From Scolanthus callimorphus (taxonomy: Eukaryota > Cnidaria > Anthozoa > Actiniaria > Edwardsiidae): 64,000 nucleotides of DNA. Where the stretch lies: the NCBI GenBank assembly GCA_033964015.1, contig CM066919.1, forward strand, positions 22,909,421-22,973,420, in the 5' to 3' direction. The position numbers and the translations under genes were made by a program. How positions within the stretch are numbered: position 1 is the first letter of the stretch; each line of letters begins with the position of its first letter. Shown here piece by piece: positions 1 through 64,000 of the stretch. The notes under the pieces were generated by a model, which searched no databases, was not told where the DNA came from, and was given only the letters and a program-made list of their open reading frames with translations.

Positions 1-238
1 TATGTGCATGGGTTTCAATATCATTACATGGTCATCGCTGGAATCAACTTAGGTATGTATATTCACAGGAGAGAATCTTGCTGTGATTTGAATTCTAATA
101 TTTGCGGGTACTTTCAAGGCGACACAACCGCGCATGCCAACGGCTAATAGTTTTCGATTTGACGTACCCTACATTAGGAGCAAAATCGCTAGTGCTTATA
201 GCCCTTGCCACTTCCCGGAAGCAGTGAAACAAGCCTAC
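1..238. other. Start of the next intron
   Basis: Sequence after the donor of exon 45. The next exon lies outside the window. No feature seen. Confidence 0.6.
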
Positions 239-1225
239 CTTGAGTTTGTTGAGTTGCTCCTCGGCTTGATCCGTATCCGTACCGAACACTCCTGGCGCAT
301 CCACCGCGTCATAAGCGCTCGCAAACACATCCTCCACGTGCGCGACCGTCACATGATACTCCTCTGCAGCCTGCTCCACGGCGGAGATCTTACTGTCTCT
401 AGTCTCGAGGTCAGCATTCAGCTTACGAAGCCTCTCCACTAAATCATCCACCTCTTGCTGCACGACACCTTGATCTCTCTCGGCGTCGCCTTTCAGGGAG
501 TCCACCTTGGATTCTAACTCCGGTAACCCCCCGAAGAGTTTGTCAGCTGAGGTTTTTATTTGATCCAGGAGTTCTCTCTGCTTAGCGATCTGCGCGCGGT
601 CAGATGTCAAAGGCTCGAACGCCTCAACCTGTTTCTCTGCGTCGTCGAGCATCGCGGAGAGCTTATCGATTTCCGATCTGAACTGCTGCGCTTCCGACTC
701 CACGGTGTCTAGTTTCTCCTGGCGCTCTGCAGCAGCGGTGTTGATCTTCTCGTACCCTTCTCGCATGGCGTCCATCTTGTCCTGTAGCGCCGCCTTCTCT
801 TTCGCATCCTCAAGATTCTCAAGCACGGCTTCTCCGGACTGCATTAACTTATCAAACACAGGCTGTTGTTGCGCGAGAGACTCCAGAAGCGCCTCGTTAT
901 CAATCTTCTGTCCCTTTACAGTGTCGTGAACAGCAGATATGGGATCCTGTGAAGTTACTAAGTTCTCGAAGTCGCCCAGCTTATTCATGAAGTCGTCGCA
1001 GGAGACTTGGAACTCCTGGCACTGCAAGAGCACACCTTGAAGCTTAGCTTGTCTGTCGGCCATTTTACGCGCGACTACATCCAAAGGCGCCGTTAGCCGG
1101 TTAAGCTCGCCTCGAATGTCCCGCACGACGCGCGGGTCTTCTTGGCTTGCCTCGATGATATCCTTACCCGTGTCTTCTAAACTGTCCAGGGTACCCTTGT
1201 ACTTAGCGATTTCGTCGCGCAGTTC
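239..1225 (-). CDS. Exon 45: three fused spectrin repeats (329 codons)
   Basis: Acceptor TTTTTCCTTGAAG, start ELRDEIAKYKGTLDSLED; contains RQAKLQGVLLQCQEFQVSCD and the linker SQDPISAVHDTVKGQK; ends EEQLNKLK at donor GTAGGC. The exon is 987 nt. The gene continues to the left of the window. Confidence 0.87.
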
Positions 1226-4200
1226 CTTCAAGGAAAAATACATCATAACAACATTGGTAAATTTGTATATTTATATCTGTACGTACTCTTATAAAACAGT
1301 CACGCTTGCATACGTGACCACAACAATGACGCCCGAAGGGCAAAAGCCTAAAACAACATTTCCAGGTTCAATTGGGACCTCTACTGGGAAGTTGCCGGAC
1401 ATATCTAAAAATTGGTCGGACATTTGGTGATTTTGATCGGACAATGTCCGATGACCGGCAGTAATTTCCAGCTCTGTATTTAGTTTGTATTTCTTCATGA
1501 TTTGTACTGTGTCTATACTGTACAAACTAAACAAACTATTGCCATACCTCTGCCTGCTGCAGCTGTTTCTTAACGACATCAGGATCGCTGCTGATTGGTT
1601 CCTGTGAAGCTACAATCTCTTGCACCTTAGGTAGCCACTCCTCGAGCTTGCCCAAAGCATCATGGAACTTGTCAGCCTGCGTCACCTCCTCATCCACCTT
1701 TCCTTGCAGCTCGTGTAGTTTATCTTGAAGATCTTTATGCTTGTCTCGCACGGCCTCGACATTCTTTTTGATACTAACTGCGGCGGGTGATTTCTCGCCT
1801 ACAACTGCAACTAAATCGTCCGCTGCATCTTCAACTTTCTTAATCTCAGGCTCGAGCGCTTCTAAAGCTGTCTCCAAGTCTTTCATCCTCTCCTGCTCGT
1901 CCTTTCCTTTGTCTCGGTCGATACCAGTCGGTTCATGCGACTGAAGACCCTTCTCTATGTCATCAAATACTTTCTGCACAGGCCCCAAAACATCTTCGTA
2001 CTTATTAACTGCCTCTTTGGTATCCTCAACTTTGTTCTTATACTTATCAATATCAGCGCATAAACTGTCGTAGCGCTTGTTGAAATCTTTAGCATCGCCT
2101 TCGATAATAAACTTATCCGCTTCACAGCTCTCGACTAAATCAGCCGTAGTGTCATTCAGGGCCTGAAGATCAGGCTTTCGGTCTTCAACTTCGTCATCGA
2201 GCTCTTTCAACGACCTGAGTTGCTTATCAAGAGTTACCTTATCACAAGACTCAGGTTCGATCTTTTTTAGCCTCTTCTCGGCGCTGCTGAGCCAAGGTTT
2301 GAATGTCTGACTCTCGTACTTGTGTTTCCTTGAAAGAGGTACAACTTTGTCTAGGCGTTCCTGGCGCTCCTCGGTTTTGTCCTTGACGTTATTCCAGCGC
2401 GTTGTTGTGTCGTGGAGTTTCTGCGCCAAAGCGTCACGATCGGGCCCAGGCTCCGAGTTGTCGAGAACATTTTGTCCGGTCTTAAGAAGCTGTGTAAGGA
2501 CTGGTTGCAAGCTGGCGACTGCATCTTGAATGGTCTGTGGAAAAACCAAAAAAATGAAAAATTATTACGGCGAGTAAAGAGGAATGCAAAAATTCTTCCA
2601 CATTCTTCAAAAACGTTCATCCGTGAAAATCCATGTTCTATAGCCCGTGTTGGGTGATGGGAACACGTGCTCTCTTTACACCACTATTTGCAAATACGAA
2701 AGAGATCAATACCACTTTCTCTCATAATACACCGCAGGCAAATCAAATTACCAAATAATTCCCCCTCCCTCGAATTGTGTTCGATTTCCGTACCGAAGAG
2801 TAATTTGCGCGCTATTGGCATATATATGCGTCTAGAGAAAACATGGAACAAGTCTGATTTATGCACTGTGATTTGTCGTCCCGGTTTCTTGTAAGCCTCA
2901 TTCGGCGTTGGCCCGACACTGAAACGTCTGTGACAACGCAACCGTAACATATTTTTTCGTATCGGGCCAGATTTTTCTTTTGGGGGGGGGATCAAATAAA
3001 TCGTGGCTTAAAATACAATCAGTCCGACGAATCGTGCGTGTGAATCAGCCCCAAAACAATGATGCCTTGACATTTTGCATAAATCTAGCCAAATTTTCTT
3101 ATATGAATGATTATCTATCCCTAACCTTATGATCCTGAGACTGTTCCTTCGCTGTTTCGTGGAGTCCAGACACGGGTTCCAGCCTAGCGATCTGCTCTTC
3201 AACATTCGCCAACTTGTCCAGGAAATCCTCGAATGAGACCTGGAATTCCTGGCTCTGGAGGAGCACATCTTGTAGTCTAGCCTGCCTCTGGTCTACTTTG
3301 CCTGTTAGCGAGTCTAATGCAGCTCGCACTTTGTTGAGTTTGCCATAAACATCTGCGACGACAGCGGGGTCGTGCTTACTGCTTGCGATGAGTTTCTGGC
3401 CTGCGTTCTCGGCCTTCTGGAGAACGGCTTTGTGTTTGGCGATGTCATCTTTCAGAAGCTATGAAGACAGAAAATAGTAATAAGTGAGAACAGTGCTAAA
3501 TAGTAATTTCTGTATAACTTTACAAACTTGACTGTATTTTTTTTGCAAAGCAGCAAACTAGTTATAACTATTATTATACCAAATCAGTGAATAGTAATTT
3601 TCGCGGGCTCTGATTGGTTCCTGAAATAGTAGATATCCAACACTATTTACTGTTTTGAGAAAACTCTCAAAATGGCGGCTCTTTTCGCGAAAGTATCGGA
3701 AGTATTTTATTCTACTGATTTGGTATATACTAAAACAACTATCCCCCTCAGAGTCGGTGGGCAGGTGCTAGCATCGCGTCTCGGTAACTATCCACCACTA
3801 TTCACCTCCCCTTCGGGGGTAGTTGTTGACTATTATTCCACTAAAACATTTAAAAGCACAAGTGGTGCAAACTGCATCTATTTTCTTATAAATATTTTCC
3901 CCTCTGAATTAAGGAGGCGGCCAATTACACAAAATGCAGGCAGGTATAAGCACATCATCGACCCATTTATGTATTGTTTGTTTTTCCTAAAATAAGACAG
4001 CAATAACATCCGATATCACGTTTCGACAGAGTGTAAACATGCTTACTTGCTTCTAAAGCTAATGAGAAATTTAACCCAATAATATATATGTACAAAAGAT
4101 AAGGTAATTAACAGTATTGAATAGCGTCTTTGGAGCGAATATTTTACAAACAAGTATTGCCTAGTCTAGAATATCACGATGGTCAGTGAAAAAAAAGGTG

Positions 4201-7200
4201 AATTTTTCAAACTATGTTCTTTAGAGATCCCACAACTCGAAAAGACGGCTAATGTTTTGAATTTGCCCGCTATATCACCTGTAACGAAGACCTAAACTAC
4301 ATCAGTACTTCACAGCAGGATTTGTAAATGAAACAGAAACTTAGAAAGATATATTTGTTACTGTAGACCTAGCAGCAAATTTGATCTACAAAAGTTTCAG
4401 GTCAAAGATAGACAGTAGTAGGTGATTTGCATGCAAAATCCTTATCTCCTGGACGGGGTTAGTCTTTTTACGGTCCAATTGCTTCTGTGTCTATCCTCAA
4501 CAAATGCCTGAACTTTTCGTTAAAACAATAATAAACGCAGCCCTACATGTACAAATAACATGTGAAATTAAAAGAACTCTGTGTAAATACTTTCTAAGAT
4601 TGTAAGCTTAAGAGATAAAAATATAATGTAATAATTACTAGAATAAAATCCTCCCGGATTTGAGCAAATGGTTGGCATTCTTCAGGAGTCAACAGAATGA
4701 CATTCCCACACACTCTTCCCGCCAAAAAACCATTCCTCGGTGATCTTGGTCGCAAAACTCTCTCCATGGCCCATAATATGTAGTAGCTATTCTACCATTT
4801 GTGCAAAATATAGCTCCTCCCGTCCTCACAACTCCATAATCTTACTACGATTCACTTAGAAAACTTGTGTTTAGATTAATTATGCATGCATGAAGAAGCA
4901 ACCAGAACGCAGCTAAAAGGAACAATGGTATCCCTGTCGGGGTAAGCCGTCCACCTGCCGAAGGTGAATTCTCGATGAAAATAGAGAATCTCCTAACGTA
5001 AAATCACCAAACTGTGGGGAACCTATAGAGAGAATTTGAAGCTAGACTTTCTAAAAAATACTGCGCGTTTCCTTAGTTTTCGTTTAAAGGGGAGAGAACA
5101 CAATAGCCTCTATTGTTTTATAGAAAACAGAAGCTTATGCTCTGTTAATTGGTTGTCAAAGAGTATTGTTTTAATCTTGGCTAACAACAGACACAAAACA
5201 GAAGCAAGATTAACGTAAACGATTCTACGTGTGAATTATAGCAACTGCAACCAGATGGGGTTCAGGAATGCAATCTAAAGAACGCTCGTCCGTTTACTAT
5301 AATCCATCTTTTTGCGATTTTCGTGTAATTGTAACGCTTTATTTACGGCGACATGAATGCATTGCCAAGCCCCACACTGCGATAAAAAGAGAATTTCACA
5401 ATGATGTCGGAAACCAAGTCGCACAGTTGTCAAAACAATTTTGCTCAAATTCACGCTTTAAGCGTAAACTTCAGTTATTCCTTTGTTCAACATTTTAAAT
5501 AGACAAAAAATAGACGCCATTTAATTTATAGAGAAGCTAGCCCATGTATCTTGCTTAGACCCGGAGAAAGTCAAAAGTTGCGAGTTAAACTCGTAATACT
5601 CGCAACTTAGCTCGCAGCGGAAATCGCCGCGTGTGATCTGGCCTTGAGAAATCGATTGTCGCAGTTGTCCAAACAAACTAAAAATACACGAGACACCTGC
5701 AAGATTACCAAGTGCCACACCTTTCCTATCTGGTAGTATGCCCAGAAGTAAAAAATTATTTAAAATTTCCTTTCCTCTTCAATTCAAACATTTCCAAACT
5801 CACCCGTGCTTCTTCGAGCTGCTGTCTAACAGTCTCAGGCTCAGTGCTGATTGGCTGTTGCTTAGCAACACGCTCCTTCACTTCCGGTAGCCATTCCTCC
5901 AATTCCTGCAAAGCATCATTGAACTCCTTGGCGTTGATGACGTCATTCTCCAAGTTGGCCTTCCGGTCCGTGAGCTTAGCGACCGCGTCGTTGTACCTTT
6001 CTCCCACGTGATCGACGTCTTGTTTGACGCGTTTGGCATCAGGCGATTTGTCGTCGACTTCATCCATCAAGGAACCGACGTTATCGCCAAGGGAATCGAC
6101 ACCTGGCTTTTGTTGCTCCAGAGAATCAAGCAAGTCCTAGAGAAGAGGAAAAGAGAGCAATTAACTAAACAAGGTCCAGTATCAGAAAATCATACAACAT
6201 GTTTGCCTATCTAGTACAACAAAGAACTAGCCGTACTAACATTTCCATAATATAAAATGATTTGGTAACAACTTGGGCACTCAAAATGGGCGTCTCAATA
6301 GTTCTTTTCAGAGATATTAGCACAAGCTCTCCTGCAGGAATGGAGGGAGCTAGTTTATCAGCATTTAGCGCTATAAAAATGGCTGCCAGTTAGATTCAAG
6401 TCCAATAACCTGCTGTGGTACAGTACAGTAGATCAATTGACCATTGCACACAGATTTCTACAGCAGGTACTGTATGGGGATTTCCAGGGTGCATTTAGCC
6501 ATGTAGCTTAATTTTCTGCCAATCATATTCTTTATTTGACTGTTGGTAGTGAAAGCAGTATTTGATGTTAAGAAACAATTTTAAGAACACCTTAAGAACA
6601 TTTTCCGGCTGATTTTGCAGAAAACACCCAATGTATAAGAACAAAATCAGCCTGAATCCCCAAAACACCTGTTCTTTTATGCGGGTTTTTACTGTATCGA
6701 TTGAATGCACTAAATCATGGAATTTTAACAGAGCCGAACGCTGTCCTAGGACTGAGCTACAGCAAAAACAAGTCCCTGTGTGAGATGCAAACTAAGGAAT
6801 CACGTGACCTATTGAGGGCAATGCGCCTTGTACACAAACCGCAAAATACACTCTAGCGATCGTGAAAAAATACATTAATTTTCTTTCTGCAGAGCAGATA
6901 TACGTGATATACGCTGCCTACTGGCTGCCAAATTATCATCAAATATCTATGTTCCCATTATGACATACCTCTATCTTTCTGAGCTCCTTTTCACTCTTCG
7001 TCACATCCGTCCCGTACGACACTGGTGCGTGAAGTATAGGTTCTGCCTGGTCCAAAGTCTCTTCTACTGGCTCCATTGTAGCCTTCAGAGTACCCATCAG
7101 CTCCCTCGCGCTCGCAAGGTGATTTTTCCTATCACCCATACCATCCATCACAGCCGCCCAGCGCTTGTTAAGGTCCTTAACCTCAGCTTGAGTGACCTCA

Positions 7201-10200
7201 GGGTTCTCGCAAAGCTGCGTTAGGCATTCTGCAGCGCTATTGAGCTCCTCTACAATGGGCTTCTGATCTTCGGCTGTGGCAAGCAGACCCTCTAGAGTCT
7301 TCTCTTCGCGTGCGAGGCTCTTTTCGTCGCAAGGTATAGGATCAAGTGTAGAGATGTATCGTTCGGCGTTCTCTAGCCATGGAAGTAAGGCATGAGAGGA
7401 GTCATGGTAGGTCTTAGCAACTGGTGTTACCTCTTCGAGTTTCTCTTTTCGCTTGTCCACCTTCTTTTTCACTTCATCCCAGCGTTGTGCGATGTCATCG
7501 AGCTTTTCTTTCAAGTTTTCTTTCTCCTCCCCTGGTTCAAGAGATTCTAAAACATCATTCCCACTTTTTGATACCTTCTCAAACACAGGCTCTAGTTGTT
7601 TGCAGTCATCGCTGACCTCCTCGATTTTGTGGTTTTGTTCTCTAACCTTGTCAAATACTGACGACACAGGTCTCATGTGTGCAAGCTCGTCCTCGATCTT
7701 CGCAAGCTTTTCGACAAAATCATCCAGCGTCACTTGGAACTCTTGGGTCTGTAGTACAGCGAGCTGTAGCTTAGCCTGCCGTTCATCAATCTTTGCCTCT
7801 ATAGCGTCTAATGGTGTCTGAAGCTTACCAAGCTTGGTATTAACCTCAGTGTATACATTAGGATCGTTGTCGCAACTCTCAACAAGTCGATGGCCAACGT
7901 CTTCAGCTTTTCGAGGTCGTGCTTCTTGTCCGTGAGATCATCTTGTAGTTGTTCAACGTACTCGAGTTGCTTTTTGGCGACGTTAGGGTTACTACTGATC
8001 GGTGGCAGGTTATCAACCGTCGGTGTTTTCTCTTCAACCCAGATGGTAATCTCCTCGTATATCTCAACAAATTCGATCACCAACACATATTGCCTCTCTA
8101 ACTGCTTCTTCTTGTCCTTAGCTTTGCCCTTTACATCGGCGTATTTCTCTCCAAGGTTGTCTATTTGCTGTTTCAAGACGATAGCGCTGGTAGACTCTTC
8201 GTCCATTTTGTCCAGAAGGTCGTCCGCGCACTTTTCTGCTTCTTTCTTTCGCGGTTCACACTCCTCTAGCTCTTCTAGGGCTGATGAAACCTTATCAAGA
8301 TCGTCTTTTACACTGATTGGGTCGATTCGTGGTGCTTCGCAAGATTCTAGGACGTTTTCCGCGTTCTGGACGGCAACCTCAACGCACACAATAGCATCTT
8401 GCAGATTCTCCGCACTAGTCTTCGCATCGCCGAGTTCCTTCTCCTTGTCCTCAATGTCTTTCTGTAAAGCATTCCATCTTCTGTTGAGGTCTTTGATCTG
8501 AGCTTCAATTACAAAATTCCTATCAGTGCATCTCTTAGTCAAAGCCTCGGCTGTCACACGTAGCTTTTCAAGTTCCGGCTTGTGTTTCTCCACGTCGTCT
8601 TTCAGATCCCACAAAGCCACAAGCTGCTTGTCAACATCTTCAGGATCACTTGATGTCAAAGTAAGCTCGCTAAGCGCCCGTTCCGCGCTCGTTAGCCATG
8701 GCTCAAACGTCTGCTCCGTTGTGTGGTAGCTTCTGGCATCAGGAAGAACAGATTCCAAATGCTCATCTCGCTCATTGGCCTTGTATTTTACCTTTCCCCA
8801 CCGTTCATTCAAATCAGATAGTTTCTTTTCCATGCTTCTCCGATCCTCTCCAGGCTCAGTACTCTCTAGAAGCTTCTCGCCGGCCTTAATGAGGTTCTCA
8901 AAAACAGGCTCTTGTTGGCTAACTGCCTCAAGGACTGCATCGTTCTCTTCTTTCTGTTTCTTGGTCTCGGGGTAGTCGGGTGAGATAGGTGCCTCGCTGA
9001 CAAGATTATCTTCAATTGTCCCCAACCTGTCGATGAAGTCGTTACAAGAGTCCTGGAATGCTTGAGAGTGCAAGGCAGCATTCTGTAACCGAGCACTGCG
9101 CTGTTCAAGTTTTCCATGGAGTTTCTCAAGAGGAGTCCGAACGTTGTCTAGCTTGTCTTGGATTGCTGCGACCATGTCAGGGTCTTGCACGTTGTCTTCA
9201 ATCATTCGCTGACCTGTGGTTTCAAGCTGAGCGAGTCTAACCAAGTACGCCTTGACGTCTTCCAAGACTTTATCAGTTTCCTTAACCTGAGCTCTTAGCT
9301 TCTCCGGATCGCTACTGACTGGCTCCATGTTGTTTACGAGCTCTTGCTCGGTTGGTAGCCAGTTTTCAATATCTGCCAAGAGAGTGTTAAACGTGTCTGC
9401 GTCTTCCAAAGCTTGCTCTAACTGCTTCTGTCTTTCTTCCAATTTCTTTGGTATTTCCTTAGCTTTCTTGTTGGTTGAGTCAAGCTCGTCTTTGATTCCT
9501 GCTGATGCTGCAACTTGGTCCTCAGCTGACAGAAGCTCTTTTCCTGATTGGTTAATCTGCTTGACGTCTGGTTTCCTCTCATCAAGTGTGGAAAGCAGTG
9601 CTTTCACCTGCTCTAGCTCATCCCTGATCCTATCTGCGTTCGTTCCTAGCGGTTCCTGAGACGATAGTAAGTCCTCTGCTTGAGTGAATGCTTCTCGGAC
9701 AGGCTGCAATGCGCTGTTGTATTTTTCAATAGCTTCTTTAACGTTTTCGGTCTCGGCGCGTTTCTGCGGAACGGAAGTGTTCAGGGCATCCCAGCGATGT
9801 TTGAGGTCGACAAATTTAGCCTTGATGACGTCACCATCAGCTTGGCAACAGTCAATCACTGCTTTAGCAGCACTACTCAGGTCCTCATAATGGGGCTCGT
9901 GGCAGTATACCTCACCCACGAGAGTGTTTAGCTCTTCGAGAACCTTCTCAACCTCGCCTAGTTCGCAAGACGACAGCTTTATCTTACCAAGCTTCTTTTC
10001 GGCCTCATCTAGCCAGTTCCCGAATCGATTACTCTTCCTGTCAAAGGCTTCGGATGCCTCGTGGACTTCATCAATCTTCTTCTTGAGGTCAAATGCCTTG
10101 CCTTTGAGCGCCTCCCAGCGATCCTCGGTAGCTTGCAGCATTGCCATGTGCTGGTCCTTCTCCTCTCCTGGTTCCATTCTGTCTTCCATTTCTCTCCCTT

Positions 10201-13200
10201 CTTCCATGAGCTTCTCGTAAACTGGCTGTTTCTTGTTGATGTTGCTAATAATGTAGCTCTCCACGTCGTCTTTCTGCTCGTCGACAATTGGGAAGATGCC
10301 GGATATTGGACGCGTGTTTGCCAGATCGGCTTCAATCTCTGCCATACTCACAAGGAACTCATCATGGCTAACCTCGAATACCTGAAGTTGTAGGAGTATC
10401 GTTTGGAGAATCTCACGTCGCTGTTCAAGGCGAGCATCAAAACGATCCATCTGTACTCGAACTTTGGTAAGCCTGCTCTGCACTACAGCGACCACAAACG
10501 GGTTCTCAGCACACGCCGATATAAGATCTCTACCGACCAACTCCATGTTATCCAAGACTGCACGGCGTTTTGCAAGCTCTTTTTGCATACTCTGAAAGAT
10601 AAACAACATGCACACATGTTAATATGCGGCACTACATACCTAAGTTATATAGTTAAAGGGAGCCTGTCATGATACGCGCATGCTCAAGGAGCGAGCACTG
10701 AATTATCAGCAAAACTAATAAGACCATCCTATCAGATAACTATTTTAGAATATGTAAAGCCAAAAAGCATGGTCGGATGGATTGAGAAGTAGCAAGATTA
10801 TATACGATTTGTTTTCGTGGTTTAAGCCCGGGTGGGGGGGGGGGGGGGGGGGGCTGATAGGGATGCTCGTCGTATTTTTTAGGGGTCAAAATCGACTCTA
10901 ATACGACAATGAATGAAAGAGTCACAAACCAAGAAAAACGTTTTCTTGCATTCTTTATTCATTTATAGCTCTAAAAACAAGGGATCATTTTGTTTTAAAA
11001 GGTATTTTTTAGGGGGTGGATTATTTTTGTCCTGGTATTTTTTAGGGTATATTTTCCCATGTCCCGACGAGCACCCCTATCACTCTTACTTGGGAGAACC
11101 CCCCCCCCCCCCCTTGGGGGGGGGGGGGGAAATGATGGCGTCGCGTCGCAATTTACGCTACGAAGCTCGTTTAGGTATCATTTTAAAGCTGAGAACATGC
11201 ACAATGTGATGAATGGATTTTCCTTTCAAAAATATAATTTTGTTTACTATCGTATGGTCACAAGTAAAAATCTCGGTGTACAACATAATCCACGTGCTCC
11301 TTTATTATCCATCTGTACTAACCTCGATTTGTTTGAGCCTCGCGTTGACGACCTTAGGATTGGTACTGATTGGCTCTTGTACCGATGTGGTCTCAGCAGC
11401 CTCGTTAACCCAAAGCTCAAGTTCTCTCATCTCCTTGTCGAGCACCTCCGCACAGTCAATAATCTTCTCGAGTTTACCCTGCTGCTCCTCGAGGATCTCC
11501 TTCAGCTCAGTACGCGTCCCCGGCAACAGACTGACCTCTTTCCTTAGCAACGAAACATCCGGGGATTCGCTATCGGCACACGTGACCAGGGTTTGACCAA
11601 TCTTCACAGCATGTTGGACTTCAGGTTTTTGAACTTCTAGAGAATTAATGAGGCCCTGTTGAAGAAAAGAACAAAAAACGTGTTCCATAGGGAAGAAATA
11701 CAACCACATGCTTGTTGTACTTATACAGCAATGGCTTATGTGCCCCACGGCCGAATGTTAAAATAATCGCCTTTTGTATTATGCCTTCTTTCTAGAGCAT
11801 TACCCTTACCTTTGTGTGAGCAAGGGCTTGTTTGGCCTTATCCACGTCACATCCCACCATATCCAGAGGTATAATACCGTCTTCAGCGCGTGTGAACAGT
11901 TCGTTAACTGGTAACACAGCTTCCTCGTACTCTTCAACCAAGTCTTTGACTTCGGCAGTTTGTCGGATTCGGCTGGAGAGGCGTAAATTGACGCTGTCCC
12001 ACAGCTTGGTAAGGTACTGAGCTTGGGCTTCAACAACGTATAGATCGTCTGGTGCATTACTGTGAGAAAACGACAACGTTCATAGTTAGGACACTGGATA
12101 TCCGAAGACGAACTACGAATTAACCGAATTCAATCGAAATTACTACAATACAATATTTAAATCAGCTAATGGAAATTGATTATTTTCTCTGACTCGGTTA
12201 TTCACTAGTCTAAGGTTCTTTTTCCGCTGATGAGAGGATGATACGACAGTAAGGAGCCAGCCATGACACTGGGTAGTTGAGGAATAACCAGCCGTCCCAG
12301 CACATTATAAGACTCCGTTGCAAATAAAAACATAACAAAGAAGTGATACAGACGTTTTGTTCACATCAAACTGGACACGAGAAACAGTTTGAACAACAGC
12401 TCGGACAAAGTAAAGAAAGCACAATGGAATCTTGCCATCTATAAAGGAAGAGGCCGATAAAGTAAAGAGAGCACGATGGAATCTTGCCATCTATAAAGGA
12501 AGAGGCCGACATCATCGGCTCGTATCAACGAATCGCTAGTCATTGCTAGGAATCGGTCGAATGTCAACTCATCCTCACCTGATGACATCACTAGCGATGG
12601 CCTTGACCTTGTCATAATTATCATTATGTTCCTCGACTTGTTGCTGTAGCTCTCTCGCCTGCTCCTGCTGTCTATCAACAGTCCTAGAATTACAAGACAC
12701 CGGTTCCTGACTGGACAACTTCTTATCTATACCCGTTAACCAAGCAGTGAAGGGATCCACTGCGCTGTAATAGTTGTGAAGTACTGGCGAGTGCTTTTCT
12801 ATCTCTTGCTCCCGATCGGTGGTCTTCGCCATGACTGAGTCCCATCTTGTTTTGACGTCTTGTAGTCTTTGTTCTAGAGCATCGCGCTCAGGACTTGGTT
12901 CAGCATTCTCGATCAACTGTTCCGTGCGCGCGATCAGTTCTTCTGCGAGTTCGTTGGTTTCTTTAACATCCTCTTGGAGCATCTACAAAGAAGAATTATT
13001 ACCTACGATTAGCAAGTAAATCGGTGCGTTTCAATAGATAAGTTAGCCAAGGCAGTTAGTGAGATCAGATCTCTTGATTGGTCAGATCTCTTGATTAGTT
13101 GAAGCCCAACGTATTGAACACACAGAAGGGTCAGATACGGGGCTGCATACCAGTAATTTAATTCCCCCGGTCTCTACGAGGAACATCTCTGACAAAATTC

Positions 13201-16200
13201 ATTCCCATTTCCGACTGGAAACTGCTTGCCCACGTCGAAGAAACAATAAGAACGTTTGAATGCAACTTTATTCACAGAAAATTTGCAATGCGGTTACGTT
13301 AATGAAATATATTAATATGAAGCTCGCAAAACTCCTGTAAGAACAAGGTTGGGGTCGCAGGTGGTATAGTGGCACGAATTGTTTCATCTCTCACCTTGAA
13401 TTCTCTCTCTTGCTCCTTCAGTGTATCGTGAACCGCAGATACCGGTCTCATACCAGCCAGCTCTTCCTCAATACCCGACATGTCGTTCTCAAAGTCAGCC
13501 AGCGAGACCTGGATGTCCTGGCATTCTAGTATGGTTGACTGCAGTTTGTCGCGCCGTTCATCAAGCCGGTGAGCGATGCGGTCCATCTTGACCTGTGCTC
13601 GACTCAACGTGGATACAACCTAAAGAGGGAATGTGGAAAAGTGTGAAAAAATGAATGGTCAATGCTAAGAGTGCGCATAACCAGTTCTGGAAAAACGCGA
13701 GAGCACGATGGTACCAAAAGAGGTGTTCGAGGAGCACAGCCGATAGCACCTCTAGCTAACAAGAAATCGACCAAATGGAGCGTACGTTATATCGTGTCTA
13801 TGCTATAAATAGTAATGGTTCCAAACTACTTTTAACAAAAATAAGGCCAATCATCAACCGGGAGCCTTTGCGCCTCGTTTTCTTTTGTTTTCAAATTCAG
13901 CCATTTTTTTCGGCTGCTATGATTGGCTAATAGACCGCAAAGGCTCTCGGTTGATGATGAGTTTTTAAAGCAACGTCTGCTTTTCAAAAAGGCAGATCAC
14001 AATGCACGAAGCCAAAAGCAAAGTATCCAATAGGCCATTTGCAGTTTGTCTCTCACGTGGTTGTACTTAGTTTTAAAGGTAAGAAATTGCTCGATCTAAT
14101 GAAGTAGTTGTTAAGTTTAGTGATTTCGTTTGCCCTCCAGTCATGCTCTGTTGATTTACCCTTGGGAGTCTAGAGGTCTATTCATAGGGTCGTCGCGAAT
14201 CAACAAGTACATGACTGTTCAGCTGCCTATTTATCGGCATACTTCGCCAACAGCGAATTCCTATTTTGAAGCATCAAATAATGAAGGACTCTGTGATGAT
14301 CAAGGTTCCCTGTCCCACACCCATTTTGTTATCTTCTAGGGGTCCAATTTGTTTTTCTCAACGAGCACCCCCACCCGAAAATATGGGAGTCCACCCCCTC
14401 TCCTCCCGAGATTTAGCCTAGCTTTGGTAGCCTCACTGATCTGCCAATTATGTTACATGCTGCGATCATGCGAGTAGTAATTTTATGCATTGTTATCTGG
14501 CTACATTTCTATATGTTTTGAGTGAAGTTTGGAATTTCTTTGCAATACCTGGTGTTGTAAAAACCAATTGACAAGATTTTTGTGCTTATTGGAGATAATT
14601 ATATAGAAAGCAAGAAGCACATAAAGTTGTTCAACCAAGGGGAATCTTTATACCTCGACAGTAACAGTCTCCTCTTCTTTGTTGAACTCCATGAGCCACT
14701 CTCCTGCCTCCTGCGACACAAACATGACCTGTCGCTTCTCTTGAACCTCATCTAACAGCTCCTCTACCTCAAGTAGCTGAGACTTCACTTTCTCAGGTTC
14801 CGTACTGACCGGCTCAAGGGCGTCAATGACCTTGGGGATGAGGAACACTTATCATTAGATACTTATACAAAAGCAAAGTGTATTTGTAGAACAAAATACA
14901 GGCCTTCCGCACGCCATACTTTTTTCCCGCGATTTGAGACTCTTCGGAGATATATTCTCAAACCACCTTCGAATCTCAAATAACACTGAAATTTGATCCC
15001 GCCGCGAAATTGCCGCACAAATCGCACCTGAACGGATCAAATCGACATAAAAACTACTGTGCAGAATTTGTTCGAGCATCTTTAAAGGTTCATTGTCAAC
15101 CGGCATGCTTTGCAGGCGGTTGTCCTTGTTTTATGGTTGTTTTATAGTTAGTCTTGCTCATACTGCCTGATGACCTCAAATGGGAGAAAATGGGAGAGAT
15201 CCTATATGCATTCTTCCATCAAATAAAAACAGCTCAAGCGAATTTGCAAGTGTTGGACCATGTGTTGGACCATGAGCTATCTGACAATCACATTACCTGG
15301 ACAATAGCCGCGAACCATGTCTGCAGCTCTTCATTGCATTCCTGGAATCTCCTCAAATGTTCCAGGTGCTTATCCAGTTGATCTCGTCTCCTCTCGAGAC
15401 GCCCTTTAACACCCGCGAACCTCGAGAACATCTTCTCGACTCTTTGCTCAATGATGGCCACATCTGGAGACTCCTTGTCCAGCAAGCTGATAAGGTCCTG
15501 AGATAATTCAACCACAACATCAAGCACTGGCTCTTGCTCGTTGAAGGTGATCAGTATTGCACTGATTAGCTCGAGCTCTTCTGAAAGTTTCTCTGCGTCG
15601 AGAAGAGGCGTACTGAAAGCACAGAGGACCACGCCTTCGACGATCAGCTCTTCAATGCTGATCAAGTTCTCCTGGTAGTTAGTCAAAAGTTCCTTCATCT
15701 TTTCTAGCTGTTTGTTCTTCACAGGTAAAGCTTCGGTTAAAGAATTAAGGCGCTTGTTAATTGAGCGTATCTCCTGCGAGACGGAGTCTACGTCGCTCGG
15801 ATTCAGCTCTATGAGAGATCTCGCAATGTCGTTGAGCGTGCGTCGGGTAGCATCATGATCATTCACGTCCTTCTCGATGTCCCGCAAGCATTCCTCGAAG
15901 AATTCCAAACTTGTTTTGTTGCATGGAACAGACTTGAGGGAGTCAAGTTTCTTCTCTGCTACCATCAACCATGGTACTATCTCACGTACCGCCGCGTTGT
16001 ATTGCTGTGCAAGGGGTTCTACCTTGTCAAGGATAATCTGTCGGGCAGCAGAGTCCTTCTGCAAGTTGTCCCAGCGAGTTTGCAAGTGAGACATGCGGTG
16101 TTCGACTCGGTCTCTTTCTTTTCCAGGTTCCGAGGTTGCAACGATTTTGTCAGCTGCTTCTTTAATGGCATCGAAGACTGGTTCGTGTTTGTGAATATCA

Positions 16201-19200
16201 TCAGCGATTGGCTGAAAGAGACGAAAATGTCATCGAGAATATATACCAGAACACAAACACTAAGGCGACAAGGATATGGAAAACATTTCAGGTGGACAAT
16301 GATGTAATAAAAATGTTCCTTCTTCCGGATAGCAACGGAATATGTGAACTTTTACTTTGGAAACAAAGGTGATTTTGGAACAGCAACATCGACATTAACA
16401 TTAGGGAGCTGAATCTCACCTGGTGCTCCCGTTTGAGTTCCTTGATAGTTTCCACATTTGTCACAACTGGTCTCTCATCCGCTAGTTTCTCCTCCACACT
16501 ACAGAGCCACACCAAGAACTCCTCAGATGCCAACTTGAACTCTTGTGATTTCACCAATCCACACTGTAGCTCGTTCTGTCTATCTCCTATGCTACTCAAG
16601 AGCACGTCCAACGGCTCTTTACTGCGTCTAATTCGTGCCTCCATCTCCTCTGTGGCACCGTCCTCAGGGTTAGCATTCTCAGCCAGCCAATATGCAGCAT
16701 CTTGAGCGTTTTCCAGGCTGGCCTTATCGCTAGCCAAGGTTTCCTGAATGTCTGTCGTTTCCAGGATTTGTTTCTGAACCTCATCTGGGTCGCTGCTCAC
16801 GGGTTGTAGACCGTCTACGAGTTCTCGCAATCTCGGGATGTCTTCCTCGACTTTGGTGATATTGGTGTCGTAAGAGTCAAGGAGCTCCACAACCTGGCCA
16901 CAAACATCAAAGCAAAACTTAGTCAACTCTTGGGATTTGTAAGTTATTTGAATTGTTCACACAAGAAAACAAGAGAACTAGGTGGTCTGCGTCCAAATCT
17001 GGGACACTTTTATTCATATTTAGTTGTCGCACAGTGTTTCACAATTTTACCGAAATGTTGAAGACTTCGCTGTACCTAATGTCGAAAATATTACTTTAAC
17101 CAAAAGGCCTAAGGCTGCACTGCTTTTATCACATCGATGTTTCAACAGTTATTTGCTCTCTGTCGATGTCCCTTCGTTTTCTATATCTATTAAATTTCAC
17201 CCTTACCTTATCCATAAAGATTACTCGCTGTTGTCCCTTGTCGGCAAGATCGCTAAATTTCTCGTTTACTTCGTTGACTTTCTCAAGTACATCAGAAGTG
17301 CCAGTTCTCTCTGCGAGCGCTTTGCCGTGTTTGTTGAGGTCCTTCAGCACTGGTTTACGGTTAGCCAACACAGCGACTGATTTCTGTAGAAAGCAAATCA
17401 ATAATCAAAGCAAGTATGGACAGACACGGTCAGACTACTTAATAGTCTCCTTATAAATTCAACCCTAGATAGAGAAAGTAGCAGCGGACTAAATTCCACG
17501 AACCAATTTCTTTGTCTGCTTATTTTTGCCCTTCTCCAATGATAGCAGTCATGTGGCATTGAATCATCAACTCTCTTGTTATGGTTGGCCTCTACTACTA
17601 TGCAAGAGTTTCGGACGCCCCAGCTATACGGGAATGTTCGTTTCATTCAATTTTTGTTCGTTTCATTCAATTTTGCTTGCTCCAATTATTTTGTTTTTGC
17701 TTTTTGCACCCCCTTCCCTCACTACTCCAATTATCCGTCCCTAAACAAGTGTTTTAACTTGAGCAATCAAACTTGTTTTCTCTGTTACTGGCTAAGCACC
17801 CGACTCAAATAACTGCTACAGATGCACGACTCTTACCTTGACCTTACTAAGGTCTTCATGAGCTTTCTTCACATCTGAAGTCAGGACATACTCCACCTCA
17901 ACAATCTCCTCCACGCCTTGCATGACAAGTTCCACAGCTAGCAACGCCTCGTGGTAACCATTCAGCTCGTCCTGCACCTCGGCAAGATGGCCGAGCTGTT
18001 TGTTGACGTCTCCTTTGAGAGCCTCGTAACGGCGGGTCACGGAGTCGACCTCATCACTGATAACAGGGAGGTCCGCACTGATGGAGCTCGACTCACACAC
18101 GTCCGAATGGGATTTGAACTTGTTATCGATAGCTTGGTGGTCGGGTTTGTGGGCTTGAATCTCGTCTTGAAGGATCTGTAAAAGGTGAACAAATGGTCAG
18201 AAGAACACTTTTAATAAAATATGGACATATACGTCATATACTAAGGTACTTCAGTAAAATAGTTTGTCATATTTGGAAACCGTGCGTGAACACACGGGAA
18301 CTACGCTAAAAATAGCGTAGATAACCGTTCTATACATCGTAGATAGTTTTATAGGCGATTGAAATGGATGAATGGATGAATTTGTCTGGCAACGGCTAAG
18401 TAAAGTTCTTTTATGGAGGTCGAACATTTACAGAGAAAAATGCGCAAAGTAAGTATTATAACTGCAGGAGTCAAGAAACCATTCAAAATCTTGTATCAGT
18501 GTTATTCCCATCAGCGTCAGACAAGTGTATATTTTTAGTAACAACTAGCATTGTTCTCTGGTGTTAGTATACTTGGTCAATTTCCCGCTAGCCGACGGCT
18601 AAAACAGAGCTGCCAGCTGTTACTGAATTTCACTCGTGTGGCTTGGATGTGCTGTAGACAGGACCCAAAAATGGTTTCAAGATTCCCTGTCTTTATAGAT
18701 ATAAGGTTTCTAATTGCATGCACACTCTTCTAGTGACCAAAAACAAATATCGAAATTTTGAGCAAAATTGAAAGATATGAAAAGGGTGTAAACGTTGGGA
18801 GAGGCGATACTTTGATCAGCAAAGAATAAAAGTTTTTCTACAATAATTTTGCAAAACGAAAAATGTTTCTCGTCCAAACTTAAATATTGTACTCAAGCAG
18901 CAGAAAGAAAAGTTATAGAATAGAAAAAAATAAGCGAACTCAGTAACTATAATGAAAACAAACGTCTCAGCCATTTTTTGGTCCTGCCCTGTGCTGTATA
19001 TTATTACGTATAGCAGTGCCCAATAAGTCACTAACACTTTTATGCCGCTGATGGGGTGAGACCTTATGAGAGATTTGTTTCGCAGAATTCAACAAACATT
19101 GACAGACCCACTTGAAAATAAGAGAAGACATTTACACTCACCTCCAGCGTTTCCTGAACACGTATCAACTCCTCCTGATCACTCGGTATCTTCTCACAAC

Positions 19201-22200
19201 CCTGTAACCTCGACTCAGCATCTCCAAGCCAGGAAATAAACGGTTCACTCACTCGCTCGTACTCAGCGGCGCTTGGTTTCACGCTCTCGACTTGCTCTCG
19301 GCGCTGAATGACCTTCTCTGATAGTTCCTCCCAAGCTTTCTTGGTGTCGTTGAGTTTTTCCTCCAGCTTGTTTCGTTCCCGACCGGGTGGTAGTGTGGAG
19401 AGGACTTGATCTCCCTCCTTCATCACGTGATCATAGCTTTGCGCGTGCTGGTCCAGATCTTTCTTCAATGCCTGGTTTATAAAAATAAGATGAACATATT
19501 ATTGACACATGTCTCGTCAAACATAGGTAGATGTGAGGGGTAGCTGAATCGGTGGGCGGTGGTATAGTAATTAAAAGAGAAAACTGAATGATATAAGGTT
19601 TCAAAATGTGGCTATAACATAGTAATAGTACCTCTAGTTTCTCCTCCTGATCTACAATGATAACATATCGCGCGGACACCGGTCCTAACAGGTTATAAAG
19701 GTTATCCGCGGAAGTCATCCAGCGATTAAGCTCTTCCATAGAGTCCTTGAGATCTTGACTGTGAAGCAAAGCTGATTGGAGATTGCTCTGTTTGGCATTC
19801 AGTGCATCTACTAAGTCCTGTATAGGTTGCTCTAACCGGCTCAACCGGTCTGACACGTCTTGCAAAACACCGGGGTCTTCGTTGCTAATCTCCTTGACGG
19901 TTTCTCCGAGTTGTTTCGCTTGTTCGAGCAAGGCAACCTTCTGCTGGACTTCCTCACTCAGTTCCTGTCGAAAGACAACATCAATAAAGACTCATTCGAG
20001 CTTCGCAGCGCACAAAGATGCGTTCGGTTCCTTATACGCAAAAAAACGGGCCGCAATACGCCAGGTGTTCAAGGATTTCTGGCAGCATTCGCCCCGTTTG
20101 GTCATTTGCAACTGCACATTTCAAACCCTTGCATTTCAAACCCTTGTCCACTGAAAGCTGTTTTGCTTTGTTTTACTCAAATTAAAAATTATCTTACCTT
20201 GAGGTCATCCAATTGTGTCTTAATCTCATCAGGTTCACTGCTGGCCGGTTTTTCTTCATCGACGCGCTCGCGGGCTCCTGGAATCCATTTTTCTAGTCCA
20301 GCGGTAATCTCCATGAATTTTGTGTAGTCGTTTAGACCCTTCTGAAGTTTAGAGCGCTTTTTCTTCAAGCTTGACGTCAGATCTCGTTGCGTGTGTGTTA
20401 CCTTGGCAACTTCAGCTTGGACCTCGGAGCCGGGCTGTGATTGGATGTCCATAACTCGGAGAAGCTGCTGGCTTGAGCGTCGGATGAGATGGACTCGCTT
20501 GTCGCTCTCTGCCAACTCATTAATGGCAGCCTGAAAAGCAGAAACGTTCACCTTAAATTACTAGTGCCTGATAGGCAGTTATGTGAAAACATCCTCCCCT
20601 TTTACCAATCTCTTTGGTGCACACTGACGTTGTGTTGAAAGTGCGCATTTGTCATCGGTGGAGGAGAAATATAGGAATAGTTCAATTCCATAATGCGTCA
20701 AGTATGGAAAGAACAAAACAAATTGCGGATAACTCTAGATAAGAACTGTTGTAAAATCACATCCCTTTATCCAATTATCAAGAAATGTACAGTTGATTCT
20801 GTAGAACAGTAAACTCAGAAGCAAAATACTATCTCCAGAAATTATCAGGTTCAGTATGGACTGTATGAAACAGGAACGTTTGCGGATGACATGGCTATGC
20901 ATGCTCATAAATATTAAACCTGTGCGCTTTAATTTTAATTTAAAAACGTTTCTACAAGGCGACGGGGCAGGAGAAAAGTGCTAGCCGAGCAGTTCAAATA
21001 CCTCGGCGATGTCTTCTAACAAACCTACCTCAACTTTGCCCAGTTCACTCTCGCCCTTCTCCAAGTCCATCGGTGCTTCCATGGCGACAGCCCCTTCCAC
21101 CTGGGTGAACACCTCCTCTACAGGCTGTAGGTGGGATCGGTACTCTTCTAGGTGCTCCTGGGCTCGATGCAGCTTGGCTTTCCTGTCCTTAAGTTTCTCC
21201 GCCAGCTCGATCAGAGGAGTGCGCGCGCTGTTGAGGCGCTCACTGACGTCTCGTATGGCTTTAGGGTCGTCCTTTTTGGTGGCAGAGATGGCTTTCGCAC
21301 TTTGCTCCGCCACCGCCAGGGAGGCAAGTTGGTTGGCAACCTCATCTTGGAAAGTCTGCGGAATGGACATTGCATTTAATATAACAGATATGAAAACTCT
21401 AACAACGGAGATTTTTAAGCAGCGATTCGAAAAGTGCATACAGTATGTTATGGATAAATGCGTTCTCTGAGCAATATACGTTCACAACAATTTAGACAGG
21501 TCTAGAAGAGTCAGTCATTTTGACAAAAATCGTTATGTTTTACTGAGAATGTTAGGTCTTTATTGCAATAAATCCTTAAGGCACACTCACCTCTACCTCC
21601 TCCAGTTGTTGCTTAATGACATCCTCGTCATGGTGAATCGGCTCCAAATTTTCGAAATTCTCATACGCCACACCAAGATACTCCAGGATCTCTTCCGTGA
21701 CAGTCACGAACATCGTGATCTCCGTGACAACCTTTTCCAACCATGTCACACGCTCACTCAGCTGGCGCCGCAAGGCCGCACACCTATTTGCAAGATTCTT
21801 GACGCGCTGTTTGACAGGCATGTAGTTGATGTACTCCGTGTCCTCTTTCTTTACCTCCTTAGCAATGTCCTGGACTTCACCTTCGAGGGACTTAACGTCG
21901 TCTTGTAAGGCCTTCAAAAAGTGAGAACATTTTTAGTATGTGTGCTATTTTAGAAAACGATGTAAGAAGGGAAATGAACAAAGAAAAGCACCCAAACAGA
22001 ACAAAATAATCGTGAAATGGGCGTCAGAAGCAGGTGGTCTTTAGAAGAATTATCAGACGCGCAACCAGGTGCGAAGTGGACAAAAATGTCAAATGAAAAT
22101 GTTGGAGGCCGACTTCAAACACTTGCAGCTCGGAAGCTAAATTACGCTGGGTCTCGCCAACAGCGCCACTGGCAGCCAGGCGGCCATATTGATAAGCACA

Positions 22201-25200
22201 GACAAGTTGATCTACTGAGCGTGGTCACTGCCAGAGGGTTTATTACATCCTCAGCGGTCCTCTATAACGTCCCCTAAAACTTGGCAGGGAAGGAAAGGCG
22301 AGACCTCGGTTTTCTTATGTGCCTGAGCCGAGGGTTTCGGGACAGGTTCTACTACGATGGCTCTGGCCAAGTGGTCCTGGGATATTTTAACTACCCTGGC
22401 GATGCCTCTAAAGTCATGCAAAATGCCATAAACCATACCTTCATAGCAGCTAGCTCTTTCTTGCCCGCCTCAACATCGATCCCCTCATATTCAGACTCCT
22501 CTAACGTACGCTCAGCTCTCGTGACGGAGTTTTCCAGGGGAAGAAAAAAGCCTCGGTACTTCTTCACCTTCTGCTCCGCCTCAGAAACCTGCTTACGTCT
22601 GTCCTGGTAAAACTCGTTTATCTTGCTCCACCGGTTTACCATTTCCTGCACGTCACTCTCGATTTCTGGCACATCAGCTGTTACGCCGTCTGATTTACAG
22701 GTATCAATTAAATTGTCTGCACTGGTGACGAGAGCTTTGTAGACGGGTCGGTAGCCCTCGATATCCTCTTGAAGGAACTGTTGCAAGAACTAAGAGAAAG
22801 GAACAGAAAAAAAGATCAATGGCCAAAACGAAAATTTGACCTCAATGGCTTTACCCTCTTGCACAAAGAAAGGTGCAATTACCAGAACAGTATGGCATAT
22901 ACCTATACGATTGAGTAAAAATTCGAATAGATATTGCAGCATTCATTATAGAGAATTATCAGGGCAAGTGATTCTTCATAAAAGGAATAACTGTAAAGCT
23001 TTTACAAGGGGAGAATTCCTATTTTGGTCTTGGCAGCGAAAGGGTAAATCCTTACCTTGAGCAAAGCGTGCTCCCTTCCAAGAGCGTGTTTCTCGCACGG
23101 TATCTCCTGACATTCTCCAACTATCTGCTCTATCTCTTCCAGTGGAGGCAAAAACTCGGTCATCGCCTCTGTGTAACGCTGAGCTAGCGGCACGATTTCC
23201 TCCAGCTGGTCATTTCTGGTGGTTGCTCGCTGCAAGACATCGTTCCACCGGCTCTCCAGGTCAGATAAGCTCTGCTTCAGCCTGTCCTTGTGGTCTCCTG
23301 GTTCACTCTTCTCGAGAATCTCCTGACCTCGACGGATGATGTCATCAAACACGACTTCCTGGATACTGATTTCGAGGAAGACACCCTAACGGGAAAGAAA
23401 GCAAAATCGAAGCTGAAACCTGAGCACACGTTGTGCAGTCTTCAAAACATCTCCAGAGTCAATAATAGCGTAATGGGACAACATTACGCTTGGGCGTAAT
23501 GTTGTCCCATTTCAGATCACGTTGCATTCCCATGAGTATTCTTTCTTTATTTTTCTGCTACGCCCCGAAGGATATATGAATATGGAAGCAGCCCAAACAA
23601 AGAAAGATTTAAATGAATGCCACGTGATCTGAAATGGGAAAACATTACGCCCAAAGCGAAAAAGGTATATTAAGGCAAAAAAGAGGTGGGTAAATTGGTG
23701 ATGATCATGCCCACTGTTATAGTTAATGATAATGAAATTGACGATGGCGACTATGGCGATGAGAGGTGATGCCGGTGTAGACGATGATAACAATTCTGAG
23801 ACTGATGGGGAGATCATAAAGACTATAATCACGGTAATACAGTCGAAAACTAACGATGATAGTCATAATTTTGTAAGGTCCGAATTCCTATCTGCCACAG
23901 GTTTGTAACCGGCTCTTACTAACATCCAGAGTCTGAGCAGTCTTACCTCATGATCTTGTTTCTGTTGAAAGGCCTTTTCGTATTTGGCGCTGACAGGTTC
24001 CTGTTCACTCAGCTGCCCCTCCAAGTCATGAAGGGTTTCCAGCAACTCGTCCAAGCTCAGCTCGAAGTCCTGGCCCTGTAGTACCACATTCTGTAGTCTT
24101 GCCAGCCTTCTCAGAACTTGCGCGTGCAATCTGTCAAATGGCTGCTGGGTCTCGTCGAGTTTGTCCCGCACCTGAAAAGGGTATTCAGTTTTAGTCCATT
24201 GAGTCGAATACACGAAACAAAGTTTGAATTGTTTCAACGTAGACAGGCTAATGCGTTACCTCAGCAACCAAAGCGGGGTCATCTTTCTCGGCTTCTGCGA
24301 GGTACTGGCAGATTTCCTCCATTTTCTCGACTTTGGGTCGACAGGAAATGAATTGCTCATTGATATCCTGATAAAGAAAGGTCAATGAGCAGTATACAAA
24401 GATAGGAAATAAAATTATATTTCACTCTTAATCTGAAAACCTCATATGCCCGTAGGTTTATTTGGAAATCACGACATTGGCTATATTCCGGCCCGCCTCA
24501 TCGAGTGACCCTCTCTCCCCTTCTGATGTTTATGTCCGCTTACTAGACAAATCCCGATTCCCCCGCTCATAACCCACGCTACAACCTAGTAGTGAGAGTA
24601 AACCTAGTCATGAGGACATAGTTCCTATTCAGTATTTCTTGCGCAATCACGTCTTATAGCCATCGTTTCAAGAATAAACTACGTAATAACTTTATTATTA
24701 CCTTAGTTTCCTGTAGCTGTTCTTTTGCCGCCTCACTATCCTCGCTTATCGGTCTGAGGTTCTCTACCACTGGGGTTTCCTCCTCCACAAACTCCTCCAC
24801 CTCGTGACAAAGTTGCATAAACAGCGCAATGCTCTCAACACGTCGTTCCAGCTTGTCTTTTAGACGTTTCAGCTTGCCGGCGTTCAAGTCGCATCGTTGT
24901 CCTAGACTGGCTACTTCCTCTGCCAAGTCAGAAGCATCTTCAAGCCTGGGCAGTGTGCCGACTTCGACAACCTCCAAGTTGGCGCGACGGTTCTCCAGGT
25001 CACCCAATAGCTCCTGAAGGAAGGAAAGTTAAGTTTGGGTTACAACGGTTCCCAAGAGATTATTAACATCCAGAATGGAAAACTACACTACGGTCGATTG
25101 GGCAAAGCTGTACAGTACGGTACAGGAAACTACTGATTTATGCTATGAAAAAACGACTCGCGATGAACATTGTCATATTTGTTTCTTGACCACGAGGAAT

Positions 25201-28200
25201 GAGGGTATAAAGTATTCTTTTTGCAACACAATATTTACAGAATGTTGCTTGACTCCGTTTATAGCGTCCGTTAGGGCGTGGATGAGCTCTTTCGTGGGCG
25301 AAAAAAGTGCTGGATGCTCGAGAAAAATACTCAGAATGTTATGCAGATGATTCAACTGAACAACATTTTCTTTGAATTTGTTTACGCTTTCTCTTGTAAA
25401 ACAATCAGGAAGAGAAACGTAGCATTGCAGCTATAATATTTACCTCTATCTTTTGCAGTTCTTCCTTGCCCTTATCGGCATCAAGTCCTACACTCGGCTC
25501 ATTCTCTAAGTAGGAGTCCAGCTCATTTAGGGTGTCTCGCACTGGTTTCATCGCATCCTGGTACTGTTTCAAGCACTGCTCCAACACCCGCGCCTGTTTC
25601 TCGACGGCGAAGTTCACGCGACACAGCTTGTCATATCTGGTGTTCGCATCTTGTACTTCGTTGACGACTGGAGCCTTGTCGACTTTAATTGGGAGGGTGT
25701 CACAGTAGTCGAGGAGATATTGAGCAGTGGTGTTCACTAGCTTTTGGTTGCTACGCTGGGATTCGACAGCTGTCTTGAAGTCCTAAGAAGATAACGTTAG
25801 ATCATAAGATTATGAAGTGTTCAACTTGAATATAAAATACGAGCGCTCTACGATGAAAAACATACTGTTCCTACTTCTGGACGGGCAGTGTCTTCGCGAA
25901 CAGCCCACGCGCGCTGTTCGTATTGTTCCTTCTTCTCTAAAGTAAGCTTCAACGGCCAAGAAAGCGCGCTGTACAAATATACGGACCAGTAATGGAATAG
26001 CACAGCCAGACAAATATCGAATAGGAATAGCCATCATCAGTTGGATATTTGCTCGGGGTTAACTATCTGTTTAAATGTTTCTGCACAATATCAGTTGAAT
26101 TCAGCCTAGCCCCTAGCCCCTAGCCCCTAGCCCCTAGCCCCTAGCCCCTAGCCCCTAGCCCCTAGCCCCTAGCCCCTAGCCCCTAGCCCCTAGCCCCTAG
26201 CCCCTAGCCCCTAGCCCCTAGCCCCTAGCCCCTAGCCCCTAGCCCCTAGCCCCTAGCCCCTAGCCCCTAGCCTTCTGTTCAGGCCCCCTGTTGCATGTGC
26301 CGTGACGCCACTGAGAGTCATCTCGGCTTAAGAACACAAGGACGAGGGCGTTGCATTGCATTACTTCATCACTCCAAGTAACGTCTGGGGCTAGGCTGTG
26401 TTGAATTATATTTTACCAATTCACTTACTTTGACGCCAGCGCGTTTCTCGGCGGCATCCTCCTCATCTTTCGGAACAGCCTTTAGATCATCCAGCTTGTC
26501 TTCCGACTCGTCCAGGAAACCTACAAACGGTCGCAATGCATTGTGGTAGTGTTCCATCATCGGTACCACCTCTTCCAGCATTGCTTTGCGGTCAGCGGCT
26601 TTTTCTTTGACGTTTCCGTATCGCCGGCTCATGTCCGCGAGTTTGTACTTGAGTACGTCCCGGTCGGGGCCTGGGTTCATAGTTTCCAGTATGGCGTCAC
26701 CACTGCGCTCGATGTGTTCGATTACTGGTTGCTTGGCAACGACTTCTTGGTTTAGGGCCTGTTGAAGAGAAAGGTTTCATAAGAAGAGTACTAAAAAACC
26801 TAATCGGCTAACGGTGTAAACATCTCGTTGGCACCCAATATAATTATTTGAATCATGTGATGAATCATTTGGGAGGAGGCAAGACTTCAATTCTAAAACT
26901 GTTGAATCGCGCCCCGCACTTTCAAACCATCGATTTTTCATTGTTGAAAAGGTAGTAGACTTTCACAAGTCGTCGTCGCGCTTCCAGTCCTATGAGAGGT
27001 CGACTTGGAGCAAGTCTACATTGATAGTAGATAAGGTCTCCTCTACTATGGCTTTACGCTTTGCTGTTTCGCCAATCCAGTCTTCTGAGCACTTTTTCGC
27101 CTCGTGCAATCCGTCACGAGGGAAGCCAGTCGCCTGCACTAAGTCAAACAGGAAAATCTGATTGGTTCATAAGGTTTGACTGGCTGAACAAAATCGATGT
27201 TCCGCAATTGCGTGACGCGTTACAACAGACTATGCAGTCTCTACCTGCTGTTCCGTTTTCTGTTTGCCAATCTTGGCCATATTCAGGAGAGGAGGCTCCT
27301 GCTTCGCCTGCTGTTTCTCTTTCTCCTCCAACCATTTTATTGTGTCTGCAAGCGCATCCTCGAGCTCCTGAGACTGCAGCATCATCATCCGCAGCTTGCC
27401 TAGTCGGTCCGCCACCACGGCGTACAGGGCGTCATAGGCTTCCTGGAAGGGTTGTAGCTTGCAAGTGATGTCATCCTCGACAGCCGCGGCGTCACAAACC
27501 TTCACGAGCTTTGTGCCGGAGTCTTCAGCCGTGGCCAGGAGGGGGCGCTTCTCAAGCAGCAAGTTATGCAGTTCCTGCGAGCCGAACAAAACATGAGAAA
27601 AGTCAGCTGCTGTCTTGTCAGCAAAAAAGAGAGCACCTGTTCCCAGCTACTAAATTAATCCAATATTTTCGATTTCTAATTGTATACAGGGACGATAGCC
27701 TTGCTGGTAGACTGTCATCTTTCCCTATTCCCTATTTACGTCTATTCTTGTGAGTACGTAAAATATACAGCCAGTAAAACCAAGAACCGATAATTGAGAA
27801 GCTCATTAAGTACTGATAAAGTCAATGTCCTACTACATCCTTTAGATGCGCGACAGCTTCGAGTGTAAAAATTACTGCCAACTAATGTACTCTGGCTACA
27901 ACTGTGCATCATTTTGCTTTTATCTCCCTTGATAATTTCTACTATTTTCTGCGCTGAATAAAAACGAAACTAGGTATGTCGAACTTGGCAACCTAAACAG
28001 TTGTTAGCGTTGAAAAAAGTAAGATCCCAGGCTCGTACAGCTGTTTCAAAAACGTTGTCGAAAGTCGTTCGTGTCCAGACTGCAAAGTTTTCTGGGTAGG
28101 AAGTATTGATGGGCTTGCTGTTTGAGTACTCGAGTTACTAGCTAACTATTTTAAACAAAGCTATGTTTTGTAGAATTTAGCAGCTGGACCACTGAGGTAT

Positions 28201-31200
28201 CAGTCAAAATAAGATGAGTTGTTTTTACCCATAATACTTTTGGGTCTGTGCAAGTAGGCTTGAACGTTCACAAGGCCAACAACCCCAGGGTGTACTCGGA
28301 TATTTTGGGTAAGAAATTTTTAGTAAAAGTATTCTTTTTGGATTGAAAATTCCTCCCTGTATTTTTTGAGTTTTGTGAGATCTGCGGATATTTTTTTTGG
28401 TTGAAACTTGTGACAGGCTAGTCATCAAGATGCTGCCATAAGCTGAAAATGATAATGGGACAGGCATCATGTGTAGCGCTGGTATTAAAAAGCCTTTTTG
28501 GCTAACAAAGTTGGGTATTTTTTGGGTATCAAATTTTGGGAGCAGGTATTTTGGGGGGTATAAAATTTATGACTCAGGTATTTTTGGGGGTATGAAATTT
28601 GGAACTCCGTCGGACCCCCCGTCATTTTTTATATCCGAGTACTCCCCCTGGGCCAACAACCTTTATTGAAATAGCTACGCATTATTTGTATCAAGCTATG
28701 TATGTTTACCTCGACCTCTGCTAACTGTTTCTTCAGCTCTTCCGGCTCCGCGCTGATTGGTTTGAATCCCTGCACGAGAACCATAGCCTCTGGCAGCCAG
28801 GACTCGAATTCGTTCAGTGCACCCTGGAATTGCTCTGCATTGTTGATGACTTGATCTAGCTTGTCTTCCTCGCGTTCCAAGTTAGCGCGCACGGCGTCGA
28901 ATCGGCTGTTGAGCGCGGCGAGTTGGTCTTGGATCGGAGAGGCGTTCACTAGTTGCGAGTCAGCCATGTTGACGAGATTATGACCCTCGGCGTTTACAGC
29001 GTCTAGGTCTTCTTTGGCATTCTCAAGGGCGGAGAGAAGAGTCTGCAGGGATAAAATACGACACGTCTATCAGCGAACACTTTTTGTCGCCCAAACAAAA
29101 TGAATGAAATGGAAATCATTGGTTATTGTTACTTCCTACAAGATCACTCTTAAATTTTAAGTTCCGTCAAACATGAACTACACCATAACAGAAAAAGGTA
29201 ACTAGATAACTAGATTTAGTGACAGTTGGTAACTAGATTTAGATTTTAGTCTCCAGGAACAAATTGTTCGTTGTAATCGGGTGGGGGCCAAGAGTCAAGC
29301 TCGTTCAGTAATAATATAATAAACTAAGATACTAACAACTCGAACGACACGCGCGATTTTTTTGGCGCCAAAACCACCGGCAACCCACAGATGCCCGAAC
29401 AACTTTGTTAGGAAATATATTATGTGTTATCGCGGCATGGGGGAGGGCGTGGTGCTATAAAAGGGAGGGGGGTCAGCTAGAAGATAAAAAGGGGAATATA
29501 ATTTTCATCGTAAAAAGTAGTAATAATAATTATTCACACGGCACACATAATGCAGACGGGAACACAAGCAAACAAAGCAAACCGGAGTAAGGCAACGCAA
29601 GTCTTACCTGGAGGGTATCTCTGTCAGCACGTGCCTTGTCCAGGTCCGTGCCGACCGCAGTCTGGTCTTTCATGACGTCTTCTGCTCTCTCCAGGAGTTC
29701 ATCAATGGTGCCCGCTATCGCCTCGTAACGCTGCAGCTGTTGCTGAGTCGCCTCGATCTTCTTTTTCTTGTCAAGGAGAGCTTCCTCCATAACCTGCACA
29801 ATGAAAAGACAATGTGTAGTTCTGATATTTTCTCTTGACGTCGTTGTTACTTCTACCCGAATCCTTCATTGAAGGCCCGTGGGCACCCAAGCCGCATTTC
29901 ACACGAGAATAAAACGCAGTTGAAAACTCGATGCAAATTTACAGCTTCGACGTGTGAAATGTGAGAAACAGTAAAATATGAACCCCTTTGGGACCTATCG
30001 GCCAATCACAGCGGTGGAATAACAATAAATTCAATTGAAAACAAAGCGCAAAGGTTCCCGGTTGACTATGGGCCTTTAAACATAAAAATATTGATAAACG
30101 ATATATTTTTCATGTGGAAAGCATCAGTTAGTAATACCTAAGCTGAGCTACAGAGAAAGGTGTAACGCAACAGTAGTAACGACACCTATTAGAGTTGCGT
30201 GACATTCAAGCCCCATACAGTACCTGCCATCGATTAGACACCTCATGGTTGATCATCTCAATGGGCTGCAGGCCAGACGTGATTTTCGCCTTCTCACACG
30301 CGTCACGCAACGCCGAGGCTGAGCTGAGGAAAAACTGGTACACGGGACTGTGATTTGCAAGGTCTTCTTGCAACGCCTAAGAGGTAACAAAAACAGGAAG
30401 AACGATTACATTTTGATGGTTATTTAACCTTTAAACTTAGTAGTCTCAAGGGGAGAAAATGGTTCGCCAATAAACTTTAAAAACAAAATTTGAAATAGCT
30501 AATTTTACAATTCATGCCACTAGTACAACAAGGGTAAAGCACGGAGGAACAACTTGGTGAAGATTATTAAAAGAAGTCAGTAACTGAGGAGCAAAAAGTA
30601 TTTCAACTTGTTTAAACATAAAAAAAATCTGCGAGTAGTAATCTCTTGTGATGCAATGATGAAACTGCGGTTTCAGGTCCCTATGGGTTTCATTTTTGGC
30701 TCGCTGTTGCTATTACAAATTACCATATACTTGAAAAAGTTAAAAATAATAGTGCGGATATGCATGCTTGGACCACACGTGTTATGCATTGGAGCACAAC
30801 TTTCTATGACTTTATCAACGAAACAGAGGACGCGTGATGTTGGGAGAGACACGACATCGTTATGATATAGCGGGGGAGAACCATACTTTATCGGTGAACT
30901 ATAATATATAGCTAGAGCACTTGTGATGTTGGGAGAGACACTCGAAACATTGTAAAATCATTCGCCTGCGGCTCGGGATTTTACAATGTTCTCGTGTCTC
31001 TCCCAGCATCACGCCATAGCGCCGATAAAGTCATAGAAAGTTGTGCTCTACTGCTTAAATAGAGAGTATAGAATTGGACCAATCAAAGCGCGCGTTCTGT
31101 CGTAGCTATATTATAAATAATAATATCAAACACTTTGGCTACAATCATGCAAGAAGATCCAACTAATTTTTGTTTGCTGCATATAATCATATCTTATACC

Positions 31201-34200
31201 GTACCATGAGTGTCGATTTTTGCTTGTTGAGCGCATCGTGGTCACACGACACAGGAGTAAGGTTGATCACTTTAGATTCCGCGTCCTTCATCCACACAGA
31301 CAGCGCTCTATAAGCGTCATCGTAATTTTGCGCACTCGGAATACGGCCTCAATCACTTTGTGTCGGTCGCCGGACCTGTCTTTGACATCTAACCATAAAG
31401 CATGTGTCGCACTGACGCGATTTTCCAAGGTGTCTTTTTCGTCGCCAGGGGGTGCCTCAAGGAGCAGGTTTTGGGCCGCGGGAAAAATGTAATTGGAGAT
31501 GGGATTCAGGAGGTCAACTTCTTTTACAACAACCTTGAATCGAAAGGAAAATAACCACAGCTTTATCGAAACTAAAGCTAAACTTTGGGAGCTGACCAAC
31601 AGTGCAGCTAAACCCTTATAGTGTTTACTTCATTTTCCTATGTCGACTAACAGCAATTAATCCGTTGATAAAGAGCCTTGCAATGTTTAAATAATGCAGA
31701 ATTGTGTTCACTGCGGTCTGTCCATACTACGTTCTAAGCAACAGCTGGATAAGAGCTGAAAATTCAAGTATGGCCAAATTGTTCGCGGCTGTTTCCGATA
31801 GTACATGTGGGCAAACCCGAGCGAGAGATAAGGGGAACCTTTTCTAGCACGATCCAACCGCTCACTTACCTCGTGCGATGTCTTCTGTTCCTTGATCACC
31901 ACGTATTCCGCCGAGACTGGTTTCGCGCGGTTTAACTTCTTATCCACCTTCACTACCCTCTTCTCGAAGTCTCCCAACGTATCATACACGCGCTCCTTCT
32001 CTGTCAGGGCTGTCTCCAGCCGTCGTCGTCGGTCCTGCAGCTTGACAGAGACCTCGTCTACACTAGAACGAGCCTTAGTTATGCTGGACTTGACCTCGCT
32101 GATCACTTCCTCGTTGTTATTATTTTGTTTGATTATCCATTCGCCTGTCTCCTCCATCGTCTCGATCTTGCGGCGGTGGATAACGACTTCTTCCTCCAAG
32201 TTCTGGGGAACAGACGGAGGAAAACAAGACCTAATAAATGTACTGAAAAACGCGCATCGTAGTTCAACAAACCTTAACAATGATGAACTGGTATGACAAC
32301 CCATTTAACATTGTGCGTTCAATAAATGTTTCAGTTCATTATTGCATTATCCTTTCATGATTCATTCGAAAAATGCATTTTTCAGTTCAATATTAAACAT
32401 GTTTAATGTTCACATTTAGATATCTGAGTACGCAACATTTAGATATCTGAGTACGCAAAGTATAAAATGTTCAATTATTCCAGCTATAAGCGCGCGCTCT
32501 TCTTTATTCAGAAATGACCAAGCCGTGTCGCAAAGCTAACAGAATGCAGCGCGCCCTTTTTAACCGGTTGTTCAACAAATGTCCCACGTCTACCGACCTG
32601 CACCGCGCGCGTGCGTTATAGCCGGAATCGTCCATTGCCGAATACATTTTTGAAATGAATAATAAAAACAATAATGACATGAATAATCCAGTCTAGGGGG
32701 GTACGGTTCATGTCTTTTGACTCTAATGATGTTGAATCAAATGCTGAACTGGTTTGGCCCAAGCCTAGAGCAGATTTCGAATGACCGTGAAATGTTGTGC
32801 TGCGGCGCGACCGTGCCGCGACTACGCGATTTCATACCGTATCTACAGCAGGCAAACAGCAGGCCAGGTTCCGTGCCGCGACCGCCACAGTGCCGCGCCA
32901 CTTTTCACACTCATACGAAATCTGCTCTAAACCGCAGAGCAGTAAACACCCACCTGTACATGTTGTAGCTGATCCTTGATGTTCTCAACGTCAGTGACGA
33001 GTATCTCCACCGACACGAAACTCATGATACCCATGACCTTGACCTCTACGTCACGCCCCGCCCCTTGGAACACCTCCACTGTACGGATGTACTTTTCCAG
33101 CTTGACCTTTCGTTCGCGCAGGCGCACTTGCATCACTCTGTTGTCCTTGATGATGGTGATTATGTACTCGTTGTTGGTGACTTGTTTGGAAAGGCGAACT
33201 AATTTGATCTCTGTCGTCTCCAATACGTCCAGCATGTTCTGGAATGAGGAATTTCAAGTTAAAAAAAATATATCAAGACAATATTATGAGCGGCTTTCAG
33301 CGCAACGTTATTTATTATCATAGCGCTTTGGATGATAGTACTGGGCCAAAGGCAAAACTAACGAGAAAAGATGCACAAAATATATTAAGGATCCAGAAGG
33401 TGGCAATTCCTATGAATGTGATCACTGAGAAAATGTCGCAAGAAACGCAACAATATTTACTAGCACAGGGCTGTGGAGTAAAGCGAGAAAAGATGCAAAA
33501 CATATCCGTAAGGAACAATGAAGATAGCAATTTCTATGAATGTGATCACTGAGAAAATGAGGTAACAAACACAGCCCTATTAATTACCACAGCGCTTAGG
33601 AAGATAGTACTGACCAAAGACAAACTAACGCAGAAAAAAAAAACATGCACAAAAATACATGTAAGGATCCAGGTGGCATTTCCTCTGAATCTGATAATCA
33701 AGTACATGTCGATAGAAGGAAGATCGTAAGAAAACAGGGGGAAGTTGGGAACTTTCACTTACATTGACTTTGTCGAGTTCTTGCTTGACCTGCCCCAGGT
33801 CGGTACCATACGCGGGTTCCTGCGCTAATATACTCTCAGCTTCATTCATGACTTGTTGCATCGGTTCCATCACTTCCCTGACCTGCGCCATCGTCTTGTT
33901 GGAGTTCCGCAGCTCTTTCTCGCCTCCCAGTACTGCCTGACAGTGCCGCTCCCATCGTCGCTTGATCTCCTCTACGTCGCCAATGACAACTACCGCGTCT
34001 GTGTTGATTGACAGCTCGTGGCAAATGCCGACTAGGTTCTCGGAGGTGGAGATCAGCTGTTGGTAGACTGGTCGGTAGTTCTCTATAGCTGCGCGGAGAT
34101 CCTGTAAATGGAAGAGAGAAATGCGTTAAGCTACGGGCAGACACCATTTTTCTTTGGATCCTACAATAGCACAGGTAAATGTTTAGTACTCGTCATTCAA

Positions 34201-37200
34201 ACGTTGGAACTAGAGAGTTTATGATGAGGTTTTGGCGTCTTAGTATTGGAGCCGGTAAAGTCGACATGACGCCCAGTAAAACGTGTCAATTACTCGGACT
34301 CGGATCAAATGTTGGATTTGCTCGAACAAAAATTGAGATCAACACGAGAAAATATGATGTGGTTCCACAGTTTTCCATTGTCGGGCCGACATTGAATGAC
34401 AGGAAATCAGCCCATCACATAGAAGCGTATAAAACAGCCGCACAATTAGGCGGCAGGTTTTCTACACTTTGTCGCTGACGTGCGACACGTAGAAATCTCG
34501 CAACTGACAATAAAATAAAACTTCTTACCTTCATAGTGGTCTGTTTCTGTGAAAGCAAATCCAAACTGCTGACCTCCGAGCCCAGTGCAAGTTCCTGAAG
34601 CGTGTTCTCGTCCTTACTGAGCCACGCCAAGAGATTGTTCCTGATTTCCACATAACTAACCACCACCGGTACAAGTTTTTCAAGCTTTTTGTTCCTGTCA
34701 TTCGCAGCCTTGTTAACCGAACGCCAGCGCTGATCGATATCAGTAAGCCGGGACTCTAGGCTTGCGCGGTCAGCCTGTGTAGGTGCTTCCTGCACGAGGA
34801 CTGCGCCTCGGGATTGGATGCCCTCGTGAACTGGCGCATGCGCTTTAATGTCCTCCATAAGAACCTGTAAGACGATTTCAGTGAAGGTGTCTCAATTATT
34901 TGTTACATGATTATTCGTTATGTGTATTGAACATTGCGATACCATCAAAAGTGCTATAGAGGTGTCCACAGCATATCTCTATGTTTTCTCCTAAGGTTGC
35001 TCCGTCACAACTGTGTTATAGCCGGCGATGCGTCATAGGCCTTTATCACGCAATATTCATTAATAATATATAATAGTTATCAGAAAATGAAACCCAGTAT
35101 TCAATTCTACACATCCATATATTAGTAAAATTGCAAAGTTTGGTGAAGATTGCTTGAATACTGACTGAGATATGAATTTTCAAATCTTCGTATTCTGGCT
35201 TATTTTTTACAAGAAATGTATGGGAAAATAAATCGAAACGAGGCTGGACGGGCATCGACTTGACGTATTTGCTCATACATTTCTTTGTAAAAAGTAAGTC
35301 AGAATAGGAAGTTTTGAAAAGTTTTCACGTAATTCTTTTGAAACTTTGCAGTTTTACTAATACGGATGTGTAGAATTGGAAACTGGATTTCATTTTCGGA
35401 TAACTACTATATTAGTAATCAATATTGCGTGATAAAGGCCTATTGGATCAAATAGGTATACCAAAACAGATTCATGGACACTGGGTTTTGGATAAATAAC
35501 CATACTTATCACCCTGCTTATGCCGAAAGATTCTGTAAGACACGAATACATAATTCTACAATACAATTATCGTCCCTCTTAGTTTTTCCCGTGACACACC
35601 GCGGGTTACAACAGACAGTTGGACGGTGCAACCTTTTCTGAAATAGGTGTATTATAGAGCGGTTTTCACATGACTGTTGTGAAAACAATTGCAATTGAGC
35701 AATCACTAGCCAATCAGAATCGAGAGAAATCATGACTTGCTCCTAAATGGCTTTTTTCTCAGCCAATTGTAAGCCGAACCAATTACTAAGTAATTATACA
35801 ATTGTATTTACTACAGAATTTGATTGGCTGAGATAAACGAGTAGCCAATGAGAACGCAAAGCAATCGCAATTACATAACAAGTCTTGACAGTCATGTGAA
35901 ATCCGCTCTATACAATCAAACGCAAAAAGTGATGTTGTTTGATAGGCAAGGGAAAACATCGGAGAAAAAGCTTTCCTTACAGGACACACGATCGGCATCC
36001 GACTAACCCGTAGAAAATGGAGAAAGAACTGGTTGATGTCCTACCTGCTGTTCCTTGTTCTGTTTCTTGATGACGACTGGTCTAATTGACAGCATGGCTT
36101 GTGTGGTAACCTTGACCTCTGTCTGGTTCAACCACGTTTCGAAGTCCTCGATCGTTTGTTCGAAATTCTGCGTTCGGTACACCGCGCTCTGGATTTCTGC
36201 CATTTTGTCACGCAATTTATCCTCGACTTCAATGTAACGATCCGTTACGCTTTGAATCTGAAATGTTTGGAGTATTTTAATAACACGTCAACTGGAGGTT
36301 TAAAAAATTGCACTGAAAATGTACCTTTTTAGTGAGTTCATCGACAAGTTGCTCGTCGTCTTTGTTCTTGTCGATGATCGCAACTCCGGCATTCTGTAGA
36401 GACGCCAGCATGGTCTTCAGCTGACAAAGCGCCATGTACGTCGCCTAGAAAGAACAAGCATTTTTATTAGTTTTCACGTTCTTCTGTCAACGCGCATATT
36501 GCCTGACGAGGACCGGTATGCCTGTGGTTTCCAAGTGGATCAGCCATCTGCGAGATCCGTAAGCAGCTATCTTTGAAGAGTGTTTCTTGCGTGGGCGTGT
36601 CCTTGTATAGCTATTTCAATAAATGTTGATTTGGGAAATGGAAACTTTTGGGACTGAAAGTAATGGTTTTTTGGTCACGGAATTCTAATCAACCTTTCTT
36701 GAATTAACCGAACAGGTATCAGTTCGATTGCATACGAACCACATAACCAAAAGAGATCTCCCTCTCCAAAGCTACGGTCCCCGATACCCAATGGAAGTGT
36801 TTATTGTCACTACAGGACCCCTAAAACTGAAAACGAGCAAGAACGGACTATATAGAGCCAGTGACTATCATTTCCAAGCTCCTAGCGTGACCTTTCTTAC
36901 AATATTCCGTTCAAGTCTTGTTTTTCGAGAATATCTTTGACATTTTAGAGCCTCGCGCGTACTTACGTTCACTTGGTTCAGGAGTTGTTTCACCTGCTCC
37001 GGGTCCTCGGTCAGTTCTCCCTCGGGAATCTCACTATCGACCCTGTTGATCTCGCCCTCCATCGCCTCTAGGGCTCGAAGGAACCTCTCGTTGTTGTCAG
37101 AATCAAGCGCTTTCTTTTGGTCTTGAAGTTCCTTCTTGACCTACAGTGAACGACAGAGCTTATGAGAAAGGCACAGCAACAGCAGCAGAAAAAAGACAAG

Positions 37201-40200
37201 GACGAGAACAACAACATCAGCAAAACAACAACAACAGCAAAAAAACACAGCAGTGTTACAGCAACAACAATAGCAGAAACAACAACAACAACAGCAGAAA
37301 CAACAACAACAACAGTGGAAACAAGAACAACAGAAATAACAACAACAGCAGTGAAACAGCAACAACAATATCAGTCACAACAAGAACAGCAGAACTACGA
37401 CAACAACAAAACAACAGTAAACCAGCAACAACAACTACAGCAACAGCAGAAACAACAACAGCAACAGAAACAGCAACAACGATAGCAGCAACAACAGTAT
37501 AACTAACAGCAACAACAACAACACAAACTACGACAACAACAGCAGCAGCACAAACAACAACAACAAAAATAAGCTAAAATAGGTGGCCTAACTTTATAAT
37601 GCGCCCCTGATGGCATTTCCCAATATTTCTGTTTCGATGCCAGACAGGATCTGGAAAATCTGTCACAACGCAATAGATTTTTTCGTGTCGGACCCGATAA
37701 ATTCAAAAGAGGTTGCGGCTCAAAAACGAACGGCCCGACACATCGCAGAGTGCAAATCAGCCATAAGACTTCGACAAAAAAAACGACTGTGTTGTCACAC
37801 GTTTTTACAATATTCTCCTAATAGATTAAAGCCTAGATTTTTGATGAATTACGCCTTTAATGTAGGTACAAGGCGCAAAATTTCGACCTATGATTATTTC
37901 TTAATAATTTGTGACTTAAGTCAAAGAAATACACCTTAAGAAGAGAAGAGTGGTTCACCTTGTCATATCTGTTATTAGTGTCGTCCTGTAACTGTTTGAC
38001 GCCTCTTGAGTCCCCGTCAACCTCGTCCAATTTCTCCGCGAGCTCAGCAGCAAGGGCGTTCACTTTGTCTACGTCGGACTGGCGCTGATCCACAACGTAC
38101 AGGGCAACCTTAACACCAACCACATAAACCATTGAATAGCAGAACATCACAAAGGTACTAAGGGTGTGTTTCTTTGGGAAAATCCGGATTCGGATTCTTG
38201 AATCCAAAAACGGATTTTTCGTTTCTTTTGAGAAATCAAAAAAAGTATTCTGAATCCACCGAATCCGTTCTCGTCGTGGATTCAGGAGATTCAATCCAAA
38301 TCCGGATTCGACGGATTCTGAATCCTTGCGTTTCTTTCGGAAAGGATTCGAAAAGAATACTTTGGGTCAGTGGTTAGCTATCATCACGCGTGCGCCCTTT
38401 TTCGGATTCAGCGTTTCTTTCGTTCTACAAAAATCCATGAAATTTAAAGTAGAATCCGAATAAGAAACGCACCCTCAATCTTTGCAACTTACGTATTTCT
38501 GTTGCAGTCCAAGCACCGAGATAACCCGTGAAAGCGACTATTTTCATCGTCAGCGTTAAACAGCAACAAAAAATACTGAATTCTTTCCCACTTAGTATGA
38601 CACTAACGCTAACCTTGACAGCCTGCAGTTCTTGCTTGCCAGCGGGTGCTTCATTCAGTTTAGACAAATGCGTCACTGCCTTACCAACCACGTCATCCAC
38701 ATTCTGCAAAGCATCGTGGTACTTCTGTGCGAGAGGAAGCAGTTCGGAAATCTGTCTATCCCGTCCGGCTATCCTCATGTTCACCGCACCCCAACGAGGC
38801 TTGATGTTATGGTAGAGGGACGACACCTCGTTGCGTTTCGGTCCCTCGGGCTCGGTGTTAAGTACATTATTGGATTCCGTTTCTATGACGTAATACGTTG
38901 GCTTGTGCTCGTCAACATCGGCCTTTAAAGCCTGAATGAAACAAAATTAAAAATAAAAATAGGCACGTAAAGCATACAGGGTGGCATGCATATTTTCGCT
39001 CAATATCATGACCGTGTTACTCACATCAAGCGCTTCTTGTTGTTCTTTCAAATCATCGACGTTATGGTTCAGAGGTTTCGCGCGGTCCATCTTGCCCTCC
39101 GCAGTCTCCAGCCAATCACCGAAGTCCTTCATAGTATCAGTCAGCTGTTCATAGTCTACCTCGGGTTCAAAGTTTAACTCTGAGAGGTAACGTTTCTGTT
39201 CCTCGATCGCTCCTTCCAGCTCGTTAAAGTTTCGCTTCACCATGTCTAGTGTGTTAGCGACCTCTGATGGGATCACCTCGCTTTCCTTACGGCCATCCGG
39301 CGTCCTGGTCAAATAAAAAGGCAATTCTGATCAGGGCCAACTATCAACGCACGGTCCGTGTCGTTCCCGCGACCGCATAAAGAATGCCTTGGAAAATGTG
39401 TGCTCTGTGACCTTCCGCAGGCATCCACATCTTCTAATAAATGTTAAAGGACCCGAGTTGTTAATCAGTAAAATAACGAATCGTATATGAATTTCGACGA
39501 CGCAGTGCATTGTGGGAAGAGTGAGCCGGCTCCTTCAACTATTTCTTTTCTATCAACATACTACTTTTTGGTATTCAGCTTACCTAGAGTTGGAGTTCTT
39601 CGCGTTGTTGATCAACCACTCTCCGTTGGCGGTAGCAGTTGATAGTAACGGTTTGGCCTGTTCCAACTCGTTGTGTAGTTCCTGGAAATAGGTTATACAT
39701 ATTTAGTCAAATCACACTAGGTCTTCTGTCAATGCTGCGTTTCGTTCTGATTGGTTGAGCTACTAGTAGGTTATGGCCTACTAGTAGCGAAAAATGTCGC
39801 ATTTGAAAGCCAGAAAATGGCAAATGACTAGACCAGAAAACGATTTGGTAGAAGCAAAATCAAGTTTATTTCAGCAGCTAAACTTTTTCACCACAAAGTG
39901 CATAAGGTCCATCAAGCCCCCCACAAGTCCATCAAGCTCCAACATCAACTTCTTGATCTAGAGAACCGGTGCAATGCCCCAAATAATTTGCTCATGAAAC
40001 TCAACAGCATTTATATCAAATCATACTATAGCTACGATTTAACGCGCGCTCTGATTGGTCCAAATCTATGCTCAATTACACCGATAAAGTAATGGTTCTC
40101 CCCCGCTGTTTCATAAAAGCATTAGAGCACAACTTTCTATGACTTTATCGGCAAATAGAGCACCTGTGATGTTGGGAGAGACACTCGAAACGTTCTCGTG

Positions 40201-43200
40201 TCTCTCCCAACTATTGCGCCGATAAAGTCATAGAAAGTTGTGCTCTAATGCTTAAATATCTGGCGAAACCTTACCTCGAGCTCGGCTATCCTGGAGAGTA
40301 CCGCCTCCTTATCGTTCGTATCCACCTCATCTCTGTCAAGTGTGGCCTTCCTGGCCGCCAGTTTCTCCAGTAACCGCCGCACCGCATCCTGGAATTCCTC
40401 TGCTTGTGCTAGGTGATCCTGGAAGTGCTCCTCAAATGCTGTGAGTCGGACCTTCAGCTGAGCCACGCGCTCGTTTAGCGCTCTTAACTGCTCGCCCACA
40501 CCTCGTAAGTCGACCTCGGGGCTTTCTAGCGCCAGCAGATTCTGACCAGCAGAGTCACGGCGTGTGCTCTGGTGTCGAGTTTCTCTTGCAGTCCCTGTGA
40601 AGAAAAACACAATCCAAACCATAAATATGATAATCAAACTCACTGCTCTGTGGGACATTCTATTGAAAAGTGAACCTATAGAGAAACTTAAATAGGCAAA
40701 TTATTTCAAATATCTGTTTTCCTTAGAGCCGCCTCAAAAAGCTGAATGTGCTCAAAACCAACAATTGAATATTCCTGACAACATTACCTATAATAAGTTG
40801 GGCCATGTTTGTGCCAGGGATTTTCAGTTGAAAATCGAGCTTGCTCTACTGAGAGCAAGGCTCCCAGCCGCAATGTAAATGGGAAAAGTACAGAAAACGA
40901 TTTGAAAATGAAGGATTTCCCGAGGGGTCCATATAAGCCTTTTATAATCGGTGATTAATTCATCATTTGGACCACAAACTCTATGCGCACAGACAAAACT
41001 ATACGCAAGTGTTAAGTCGAGTGAGAACTCACAAACACAAGCGTAAAGGCTTCGGCACTTATGTTATTGAGGGTGAAGTGTGGGGGCTCCCTTCCCCTCC
41101 TTCACTTGTCCTTTTTAAGCCTTTTGTACAAAAATAAGGGTACCGATCACTGTATATACATTGTACAGCACGAACCAGAAAATGTAGTGGTCGCGCTGCC
41201 ACAGAAATTGGAAATGGGAAACCACAAGGACTCTAGCATCCCCAGTCAGCATAAAACCTTCCCTTGGGCCTTCCTTCTTTTCTTTTTTTTTTTTGGAAAG
41301 TAAAGATGAAAGAAAGGAGCACAGTTTTGACGTCTCGTCAAACCTGCGCGACATAGATAAACTTAACCTGACAATCAAACAAAGTGAAAATATATATCAT
41401 CTACCTCCTTAAAAAGTCAAACAAAATATCAAAAATTGAAATGTACAATCAAACGCCTAGGAGATAAGCGTTTGCTAAGCCACAGCGGGAAACAGAGATC
41501 GTTAGGACCGCTAGAAAATCGATTAAGTTGCACTGGTAACGTATTTTCATTAAAAAAAGAAAGAAAAAATATTTGTAACAATAGAAATATTAATTTCATT
41601 TTAAACAAGGAAAATCAACCCTTTTGTTTAGTGTGTGGAAAGGTTTGTGTCAAAGGAAAACAGAAAGCTAGCTCATGTGATTTAAATACGTTAGGACACA
41701 ATTTCCATGATAATCAATAGATAGTTTATTTTATCCTCCTCATTGTCTGTCATGTTATTCTATTGGATTTTAAAAGGAAACAAAACCAGACAGTCTTCGC
41801 GTGAGGGAGTGAACCTCTTAGAATTCGTAATCTGATATGACTCTGTCTTTCGTGCGAAACTGGATTTAAGCTAAAAGGGCGGAAAAGGTGAACAAAATTT
41901 GGCTTGTTTTACCGGCGACAATGAAAGAAGAGAAACATCGATTGACCTGAAATATATAAAGTGTTTATCAACAACTAAGAGGGAGCTGAAGAAATTACTT
42001 TCAGAAATAAAGTATGAGGATTAATTTTAAATTCTAAATTAAGACTTCCTGATTCAAAGGCTCGGCAAAAAGCTCAGCGTTTTCTAATTTATAGAAACAA
42101 CAGGAGTGGGTTATTTAAAAATCGATCAAATACAGTGGTTTGCAATATTGGCGACGCGATGATCTTATTCTGTTAACGTGAATGAAATTAACAATATTTT
42201 GATATGCAAATTCCCACTTCAGAGACGAACAGACTTTCCATCCGCTTGGAGCAGACAAAGTGTTTATGTAAATGCCTCTCTTTGAGACTAACCAAATTCG
42301 ATTTTTTAAAAAGAGACCTTAAATTGAGGTTAAAATTCTTGAAAAGTCAGAAGATTTGTTAACCAAAACCCGCAGTTTTGGAAGCGATTTCTAAAACAAA
42401 GCAGGTTGTTTTGGGCGGAGAAAATGCGAGAAACACCCCGAAGAGAAAAAATATCGCTAAAAGAAAATAATTATTGAATACTCTATTCACTACATTTTAG
42501 AAACGGGGTAATCCGAATTTTTGAAATAATGGTAACTGAAAGAATTCATACAAACTAGCCCAAGCGGTTAGTTTTCCTAATTTCCAACAAAGCAACAGGA
42601 AATGTCGAGAGTATGAATATAAATGTAATTGGATGAAAACATGTCGGAAAAATGAAAGAAAGAAAATCCCCGTAAACTCGATAGTTTTCGACATTGCCTA
42701 GGAAAACGTAATGTCTACATTTATACGCTGTATTTGCTTTAAAAAGCACGCTCAAACATTATAAAATTCAGTTAAATTTAGAGTAGACAGTCCAAGTAAA
42801 TAATAATGCTGCCTTTGTAATATAAAATCGCCTGGATACGAGGTTCTTTGTGCGTTGTAAAAGAGCTGGAATTCTTAAGTATAGTTTCTATATTGTGATA
42901 CCGAAGATTGGGATAATTTATTACGCCGAGTGTCACCCTAACACCGCAAATTATCAAGTTATATTATGACACAAGAGCCAGATGCACTTGTCATTGCTAT
43001 TTCGGGGTTACAAAACCAAAGTGATTCAAATACATAATTTTAATACAATTTTACGATCCTGAATGAATGACTTACCTGCGCGCGAGGTTTCTGTCGCGAA
43101 TCCTCAAAATACCATGATGGAACATAAACAAAGTGGTTTATAGACCGATCATACACAATGTTAGGGTCCAGCGGCCCTAGCTCTGCTTCGATATCGTTTT

Positions 43201-46200
43201 CACATGGCTGTAATTCCCCTCGCCAAACAGTTATAGTTTTGAAATATTCCGGCGATGAGTCATTGCTAGCAGAACTCATAGCTCTAGGGGAAACTCTCTC
43301 TCTTGCTGGGTGAAAATCTTGATTTTTTCTCGCGAATCTTACAGGTCTTTTCCCAGAACAGTCGCTCGCTAAACTGCTTTCCGGGTCGCGAGTCACATGT
43401 GGACCGGCAAACGTGATACACCGTATATCAGTCATTCTATAATTGGTTTCCTTGCGACACTCGGTGAATTTATGGAGTTTCCGATGTGTAGCATTTTTGT
43501 TCTCATCATATTCGCTGGACCAGTAAGTCCGTAACGTCTCCGTGTGTGTAATCCTAGCCGTGTTTCTGCACGCTGAGTTAGCGGTTCTTGGCGATGTAGA
43601 TTTGGACGCGTTAGGTGAAGTATGAACAGTAACAGCAGTTTCCCAACCATGCACTCCATGCGAACCACAATCAGACGAGCATTCGCTTCCTAACCCCTCA
43701 TCTAGCGTCTCCAAATCGCTATCCATCCTCAATAGTCCAACCGCAAAAAACTCTTATCTAAAATCAGCGCGTCGACCATTAGAACGAATAAAGCTTACAG
43801 CTACATCAACATTCACGTAAATAAGTACTGGCGTCTCCGCAATTGCCAAAACAGAAATAATTTTTATCGGTTTGCGGTTGATATTTAGCGATGATCGTAG
43901 TCACTACAACTCGCTGTGAGTCCGGGGGAATCTCCAACACGGAGCGTCGAACCGCATCACATTCTGCATTTCACTCCTCTCGAATGAAACCTGTTTCTTT
44001 TGAAAATTACATATGCACGGAAGTGAATTTACATTTTATACCCCATGGCGACGTTGTCATCGGTTTTTGTTTGCCTTGCGCAGGCCGTGACTCGCTCTTT
44101 TTTCACAACAAACACTTACGAACCAATTAAGGAATGGGAGGATCGCACCCTCCAAGCCGCTTATACACGTGGACTCAACACAAATAAGATATAAGACGAT
44201 TTTATGGGAAAATATCAAGAGAGAAAAGTTATAAACATTCCAACGCTGGTTGTGTATTAAAGTTCGTGTTTTACATAAAGCTAATACATTACGCTGCAAT
44301 TATTATTATTATTATTAAGTGGGTGTAAACCTTTCAAGCTAATTTTATTCTTTTCTTTCGGGATTAAAGAGGATATTTCTGAGCTAATAGACGCGTACTT
44401 TAAGAGTTTTAGAGGTCCTCGCACAGAACGCGATGTCATCTATTACGAAACCAAAGAGCAATTCAATTAGACTGACAACTTGACAAATTCAAGTAGATTC
44501 CTGTCAAAATAAAAATTATTTTTTCATGCTTCGCGATATAAGAACTCGTTCGTACTTGAGACGGCAAAGTTCTTTTGTGCAAACGTGAATATTATCAAAC
44601 AAAATAAATAACAATAGTAACAGCTTTATAAAATTTGAGTCTCACTGCTAATCAAGGTCATCGGTTTTTGCAATACTCTCCCAGCCAACAAAACGAACTT
44701 AAAATGCTGCAAATATTTGAAAGAGCGTTGCTGACCCGGTATGAACTCAACTTAATTAAATAATTGTTCAAACAGAGAAAAACTGATTAATATAACTTGA
44801 GTCAACACATAGCTTTATATGTTTTGTTAAGCGTTTCCTAAGTTTACGGACCATCTTGTCTACTCGGAAATGTTGCAGCGGAGAGGTTGTAACAAGAAAT
44901 GGAACAGGGGCACCTAACGAAATTTTTCCGTAAAATATCTGTTCGGAAGCCCTCTCGACACCTTCAACTTTCGCATATTTTGTTCCTGATGTTTTCTCCT
45001 ATCTCCTAGATTTTTCGAGCTGCATAAAAAGTGGAATTTGTGAAATTATTGCAAAAAGTACAGGTAAAAAGGCCGCCTAGAATTTTCGTACACCATTTCT
45101 GCCCGCATTATCGAAAAAAAAAAGATTAACAAACTATTGGGAGTAAAAACGTACCCGTCTGCCATTTTGATGTTTAAACCAACTATTAAAAACACTATTT
45201 CAAGAGGTTTTGCGCAAGTTTCTTGTTTGGTGCTCCTGATAGAAATGTCACAAACGATTTGGCAAAAGCTTGGTCGCTTCTTCGAATATATACTGTTTTT
45301 CTTTTCTAAATAAAAGTTAAATCAACACTCATCATTCAGCACTTTACTCGTTTTTATGCGATAGGTTTTTAACCCCCAGGGCTTAAAATATTTTCCTGTA
45401 TTCATGACTCGTGGAAATAGAAAACAAATGTTTTAGCAGGTGAAACCCTTGACAAGATGATAGAAAATCATTTTTTCTTAAATTGTTCCTGTTCGGAAGT
45501 ACATTTTACCCGTAATATAACAGACAATTCCGAAATTATAATTCACGGAGAAAACTGGGGTTCTCCTGAAAATTCAATAAATGGAAATATAAAAAAACGT
45601 TCAAATAATGTCACTTAGTAATTGTCCAAAACAGACTGTCTTGAATATTTCCTTAAGAAAATATTGTACATTTGTTTCCCTAAGTAAACAGGAATTCCCG
45701 GAAGCTGCTATTCAAAAAATATCGGCAAACTTGGCACAATATACCTCGGATGTTTTTGAATGCAGTATTCTCTCAATGTGCATCTGTCTGAAGCAGGTTG
45801 TTGTGTCTGCAAATGAGTATATATCAAAACCCACAGACCACCTTGACTTATGTTTTGCTTCTAAGACCCTTGGCAAACTATTCTGACTTCGAGGTCAGAA
45901 TTTGCCAGAAAAGTGACCGTCACTTTGCAGCGAACTTTGGTCTTTTTTGACAAAGTTTTGACCCCAAGACCCCAAGACCCAAGCAGAAAAACGATGGCAA
46001 ATCCATTTCGCACTAATGTTGTTACAATCTTTGGAGCAAAACACTTTCTCTAGATTTATTTTACGGCAAATCGTTGCTGCGAAATTCTGTAACAAGCTTG
46101 AAATGTTTAATAGGTGCGACCCCTACTTAATTCGATTTAAAACAAAAATTCGACTGCGGGGACCACGATAATATTGTAGCGTATTTCTGTCCCTCGCTCC

Positions 46201-49200
46201 CTCGAATCTTCTGTCGTAATCATCGCCTGAGTACGCAAAAGTGTCGCCATAAAATTCGTACTATGATACAGACCTCGGAAGTAGTCGCAAGGTGTCGCCT
46301 GGATTAATGTTTTGTCGCCGTGAGCCCAAATTTTGTTCGACTCCTGAATTATTACTTTGCTATGTCTCTGTTAAATGGGATTTCAGCCCATGTGCTTAGA
46401 ACCACCTTCATTCCCAGAATCAATATCGAGAACGATATTTCAAAGTCACGAAACAAGGATTATTATAATTAAGAGATTACTATAGAAATCCATTTAACTC
46501 TAAAGTATGAACACTGAGTCAAAAGCAAACATTGGTCGTATGATCTCTCGAGTAATTACGATCTTGGAGACGGAAATGGTATTTGGCAGACATCGGCGCC
46601 GAAATCGCATACAGGCTGGCTACTACTTGACAGATGCGGAAAAAAGAAATTACGATTTTTGGACACAAAACAAAGATTATACTGAAACATCATACTGCAT
46701 CAGTCTGAAAGCAATGCAATCATGCGTTTACGATTTCAATTTCTTAAAGTGGTCTACATGTTAAGTAGTGGCCTACAGTTTTATTAGTTTTTCCTTTGCT
46801 TATCTTAATATAACTTTGTTTACTGCTTTCCTAAACGAACTCTTTTAAAAGGAAGATCGACTTAGGTAGGTCTGTAGTAATTCATGCAAAAGATGCGAAG
46901 AATTCAAATATTGAAATAAATAGTCACTAAATTGTTTTTGTGCTGGTTTTATAAAGACGTCCAAGACCTTCCCCGCCCTACACAGGCCATGAAACTGAGA
47001 AGAAGCGCCCGAAATCTGACGCGTCGAAATTGAGACCGCTACCATGCATTCTCGTACCCAGAGCTCCCTGGCTCGAAACCTCGCAGGGAATTCTCTGGAG
47101 ACATCCAGTGACGCATGCGCAAGATTTGATACAGACCCATTTGAGTGAGGGAACTTTCTCTGCGCTGACGAGCCGGAGAGCTCTGGATACGAGAATGCGC
47201 CCATGTAATGGTAATGAACATCACAACCTACCTTAATTTGTCTGATCTCTGCCTTCACGCATTCCGGCTCGGCTCCAAACGCATGCTGGTCCTCGAACTT
47301 CTCTTCTACTTCTTGTACAACCTCAGCTAGGGCACGCTTGGCTTCGTCAAAACGCTCGGCGCGCGCATACACTTCCCGTTCCGTCCGCTTTCGCGCCGCT
47401 AATTTAGCATCGACATCGTTGATTGCGCTCTTCACGTTGTTCACCTCTCTTTGCAGGGGTTCGCGGTCATCAGGAGCCGCGTTCAGTACCAGGGTTTCTG
47501 AGACGCTGTTGAAGTTCTCGATGATCGGTTTGTGGTCGATAAGATCGTCGTTTAGTTTCTGTAGATCAAGATTAAGGGCAAGATGAGTTGGGAAAAGGAA
47601 AAGAGGTATCGGCGAACGAAATGAATGAGTTAGGGAATACCGAATAAGAAGTGAAAAAGACAGCGATAAAAGGTGGTTGTCTAGAGAATGCGGAGATTTA
47701 GAGACATGGATTTGAATGAACAGACATGTACAATAAATAGAACATTGAATACATGAACATTCCCGCATGCGAGAAGTGCACACCATGCGCATGCGCAAAC
47801 CAATACAGCAGTGCACCATTAGCGCGGTCGATCACACAGGTTACGTGCTTTGCGCGCATGCGTGGTTAACATTTTTTCAAAATGCATACCGAATACAGTA
47901 TGTGCGTGCGCATGGTTTATGCGCCGACTCGCATTCCCTTGCTGCGCAATATTAATCTCGTTTCCAGATTTATGTATGTGCGTTTGCTCGTGTCATTGCT
48001 TTAGTAAGTTAGAGGGATTCTCACGCAATCGGTTATTACGGACTGTTTAGTGAAACCATTGGGCAATGGGCTGTTCGATAACAAGCCGTACTCCACCTAT
48101 CGAGGAACTCCAAACTTGCTCTACCCCTTTGGAAACTCCCTGGCTCCTGCCCAACCCATGCGAAAATTTGAAGCAGCCCCTGAAGAAATTGTAAGTTCTT
48201 TTTTGCCCCCTTTGGAAATTCTAGAAAGTTGCAACATAAATACCCTGTGGAAATACCAGGGTGAAAAACAGCAACCCCTGTAGAAATTCCAGGTTTAAAC
48301 AAAGACTCCTGTAGGAATTCTAGGTTCCTCGATAGGGGATAACGAATACTAAATGAAACAGTCCAATGGCAGTAAATGGAAGTAAATAATACTGCCCTCA
48401 CAGGGGGTTATTATTAATCAGTCAAGATAGAACCCAATTTATTGTGTTCATTTTATTATTAAAATCAGTTCACAAGCTTATTACAGAAACAGTCGATAGT
48501 TTCAACAGATTATCACGCAAGTTGGTCAAGGGTTAGTATTGCAGAAGTAATTGATTATTAATGGTATTATGTAACTGGACACACGCTCTAAATGACGAAC
48601 GAACGTGGAACAATACAATTAAAATACAATACTGACGTGGATAACAGATAATGTGCATTGAGGGGTAATATTGTGTACGAAAACCGGATACAAAGATTGT
48701 GATTAATATGAATCAGAAGAATGTGCAACTAACAAAACAAAAACACAGTAACAACATTTTTTATAAGAAATACACGTGCTATGTACAACTAAGAACAACT
48801 TGTAAACTTCTGCGAAACATGATACAAGCGTCGAATTTATGTACATTGAAATTAGAGTACAGACTAGCATGCGAAAAAAGACTACTACGTGCAATCTACC
48901 GTGCAAACTATGAACACGATAAAAACATATTGGCTTGAATCCACAACAAGGCTCACGTCAAACTACCGTGCAAACTATGAACACAGTAAGAGGCGAACAT
49001 GGGAAACCATGGACACAACACACGGGAAACCATGGACAAACAAACACGGGAAACCATGGTCAACAGTGGTCAAAACTCATGGAAATCCATGGTCAAAACA
49101 CATGGGAACCATGGTCAAAACACACGGGGAAACCACGACCAAAGGTTGTACATAACAACATCTTACTCTAGTGGCACAACATAAATACGCTAACAAAACT

Positions 49201-52200
49201 ACCGTGCAAGCCACGACGCCAGAGTGCAACATGTACACGCTACTAAACACCGTGCGAACTTTGAACAATACAACAGATGTGCATAACGAGAAATCGACAA
49301 GATGAGCACAGCGATGAATCCAACAACACAAGACTGATGCATCACATGTTTCTTATGTTTATTTTTAGAAATATTATCTTTTCATTAGACCTTTTCCTTT
49401 ATGCCGTTATAATTTCTCTTTTCCCCATTCATTATTTTCTTTGCATAACTATTTGTTTCAATAAGTTACGTTTATCCTATTCGGCGTAATACCTTACCAT
49501 AAAGCATGGTTAAGCTTCGTTTAAGATTAGAGAACCGTTTTAATTAACGTATCGCTTTAATGTTATTTATATTTTCACAGCGCGCACTTTGCCCCCTTAA
49601 CAAGACAAACAGCCCTAATACCTGAGTGATAAGCTGCTGAGCTGACGCGTCTTCGAGCTTCCAAGACACAGGCTCGAGTACCGATAATCTCTTCTCCATA
49701 TCCAGAAGCCAGAAGAGCAACTCCTCGAATACAAAATCAAACTGCAAATATTTTGCTGCATAAAGTACTATCAGCGATCGCATCTCGACTACTTGCTGGT
49801 ACAAAGCCTCGATTATTGTAATAAATTCCTCAGTAACACTGGTGTATTCTGCAGTTGTTGTGCGCGAGGTGATGTAAATTTTTTATCCTGGAAAAGAACG
49901 ATATCAGCCCAAGTTAAAGGTTCTAGCACTTCTAAAGGCTTCTCTTCCATCTCTTCAGGAGCGCTTTCAAGTGTTGCCTCCTCTGAACGTTTGAACACTT
50001 CAACTGTGACAGCTCCCGGTGTCACCACAAGCTCGGCTTGCTTTTCTTCATCCGGCTTAGCTTCTGACGTCTCTGTTTCCTTAGTTGGCTCTTCCGGAAC
50101 GGCCTCTAACTGTACCTTTTCCGGCTCTTCTTGAACAATAGTCTTTGTTGTAACAAAGCGCTTCACGACACGTCGCACTTTCTGTCCGGTTTCATCAGTA
50201 TACTCCTCCACGTATTCTTCATCGTGGGGGGCTTCGCCATCACCTATTTCAACAATACTGACAGGTACCGCGAATTCTTCAGGTTTAAAAACAGCTTCGA
50301 GTTTTAGAGAAGACGATAGCGGAGAGGTAGTTGTTGTCCAAACTCGTCCAGAAGAATCGACATACGCTTCTGAAAGTGAAACAGGTTTGGCCGACTCTAG
50401 AACCTCACCCGACGACCCAGGCTCGCCTTCATAAGCACCAGCGGGAAACCCTTTAGAAGAATCAAGGCCATGATGAATGATAGTTTTGGAAGTAACATAA
50501 TGTCTGGTCACACGTTTTACCCGGTTTCCTTTTTCGTCAATATATTCCTCAACTTGCTCTTCCATAGGAGGCAAGCTTGGATCAACTTGAACTGTGCTAA
50601 CAATGATTTCTTTGTCAGCTTCAAGTACGTCCTTTTGAGGCTCTTCTTCGAGATAAACAGGCTCTGCAGACTCGAAAACGATTGCCGGAAGTTGAACTTT
50701 TAACGGTTTAATAGATTTCGTAGCAACGTTTGAGGGTCCATCTACCGGAACCGTTCCTGCAGTAACGATAGTCGTAATTCTTTCTTCTTCAGGTAACGCA
50801 GATTCAGCAACATGATCTTCTGGTCTTAAAATGACTGTTTTAGTAGCAATGGTTTTTCGTACAATTCTTCTCACACGTCTGCCCTGTTCGTCAACAAATT
50901 CTTCCACCTCCCCGTCCGGTTCTTCCACCTCTTCCGTTGGGGTGGACCACTCAACGAGCTCGGGTTGTACCTCTTCTGGACCTACAATCATTCGCTTAGT
51001 GATCAAAGTCCTTTTAACTACTTTCCCAATTCTTCGTCCCTCCTCATCAATATAATCCTGCACCTCATCTCCATCACCGGGAACCTCTTGGGTATCAATA
51101 TCTATTCCTATTGGCTCAGCAGATTCGAGGATTGGGATAGTTGATAACTCAGTACCGTCTATCTGTTCTTTCCTAAAGGTTGTTAACGTTTTAGTTGTGA
51201 TGGTACGCTTTGCGATTCTCCTCGCAATTCGTCCCTCATTGTCAACAAATTCTTCCACCTCTCCTTCCACCTCTGTATCCTCCATAGGCTCGACAGTTTC
51301 TATAATGTCGGGAACGTCTTCAGTACTTTCGCCTTCTCTGATAGTTCTCGTCATCACTGTCTTTGTTGTCATTGTTCGTTTCACAACACGTCTCACAATT
51401 CTTCCTTCTTCATCGACGAATTCTTCTACATCCTCTTCGTGATCTTCTGGCTCCACTACTGTCGTTGAATCCAACTGATCAAGATCAGGAATTGGTTCCT
51501 TTTCAGGCGCTACGATTTCTGTTACTTCTTCCGTGACGGGAACACCTTCAATTTTCCTTCGTTCTTTCTTCGGTAATTCGATTACAATGTCCTCTTCAGG
51601 AATAACCTCATCCTTTTCCTCAGTCTCAACGGGTTCGGTACCATCCATTGTTTCCAAAGGAATGTACGGGCCTCTTCTCTTTTCTTCTACGGCGACGAAC
51701 TCTTCCACAACCACGGGACCAGAAGGAACATTTTCGGGTTTTCTTTCCTTTTTCACATAATCAAATAGGTCTTCATCTAGGTCAGTTGTTTGTGGTCCAG
51801 GCTCATGTTTGACTGGCTCAAGCCAATCTGGCAACACAGGCTGTCGTTCAACAGAAGTTTCTCCTATTTCTTCTTCCTGGAAAATAGGTTTTGTGGCTTT
51901 TCCCTTGGGTTCCTTCTCCAGTTCAACTGGGGCTGCAGATTCGAGGACGTATTTCGCCAGTTCTTCTCGAGGAACCTGTGACGTTTCGTCTCCTTGTACC
52001 ACCGTAATTTTCTTTGTAACAGTTTTTCGAACCCTTCTTCCTTCAACGTCAACATATTCTTCAACTCCTGCTTCCTCTTCATCTTCCGGTTTTTCTAGGG
52101 AGAATGGAACAGATATCTTAACTCCTCCTATCTGTTCTTTCCTAAAGGTTCTTAACGTTTTAGTTGTGATGATACGCTTTGCGATTCTCCTCACAATTCG

Positions 52201-55200
52201 TCCTTCATCGTCAACAAATTCTTCCACCTCTCCTTCCTCGTCCGCGGGAATTTCTGTATCCTCCATAGGCTCGACAGTTTCTAAAATATCGGGAACGTCT
52301 TCAGTACCTTCGCCTTCTCTGATAGTTCTCGTCATCACTGTTTTAGTTGTTATTGTTCGTTTCACATCACGTCTCACAATTCTTCCTTCTTCATCGACGA
52401 ATTCTTCTACATCCTCTTCGTGATCTTCTGGCTCCACTACTGTCGTTGAATCCAACTGATCAAGATCAGGAATTGGTTCCTTTTCAGGCGCAACCATTTC
52501 TGTTACTTCTTCCGTGACGGGACACCTTCAATTTTCCTTCGTTCTTTCTTCGGTAATTCGATTACAATGTCCTCTTCAGGAATAACCTCATCCTTTTCCT
52601 TAGTCTCAACGGTTCGGTACCATCCATTGTTTCCAAAGGAATGTACGGGCCTCTTCTCTTATCTTCTACGGCGACGAACTCTTCCACAACCACGGGACCA
52701 GAAGGAACATTTTCGGGTTTTCTTTCCTTTTTCACATAATCAAATAGGTCTTCATCTAAGTCAGTTGTTTGTGGTCCAGGCTCATGTTTGACTGGCTCAA
52801 GCCAATCTGGCAACACAGGCTGTCGTTCAACTGACGTTTCTCCTATTTCGTCTTCCTGGAAAATAGGTTTTGTGGCTCTTCCATCAGGTTCTTTCTCGAG
52901 TTCAACTGGGGCTGCAGATTCGAGGACGTATTTCGCTGGTTCTTCTTGAGGAACTTGTGACGTTTCATCTCCTTTTATCACCGGCGTCTTTGTAGTAACT
53001 GTCTTTCTAACAGTTTTTCGAACCCTTCTTCCTTCAACGTCAACATATTCTTCAACTCCTGCTTCCTCTTCCGGTTTTTCTAGAGAGAATGGAGCAGATA
53101 TCTCGACTCCTGTGCTTTCCTCATCACCCGGTCTTATCATCAATGTTTTCGTGACCAAAGTCCTTTTTACTATCCTCCTTACAACCCGCCCTTTGTCATC
53201 AACAAATTCCTCTACCTCTCCGTATTCCTCTTCGGGTTCTTCTGTTCCCTCTAGGGATTCAGTGGAGTCCAGTATTTCGGGGACAACATCTTCTGTTAAA
53301 GCTTCCCCTTCTCCGTTTATTTTTCTTGTAACAGTTTTTGTTGTGATGGTTCGCTGGACGATACGACTGGCAATTCTCCCTTCATCATCTACGAACTCTT
53401 CAACTATGTCCTCTTCGACCTCTTCAGGTAAGACTGTAGTCGGTTCCTCTGGTTCTACTGACTTAGGACCTGTTTCTGACGGTTGGTTGGTTCAACATCT
53501 TTAGGCCAATCGGGAAGTATCCTCTCTTGTGCTGAAGCTTCCTCAGGAACTTCTTCTGTAGGCTGAAGTCTCTGCACTTCTTTGTACGAGGGTAATTCTT
53601 CAAGAAAAACTGGTTCTGCGGATTCCATTACAAAGCCGGGCTCATCACCATCCTCGGGAACACCTTCACTGGTTTTAAGGACAACCGTTTTTGTGGTGAT
53701 TGTTTTTCGGACGATCCTTCTGACTGTTCGTCCCTCTTCATCAGCATATTCTTCAACCTCTTCTCCTTCATCGAGATCGATAGGTTCAAATTTCTCCTCT
53801 GCAGGCGATACTGCTTCTTCTACGGCATCTGGCATTTCTTCCTCGGGTCGCAACGTCAAAGTTTTCGTCACTAAAGTTCGTTTAACTATTCGTCTCACTA
53901 TTCGCCCTTCATTGTCAACAAATTCCTCTACCTCTCCCTCCTGACCCTCGGGAACTTCTACTCCCTCCAAAGGTTCAGCTGATTCAAGTATTTCAGGACC
54001 CCTGTCTTTCCCGTCTTCTTCTGGAGATCTAACCATTTCTGTTGTCATTGTTTTTGTTGTGAAGGTGCGTTTAACGATGCGTCTAACAGTCCTTCCTTCA
54101 TCGTCTACAAACTCTTCCACTTCATCTTCGGGCTCTTCTGTTTGCATTTTGGAAGAGTCTTCTCTGGGAATTTCAGGTTCGGTTGATTCTAATATCACCG
54201 GGCTCACGTCCTCAGAGGTGACCCTTTCTCCCTCTCTGATCGTCCTTGTCATTACTGTTTCAGTTGTGATGGTTCGCTTAACGATACGCCTGACAATTCT
54301 CCCTTCATCATCTACGAACTCTTCGACTATGTCCTCTTCGCCCTCTTCCGGCATGACCGTAGATACGTCCTCTTGTTCTACTGACTTAGGTCTTGTTTCT
54401 GACGTTTCAGTTGGGTCAACATCTTTAAGCCGTTCGGGAAGTACCCTATCTTGTCCTGAAGCTTCCTCAGGAACTTTTTCGGTAGGCTGAGGTCTTTGCA
54501 CATCTTTGTCAGAGGGTAATTCTTCAAGAGAAACTGGTTCTGTAGATTCTATTACAACGTCTGATCGATCACCGTCTTCGGGAACACTTTCACCTCTTTT
54601 CAGAACAACTGCTTTTGTGGTGATTGTTTTTCGGACGATCCTTCTGACTGTTCGTCCCTCTTCATCAACATATTCTTCAACCTCCTCTCTTTCATCGAGA
54701 TCGATAGGTTCAAATTTCTCCTCTGCAGGGGATACTGCTTCTTCTACGGCATCTGGCATTTCTTCCTCGGGTCGCAACGTCACAGTTTTGGTCACTAAAA
54801 CTATTCGCCCTTCATTATCAACAAATTCTTCTACCTCTCCCACCTGACCCTCGGGAACTTCTACTCCCTCCAAAGGTTCAGCTGATTCAAGTATTTCAGG
54901 AACCCTGTCTTTCCCGTCTTCTTCTGGAGATCTAACCATTTCTGTTGTCATTGTTTTTGTTGTGAAGGTGCGTTTAACGATGCGTCTCACAGTCCTTCCT
55001 TCATCGTCTACAAACTCTTCCACTTCGTCTTCGGACTCTTCCGTTGGCACTTCGGATGTCTTTTCGGTTGGAATTTCAGCTTCAACTGATTCTAGTATCA
55101 CCGGACTCACATCATCAGTTGTGACTCTTTCTCCCTTTCTGGTCGTCCTTGTCATTACCGTTTTAGTTGTGATGGTTCGCCTGACGATATGCCTGACAAT

Positions 55201-58200
55201 TCTCCCTTCATCATCTACGAACTCTTCAACTATGTCCTCTTCGCCCTCTTCAGGTAAGACTGTAGTCGGTTCCTCTGGTTCTACTGACTTAGGACCTGTT
55301 TCCGACGGTTTGGCTGGTTCAACATCTTTAGGCCAATCGGGAAGTATCCTCTCTTGTGCTGAAGCTTCCTCAGGAACTTCTTCTGTAGGCTGAGGTCTCT
55401 GCACTTCTTTGTCCGAGGGTAATTCTTCAAGAGAAACTGGTTCTGCGAATTCCATTACAAAGCCGGGCTCATCACCTTCCTCGGGAACACCTTCACTGGT
55501 TTTAAGGACAACCGTTTTTGTGGTGATTGTTTTTCGGACGATCCTTCTGACTGTTCGTCCCTCTTCATCAGCATATTCTTCAACCTCTTCTCCTTCATCG
55601 AGATCGATAGGTTCAAGTCTCTCCTCTGCAGGCGATACTGCTTCTTCTACGGCATCTGGCATTTCTTCCTCGGGTCGCAACGTCAAAGTTTTCGTCACTA
55701 AAGTTCGTTTAACTATTCGTCTCACTATTCGCCCTTCATTGTCAACAAATTCCTCTACCTCTCCCTCCTGACCCTCGGGAACTTCTACTCCCTCCAAAGG
55801 TTCAGCTGATTCAAGTATTTCAGGACCCCTGTCTTTCCCATCTTCTTCTGGAGATCTAACCATTTCGGTTGTCATTGTTTCTGTTGTGAAGGTGCGTTTA
55901 ACGATGCGTCTAACAGTCCTTCCTTCATCGTCTACAAACTCTTCCACTTCATCTTCGGGCTCTTCTGTTTGCATTTTGGAAGAGTCTTCTCTGGGAATTT
56001 CAGGTTCGGTTGATTCTAATATCACCGGGCTCACGTCCTCAGAGGTGACCCTTTCTCCCTCTCTGATCGTCCTTGTCATTACCGTTTCAGTTGTGATGGT
56101 CCGCTTCACGATACGCCTGACAATTCTCCCTTCATCATCTACGAACTCTTCGACTATGTCCTCCTCGCCCTCTTCCGGCATGACCACAGATACTTGCTCT
56201 GGTTCTACTGACTTAGGTCTTGTTTCTGACGTCTCAGTTGGCTCAACATCTTTAGGCCGTTCGGGAAGTATCCATCTTGTCCTGAAGCTTCATCGGAAAC
56301 TTTTTCCATAGGCTGAGGACTTTGCATATCTTTGTCAGAGGGTAATTCTTCAAAAAAACTGGTTCTGTAGATTCTATTACAACGTCTGGTTGATCACCTT
56401 CTTCGGGAACACTTTCACCTGTTTTCAGGACAACTGGTTTTGTGGTGATTGTTTTTCGGACGATCCTTCTGACCGCTCGTCCCTCTTCATCAACATATTC
56501 TTCACCCTCTTCTCCTTCATCGAGATCGATAGGTTCAACTCTCTCCTCTGCAGGTGGTAGCCCTTCTTCTACGGCATCTGGCATTTCTTCCTCGGGTCGC
56601 AACGTCACAGTTTTGGTCACTAAAGTTCGTTGAACTATTCTTCTCACTATTCGCCCTTCGTTGTCCACAAATTCCTCTACCTCTCCCTCCTGACCCTCGG
56701 GAACTTCTACTCCCTCCAAAGGTTCAGCTGATTCAAGTATTTCAGGAGCCCTGTCTTTCCCGTCTTCTTCTGGAGATCTAACCATTTCTGTTGTCATTGT
56801 TTTTGTTGTGAAGGTGCGTTTAACGATGCGTCTCACAGTCCTTCCTTCGTCGTCTACAAACTCTTCCACTTCGTCTTCGGACTCTTCCGTTGGCACTTCG
56901 GATGTCTTTTCGGTTGGAATTTCAGCTTCAACTGATTCTAGTATCACCGGACTCACATCATCAGTTGTGACTCTTTCTCCCTTTCTGATCGTCCTTGTCA
57001 TTACCGTTTTAGTTGTGATGGTTCGCTTGACGATACGCCTGACAATTCTCCCTTCATCATCTACGAACTCTTCAACTATGTCCTCTTCGCCCTCTTCAGG
57101 TAAGACCGTAGTCGGTCCCTCTGGTTCTACTGACTTAGGAACTGTTTCTGACGGTTTGGTTGGTTCAATATCTTTAGGCCAATCGGGAAGTATCCTCTCT
57201 TGTGCTGAAGCTTCCTCAGGAACTTCGTCTGTAGGCTGAGGTCTCTGCACTTCTTTGTCCGAGGGTAATTCTTCAAGAGAAACTGGTTCTGCGGATTCCA
57301 TTACAAAGCCGGGCTCATCACCATCCTCGGGAAAACCTTCACTGGTTTTAAGGACAACCGTTTTTGTGGTGATTGTTTTTCGGACGATCCTTCTGACTGT
57401 TCCTCCCTCTTCATCAACATATTCTTCAACCTCTTCTCCTTCATCGAGATCGATAGGTTCAAATTTCTCCTCTGCAGGGGATACTGCTTCTTCTACGGCA
57501 TCTGGCATTTCTTCCTCGGGTCGCAACGTCACAGTTTTGGTCACTAAAACTATTCGCCCTTCATTATCAACAAATTCCTCTACCTCTCCCTCCTGACCCT
57601 CGGGAACTTCTACAACCTCCAAAGGTTCAGCTGATTCAAGTATTTCAGGAACCCTGTCTTTCCCGTCTTCTTCTGGAGATCTAACCATTTCTGTTGTCAT
57701 TGTTTTTGTTGTGAAGGTGCGTTTAACGATGCGTCTAACAGTCCTTCCTTCATCGTCTACAAACTCTTCCACTTCGTCTTTGGGCTCTTCTGTTTGTATT
57801 GTGGAAGAGTCCTCTGTTGGAATTTCAGGTTCTGTTGATTCCAATATCACCGGGCTCACGTCCTCAGAGGTGACCCTTTCTCCCTCTCTGATCGTCCTTG
57901 TCATTACCGTTTCAGTTGTGATGGTCCGCTTGACGGTACGCCTGACAATTCTCCCTTCATCATCTACGAACTCTTCGACTAGGTCCTCTTCGCCCTCCTC
58001 CGGCATGACCACAGATACTTGCTCTGGTTCTACTGACTTAGGTCTTGTTTCTGACGTTTCAGTTGATTCAACATCTTTAGGCCGTTCAAGAAGTACCCCA
58101 TCTTGTCCTGAAGCTTCATCGGGAACTTTTTCTATAGGCTGAGGACTTTGCACATCTTTGTCAGAGGGTAATTCTTCATGAGAAACTGGTTCTGCAGATT

Positions 58201-61200
58201 CTATTACAACGTCTGGTCGATCACCTTCTTCGGGAACACTTTCACCTGTTTTCAGGACAACTGTTTTGTGGTGATTGTTTTTCGGACGATCCTTCTGACT
58301 GTTCGTCCCTCTTCATCAACATATTCTTCAACCTCTTCTCCTTCATCGAGATCGATAGGTTCAAATTTCTCCTCTGCAGGCGATACTGCTTCTTCTACGG
58401 CATCTGGCATTTCTTCCTCGGGTCGCAACGTCAAAGTTTTCGTCACTAAAGTTCGTTGAACTATTCTTCTCACTATTCGCCCTTCATTATCAACAAATTC
58501 CTCTACCTCTCCCTCCTGACCCTCGGGAACTTCTACTCCCTCCAAAGGTTCAGCTGATTCAAGTATTTCAGGACCCCTTTCTTTCCCGTCTTCTTCTGGG
58601 GATCTAACCATTTCTGTTGTCATTGCTTTTGTTGTGAAGGTGCGTTTAACGATGCGTCTCACAGTCCTTCCTTCATCGTCTACAAACTCTTCCACTTCGT
58701 CTTCGGACTCTTCCGTTGGCACTTCGGAAGTCTTTTCTGTTGGAATTTCAGCTTCAACTGATTCTAGTATCACCGGACTCACATCATCAGTTGTGACTCT
58801 TTCTCCCTTTCTGATCGTCCTTGTCATTACCGTTTTAGTTGTGATGGTTCGCTTGACGATACGCCTGACAATTCTCCCTTCATCATCTACGAACTCTTCA
58901 ACTATGTCCTCTTCGCCCTCTTCAGGTAAGACCGTAGTCGGTCCCTCTGGTTCTACTGACTTAGGACCTGTTTCTGACGGTTTGGTTGGTTCAACATCTT
59001 TAGGCCAATCGGGAAGTATCCTCTCTTGTGCTGAAGCTTCCTCAGGAACTTCTTCTGTAGGCTGAGGTCTCTGCACTTCTTTGTCCGAGGGTAATTCTTC
59101 AAGAGAAACTGGTTCTGCGGATTCCATTACAAAGCCGGGCTCATCACCTTCCTCGGGAACACCTTCACTGGTTTTAAGGACAACCGTTTTTGTGGTGATT
59201 GTTTTTCGGACGATCCTTCTGACTGTTCGTCCCTCTTCATCAACATATTCTTCAACCTCTTCTCCTTCATCGAGATCGATAGGTTCAACTCTCTGCTCTG
59301 CAGGTGGTAGCCCTTCTTCTACGGCATCTTGCTTTTGTTCTCGGGTCGCAACGTCACAGTTTTGGTCACAAAAGTTCGTTGAACTATTCTTCTCACTATT
59401 CGCCCTTCATTATCAACAAATTCCTCTACTTCTCCCTCCTGACCCTCGGGAACTTCTACTCCCTCCAAAGGTTCAGCTGATTCAAATATTTCAGGAACCC
59501 TGTCTTTTCCGTCTTCTTCTGGAGATCTAACCATTTCTGTTGTCATTGTCTTTGTTGTGATGGTGCGTTTAACGATGCGTCTCACAGTCCTTCCTTCATC
59601 ATCTACAAACTCTTCCACTTCGTCTTCGGACTCTTCTGTTGGTACTTCGGAAGTCTTTTCGGTTGGAATTTCAACTTCAACTGATTCTAGTATCACCGGA
59701 CTCACGTCATCAGTTATGACTCTTTCTCCCTCTGTGATCGTCCTTGTCATTAGCGTTTCAGTTGTGATGGTTCGCTTGACGATACGCCTTACAATTCTCC
59801 CCTCATCATCTACGAACTCTTCGACTATGTCCTCTTCGCCCTCTTCCGGCATGACCGTAGATACGTCCTCTGGTTCTACTGACTTAGGTCCTGTTTCTGA
59901 CGCGTCAGTTGGTTCAACAACTTTAGGCCAATCAGGAAGTATTCTCTCTTGTCCTGTAACTTCTTCAGACGGTAATTCTTCAAGAGAAATTGGTTCAGTG
60001 GATTCCATAACTTCAAGCTGCCTTGGAATTTCGTCAAGTTCTAATGATTCATCAGGGTGCGCGGTAACTGTTTTGGTCATAACAGTGTTCCTGACAACTC
60101 TTCTAACTAGTCTGCCTTCGCTGTCACCATATTCCTCGATCTTCTCCTCTACGCCCTCTTCTGACTGTGCACCCTCTATTTCTTTCATCGTACCTTCATC
60201 TTTACCACCAAATTCGTCCATTTCTCCTTCAACTTCCGGAATTTCTTCTATTGCTACCGGCTCTGCTGATTCCAGAATCTCAGGTGCATCCTTATCCGTT
60301 GTAATCGACTTACGTGTCTCTTCTGGCTCTTGCGGCTCGCCATCATCAGTGACATCAAACGCAGGATTATAGAATCCCATTTCTTCGTAAGGCGTCAGTT
60401 TCGTTAAGCGTGAATCCTGAATGAGCTCCAACGGTAACGAGTCGACGTCATGTTCGGGCTCTGCACTAGGTTCTACAACAGGCCTGACTGGCTCCACGGC
60501 GTCTTCAAGTTCATCTAAATCAGGAATAGCTACCTCTCTTTGTAAAACAGTTTGAGACACACTTTCGACTATAGGAGATGCCTGAGGTGTTACCGGGGAA
60601 GGTTTCGGTCGAACATCGTAATCAAGAACCTCCTCAATAGATTTTCCATCATATACCTTTTTCTCATAAGGTATAAAACCAACAGGAATTCTCACCTTTC
60701 GCTTTATATTGACCACAACGATCTCCTCAGAGAATTCATCTTCGACGTACTCTTCTTCTTCCTCTGTTTCTTCATCTTCCTCCTCCTCTACCTCCTCCTC
60801 TTCTTCTTTTTCTTCCTCTTTTCCTTTTGTCATCAACAACGCTTCATCGGGTATAGTTTTTGCAGGAAATGATTCTGCCACTTCCTTTGTCGTAACAATG
60901 GGTTTATCGGGTTCTGGTGCAGGTTGTTTTTTATCCAGAGTATCAAATTCTGGAATAAAGACTGTCCGTTGGGTCGAAATGAACTGAAATGCCTCTTCCT
61001 TTATAGGCGAACCTTCGGGGACTCTTTTCTTCCTTGGAACAACAGGTATATCCAATACATCATCATTAATTGGTTCGTGCCGTTTACGCTCTGGAGGAAA
61101 ACCTGTTTCATCGTCAAAGAGGATAACATTAAAGCGCTCGTCTTCGTGCATTGCAATAATTTCTTCCATCACTTGAGGGCCTTCTGGAGTTGTCTTCGGA

Positions 61201-64000
61201 GTGACTGACGTCCTAATTTCTACCTGCAGAACATCATCCGAAATTGTCTCTGGTTTTGGGAGTGGTGAATGGTCGACCAGCCAATCAGGTAGATTAATGC
61301 GTCGCTCCGCTGATATTGGAACAACCTCAGTATCCATTGGAACAGGCTCGGTAGTTTCTTTCGATGAACCCTCTTCGACATAGTCTTGTGGTCCTTTGAT
61401 TAGAAACACAGGTTCTGCAGATTCCAAAATTCGAGGCACTTCTTTTTCTTCTGGAATGACGACATCTGGTTGAGGTTTCGTCACAAACGTCGACCTCACA
61501 TCAGTTAGCATCGTCTGTGCAGAGGTCGTGACAGGTTCACCTTGAATCACATGTTCCTCTCGTGTTGTTATCCCATTTGCTGTTACAGTTCTGACTGTAG
61601 TTGTCTTGGACGTTTTCATGGTAGTCCGCTTCACTGTCGTTGTACGCCTTACAATATTACCTTCTTCGTCCACGAATTCTTCGAACTCAGGTTCTTGAGA
61701 AGCTGACTGAGGTACTTCAACCCGAAAGCTCTCCAGATCACTCTTTCTAACAGGCTGAACAGTAAATGGGTGCACAACAGATAACGACTCTTCTTCGGGG
61801 GCTTCTATTTGCATTGGTTTTCCATTTTGCGCGACCGTAAGATGTTTTGTAACAACTGTACGCCTTATGATGCGTCTAACATTACGCCCTTCCTCGTCCA
61901 CATATTCTTCAACCTCAGTATCTGAAGGTATTTCTACTGTCTCAGGAACTTCCTCTGTTGGATAACTCACTTCCTCTGCTTCGCCCTCTAGCGTCTGTCC
62001 GCGTTTCTCAATGACAACTCTTTTAGTCGTGACAGTGCGCTTCACAATTCTTCTCACCACTCGCCCTTCCTCATCAACATATTCTTCATATTCCGTATCC
62101 GGAGGCAACTCTTGTTCATCCGTTTTCGGTGTCAGGGCAACTTCAAACGCCTGTAGGTCGCTTTTCCTGACTGGCGTAACGGTAAAAGGCTGCTTATCTA
62201 CAGTGCTAAGTTGAACTTCTTGTCTTTCTTCATCTCCCTTGTCACCTCGCATGACAAATGCCTTTGTCGTAACGCTTCGACTTACTATTTGTCTCCTAAT
62301 GTTTCCCTCCTCGTCCACGTACTCCTCAACTTCGGACTCCTGAGGCATCTCGTCAGGAACTACAATTTCCGTTCTTTGAGAAACAGGCACGCTAAAGCTA
62401 TCTAAAGCGCTTCTCTTTACAGTTAGTACGTTAAACGTAGGCTCTGGTTTGGGCTCCAGCTCTTCTTCTGGTTGTTCAATTTCTTTGAGTTGGCCCTCTT
62501 TATTGAGAAAGAAGACTTTTGTCACAATAGTACGTTTAACAATCCTTCGTACCACGCGACCTTGCTCGTCGGTGACTTCTTCAAGCTCATAATCAGGAGG
62601 CAAGTCTTCAGTTTCTACTGCTTGTGGGTCCTCCACGGGCTGCCCAAATGCATCAATGACGATCCACGTTCTTACAACTGTTCGTGTTACAACTTTTCTT
62701 ACAATACGCCCCTCCTGATCTGTAAATTCTTCTACCTCTGAGTCAGGGGACAGCACCCGTTGCTGTGTAGGAGGAAGTGATACTTCAAAGGCTTTTAGGT
62801 CACGTTTTCTGACCGGTGTGACACTAATAGTCTCTGTTATATCAAGTCCTTCTGGCTTTGGCTTGCTGTGTAATGCAACTAGAAGCTCAGTCCTTTCTTC
62901 CGGTGAAATATCCACCTCAGCAGGTTGTCCATCTTCATTTACGGTAAACACTTTAACCGTAATGTAACGCTTGTAAACTCGTCGCGCTGTGCGACCCTGT
63001 TCATCAGTAAATTCCTCTACTTCAGAGTCCTCCGGTATCTCGTCCATTGCTTGCGGATCTTTAGCTGGCCGTCCGAATTCATCAATAACAATCCACGTCC
63101 GAGTTACAGTCCGTGTAGTAACTACTCTTACAATACGACCTTGCTTGTCTAAAAACTCCTCGATCTCAGGTGGTTCTTCCGGCAGAAACACAGGTTCAGC
63201 AGACTCCAAAATTCGAGGGGCTTCTTCAGGTTCCTTCGACAATGTAATATCGAATGTTTGCAAGTCGCGTTTCATGACAGGTGTAACAACGAAAGGCTGA
63301 GCAGCGATGGGCTTTTCAGGAGGAGCCACAGAAACTGTTACATCTTCACCCGTAACACGTTCTGAACTGTCAGGTTTCTGCTTCAGTGGCTCAATAGTTT
63401 TAAGTTCTTCTTCGGGGTGCTCCATGGCTTCTAGTAGCTTAGCCTCTTCTTCTGCAGAAACATCAACTTCAACTGGTACATCATGCTCATCAAGAACGTA
63501 CACTTTTATGACCACAACACGTTTGTAAATCCTTCGAACAATACGACCTTGGTCATCAGTAATCTCTTCTACTTCACAGTCTTTGGGAAGTGCTTCACAA
63601 TCAGGTGCACGCGAATCTTGCACTCGCTGTCCAAATTCATCCACAACAATCCATGTTCGAATTATACTTTTCGTGATGACTTTCTTTACAATGCGCCCCT
63701 GCTTGTCAACAAATTGATTTTCGATGGAGTCAAGTGAACCTGGCTCATCTTCAGGTTTTCCAGCCAGAGTCACTTCGAAGGTTTGTAAGTCACTTTTCTT
63801 AACCGGAGTAACACTGAAAGTTTGAGTTACTGTTGCCGTATCAGGCAATTTAACAGTAAGTATTGCTTGTTTATCCTTGAGAGAGTCTGAACTGTCAGGC
63901 TCTTGCCTCATGGGCTCGACACTTTTAAGTTCTTGACCAGATTGTTCCATAGCCTCCAGTAGTTTAGCTTGTTCGTCCTGAGGGACATCAGCCTGGACTG
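239..64000 (-). CDS. Giant spectraplakin-like cytolinker gene, partial at both ends (overview)
   Basis: Overview entry; exons are numbered below in transcription order within the window. Seen: one minus-strand series of exons with consistent GT-AG borders and almost always phase 0. Exon 1 is a giant repeat exon; exons 2-45 encode about 54 spectrin repeats (heptad-rich, W and PW positions, PVS/PIS..P linkers, PGEER-like loops). Known: spectraplakins (MACF1, dystonin, Shot) carry CH domains, a plakin domain, sometimes a giant isoform-specific exon, a spectrin rod, then EF-hands and a GAS2 domain, and link actin to microtubules. Repeats here recall MACF1/dystonin rod repeats, for example the PSAEY..VK.Q, QQAK and PGEEKR-type segments. 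Inferred: the same family. A nesprin/Msp300-like giant protein is the main alternative, because 54 repeats is far above the roughly 20-plus of vertebrate spectraplakins. Gene ends are outside the window. Confidence 0.68.
1548..2534 (-). CDS. Exon 44: three fused spectrin repeats (329 codons)
   Basis: Starts TIQDAVASLQPVLTQLLK; contains SEPGPDRDALAQKLHDTT, TRWNNVKDKTEERQ and FKPWLSSAEKRL, and in its third repeat a LEEWLPKVQEIVASQEPIS linker. Exactly 987 nt, as is exon 45. Confidence 0.88.
3126..3458 (-). CDS. Exon 43: spectrin repeat (111 codons)
   Basis: Starts LLKDDIAKHKAVLQKAEN; contains LDSLTGKVDQRQARLQDV and the linker EPVSGLHETAKEQSQDHK. The LLKDD start has no ATG, so the exon is longer than any ATG-led frame in it. 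Donor GTTAGG. Confidence 0.86.
3459..5803. other. Intron, 2.3 kb
   Basis: Between exons 42 and 43. It holds the inverted-repeat element at 3576-3728 and, next to it, a GC-rich patch (3745-3850). The rest is AT-rich with short meaningless open frames. Confidence 0.65.
3576..3728. mobile_element. Small inverted-repeat element (MITE-like)
   Basis: The left end ATACCAAATCAGTGAATA is matched by the reverse complement TATTCTACTGATTTGGTAT at the right end, with one extra base. Inside lies TCTGATTGGTTC. About 150 bp, non-coding. Confidence 0.6.
5804..6136 (-). CDS. Exon 42: spectrin repeat (111 codons)
   Basis: Starts DLLDSLEQQKPGVDSLGD; contains LQELEEWLPEVKERV and the linker QQPISTEPETVRQQLEEAR. 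The linker closely recalls ISTQPEAVKQQLEE-type linkers of MACF1. Donor GTGAGT. Confidence 0.87.
6137..6968. other. Intron, 0.8 kb, nothing recognised
   Basis: Between exons 41 and 42. AT-rich, no repeat or conserved frame seen. Confidence 0.6.
6969..10591 (-). CDS. Exon 41: eleven fused spectrin repeats, with one frame break
   Basis: 3623 nt between TTTCAG acceptor and GTATGT donor, one short of 3624 (1208 codons, close to 11 x 110). It starts SMQKELAKRRAVLDNME. The frame breaks near 7892-7915: upstream reads HDLEKLK, downstream must shift to read DVGHRLVESCDNDPNVY. Clear repeats include TEPGEDRRSMEKKLSDLN, ERWGKVKYKANERDEH, FEPWLTSAERAL and MEPVSSDPEKLRAQVKE. This is by far the longest intron-free piece of the rod. 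Confidence 0.88.
10830..11132. mobile_element. Inverted-repeat element with long G/C runs
   Basis: Left: a run of about 20 G, then CTGATAGGGATGCTCGTCG and TATTTTTTAGGGG. Right: TTTTTTAGGGTA, then CGACGAGCACCCCTATCA and runs of C and G of 14-15 bases. The two sides are reverse complements. A related fragment (TCAACGAGCACCCCCACCC) lies near 14358. Confidence 0.6.
11323..11655 (-). CDS. Exon 40: spectrin repeat (111 codons)
   Basis: Starts GLINSLEVQKPEVQHAVK; contains EMRELELWVNEAAETT and ends KVVNARLKQIE at donor GTTAGT. Standard 333 nt, phase 0. Confidence 0.85.
11810..12059 (-). CDS. Exon 39: rest of a spectrin repeat (250 nt)
   Basis: Begins with the last base of a split Ser codon, then NAPDDLYVVEAQAQYL, and ends QALAHTK at donor GTAAGG. 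Contains DMVGCDVDKAKQALAHTK as the linker. Its acceptor is a CTCACAG. Confidence 0.82.
12579..12982 (-). CDS. Exon 38: spectrin repeat plus start of the next (404 nt)
   Basis: Starts MLQEDVKETNELAEELIA; contains AEPSPERDALEQRLQDVK, TRWDSVMAKTTDREQE and FTAWLTGIDKKL; ends SDVI plus a split Ser codon (AG|T) at donor GTGAGG. Exons 38+39+40 total 987 nt, the exact size of exons 44 and 45. Confidence 0.84.
13395..13619 (-). CDS. Exon 37: second part of a spectrin repeat (75 codons)
   Basis: Starts VVSTLSRAQVKMDRIAHR; contains KLQSTILECQDIQVSLADF and the linker MRPVSAVHDTLKEQEREFK. Same length and same repeat position as exon 24. Confidence 0.83.
13850..13960. mobile_element. Short inverted-repeat element (MITE-like)
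   Basis: The left end ATCATCAACCGGGAGCCTTT is matched in reverse complement at the right end with about two mismatches. A relative (GCGCAAAGGTTCCCGGTTGA) lies near 30048-30067, and a weaker one near 15095. Confidence 0.6.
14654..14830 (-). CDS. Exon 36: spectrin linker and start of next repeat (59 codons)
   Basis: Starts VIDALEPVSTEPEKVKSQ and ends EETVTVE at donor GTATAA. Joined to exon 35 and exon 37 in phase 0. The sequence across the joins follows the standard repeat pattern. Confidence 0.8.
15297..16211 (-). CDS. Exon 35: almost three spectrin repeats (305 codons)
   Basis: Starts PIADDIHKHEPVFDAIK; contains SEPGKERDRVEHRMSH, TRWDNLQKDSAARQ and IVPWLMVAEKKL; ends LQTWFAAIVQ at donor GTAATG. 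It runs into the next repeat up to its W helix, which continues in exon 36. Confidence 0.86.
16420..16893 (-). CDS. Exon 34: end of one spectrin repeat and all of the next (158 codons)
   Basis: Starts VVELLDSYDTNITKVEED; contains LQPVSSDPDEVQKQILE, then SKEPLDVLLSSIGDRQNEL and FLVWLCSVEEKLADE; ends ELKREHQ at donor GTGAGA. Confidence 0.85.
17207..17383 (-). CDS. Exon 33: first part of a spectrin repeat (59 codons)
   Basis: Starts KSVAVLANRKPVLKDLNK and ends RVIFMDK at donor GTAAGG. Exons 33-37 (59, 158, 305, 59 and 75 codons) total 656 codons, close to six repeats, with introns at varied places but always between codons. Confidence 0.8.
17837..18175 (-). CDS. Exon 32: spectrin repeat (113 codons)
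   Basis: Starts ILQDEIQAHKPDHQAID; contains VTRRYEALKGDVNKQ; ends HEDLSKVK at donor GTAAGA. Phase 0 borders. Confidence 0.83.
18176..19141. other. Intron, 1 kb, nothing recognised
   Basis: Between exons 31 and 32. AT-rich. Only a small hairpin (CTACGCTAAAAATAGCGTAG) at about 18302-18321 was noted. Confidence 0.55.
19142..19471 (-). CDS. Exon 31: spectrin repeat (110 codons)
   Basis: Starts ALKKDLDQHAQSYDHVMK; contains LPPGRERNKLEEKL, AWEELSEKVIQRREQ and FISWLGDAESRL; ends RVQETLE at donor GTGAGT. The PPGRER loop and W positions are of MACF1/dystonin style. Confidence 0.86.
19632..19964 (-). CDS. Exon 30: spectrin repeat (111 codons)
   Basis: Starts ELSEEVQQKVALLEQAKQ; contains NLQSALLHSQDLKDSMEEL and RWMTSADNLYNLLGPVSA; ends DQEEKLE at donor GTACTA. 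Standard 333 nt. Confidence 0.85.
20198..20530 (-). CDS. Exon 29: spectrin repeat (111 codons)
   Basis: Starts AAINELAESDKRVHLIRR; contains GLEKWIPGARERVDEEKP and ends DEIKTQLDDLK at donor GTAAGA. Standard 333 nt. Confidence 0.86.
21029..21355 (-). CDS. Exon 28: spectrin repeat (109 codons)
   Basis: Starts TFQDEVANQLASLAVAEQ; contains LNSARTPLIELAEKLKDR and ends GESELGKVE at donor GTAGGT. Phase 0 borders. Confidence 0.84.
21591..21911 (-). CDS. Exon 27: spectrin repeat (107 codons)
   Basis: Starts ALQDDVKSLEGEVQDIAK and ends KQQLEEVE at donor GTGAGT. The linker is EPIHHDEDVIKQQLEEVE. Confidence 0.83.
22439..22789 (-). CDS. Exon 26: spectrin repeat (117 codons)
   Basis: Starts FLQQFLQEDIEGYRPVYK; contains NRWSKINEFYQDRRK; ends EGIDVEAGKKELAAMK at donor GTATGG. 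Slightly long. Confidence 0.83.
23056..23385 (-). CDS. Exon 25: spectrin repeat (110 codons)
   Basis: Starts GVFLEISIQEVVFDDIIR; contains SEPGDHKDRLKQSL and SRWNDVLQRATTRNDQ; ends REHALLK at donor GTAAGG. Phase 0 borders. Confidence 0.83.
23468..23655. mobile_element. Inverted-repeat element with a near-perfect inner palindrome
   Basis: The 15-base arms GGGACAACATTACGC and GCGTAATGTTGTCCC are separated by four bases near 23475-23508. The right arm, extended (GTCCCATTTCAGATCACGTT), recurs in reverse complement near 23620-23653 with minor changes. Confidence 0.65.
23947..24171 (-). CDS. Exon 24: second part of a spectrin repeat (75 codons)
   Basis: Starts VRDKLDETQQPFDRLHAQ; contains RLQNVVLQGQDFELSLDEL and the linker EPVSAKYEKAFQQKQDHE. 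Another 225 nt exon, at 13395-13619, starts at the matching repeat position. Confidence 0.83.
24260..24367 (-). CDS. Exon 23: first part of a spectrin repeat (36 codons)
   Basis: Small exon reading DINEQFISCRPKVEKMEE and ending ALVAE at donor GTAACG. 108 nt plus exon 24 (225 nt) is 333 nt, exactly one standard repeat. Found by borders and phase. Confidence 0.78.
24702..25013 (-). CDS. Exon 22: spectrin repeat (104 codons)
   Basis: Starts ELLGDLENRRANLEVVEV; contains RVESIALFMQLCHEVEEF and the linker LRPISEDSEAAKEQLQETK. Phase 0 borders. A little shorter than the 110-residue norm. Confidence 0.83.
25444..25782 (-). CDS. Exon 21: spectrin repeat (113 codons)
   Basis: Starts DFKTAVESQRSNQKLVN and ends KEELQKIE at donor GTAAAT. 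The linker is EPSVGLDADKGKEELQKIE. Confidence 0.84.
26104..26272. repeat. Tandem (CCCCTAG)n, about 24 units
   Basis: An almost perfect 7 bp repeat over about 168 bp in the intron between exons 20 and 21. It differs from the metazoan telomere repeat (CCCTAA). No function inferred. Confidence 0.97.
26429..26758 (-). CDS. Exon 20: spectrin repeat (110 codons)
   Basis: Starts ALNQEVVAKQPVIEHIER; contains MNPGPDRDVLKYKLADM, RRYGNVKEKAADRKA and FVGFLDESEDKL; ends KRAGVK with donor GTAAGT. Phase 0 borders. Confidence 0.85.
27245..27574 (-). CDS. Exon 19: spectrin repeat (110 codons)
   Basis: Starts ELHNLLLEKRPLLATAED and ends GKQKTEQQ at donor GTAGAG. The segment EEKEKQQAKQEPPLLNMAK resembles a DDKQSQQAK-type segment I recall in MACF1. 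Confidence 0.83.
28272..28663. mobile_element. Inverted-repeat element, ~390 bp
   Basis: The left end AAGGCCAACAACCCCAGGGT and following TACTCGGATAT are matched in reverse complement by ATATCCGAGTACTCCCCCTG GGCCAACAACCTT at the right. The inside has repeated TATTTTGGG(G)TA-like words on both strands. Confidence 0.7.
28710..29042 (-). CDS. Exon 18: spectrin repeat (111 codons)
   Basis: Starts TLLSALENAKEDLDAVN; contains FQGALNEFESWLPEAM and the linker FKPISAEPEELKKQLAEVE at its end. Standard 333 nt length, phase 0 borders (CTGCAG acceptor, GTAAAC donor). Confidence 0.87.
29608..29793 (-). CDS. Exon 17: second part of a spectrin repeat (62 codons)
   Basis: Starts VMEEALLDKKKKIEATQQ and ends ARADRDTLQ at donor GTAAGA. 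Contains the TAVGTDLDKARADRDTL linker. Confidence 0.8.
30224..30376 (-). CDS. Exon 16: first part of a spectrin repeat (51 codons)
   Basis: Starts ALQEDLANHSPVYQFFLS and ends NHEVSNRWQ at donor GTACTG. It has no ATG-led open frame of its own length, but joins exon 17 (62 codons) in phase 0 to make a 113-residue repeat. Confidence 0.78.
30791..31050. mobile_element. Inverted-repeat element, family with 40119-40252 (copy 1)
   Basis: The ends GAGCACAACTTTCTATGACT and its reverse complement flank GATGTTGGGAGAGACAC and its reverse complement. The central part is an inverted pair around ATTTTACAATGTTC. The block AGCGGGGGAGAACCAT near 30869 also occurs, inverted, just outside copy 2. Confidence 0.75.
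31205..31533 (-). CDS. Exon 15: spectrin repeat with a one-base frame break
   Basis: 329 nt between acceptor TTCAAG and donor GTACGG, one short of 330. It starts VVVKEVDLLNPISNYIF, contains EAPPGDEKDTLENRV and RHKVIEAV, then must shift frame near 31338-31348 to read PSAQNYDDAYRALSVWMKDA and end NKQKSTLM. The shifted reading restores the PSA..YDDA...W pattern seen in other repeats, so a missing base is likely. Confidence 0.78.
31870..32202 (-). CDS. Exon 14: spectrin repeat (111 codons)
   Basis: Starts NLEEEVVIHRRKIETMEE and ends KEQKTSHE at donor GTAAGT. Its linker AKPVSAEYVVIKEQK closely recalls the PSAEYKVVK-type linker of MACF1, one of the better reasons for the spectraplakin call. Confidence 0.85.
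32413..32458. repeat. Two direct copies of a 23 bp word
   Basis: CATTTAGATATCTGAGTACG with trailing CAA occurs twice back to back in an intron. Confidence 0.85.
32954..33238 (-). CDS. Exon 13: short spectrin repeat (95 codons)
   Basis: Starts NMLDVLETTEIKLVRLSK and ends DQLQHVQ at donor GTGGGT. About 15 residues shorter than neighbours and poorly conserved: it lacks the usual PVS linker. It is placed by phase, borders and position between good repeats. Confidence 0.72.
33320..33705. repeat. Degenerate tandem repeat, about three copies, in an intron
   Basis: Shared words are GCGCTT.GGA.GATAGTACT, GAGAAAAGATGCA, AAGGATCCAG, TGGCAATTCCTATGAATGTG and ATCACTGAGAAAATG. They occur near 33320-33434, in part near 33484-33561, and in diverged form near 33588-33705. 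Confidence 0.75.
33763..34101 (-). CDS. Exon 12: spectrin repeat (113 codons)
   Basis: Starts DLRAAIENYRPVYQQL and ends KQELDKVN at donor GTAAGT. Contains the EPAYGTDLGQVKQELDKV linker, a GTDL form like that of MACF1-type repeats. Confidence 0.83.
34529..34864 (-). CDS. Exon 11: spectrin repeat (112 codons)
   Basis: Starts VLMEDIKAHAPVHEGIQ; contains APTQADRASLESRL and RWRSVNKAANDR, then NNLLAWLSKDE; ends QKQTTMK. Phase 0 borders. The PTQADR loop occupies the place of PGEER loops typical of MACF1-type repeats. Confidence 0.85.
35035..35443. mobile_element. Large inverted repeat, ~409 bp (foldback/MITE-like)
   Basis: The ends ATAGGCCTTTATCACGCAAT are exact reverse complements. The arms continue inwards for about 170 bp with moderate divergence (for example AATTCTACACATCCATAT against ATACGGATGTGTAGAATT). 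There is a central gap of about 60 bp. Confidence 0.8.
35652..35912. mobile_element. Inverted-repeat element, ~260 bp
   Basis: Ends TATAGAGCGGTTTTCACATG and the reverse complement CATGTGAAATCCGCTCTATA. Inside are CAATTGCAATTG and AGCCAATCAGAAT-like words. Non-coding, in the intron between exons 10 and 11. Confidence 0.72.
36045..36257 (-). CDS. Exon 10: second part of a spectrin repeat (71 codons)
   Basis: Starts IQSVTDRYIEVEDKLRDK and ends KKQNKEQQ at donor GTAGGA. Contains FEQTIEDFETWLNQTE. Completes the 111-residue repeat begun in exon 9. Confidence 0.8.
36325..36444 (-). CDS. Exon 9: first part of a spectrin repeat (40 codons)
   Basis: Small exon between CTAG acceptor and GTACAT donor, reading ATYMALCQLKTMLASLQ and ending ELTKK. 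It has no independent start codon and is recognised by its frame, borders and fit: 120 nt plus the 213 nt of exon 10 gives 333 nt, the standard length for one repeat. Confidence 0.75.
36967..37140 (-). CDS. Exon 8: second part of a spectrin repeat (58 codons)
   Basis: Starts VKKELQDQKKALDSDN and ends KQLLNQVN at donor GTAAGT. The linker is GELTEDPEQVKQLLNQ, equivalent to the PVSTEPE-type linkers elsewhere. Confidence 0.78.
37165..37572. repeat. CAA/CAG-type trinucleotide microsatellite
   Basis: About 400 bp of mixed AACAAC, CAGCAA and AACAGC words in the intron between exons 7 and 8. It gives glutamine-rich or cysteine-rich fake frames on either strand. Confidence 0.95.
37959..38108 (-). CDS. 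Exon 7: first part of a spectrin repeat (50 codons)
   Basis: Starts VALYVVDQRQSDVDKVNA and ends NNRYDK. With exon 8 (58 codons) it forms one 108-residue repeat. The split falls at the RYD-K point in the middle of the repeat. Confidence 0.75.
38161..38475. mobile_element. Inverted-repeat element, ~315 bp
   Basis: Ends AGGGTGTGTTTCTT and AAGAAACGCACCCT (one mismatch). Inside, many GAATCCGGATTCG-like words and GTTTCTTT repeat on both strands. No flanking target duplication was convincing. Confidence 0.68.
38614..38931 (-). CDS. Exon 6: spectrin repeat (106 codons)
   Basis: Starts ALKADVDEHKPTYYVIE, contains the EPEGPKRNEV loop and RWGAVN, and ends ELQAVK at donor GTTAGC. Phase 0 at both borders. 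Confidence 0.83.
39025..39304 (-). CDS. Exon 5: second part of a spectrin repeat (280 nt)
   Basis: Begins with the last base of a split Arg codon, then TPDGRKESEVIPSEV, and ends QQEALD at donor GTGAGT. It contains the linker RAKPLNHNVDDLKEQQEALD. The repeat is longer than its neighbours because of the NSNSRTPDGRKES insertion around the intron. Confidence 0.78.
39584..39681 (-). CDS. Exon 4: first part of a spectrin repeat (98 nt)
   Basis: Begins ELHNELEQAKPLLSTA and ends in a split codon (TCT AG|G) at donor GTAAGC. With exon 5 (280 nt) it makes 378 nt, 126 codons. This is one of only two places in the rod where an intron interrupts a codon. Confidence 0.75.
40119..40252. mobile_element. Inverted-repeat element, family with 30791-31050 (copy 2)
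   Basis: AGCATTAGAGCACAACTTTC and its exact reverse complement form the ends, with TTGGGAGAGACACTCGAAAC and its partner inside. It is nearly a full palindrome. Flanking GCGCGCTCTGATTGGTCC (40041) matches an inverted sequence beside copy 1 (31076-31097). Confidence 0.78.
40275..40594 (-). CDS. Exon 3: spectrin repeat with a one-base frame break
   Basis: Acceptor TTCACAG, donor GTAAGG. The exon is 320 nt, one short of 321 (107 codons), while its neighbours are phase 0. It starts GLQEKLDTRAHA and must change frame near 40552-40566 to read DSAGQNLLALESPEVDLRG and onward to RIAELE. This is best read as one missing base. It is the first exon shared by the long isoform and the alternative-start isoform. 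Confidence 0.78.
40595..43075. other. Intron between alternative first exon and exon 3, nothing recognised
   Basis: AT-rich, 2.5 kb. No repeat pair, conserved frame or RNA gene seen. Short frames near 41061, 41436 and 42497 lack support. Confidence 0.6.
43076..43726 (-). CDS. Alternative first exon, 217 codons, novel N-terminus
   Basis: The ATG at 43724-43726 begins MDSDLETLDEGLGSECSSDC. An in-frame TAA lies about eight codons upstream with no acceptor between, so translation should start here. The exon ends RQKPRAQ with a strong donor (GTAAGT) in phase 0, able to join exon 3. The peptide is Ser/Thr-rich and basic in the middle, then has a W/Y-rich end (TITVWRGEL, FVYVPSWYFED). I recognise no domain. 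It implies a shorter isoform lacking the giant exon but carrying the spectrin rod. MACF1/dystonin and Shot are known to use several alternative N-termini. Confidence 0.7.
43727..44060 (-). promoter_or_regulatory. Presumed promoter/5'UTR region of the alternative first exon
   Basis: Placed only by logic: the 43076-43726 exon has its own start codon and an upstream in-frame stop, so transcription should start just upstream (to the right). I see no convincing TATA box. The stretch has several CpG-containing segments and is richer in GC than the intron on its left. Confidence 0.35.
44061..47231. other. Intron section with no recognised gene
   Basis: AT-rich sequence between the alternative first exon and exon 2. 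Short open frames on both strands (for example near 45608 and 46507) lack repeat homology, splice context or codon bias. The only structure seen is the inverted-repeat element at 47044-47199, listed separately. Confidence 0.6.
47044..47199. mobile_element. Inverted-repeat element, ~155 bp
   Basis: ATGCATTCTCGTACCCAGAG CTCC at the left is matched by GGAGAGCTCTGGATACGAGA ATGC in reverse complement at the right. It sits just downstream of the donor of exon 2. Confidence 0.72.
47232..47558 (-). CDS. Exon 2: spectrin repeat (109 codons, phase 0/0)
   Basis: Acceptor ...CTACAG and donor GTAGGT are clear. The peptide begins KLNDDLIDHKPIIENF and ends AEIRQIK. It has the usual repeat layout used throughout this rod: the exon starts in the helix before the D-KP segment and ends just after the next linker. 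It joins exon 1 on its 5' side and exon 3 on its 3' side in the long isoform. Confidence 0.82.
48090..48330. repeat. Degenerate tandem repeat, units ~40-50 bp
   Basis: Repeated words of the form CCC(T)TTGGAAA(T/C)TC and CCTGTAGAAATTCCAGG (five or so) recur along the stretch, with changes. Confidence 0.55.
48895..49140. repeat. Minisatellite with ACGGGAAACCATGG words
   Basis: CGTGCAAACTATGAACAC occurs twice (near 48900 and 48967). CACGGGAAACCATGG(A/T)CA then recurs about six times with small changes, up to 49140. Confidence 0.8.
49622..49850 (-). other. End of giant exon: change into spectrin-like sequence
   Basis: After a shift of one frame near 49845-49880 the sequence reads EYTSVTEEFITIIEALYQQV and continues through FEELLFWLLDMEKRLSVLEP to the donor. 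This is helical, with a W-containing spectrin-type segment. The start resembles in style the YTxLVTL-type helix at the plakin-to-rod junction of spectraplakins, which is my inference. Without the shift the giant frame would stop at 49813. The shift may be another missing base. An unrecognised short intron ending at the CTGCAG near 49848-49853 is also possible. Confidence 0.55.
49622..64000 (-). CDS. Exon 1: giant repeat exon, at least 14.4 kb, open at the 5' side
   Basis: Encodes about 4800 residues in one open stretch once eight apparent one-base deletions are allowed for. It holds about 51 copies of a motif of the form EE(F/Y)(V/T)D(E/D)(E/Q)GR-V-RR(I/V)-KR followed by TTKT and basic residues. 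Between copies lie ILESAEPV-(F/S)LEE, LPDW(L/P), IPDLD and TPVRKSDL segments. The composition is strongly charged, so the region is probably extended and largely disordered. The donor at the left edge (CAG|GTATTA) follows a spectrin-like segment. I know no named domain with this repeat. Its place just before the spectrin rod matches the position of the plakin-repeat giant exon of long MACF1/dystonin isoforms, but no plakin-repeat signature (GIIDP, EAIRRG) was seen. The acceptor lies beyond 64000. Confidence 0.75.
51150..53105 (-). repeat. Tandem duplication of ~0.98 kb inside the giant exon
   Basis: The block with TFRKEQI, EEFVD(N/D)EGRI, TVMTRTIREGE, PIPDLDQLDSTTVVEPEDHE, IPLETMDGTEP, LPDWLEPVKHEPGPQ and EEYVDVEGRRVRK occurs twice. 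For example, the PIPDLDQLD segment lies near 51481 and 52462. The two copies are nearly identical, with a small in-frame length difference (SADEEGE-like insertion near 52240). The right copy carries two of the apparent one-base deletions (near 52520 and 52613). Confidence 0.85.
53430..59930 (-). repeat. Tandem array: seven ~903-924 bp coding units, two alternating types
   Basis: Equivalent points recur near 54059, 54962, 55886, 56808, 57711, 58634 and 59557, so the spacings are 903, 924, 922, 903, 923 and 923 bp. Each unit of about 301-308 codons holds four EEFVD-type motifs in fixed order: DDEGRIV..TVMTRTIR; DDEGRTV..TMTTEMVRSPEEDG; NEGRIV..LVTKT; EEYVDEEGRTV..TVVLK. These are followed by ESAEPVSLEELPSDK and a LPDWPKDVEP-type linker. 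Units alternate between a type with ILESVEAEIPTEKTSEVP and a type with ILESTEPEIPREDSSKMQ. Copies look over 90% alike by eye. Seven of the eleven frame breaks fall here or in the neighbouring 981 bp duplication. Confidence 0.9.
60000..64000 (-). other. N-terminal diverged section of the giant exon with TPVRKSDL modules
   Basis: This section stays open for over 4 kb without a frame break. Repeats are diverged. Roughly ten copies of the EE-(F/V/I)-(T/V)-D-(Q/E)-GR motif alternate with six copies of a (F)-V-TPV(R/K)K(S/R)DLQ-F-(E/D)V segment. Some motif copies end in RTWIVIDEFG and others in (V/T)KVF/TKRVV, so two subclasses alternate (RTWIV.DEFGQP followed by KVF-LNEDGQP). ESAEPV and LPDWL/IPEFD/IPDLD segments appear towards the left. 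No known function. Confidence 0.7.
60720..60830 (-). other. Glutamate-rich acidic tract in the giant exon
   Basis: About 35 residues, mostly E with some D and V, starting around KGKEEEKEEEEEVEEEED and ending in YVEDEFSEE. The plus strand shows CTC/TCC/TTC triplet runs. The reading frame stays open across it. It separates the diverged N-terminal section from the tandem array side. Such tracts are usually disordered and can change length by slippage. Confidence 0.85.

What the first reader, a model, noticed from the sequence alone, without database searches (positions are those of the whole stretch)
49622..64000. Giant exon encoding an unnamed repeat family at the head of a spectraplakin-like rod
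One exon of at least 14.4 kb encodes about 51 copies of an acidic-then-basic motif (EEFVDEEGR followed by V-RR-V-KRT-TTKT). It lies just before the spectrin rod, where long MACF1/dystonin isoforms have their plakin-repeat giant exon, yet no plakin-repeat signature is visible. It may be a lineage-specific module replacing plakin repeats, perhaps a long flexible or filament-binding segment. This is the best candidate for an undescribed element here. The motif count and lack of plakin repeats are read from the sequence; the comparison of position is family knowledge; the role is inference.
Basis: partly seen in the sequence, partly recalled or inferred. Interest (0 to 1): 0.82.

Follow-up and report, generated by a model that had tools for sequence, protein, structure and literature searches.

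The report
Giant hairpin-repeat exon in anemone-type spectraplakin
A giant cell-skeleton linker gene of a sea-anemone-like animal carries one 16.5-kilobase exon encoding about 60 copies of a charged hairpin motif, shared with the sea anemone Nematostella and apparently undescribed, at a point of the protein where its vertebrate relatives carry no such insert.

Summary
On the minus strand, 64000-49622 encodes 51 motif copies (profile count; none in 100 shuffles). The exon reaches 66099 outside the window (16,478 nt, 60 copies, phase 0 at both ends) and ends in a spectrin segment. At least eight one-base frameshifts in the window (ten in the exon) look like assembly errors. The gene is a full spectraplakin of about 148 kb: CH, plakin domain, spectrin repeats, this exon, long rod, EF-hands, GAS2. 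Two Nematostella models and 11 unnamed ORFs carry the motif; nine of the 13 keep the repeat-to-spectrin join. None of 120 fetched MACF1, dystonin, dystrophin, nesprin and Clytia proteins does. A double motif is predicted as two beta-hairpins (pLDDT 76) without a known fold match; an array unit models poorly. Two caveats on 'unnamed': DUF2866 resembles part of the motif weakly per copy, and PF27288, listed on six relatives, could not be read. Best mechanism (inferred, 0.45): an optional, extensible tether with many hairpin docking sites.

The parts
49622..64000 (-). Window part of the giant exon (whole exon 66099-49622, continues outside the window); phase 0 at both ends
   Evidence: ORFs and splice sites; conserved join in 9 of 13 relatives
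60201..64000 (-). Divergent 5' part with double motifs and conserved blocks (DLKAFEVS, ILESAEPVFL, NVILFDD, NPAFD); aligned with Nematostella P0122
   Evidence: structure model
53414..59834 (-). Array of seven ~308-aa units (U1-U7, four motifs each), 88-98% identical DNA, two alternating classes
49888..53413 (-). 3' part: more divergent motif copies and linkers; 51438-49888 (six copies) aligned with Nematostella
49622..49882 (-). Spectrin-type segment at the 3' end of the giant exon, then GT donor
   Evidence: 62% identical to Nematostella, 40-46% to eight unnamed ORFs; Pfam alone lists no family for it
62856..63170 (-). Double-motif unit modelled at pLDDT 76 (strands 2-7/13-28 and 49-55/61-77/83-86, helix 90-102)
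239..47558 (-). Spectrin rod (window part) in a crude gene model, about 5,870 aa, mostly one repeat per ~330-nt exon; a few modelled pieces (15 nt, 2 nt) are surely spurious
   Evidence: gene model; Pfam (eight references, spectrin above cut-off in the four long ones); relatives
43043..43753 (-). Conserved non-spectrin exon beginning near MDSDLETLDEGLGSECSSDCG; possible alternative first exon or rod insert
   Evidence: no Pfam match

Best explanation
SHOWN: one 16.5-kb, phase-0/0 exon of a complete spectraplakin gene (CH, plakin domain, spectrin repeats, this exon, long spectrin rod, EF-hands, GAS2) of a cnidarian close to Nematostella encodes about 60 copies of a roughly 30-residue motif. PREDICTED: acidic strand, turn (DEEGR) and basic, threonine-rich strand form a beta-hairpin; linkers rich in E, V, T and P are mostly disordered. 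INFERRED: the exon can be included or skipped without frame loss. When included, it splits the rod with an extensible tether of about 5,500 residues carrying many hairpin docking sites, so that the actin-binding head and microtubule-binding tail stay coupled in cells that stretch strongly. Motifs are kept by selection; the number of units changes by unequal duplication in each lineage.
For: Gene anatomy. Phase 0/0. Motif 59-77% identical to Nematostella against 39-43% in linkers. Hairpins: all four motifs of an array unit come out as strand pairs, at low confidence; the double motif at pLDDT 76. Composition over 4,758 residues: P+E+V+K 45%, charged 39%, net -0.13 per residue. Lineage-specific amplification: window units 88-98% identical in DNA; unit U5 is 54-56% identical in protein to two Nematostella units. 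Mean dN 0.068 against dS 0.144 over 21 unit pairs. In this genome both repeat queries match this exon only (34 matches, 3 matches).
Against: No RNA, expression, binding or mechanical data. The array-unit model has mean pLDDT 35, so true disorder and poor modelling are not told apart. The double-motif model rests on 7 rows and comes from the 5' part, not the array. Skipping of the exon is not shown. Motif conservation would equally fit a filament-binding role. Ten frameshifts in the exon and none needed in the modelled rod are unexplained if assembly errors fall at random, though repeats assemble worse.
Confidence: 0.45

Rival explanations
1. Filament-binding module: the repeated basic strands bind microtubules, actin or lamin-type filaments multivalently, doing for this animal what plakin repeats do for bilaterian intermediate filaments, although from another position.
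For: Each motif has a basic strand; motif conserved more than linkers; PMC9145010 reports plectin repeats for deuterostome and protostome spectraplakins; no PF00681 match in the own genome (weak: no positive control).
Against: The region as a whole is acidic (-0.13 per residue); position differs from the plakin-repeat slot; no binding partner known; the same paper notes plectin repeats in honey bee although arthropods lack cytoplasmic intermediate filaments, so the link of such modules to filaments is loose.
Confidence: 0.3
2. Neutral spacer: the array is low-constraint filler that grows and shrinks by unequal crossing-over; only length, if anything, matters.
For: Units near-identical within the species and different in layout in Nematostella.
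Against: Motif identity 59-77% against 39-43% in linkers across species; dN below dS; open frames of 1,651-2,785 aa in the 11 unnamed relatives.
Confidence: 0.18
3. Diverged plakin repeats: the motif is a plakin-repeat descendant no longer recognised.
For: Giant exon in a spectraplakin; plakin repeats also start with a short hairpin (recalled).
Against: No PF00681 at E <= 1 in six pieces; modelled as hairpin pairs without the two-helix part of a plakin repeat (recalled fold); different insertion point.
Confidence: 0.04
4. Pseudogene or mis-assembly: the frameshifts mean the exon is dead or wrongly put together.
For: At least ten frameshifts in the exon; none needed in the modelled rod.
Against: Repeat text continues in register on both sides of each shift; the five array shifts are single-base losses; the Nematostella models are open over the same region; motif constraint.
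Confidence: 0.03

Closest known systems
MACF1/dystonin/Shot spectraplakins with the plakin-repeat giant exon
   Same: Same gene family and order CH-CH, plakin domain, spectrin rod, EF-hand, GAS2; a large repeat-coding insert between spectrin repeats, present or absent by isoform
   Different: Repeat not found by the motif profile in 16 such proteins, 6 of them listed with PF00681; inserted about seven spectrin repeats further downstream
Nematostella vectensis predicted proteins P0122 and P0125
   Same: Same motif, linkers, array and repeat-to-spectrin join; P0125 carries CH, SH3_10 and spectrin; both listed with a 604,691-base contig. PMC9145010 speaks of a 'truncated' Nematostella spectraplakin; that it means P0125 is my guess
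   Different: The two models split inside the repeats; array unit has three motifs instead of four
DUF2866 (PF11065, function unknown)
   Same: About 27 of its 63 profile positions match the motif; above its cut-off on 3 of 6 pieces (43.6, 35.8, 34.4 bits)
   Different: Single copies score 13.2, 17.5, 16.0 and one not at all (four tested), below the cut-off of 25; so the piece scores come from adding up copies
Titin PEVK segment (recalled, not tested)
   Same: P-, E-, V-, K-rich, long, probably flexible
   Different: Here regular hairpin motifs, T- and R-rich strands, spectraplakin context
ANC-1 (nesprin) tandem repeats of about 900 aa (recalled)
   Same: Giant cytolinker with near-identical tandem units
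   Different: Rod here is spectraplakin-type, nesprin-1 scores far lower

Membership tests
Spectraplakin (MACF1/dystonin/Shot) | Spectrin rod of spectraplakin type | tested here: met
   as above (120 of 153 matches listed); by phmmer Clytia is first and a MACF1-type protein second in 12 of 12 rod segments against nine chosen proteins (by blastp one segment has MACF1 first)
Spectraplakin (MACF1/dystonin/Shot) | N-terminal tandem CH and plakin domain with SH3 | tested here: met
   Nematostella P0125 has PF00307 x2 and PF17902; its exons match collinearly at window coordinates 125317-70638, 39-97% identity. Single exons of this genome: CH E 4.9e-5 and 2.6e-4, SH3_10 E 2.7e-4, each just under the whole-domain cut-off; one of three CH exons tested gave nothing
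Spectraplakin (MACF1/dystonin/Shot) | C-terminal EF-hands and GAS2 | tested here: met
   Modelled C-terminus: GAS2 74.3 bits, EF-hand_1 37.7, EF-hand_7 31.9; GAS2 exon alone 76.6 bits. A first guess for the EF-hand exon, L018:8943-9299, gave no EF-hand
Plakin (plectin) repeat | PF00681 match | tested here: not met
   None at E <= 1 in six pieces; none in the genome, a search without positive control
Plakin (plectin) repeat | Same insertion point as the MACF1/DST plakin-repeat exon | tested here: not met
   Maps to Nematostella residue 1660 in three of three, repeats after 2460; alignment there about 20% identical and gapped by about 270 residues, so the register is approximate
Nesprin (SYNE/Msp300/ANC-1) | Rod closest to nesprin; KASH at the end | tested here: not met
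   PF25034 is matched above cut-off on three of eight references, but listed MACF1 and dystrophin proteins carry it too; nesprin-1 ranks far below MACF1; KASH not searched
DUF2866 (PF11065) | Score above the curated cut-off | tested here: inconclusive
   Above it for 3 of 6 pieces, below it for every single copy tested (4); only about 27 of 63 positions
Known fold in the PDB | Significant structural match of the double motif | tested here: inconclusive
PF27288 (newer Pfam entry) | Match of the repeat to a named domain | not testable with these tools
   Listed on 6 of 13 relatives, not in the local Pfam, no paper holds the accession

The most novel reading that the evidence does not exclude
Cnidarian spectraplakins independently acquired a giant optional exon encoding a new beta-hairpin repeat family that makes the protein a spring-like, multivalent cytolinker, a parallel solution to the bilaterian plakin-repeat exon but at another point of the rod and with another fold.
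Probability: 0.32. Interest if true: 0.78.

Novelty: new variant of a known kind. Interest (0 to 1): 0.6.

Why it matters
It offers an explanation of why the Nematostella spectraplakin looks truncated (the two gene models break inside this array), adds a repeat family to a well-studied cytolinker family, and shows giant repeat inserts at two different points of the same rod. PMC9145010 reports plectin repeats for deuterostome and protostome spectraplakins, and PMC4829535 states that cytoplasmic intermediate filaments are thought to have arisen in the bilaterian lineage; so the question of what giant spectraplakins bound or did outside Bilateria becomes directly testable in a laboratory anemone.

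Tried and rejected
Nesprin was considered first because PF25034 (Spectrin_SYNE1) passes its cut-off on rod exons; rejected by scores. Pfam hits on the repeats: DUF2866 recurs in five of six pieces (three above cut-off) and is reported above; DUF3124, DJC28_CD, Hormone_3, HTH_TbsP_C, DUF6831, Xol-1_N, Fer2_4 and others are unrelated to each other, several above cut-off, mostly without a single stretch passing, and are read as sums over repeats. First protein search gave none of 3,344 candidates at E <= 0.001; from the tool's length rule it covered about 5,500-17,500 aa. Foldseek, VIA-align and PDB sequence searches gave nothing usable. PF00681 and PF00932 searches of the own genome were empty; since an animal genome should hold a lamin tail (PF00932), such empties prove little. 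PF00038 gave six matches at three loci; whether they are lamins is not settled. PF17902 in the own genome did not complete. NCBIfam gave nothing of use. A blastp self-comparison of the rod returned nothing; the lag analysis replaced it. Tandem Repeats Finder missed the array because its longest period is 500. On rechecking, my frameshift count rose from six to at least eight in the window, and the odds of the novel case went from 0.35 to 0.32 because of DUF2866.

Full report
What is there. The feature lies on the minus strand. Six stop-free pieces in changing frames cover 63998-49813, and the repeat text carries on in register across each change of frame. Compared with the other array units, the five shifts inside the array (near 59332, 58263, 56355, 56273 and 53484) are losses of one base; two more lie near 52.6-52.5 kb and one near 49.9 kb, where the frame passes into a spectrin-type segment ending at a GT donor at 49622. 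With two upstream there are at least ten, and the exon length fits ten single-base losses. I read them as assembly errors, because the modelled rod needed none; this is not proved. A profile made from 44 pattern-found copies counts 51 copies at 8 bits or more in the window; 100 shuffles of all six pieces gave none at 8 bits and 4 at 5 bits.

Beyond the window. The own genome (597 Mb, 302 contigs; window = C9:22909421-22973420) was searched with a 150-aa piece of the array: all 34 matches lie in C9:22959773-22975399, that is, in this exon (55 candidates scored). A second query, a composite of the repeat of relative P0131, gave three matches, all in this exon. With 130 kb of flanks fetched, the exon runs from an acceptor at 66099 to the donor at 49622: 16,478 nt, 60 copies at 8 bits or more, phase 0 at both ends. 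The preceding exon ends ...MAPRRQ|GT near 70634.

Which gene. The rod exon 10591-7877 scores best against an uncharacterised Clytia protein (838 bits), then 16 MACF1/dystonin-type proteins (318-484, one of them unnamed), dystrophins (up to 184) and nesprin-1 (136); 945 candidates were scored and 120 of 153 matches listed. By phmmer Clytia ranks first and a MACF1-type protein second in 12 of 12 rod segments, against nine chosen proteins. Nematostella P0125 (two CH domains, SH3_10, spectrin) matches exon by exon and collinearly from window coordinate 125317 to 70638; MACF1/dystonin C-termini give a collinear chain from -16234 to -22640 among many weaker rod cross-matches. The modelled C-terminus holds EF-hands and GAS2. 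A crude gene model gives about 2,470 + 5,490 + 5,870 + 2,920, roughly 16,700 residues; small exons may be missed or false.

Relatives of the repeat. A search with the first 1,559 residues found none among 3,344 candidates in the longer length range, but 13 among 7,974 scored in the shorter one: two Nematostella proteins and 11 unnamed ORFs. All 13 hold 9-32 motif copies; of the 120 proteins from the rod search none reaches 5 bits (best 2.9). Nine of 13 (P0122 and eight unnamed ORFs) keep the same repeat-to-spectrin join; P0123, P0125, P0131 and P0133 do not show it. The exon architecture is therefore not an oddity of one assembly. P0131 and P0133 carry repeats of mostly 95-103 residues in an unknown context. 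Whether the unnamed ORFs are cnidarian is not stated by the source; I infer it.

Names. Among Pfam matches to the repeats only DUF2866 recurs: five of six pieces, above cut-off in three, over about 27 of 63 positions. Four single copies gave 13.2, 17.5, 16.0 bits and nothing, cut-off 25, and one of seven double-motif rows E 0.005. I take it as a weak resemblance added up over copies, not as membership. PF27288 on six relatives could not be read.

Evolution. Seven units of about 308 aa make the array; DNA identity 88-98%, with U2/U4/U6 and U3/U5/U7 as two classes. Nematostella has three-motif units; U5 is 54-56% identical to two of them. Over 21 unit pairs mean dN is 0.068 and dS 0.144, a weak sign of constraint among related copies. 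Between the species motif identity is 156/263 against 316/810 in linkers in the 5' part, 92/145 against 113/292 in the 3' part and 66/86 against 60/138 in the unit.

Position. Comparing long and short isoforms of three vertebrate proteins locates the plakin-repeat insertion. In a joint alignment with Nematostella it falls at residue 1660 in all three, while the spectrin part ends near 2460 where the repeats begin: about 800 residues, or seven spectrin repeats, later. Identity there is about 20%, and the alignment has a gap of about 270 residues at that very place, so the register is approximate. Local matches agree (Nematostella 1623-2436 with skate 3905-4762, just after the skate insert ending at 3678; and 1571-2179 with scorpion 4182-4812, whose insert borders I did not determine), but many other cross-matches of spectrin repeats exist. 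This genome follows Nematostella collinearly there.

Literature. In PMC9145010 (section 7, first of two parts, and passages) the Nematostella spectraplakin is called truncated; plectin repeats are reported for deuterostome and protostome spectraplakins and said not to be detected outside Eumetazoa, so their absence in cnidarians is my reading. This repeat is not mentioned in the parts I read. PMC4829535 (passages only) states that cytoplasmic intermediate filaments are thought to have arisen in the bilaterian lineage. Searches (listings only) showed no paper on this repeat; most subscription papers are not held.

Verdict. A real, conserved giant repeat exon, apparently undescribed, in a known protein family. 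Anatomy is near certain; the tether mechanism is an inference at 0.45, filament binding its main rival at 0.3.

Noticed in passing
window 43753-43043 (-): Conserved non-spectrin exon (MDSDLETLDEGLGSECSSDCG...) aligned with Nematostella P0122 near residues 2920-3129; a methionine at the conserved start suggests an alternative first exon of a short rod isoform.
   Followed up: partly
window 27574-239 (-): The spectrin rod shows a period of four repeats: mean pairwise score 94.5 at lag 4, 79.4 at lag 8 and 78.3 at lag 12, against 49-64 at the other lags up to 15; the rod seems to have grown by four-repeat blocks.
   Followed up: partly
relatives P0123, P0124, P0126-P0129: Precomputed Pfam entry PF27288 sits on six of the 13 relatives; it is not in the local Pfam and may or may not describe this repeat.
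   Followed up: partly
G000:C14:2464070-2495016 and C6:32045772-32046029: Six matches at three loci to the intermediate-filament family PF00038 in this genome (lower bound); whether they are lamins was not settled (empty).
   Followed up: partly
relatives P0131 and P0133: Unnamed ORFs built almost wholly of 95-103-residue repeats that start with the same motif and add a second beta-like half (VVYVIDGKPV...); gene context unknown.
   Followed up: partly
window 37070-37570: Low-complexity stretch translating to runs of C, V, A or N, Q, T in several frames.
   Followed up: no
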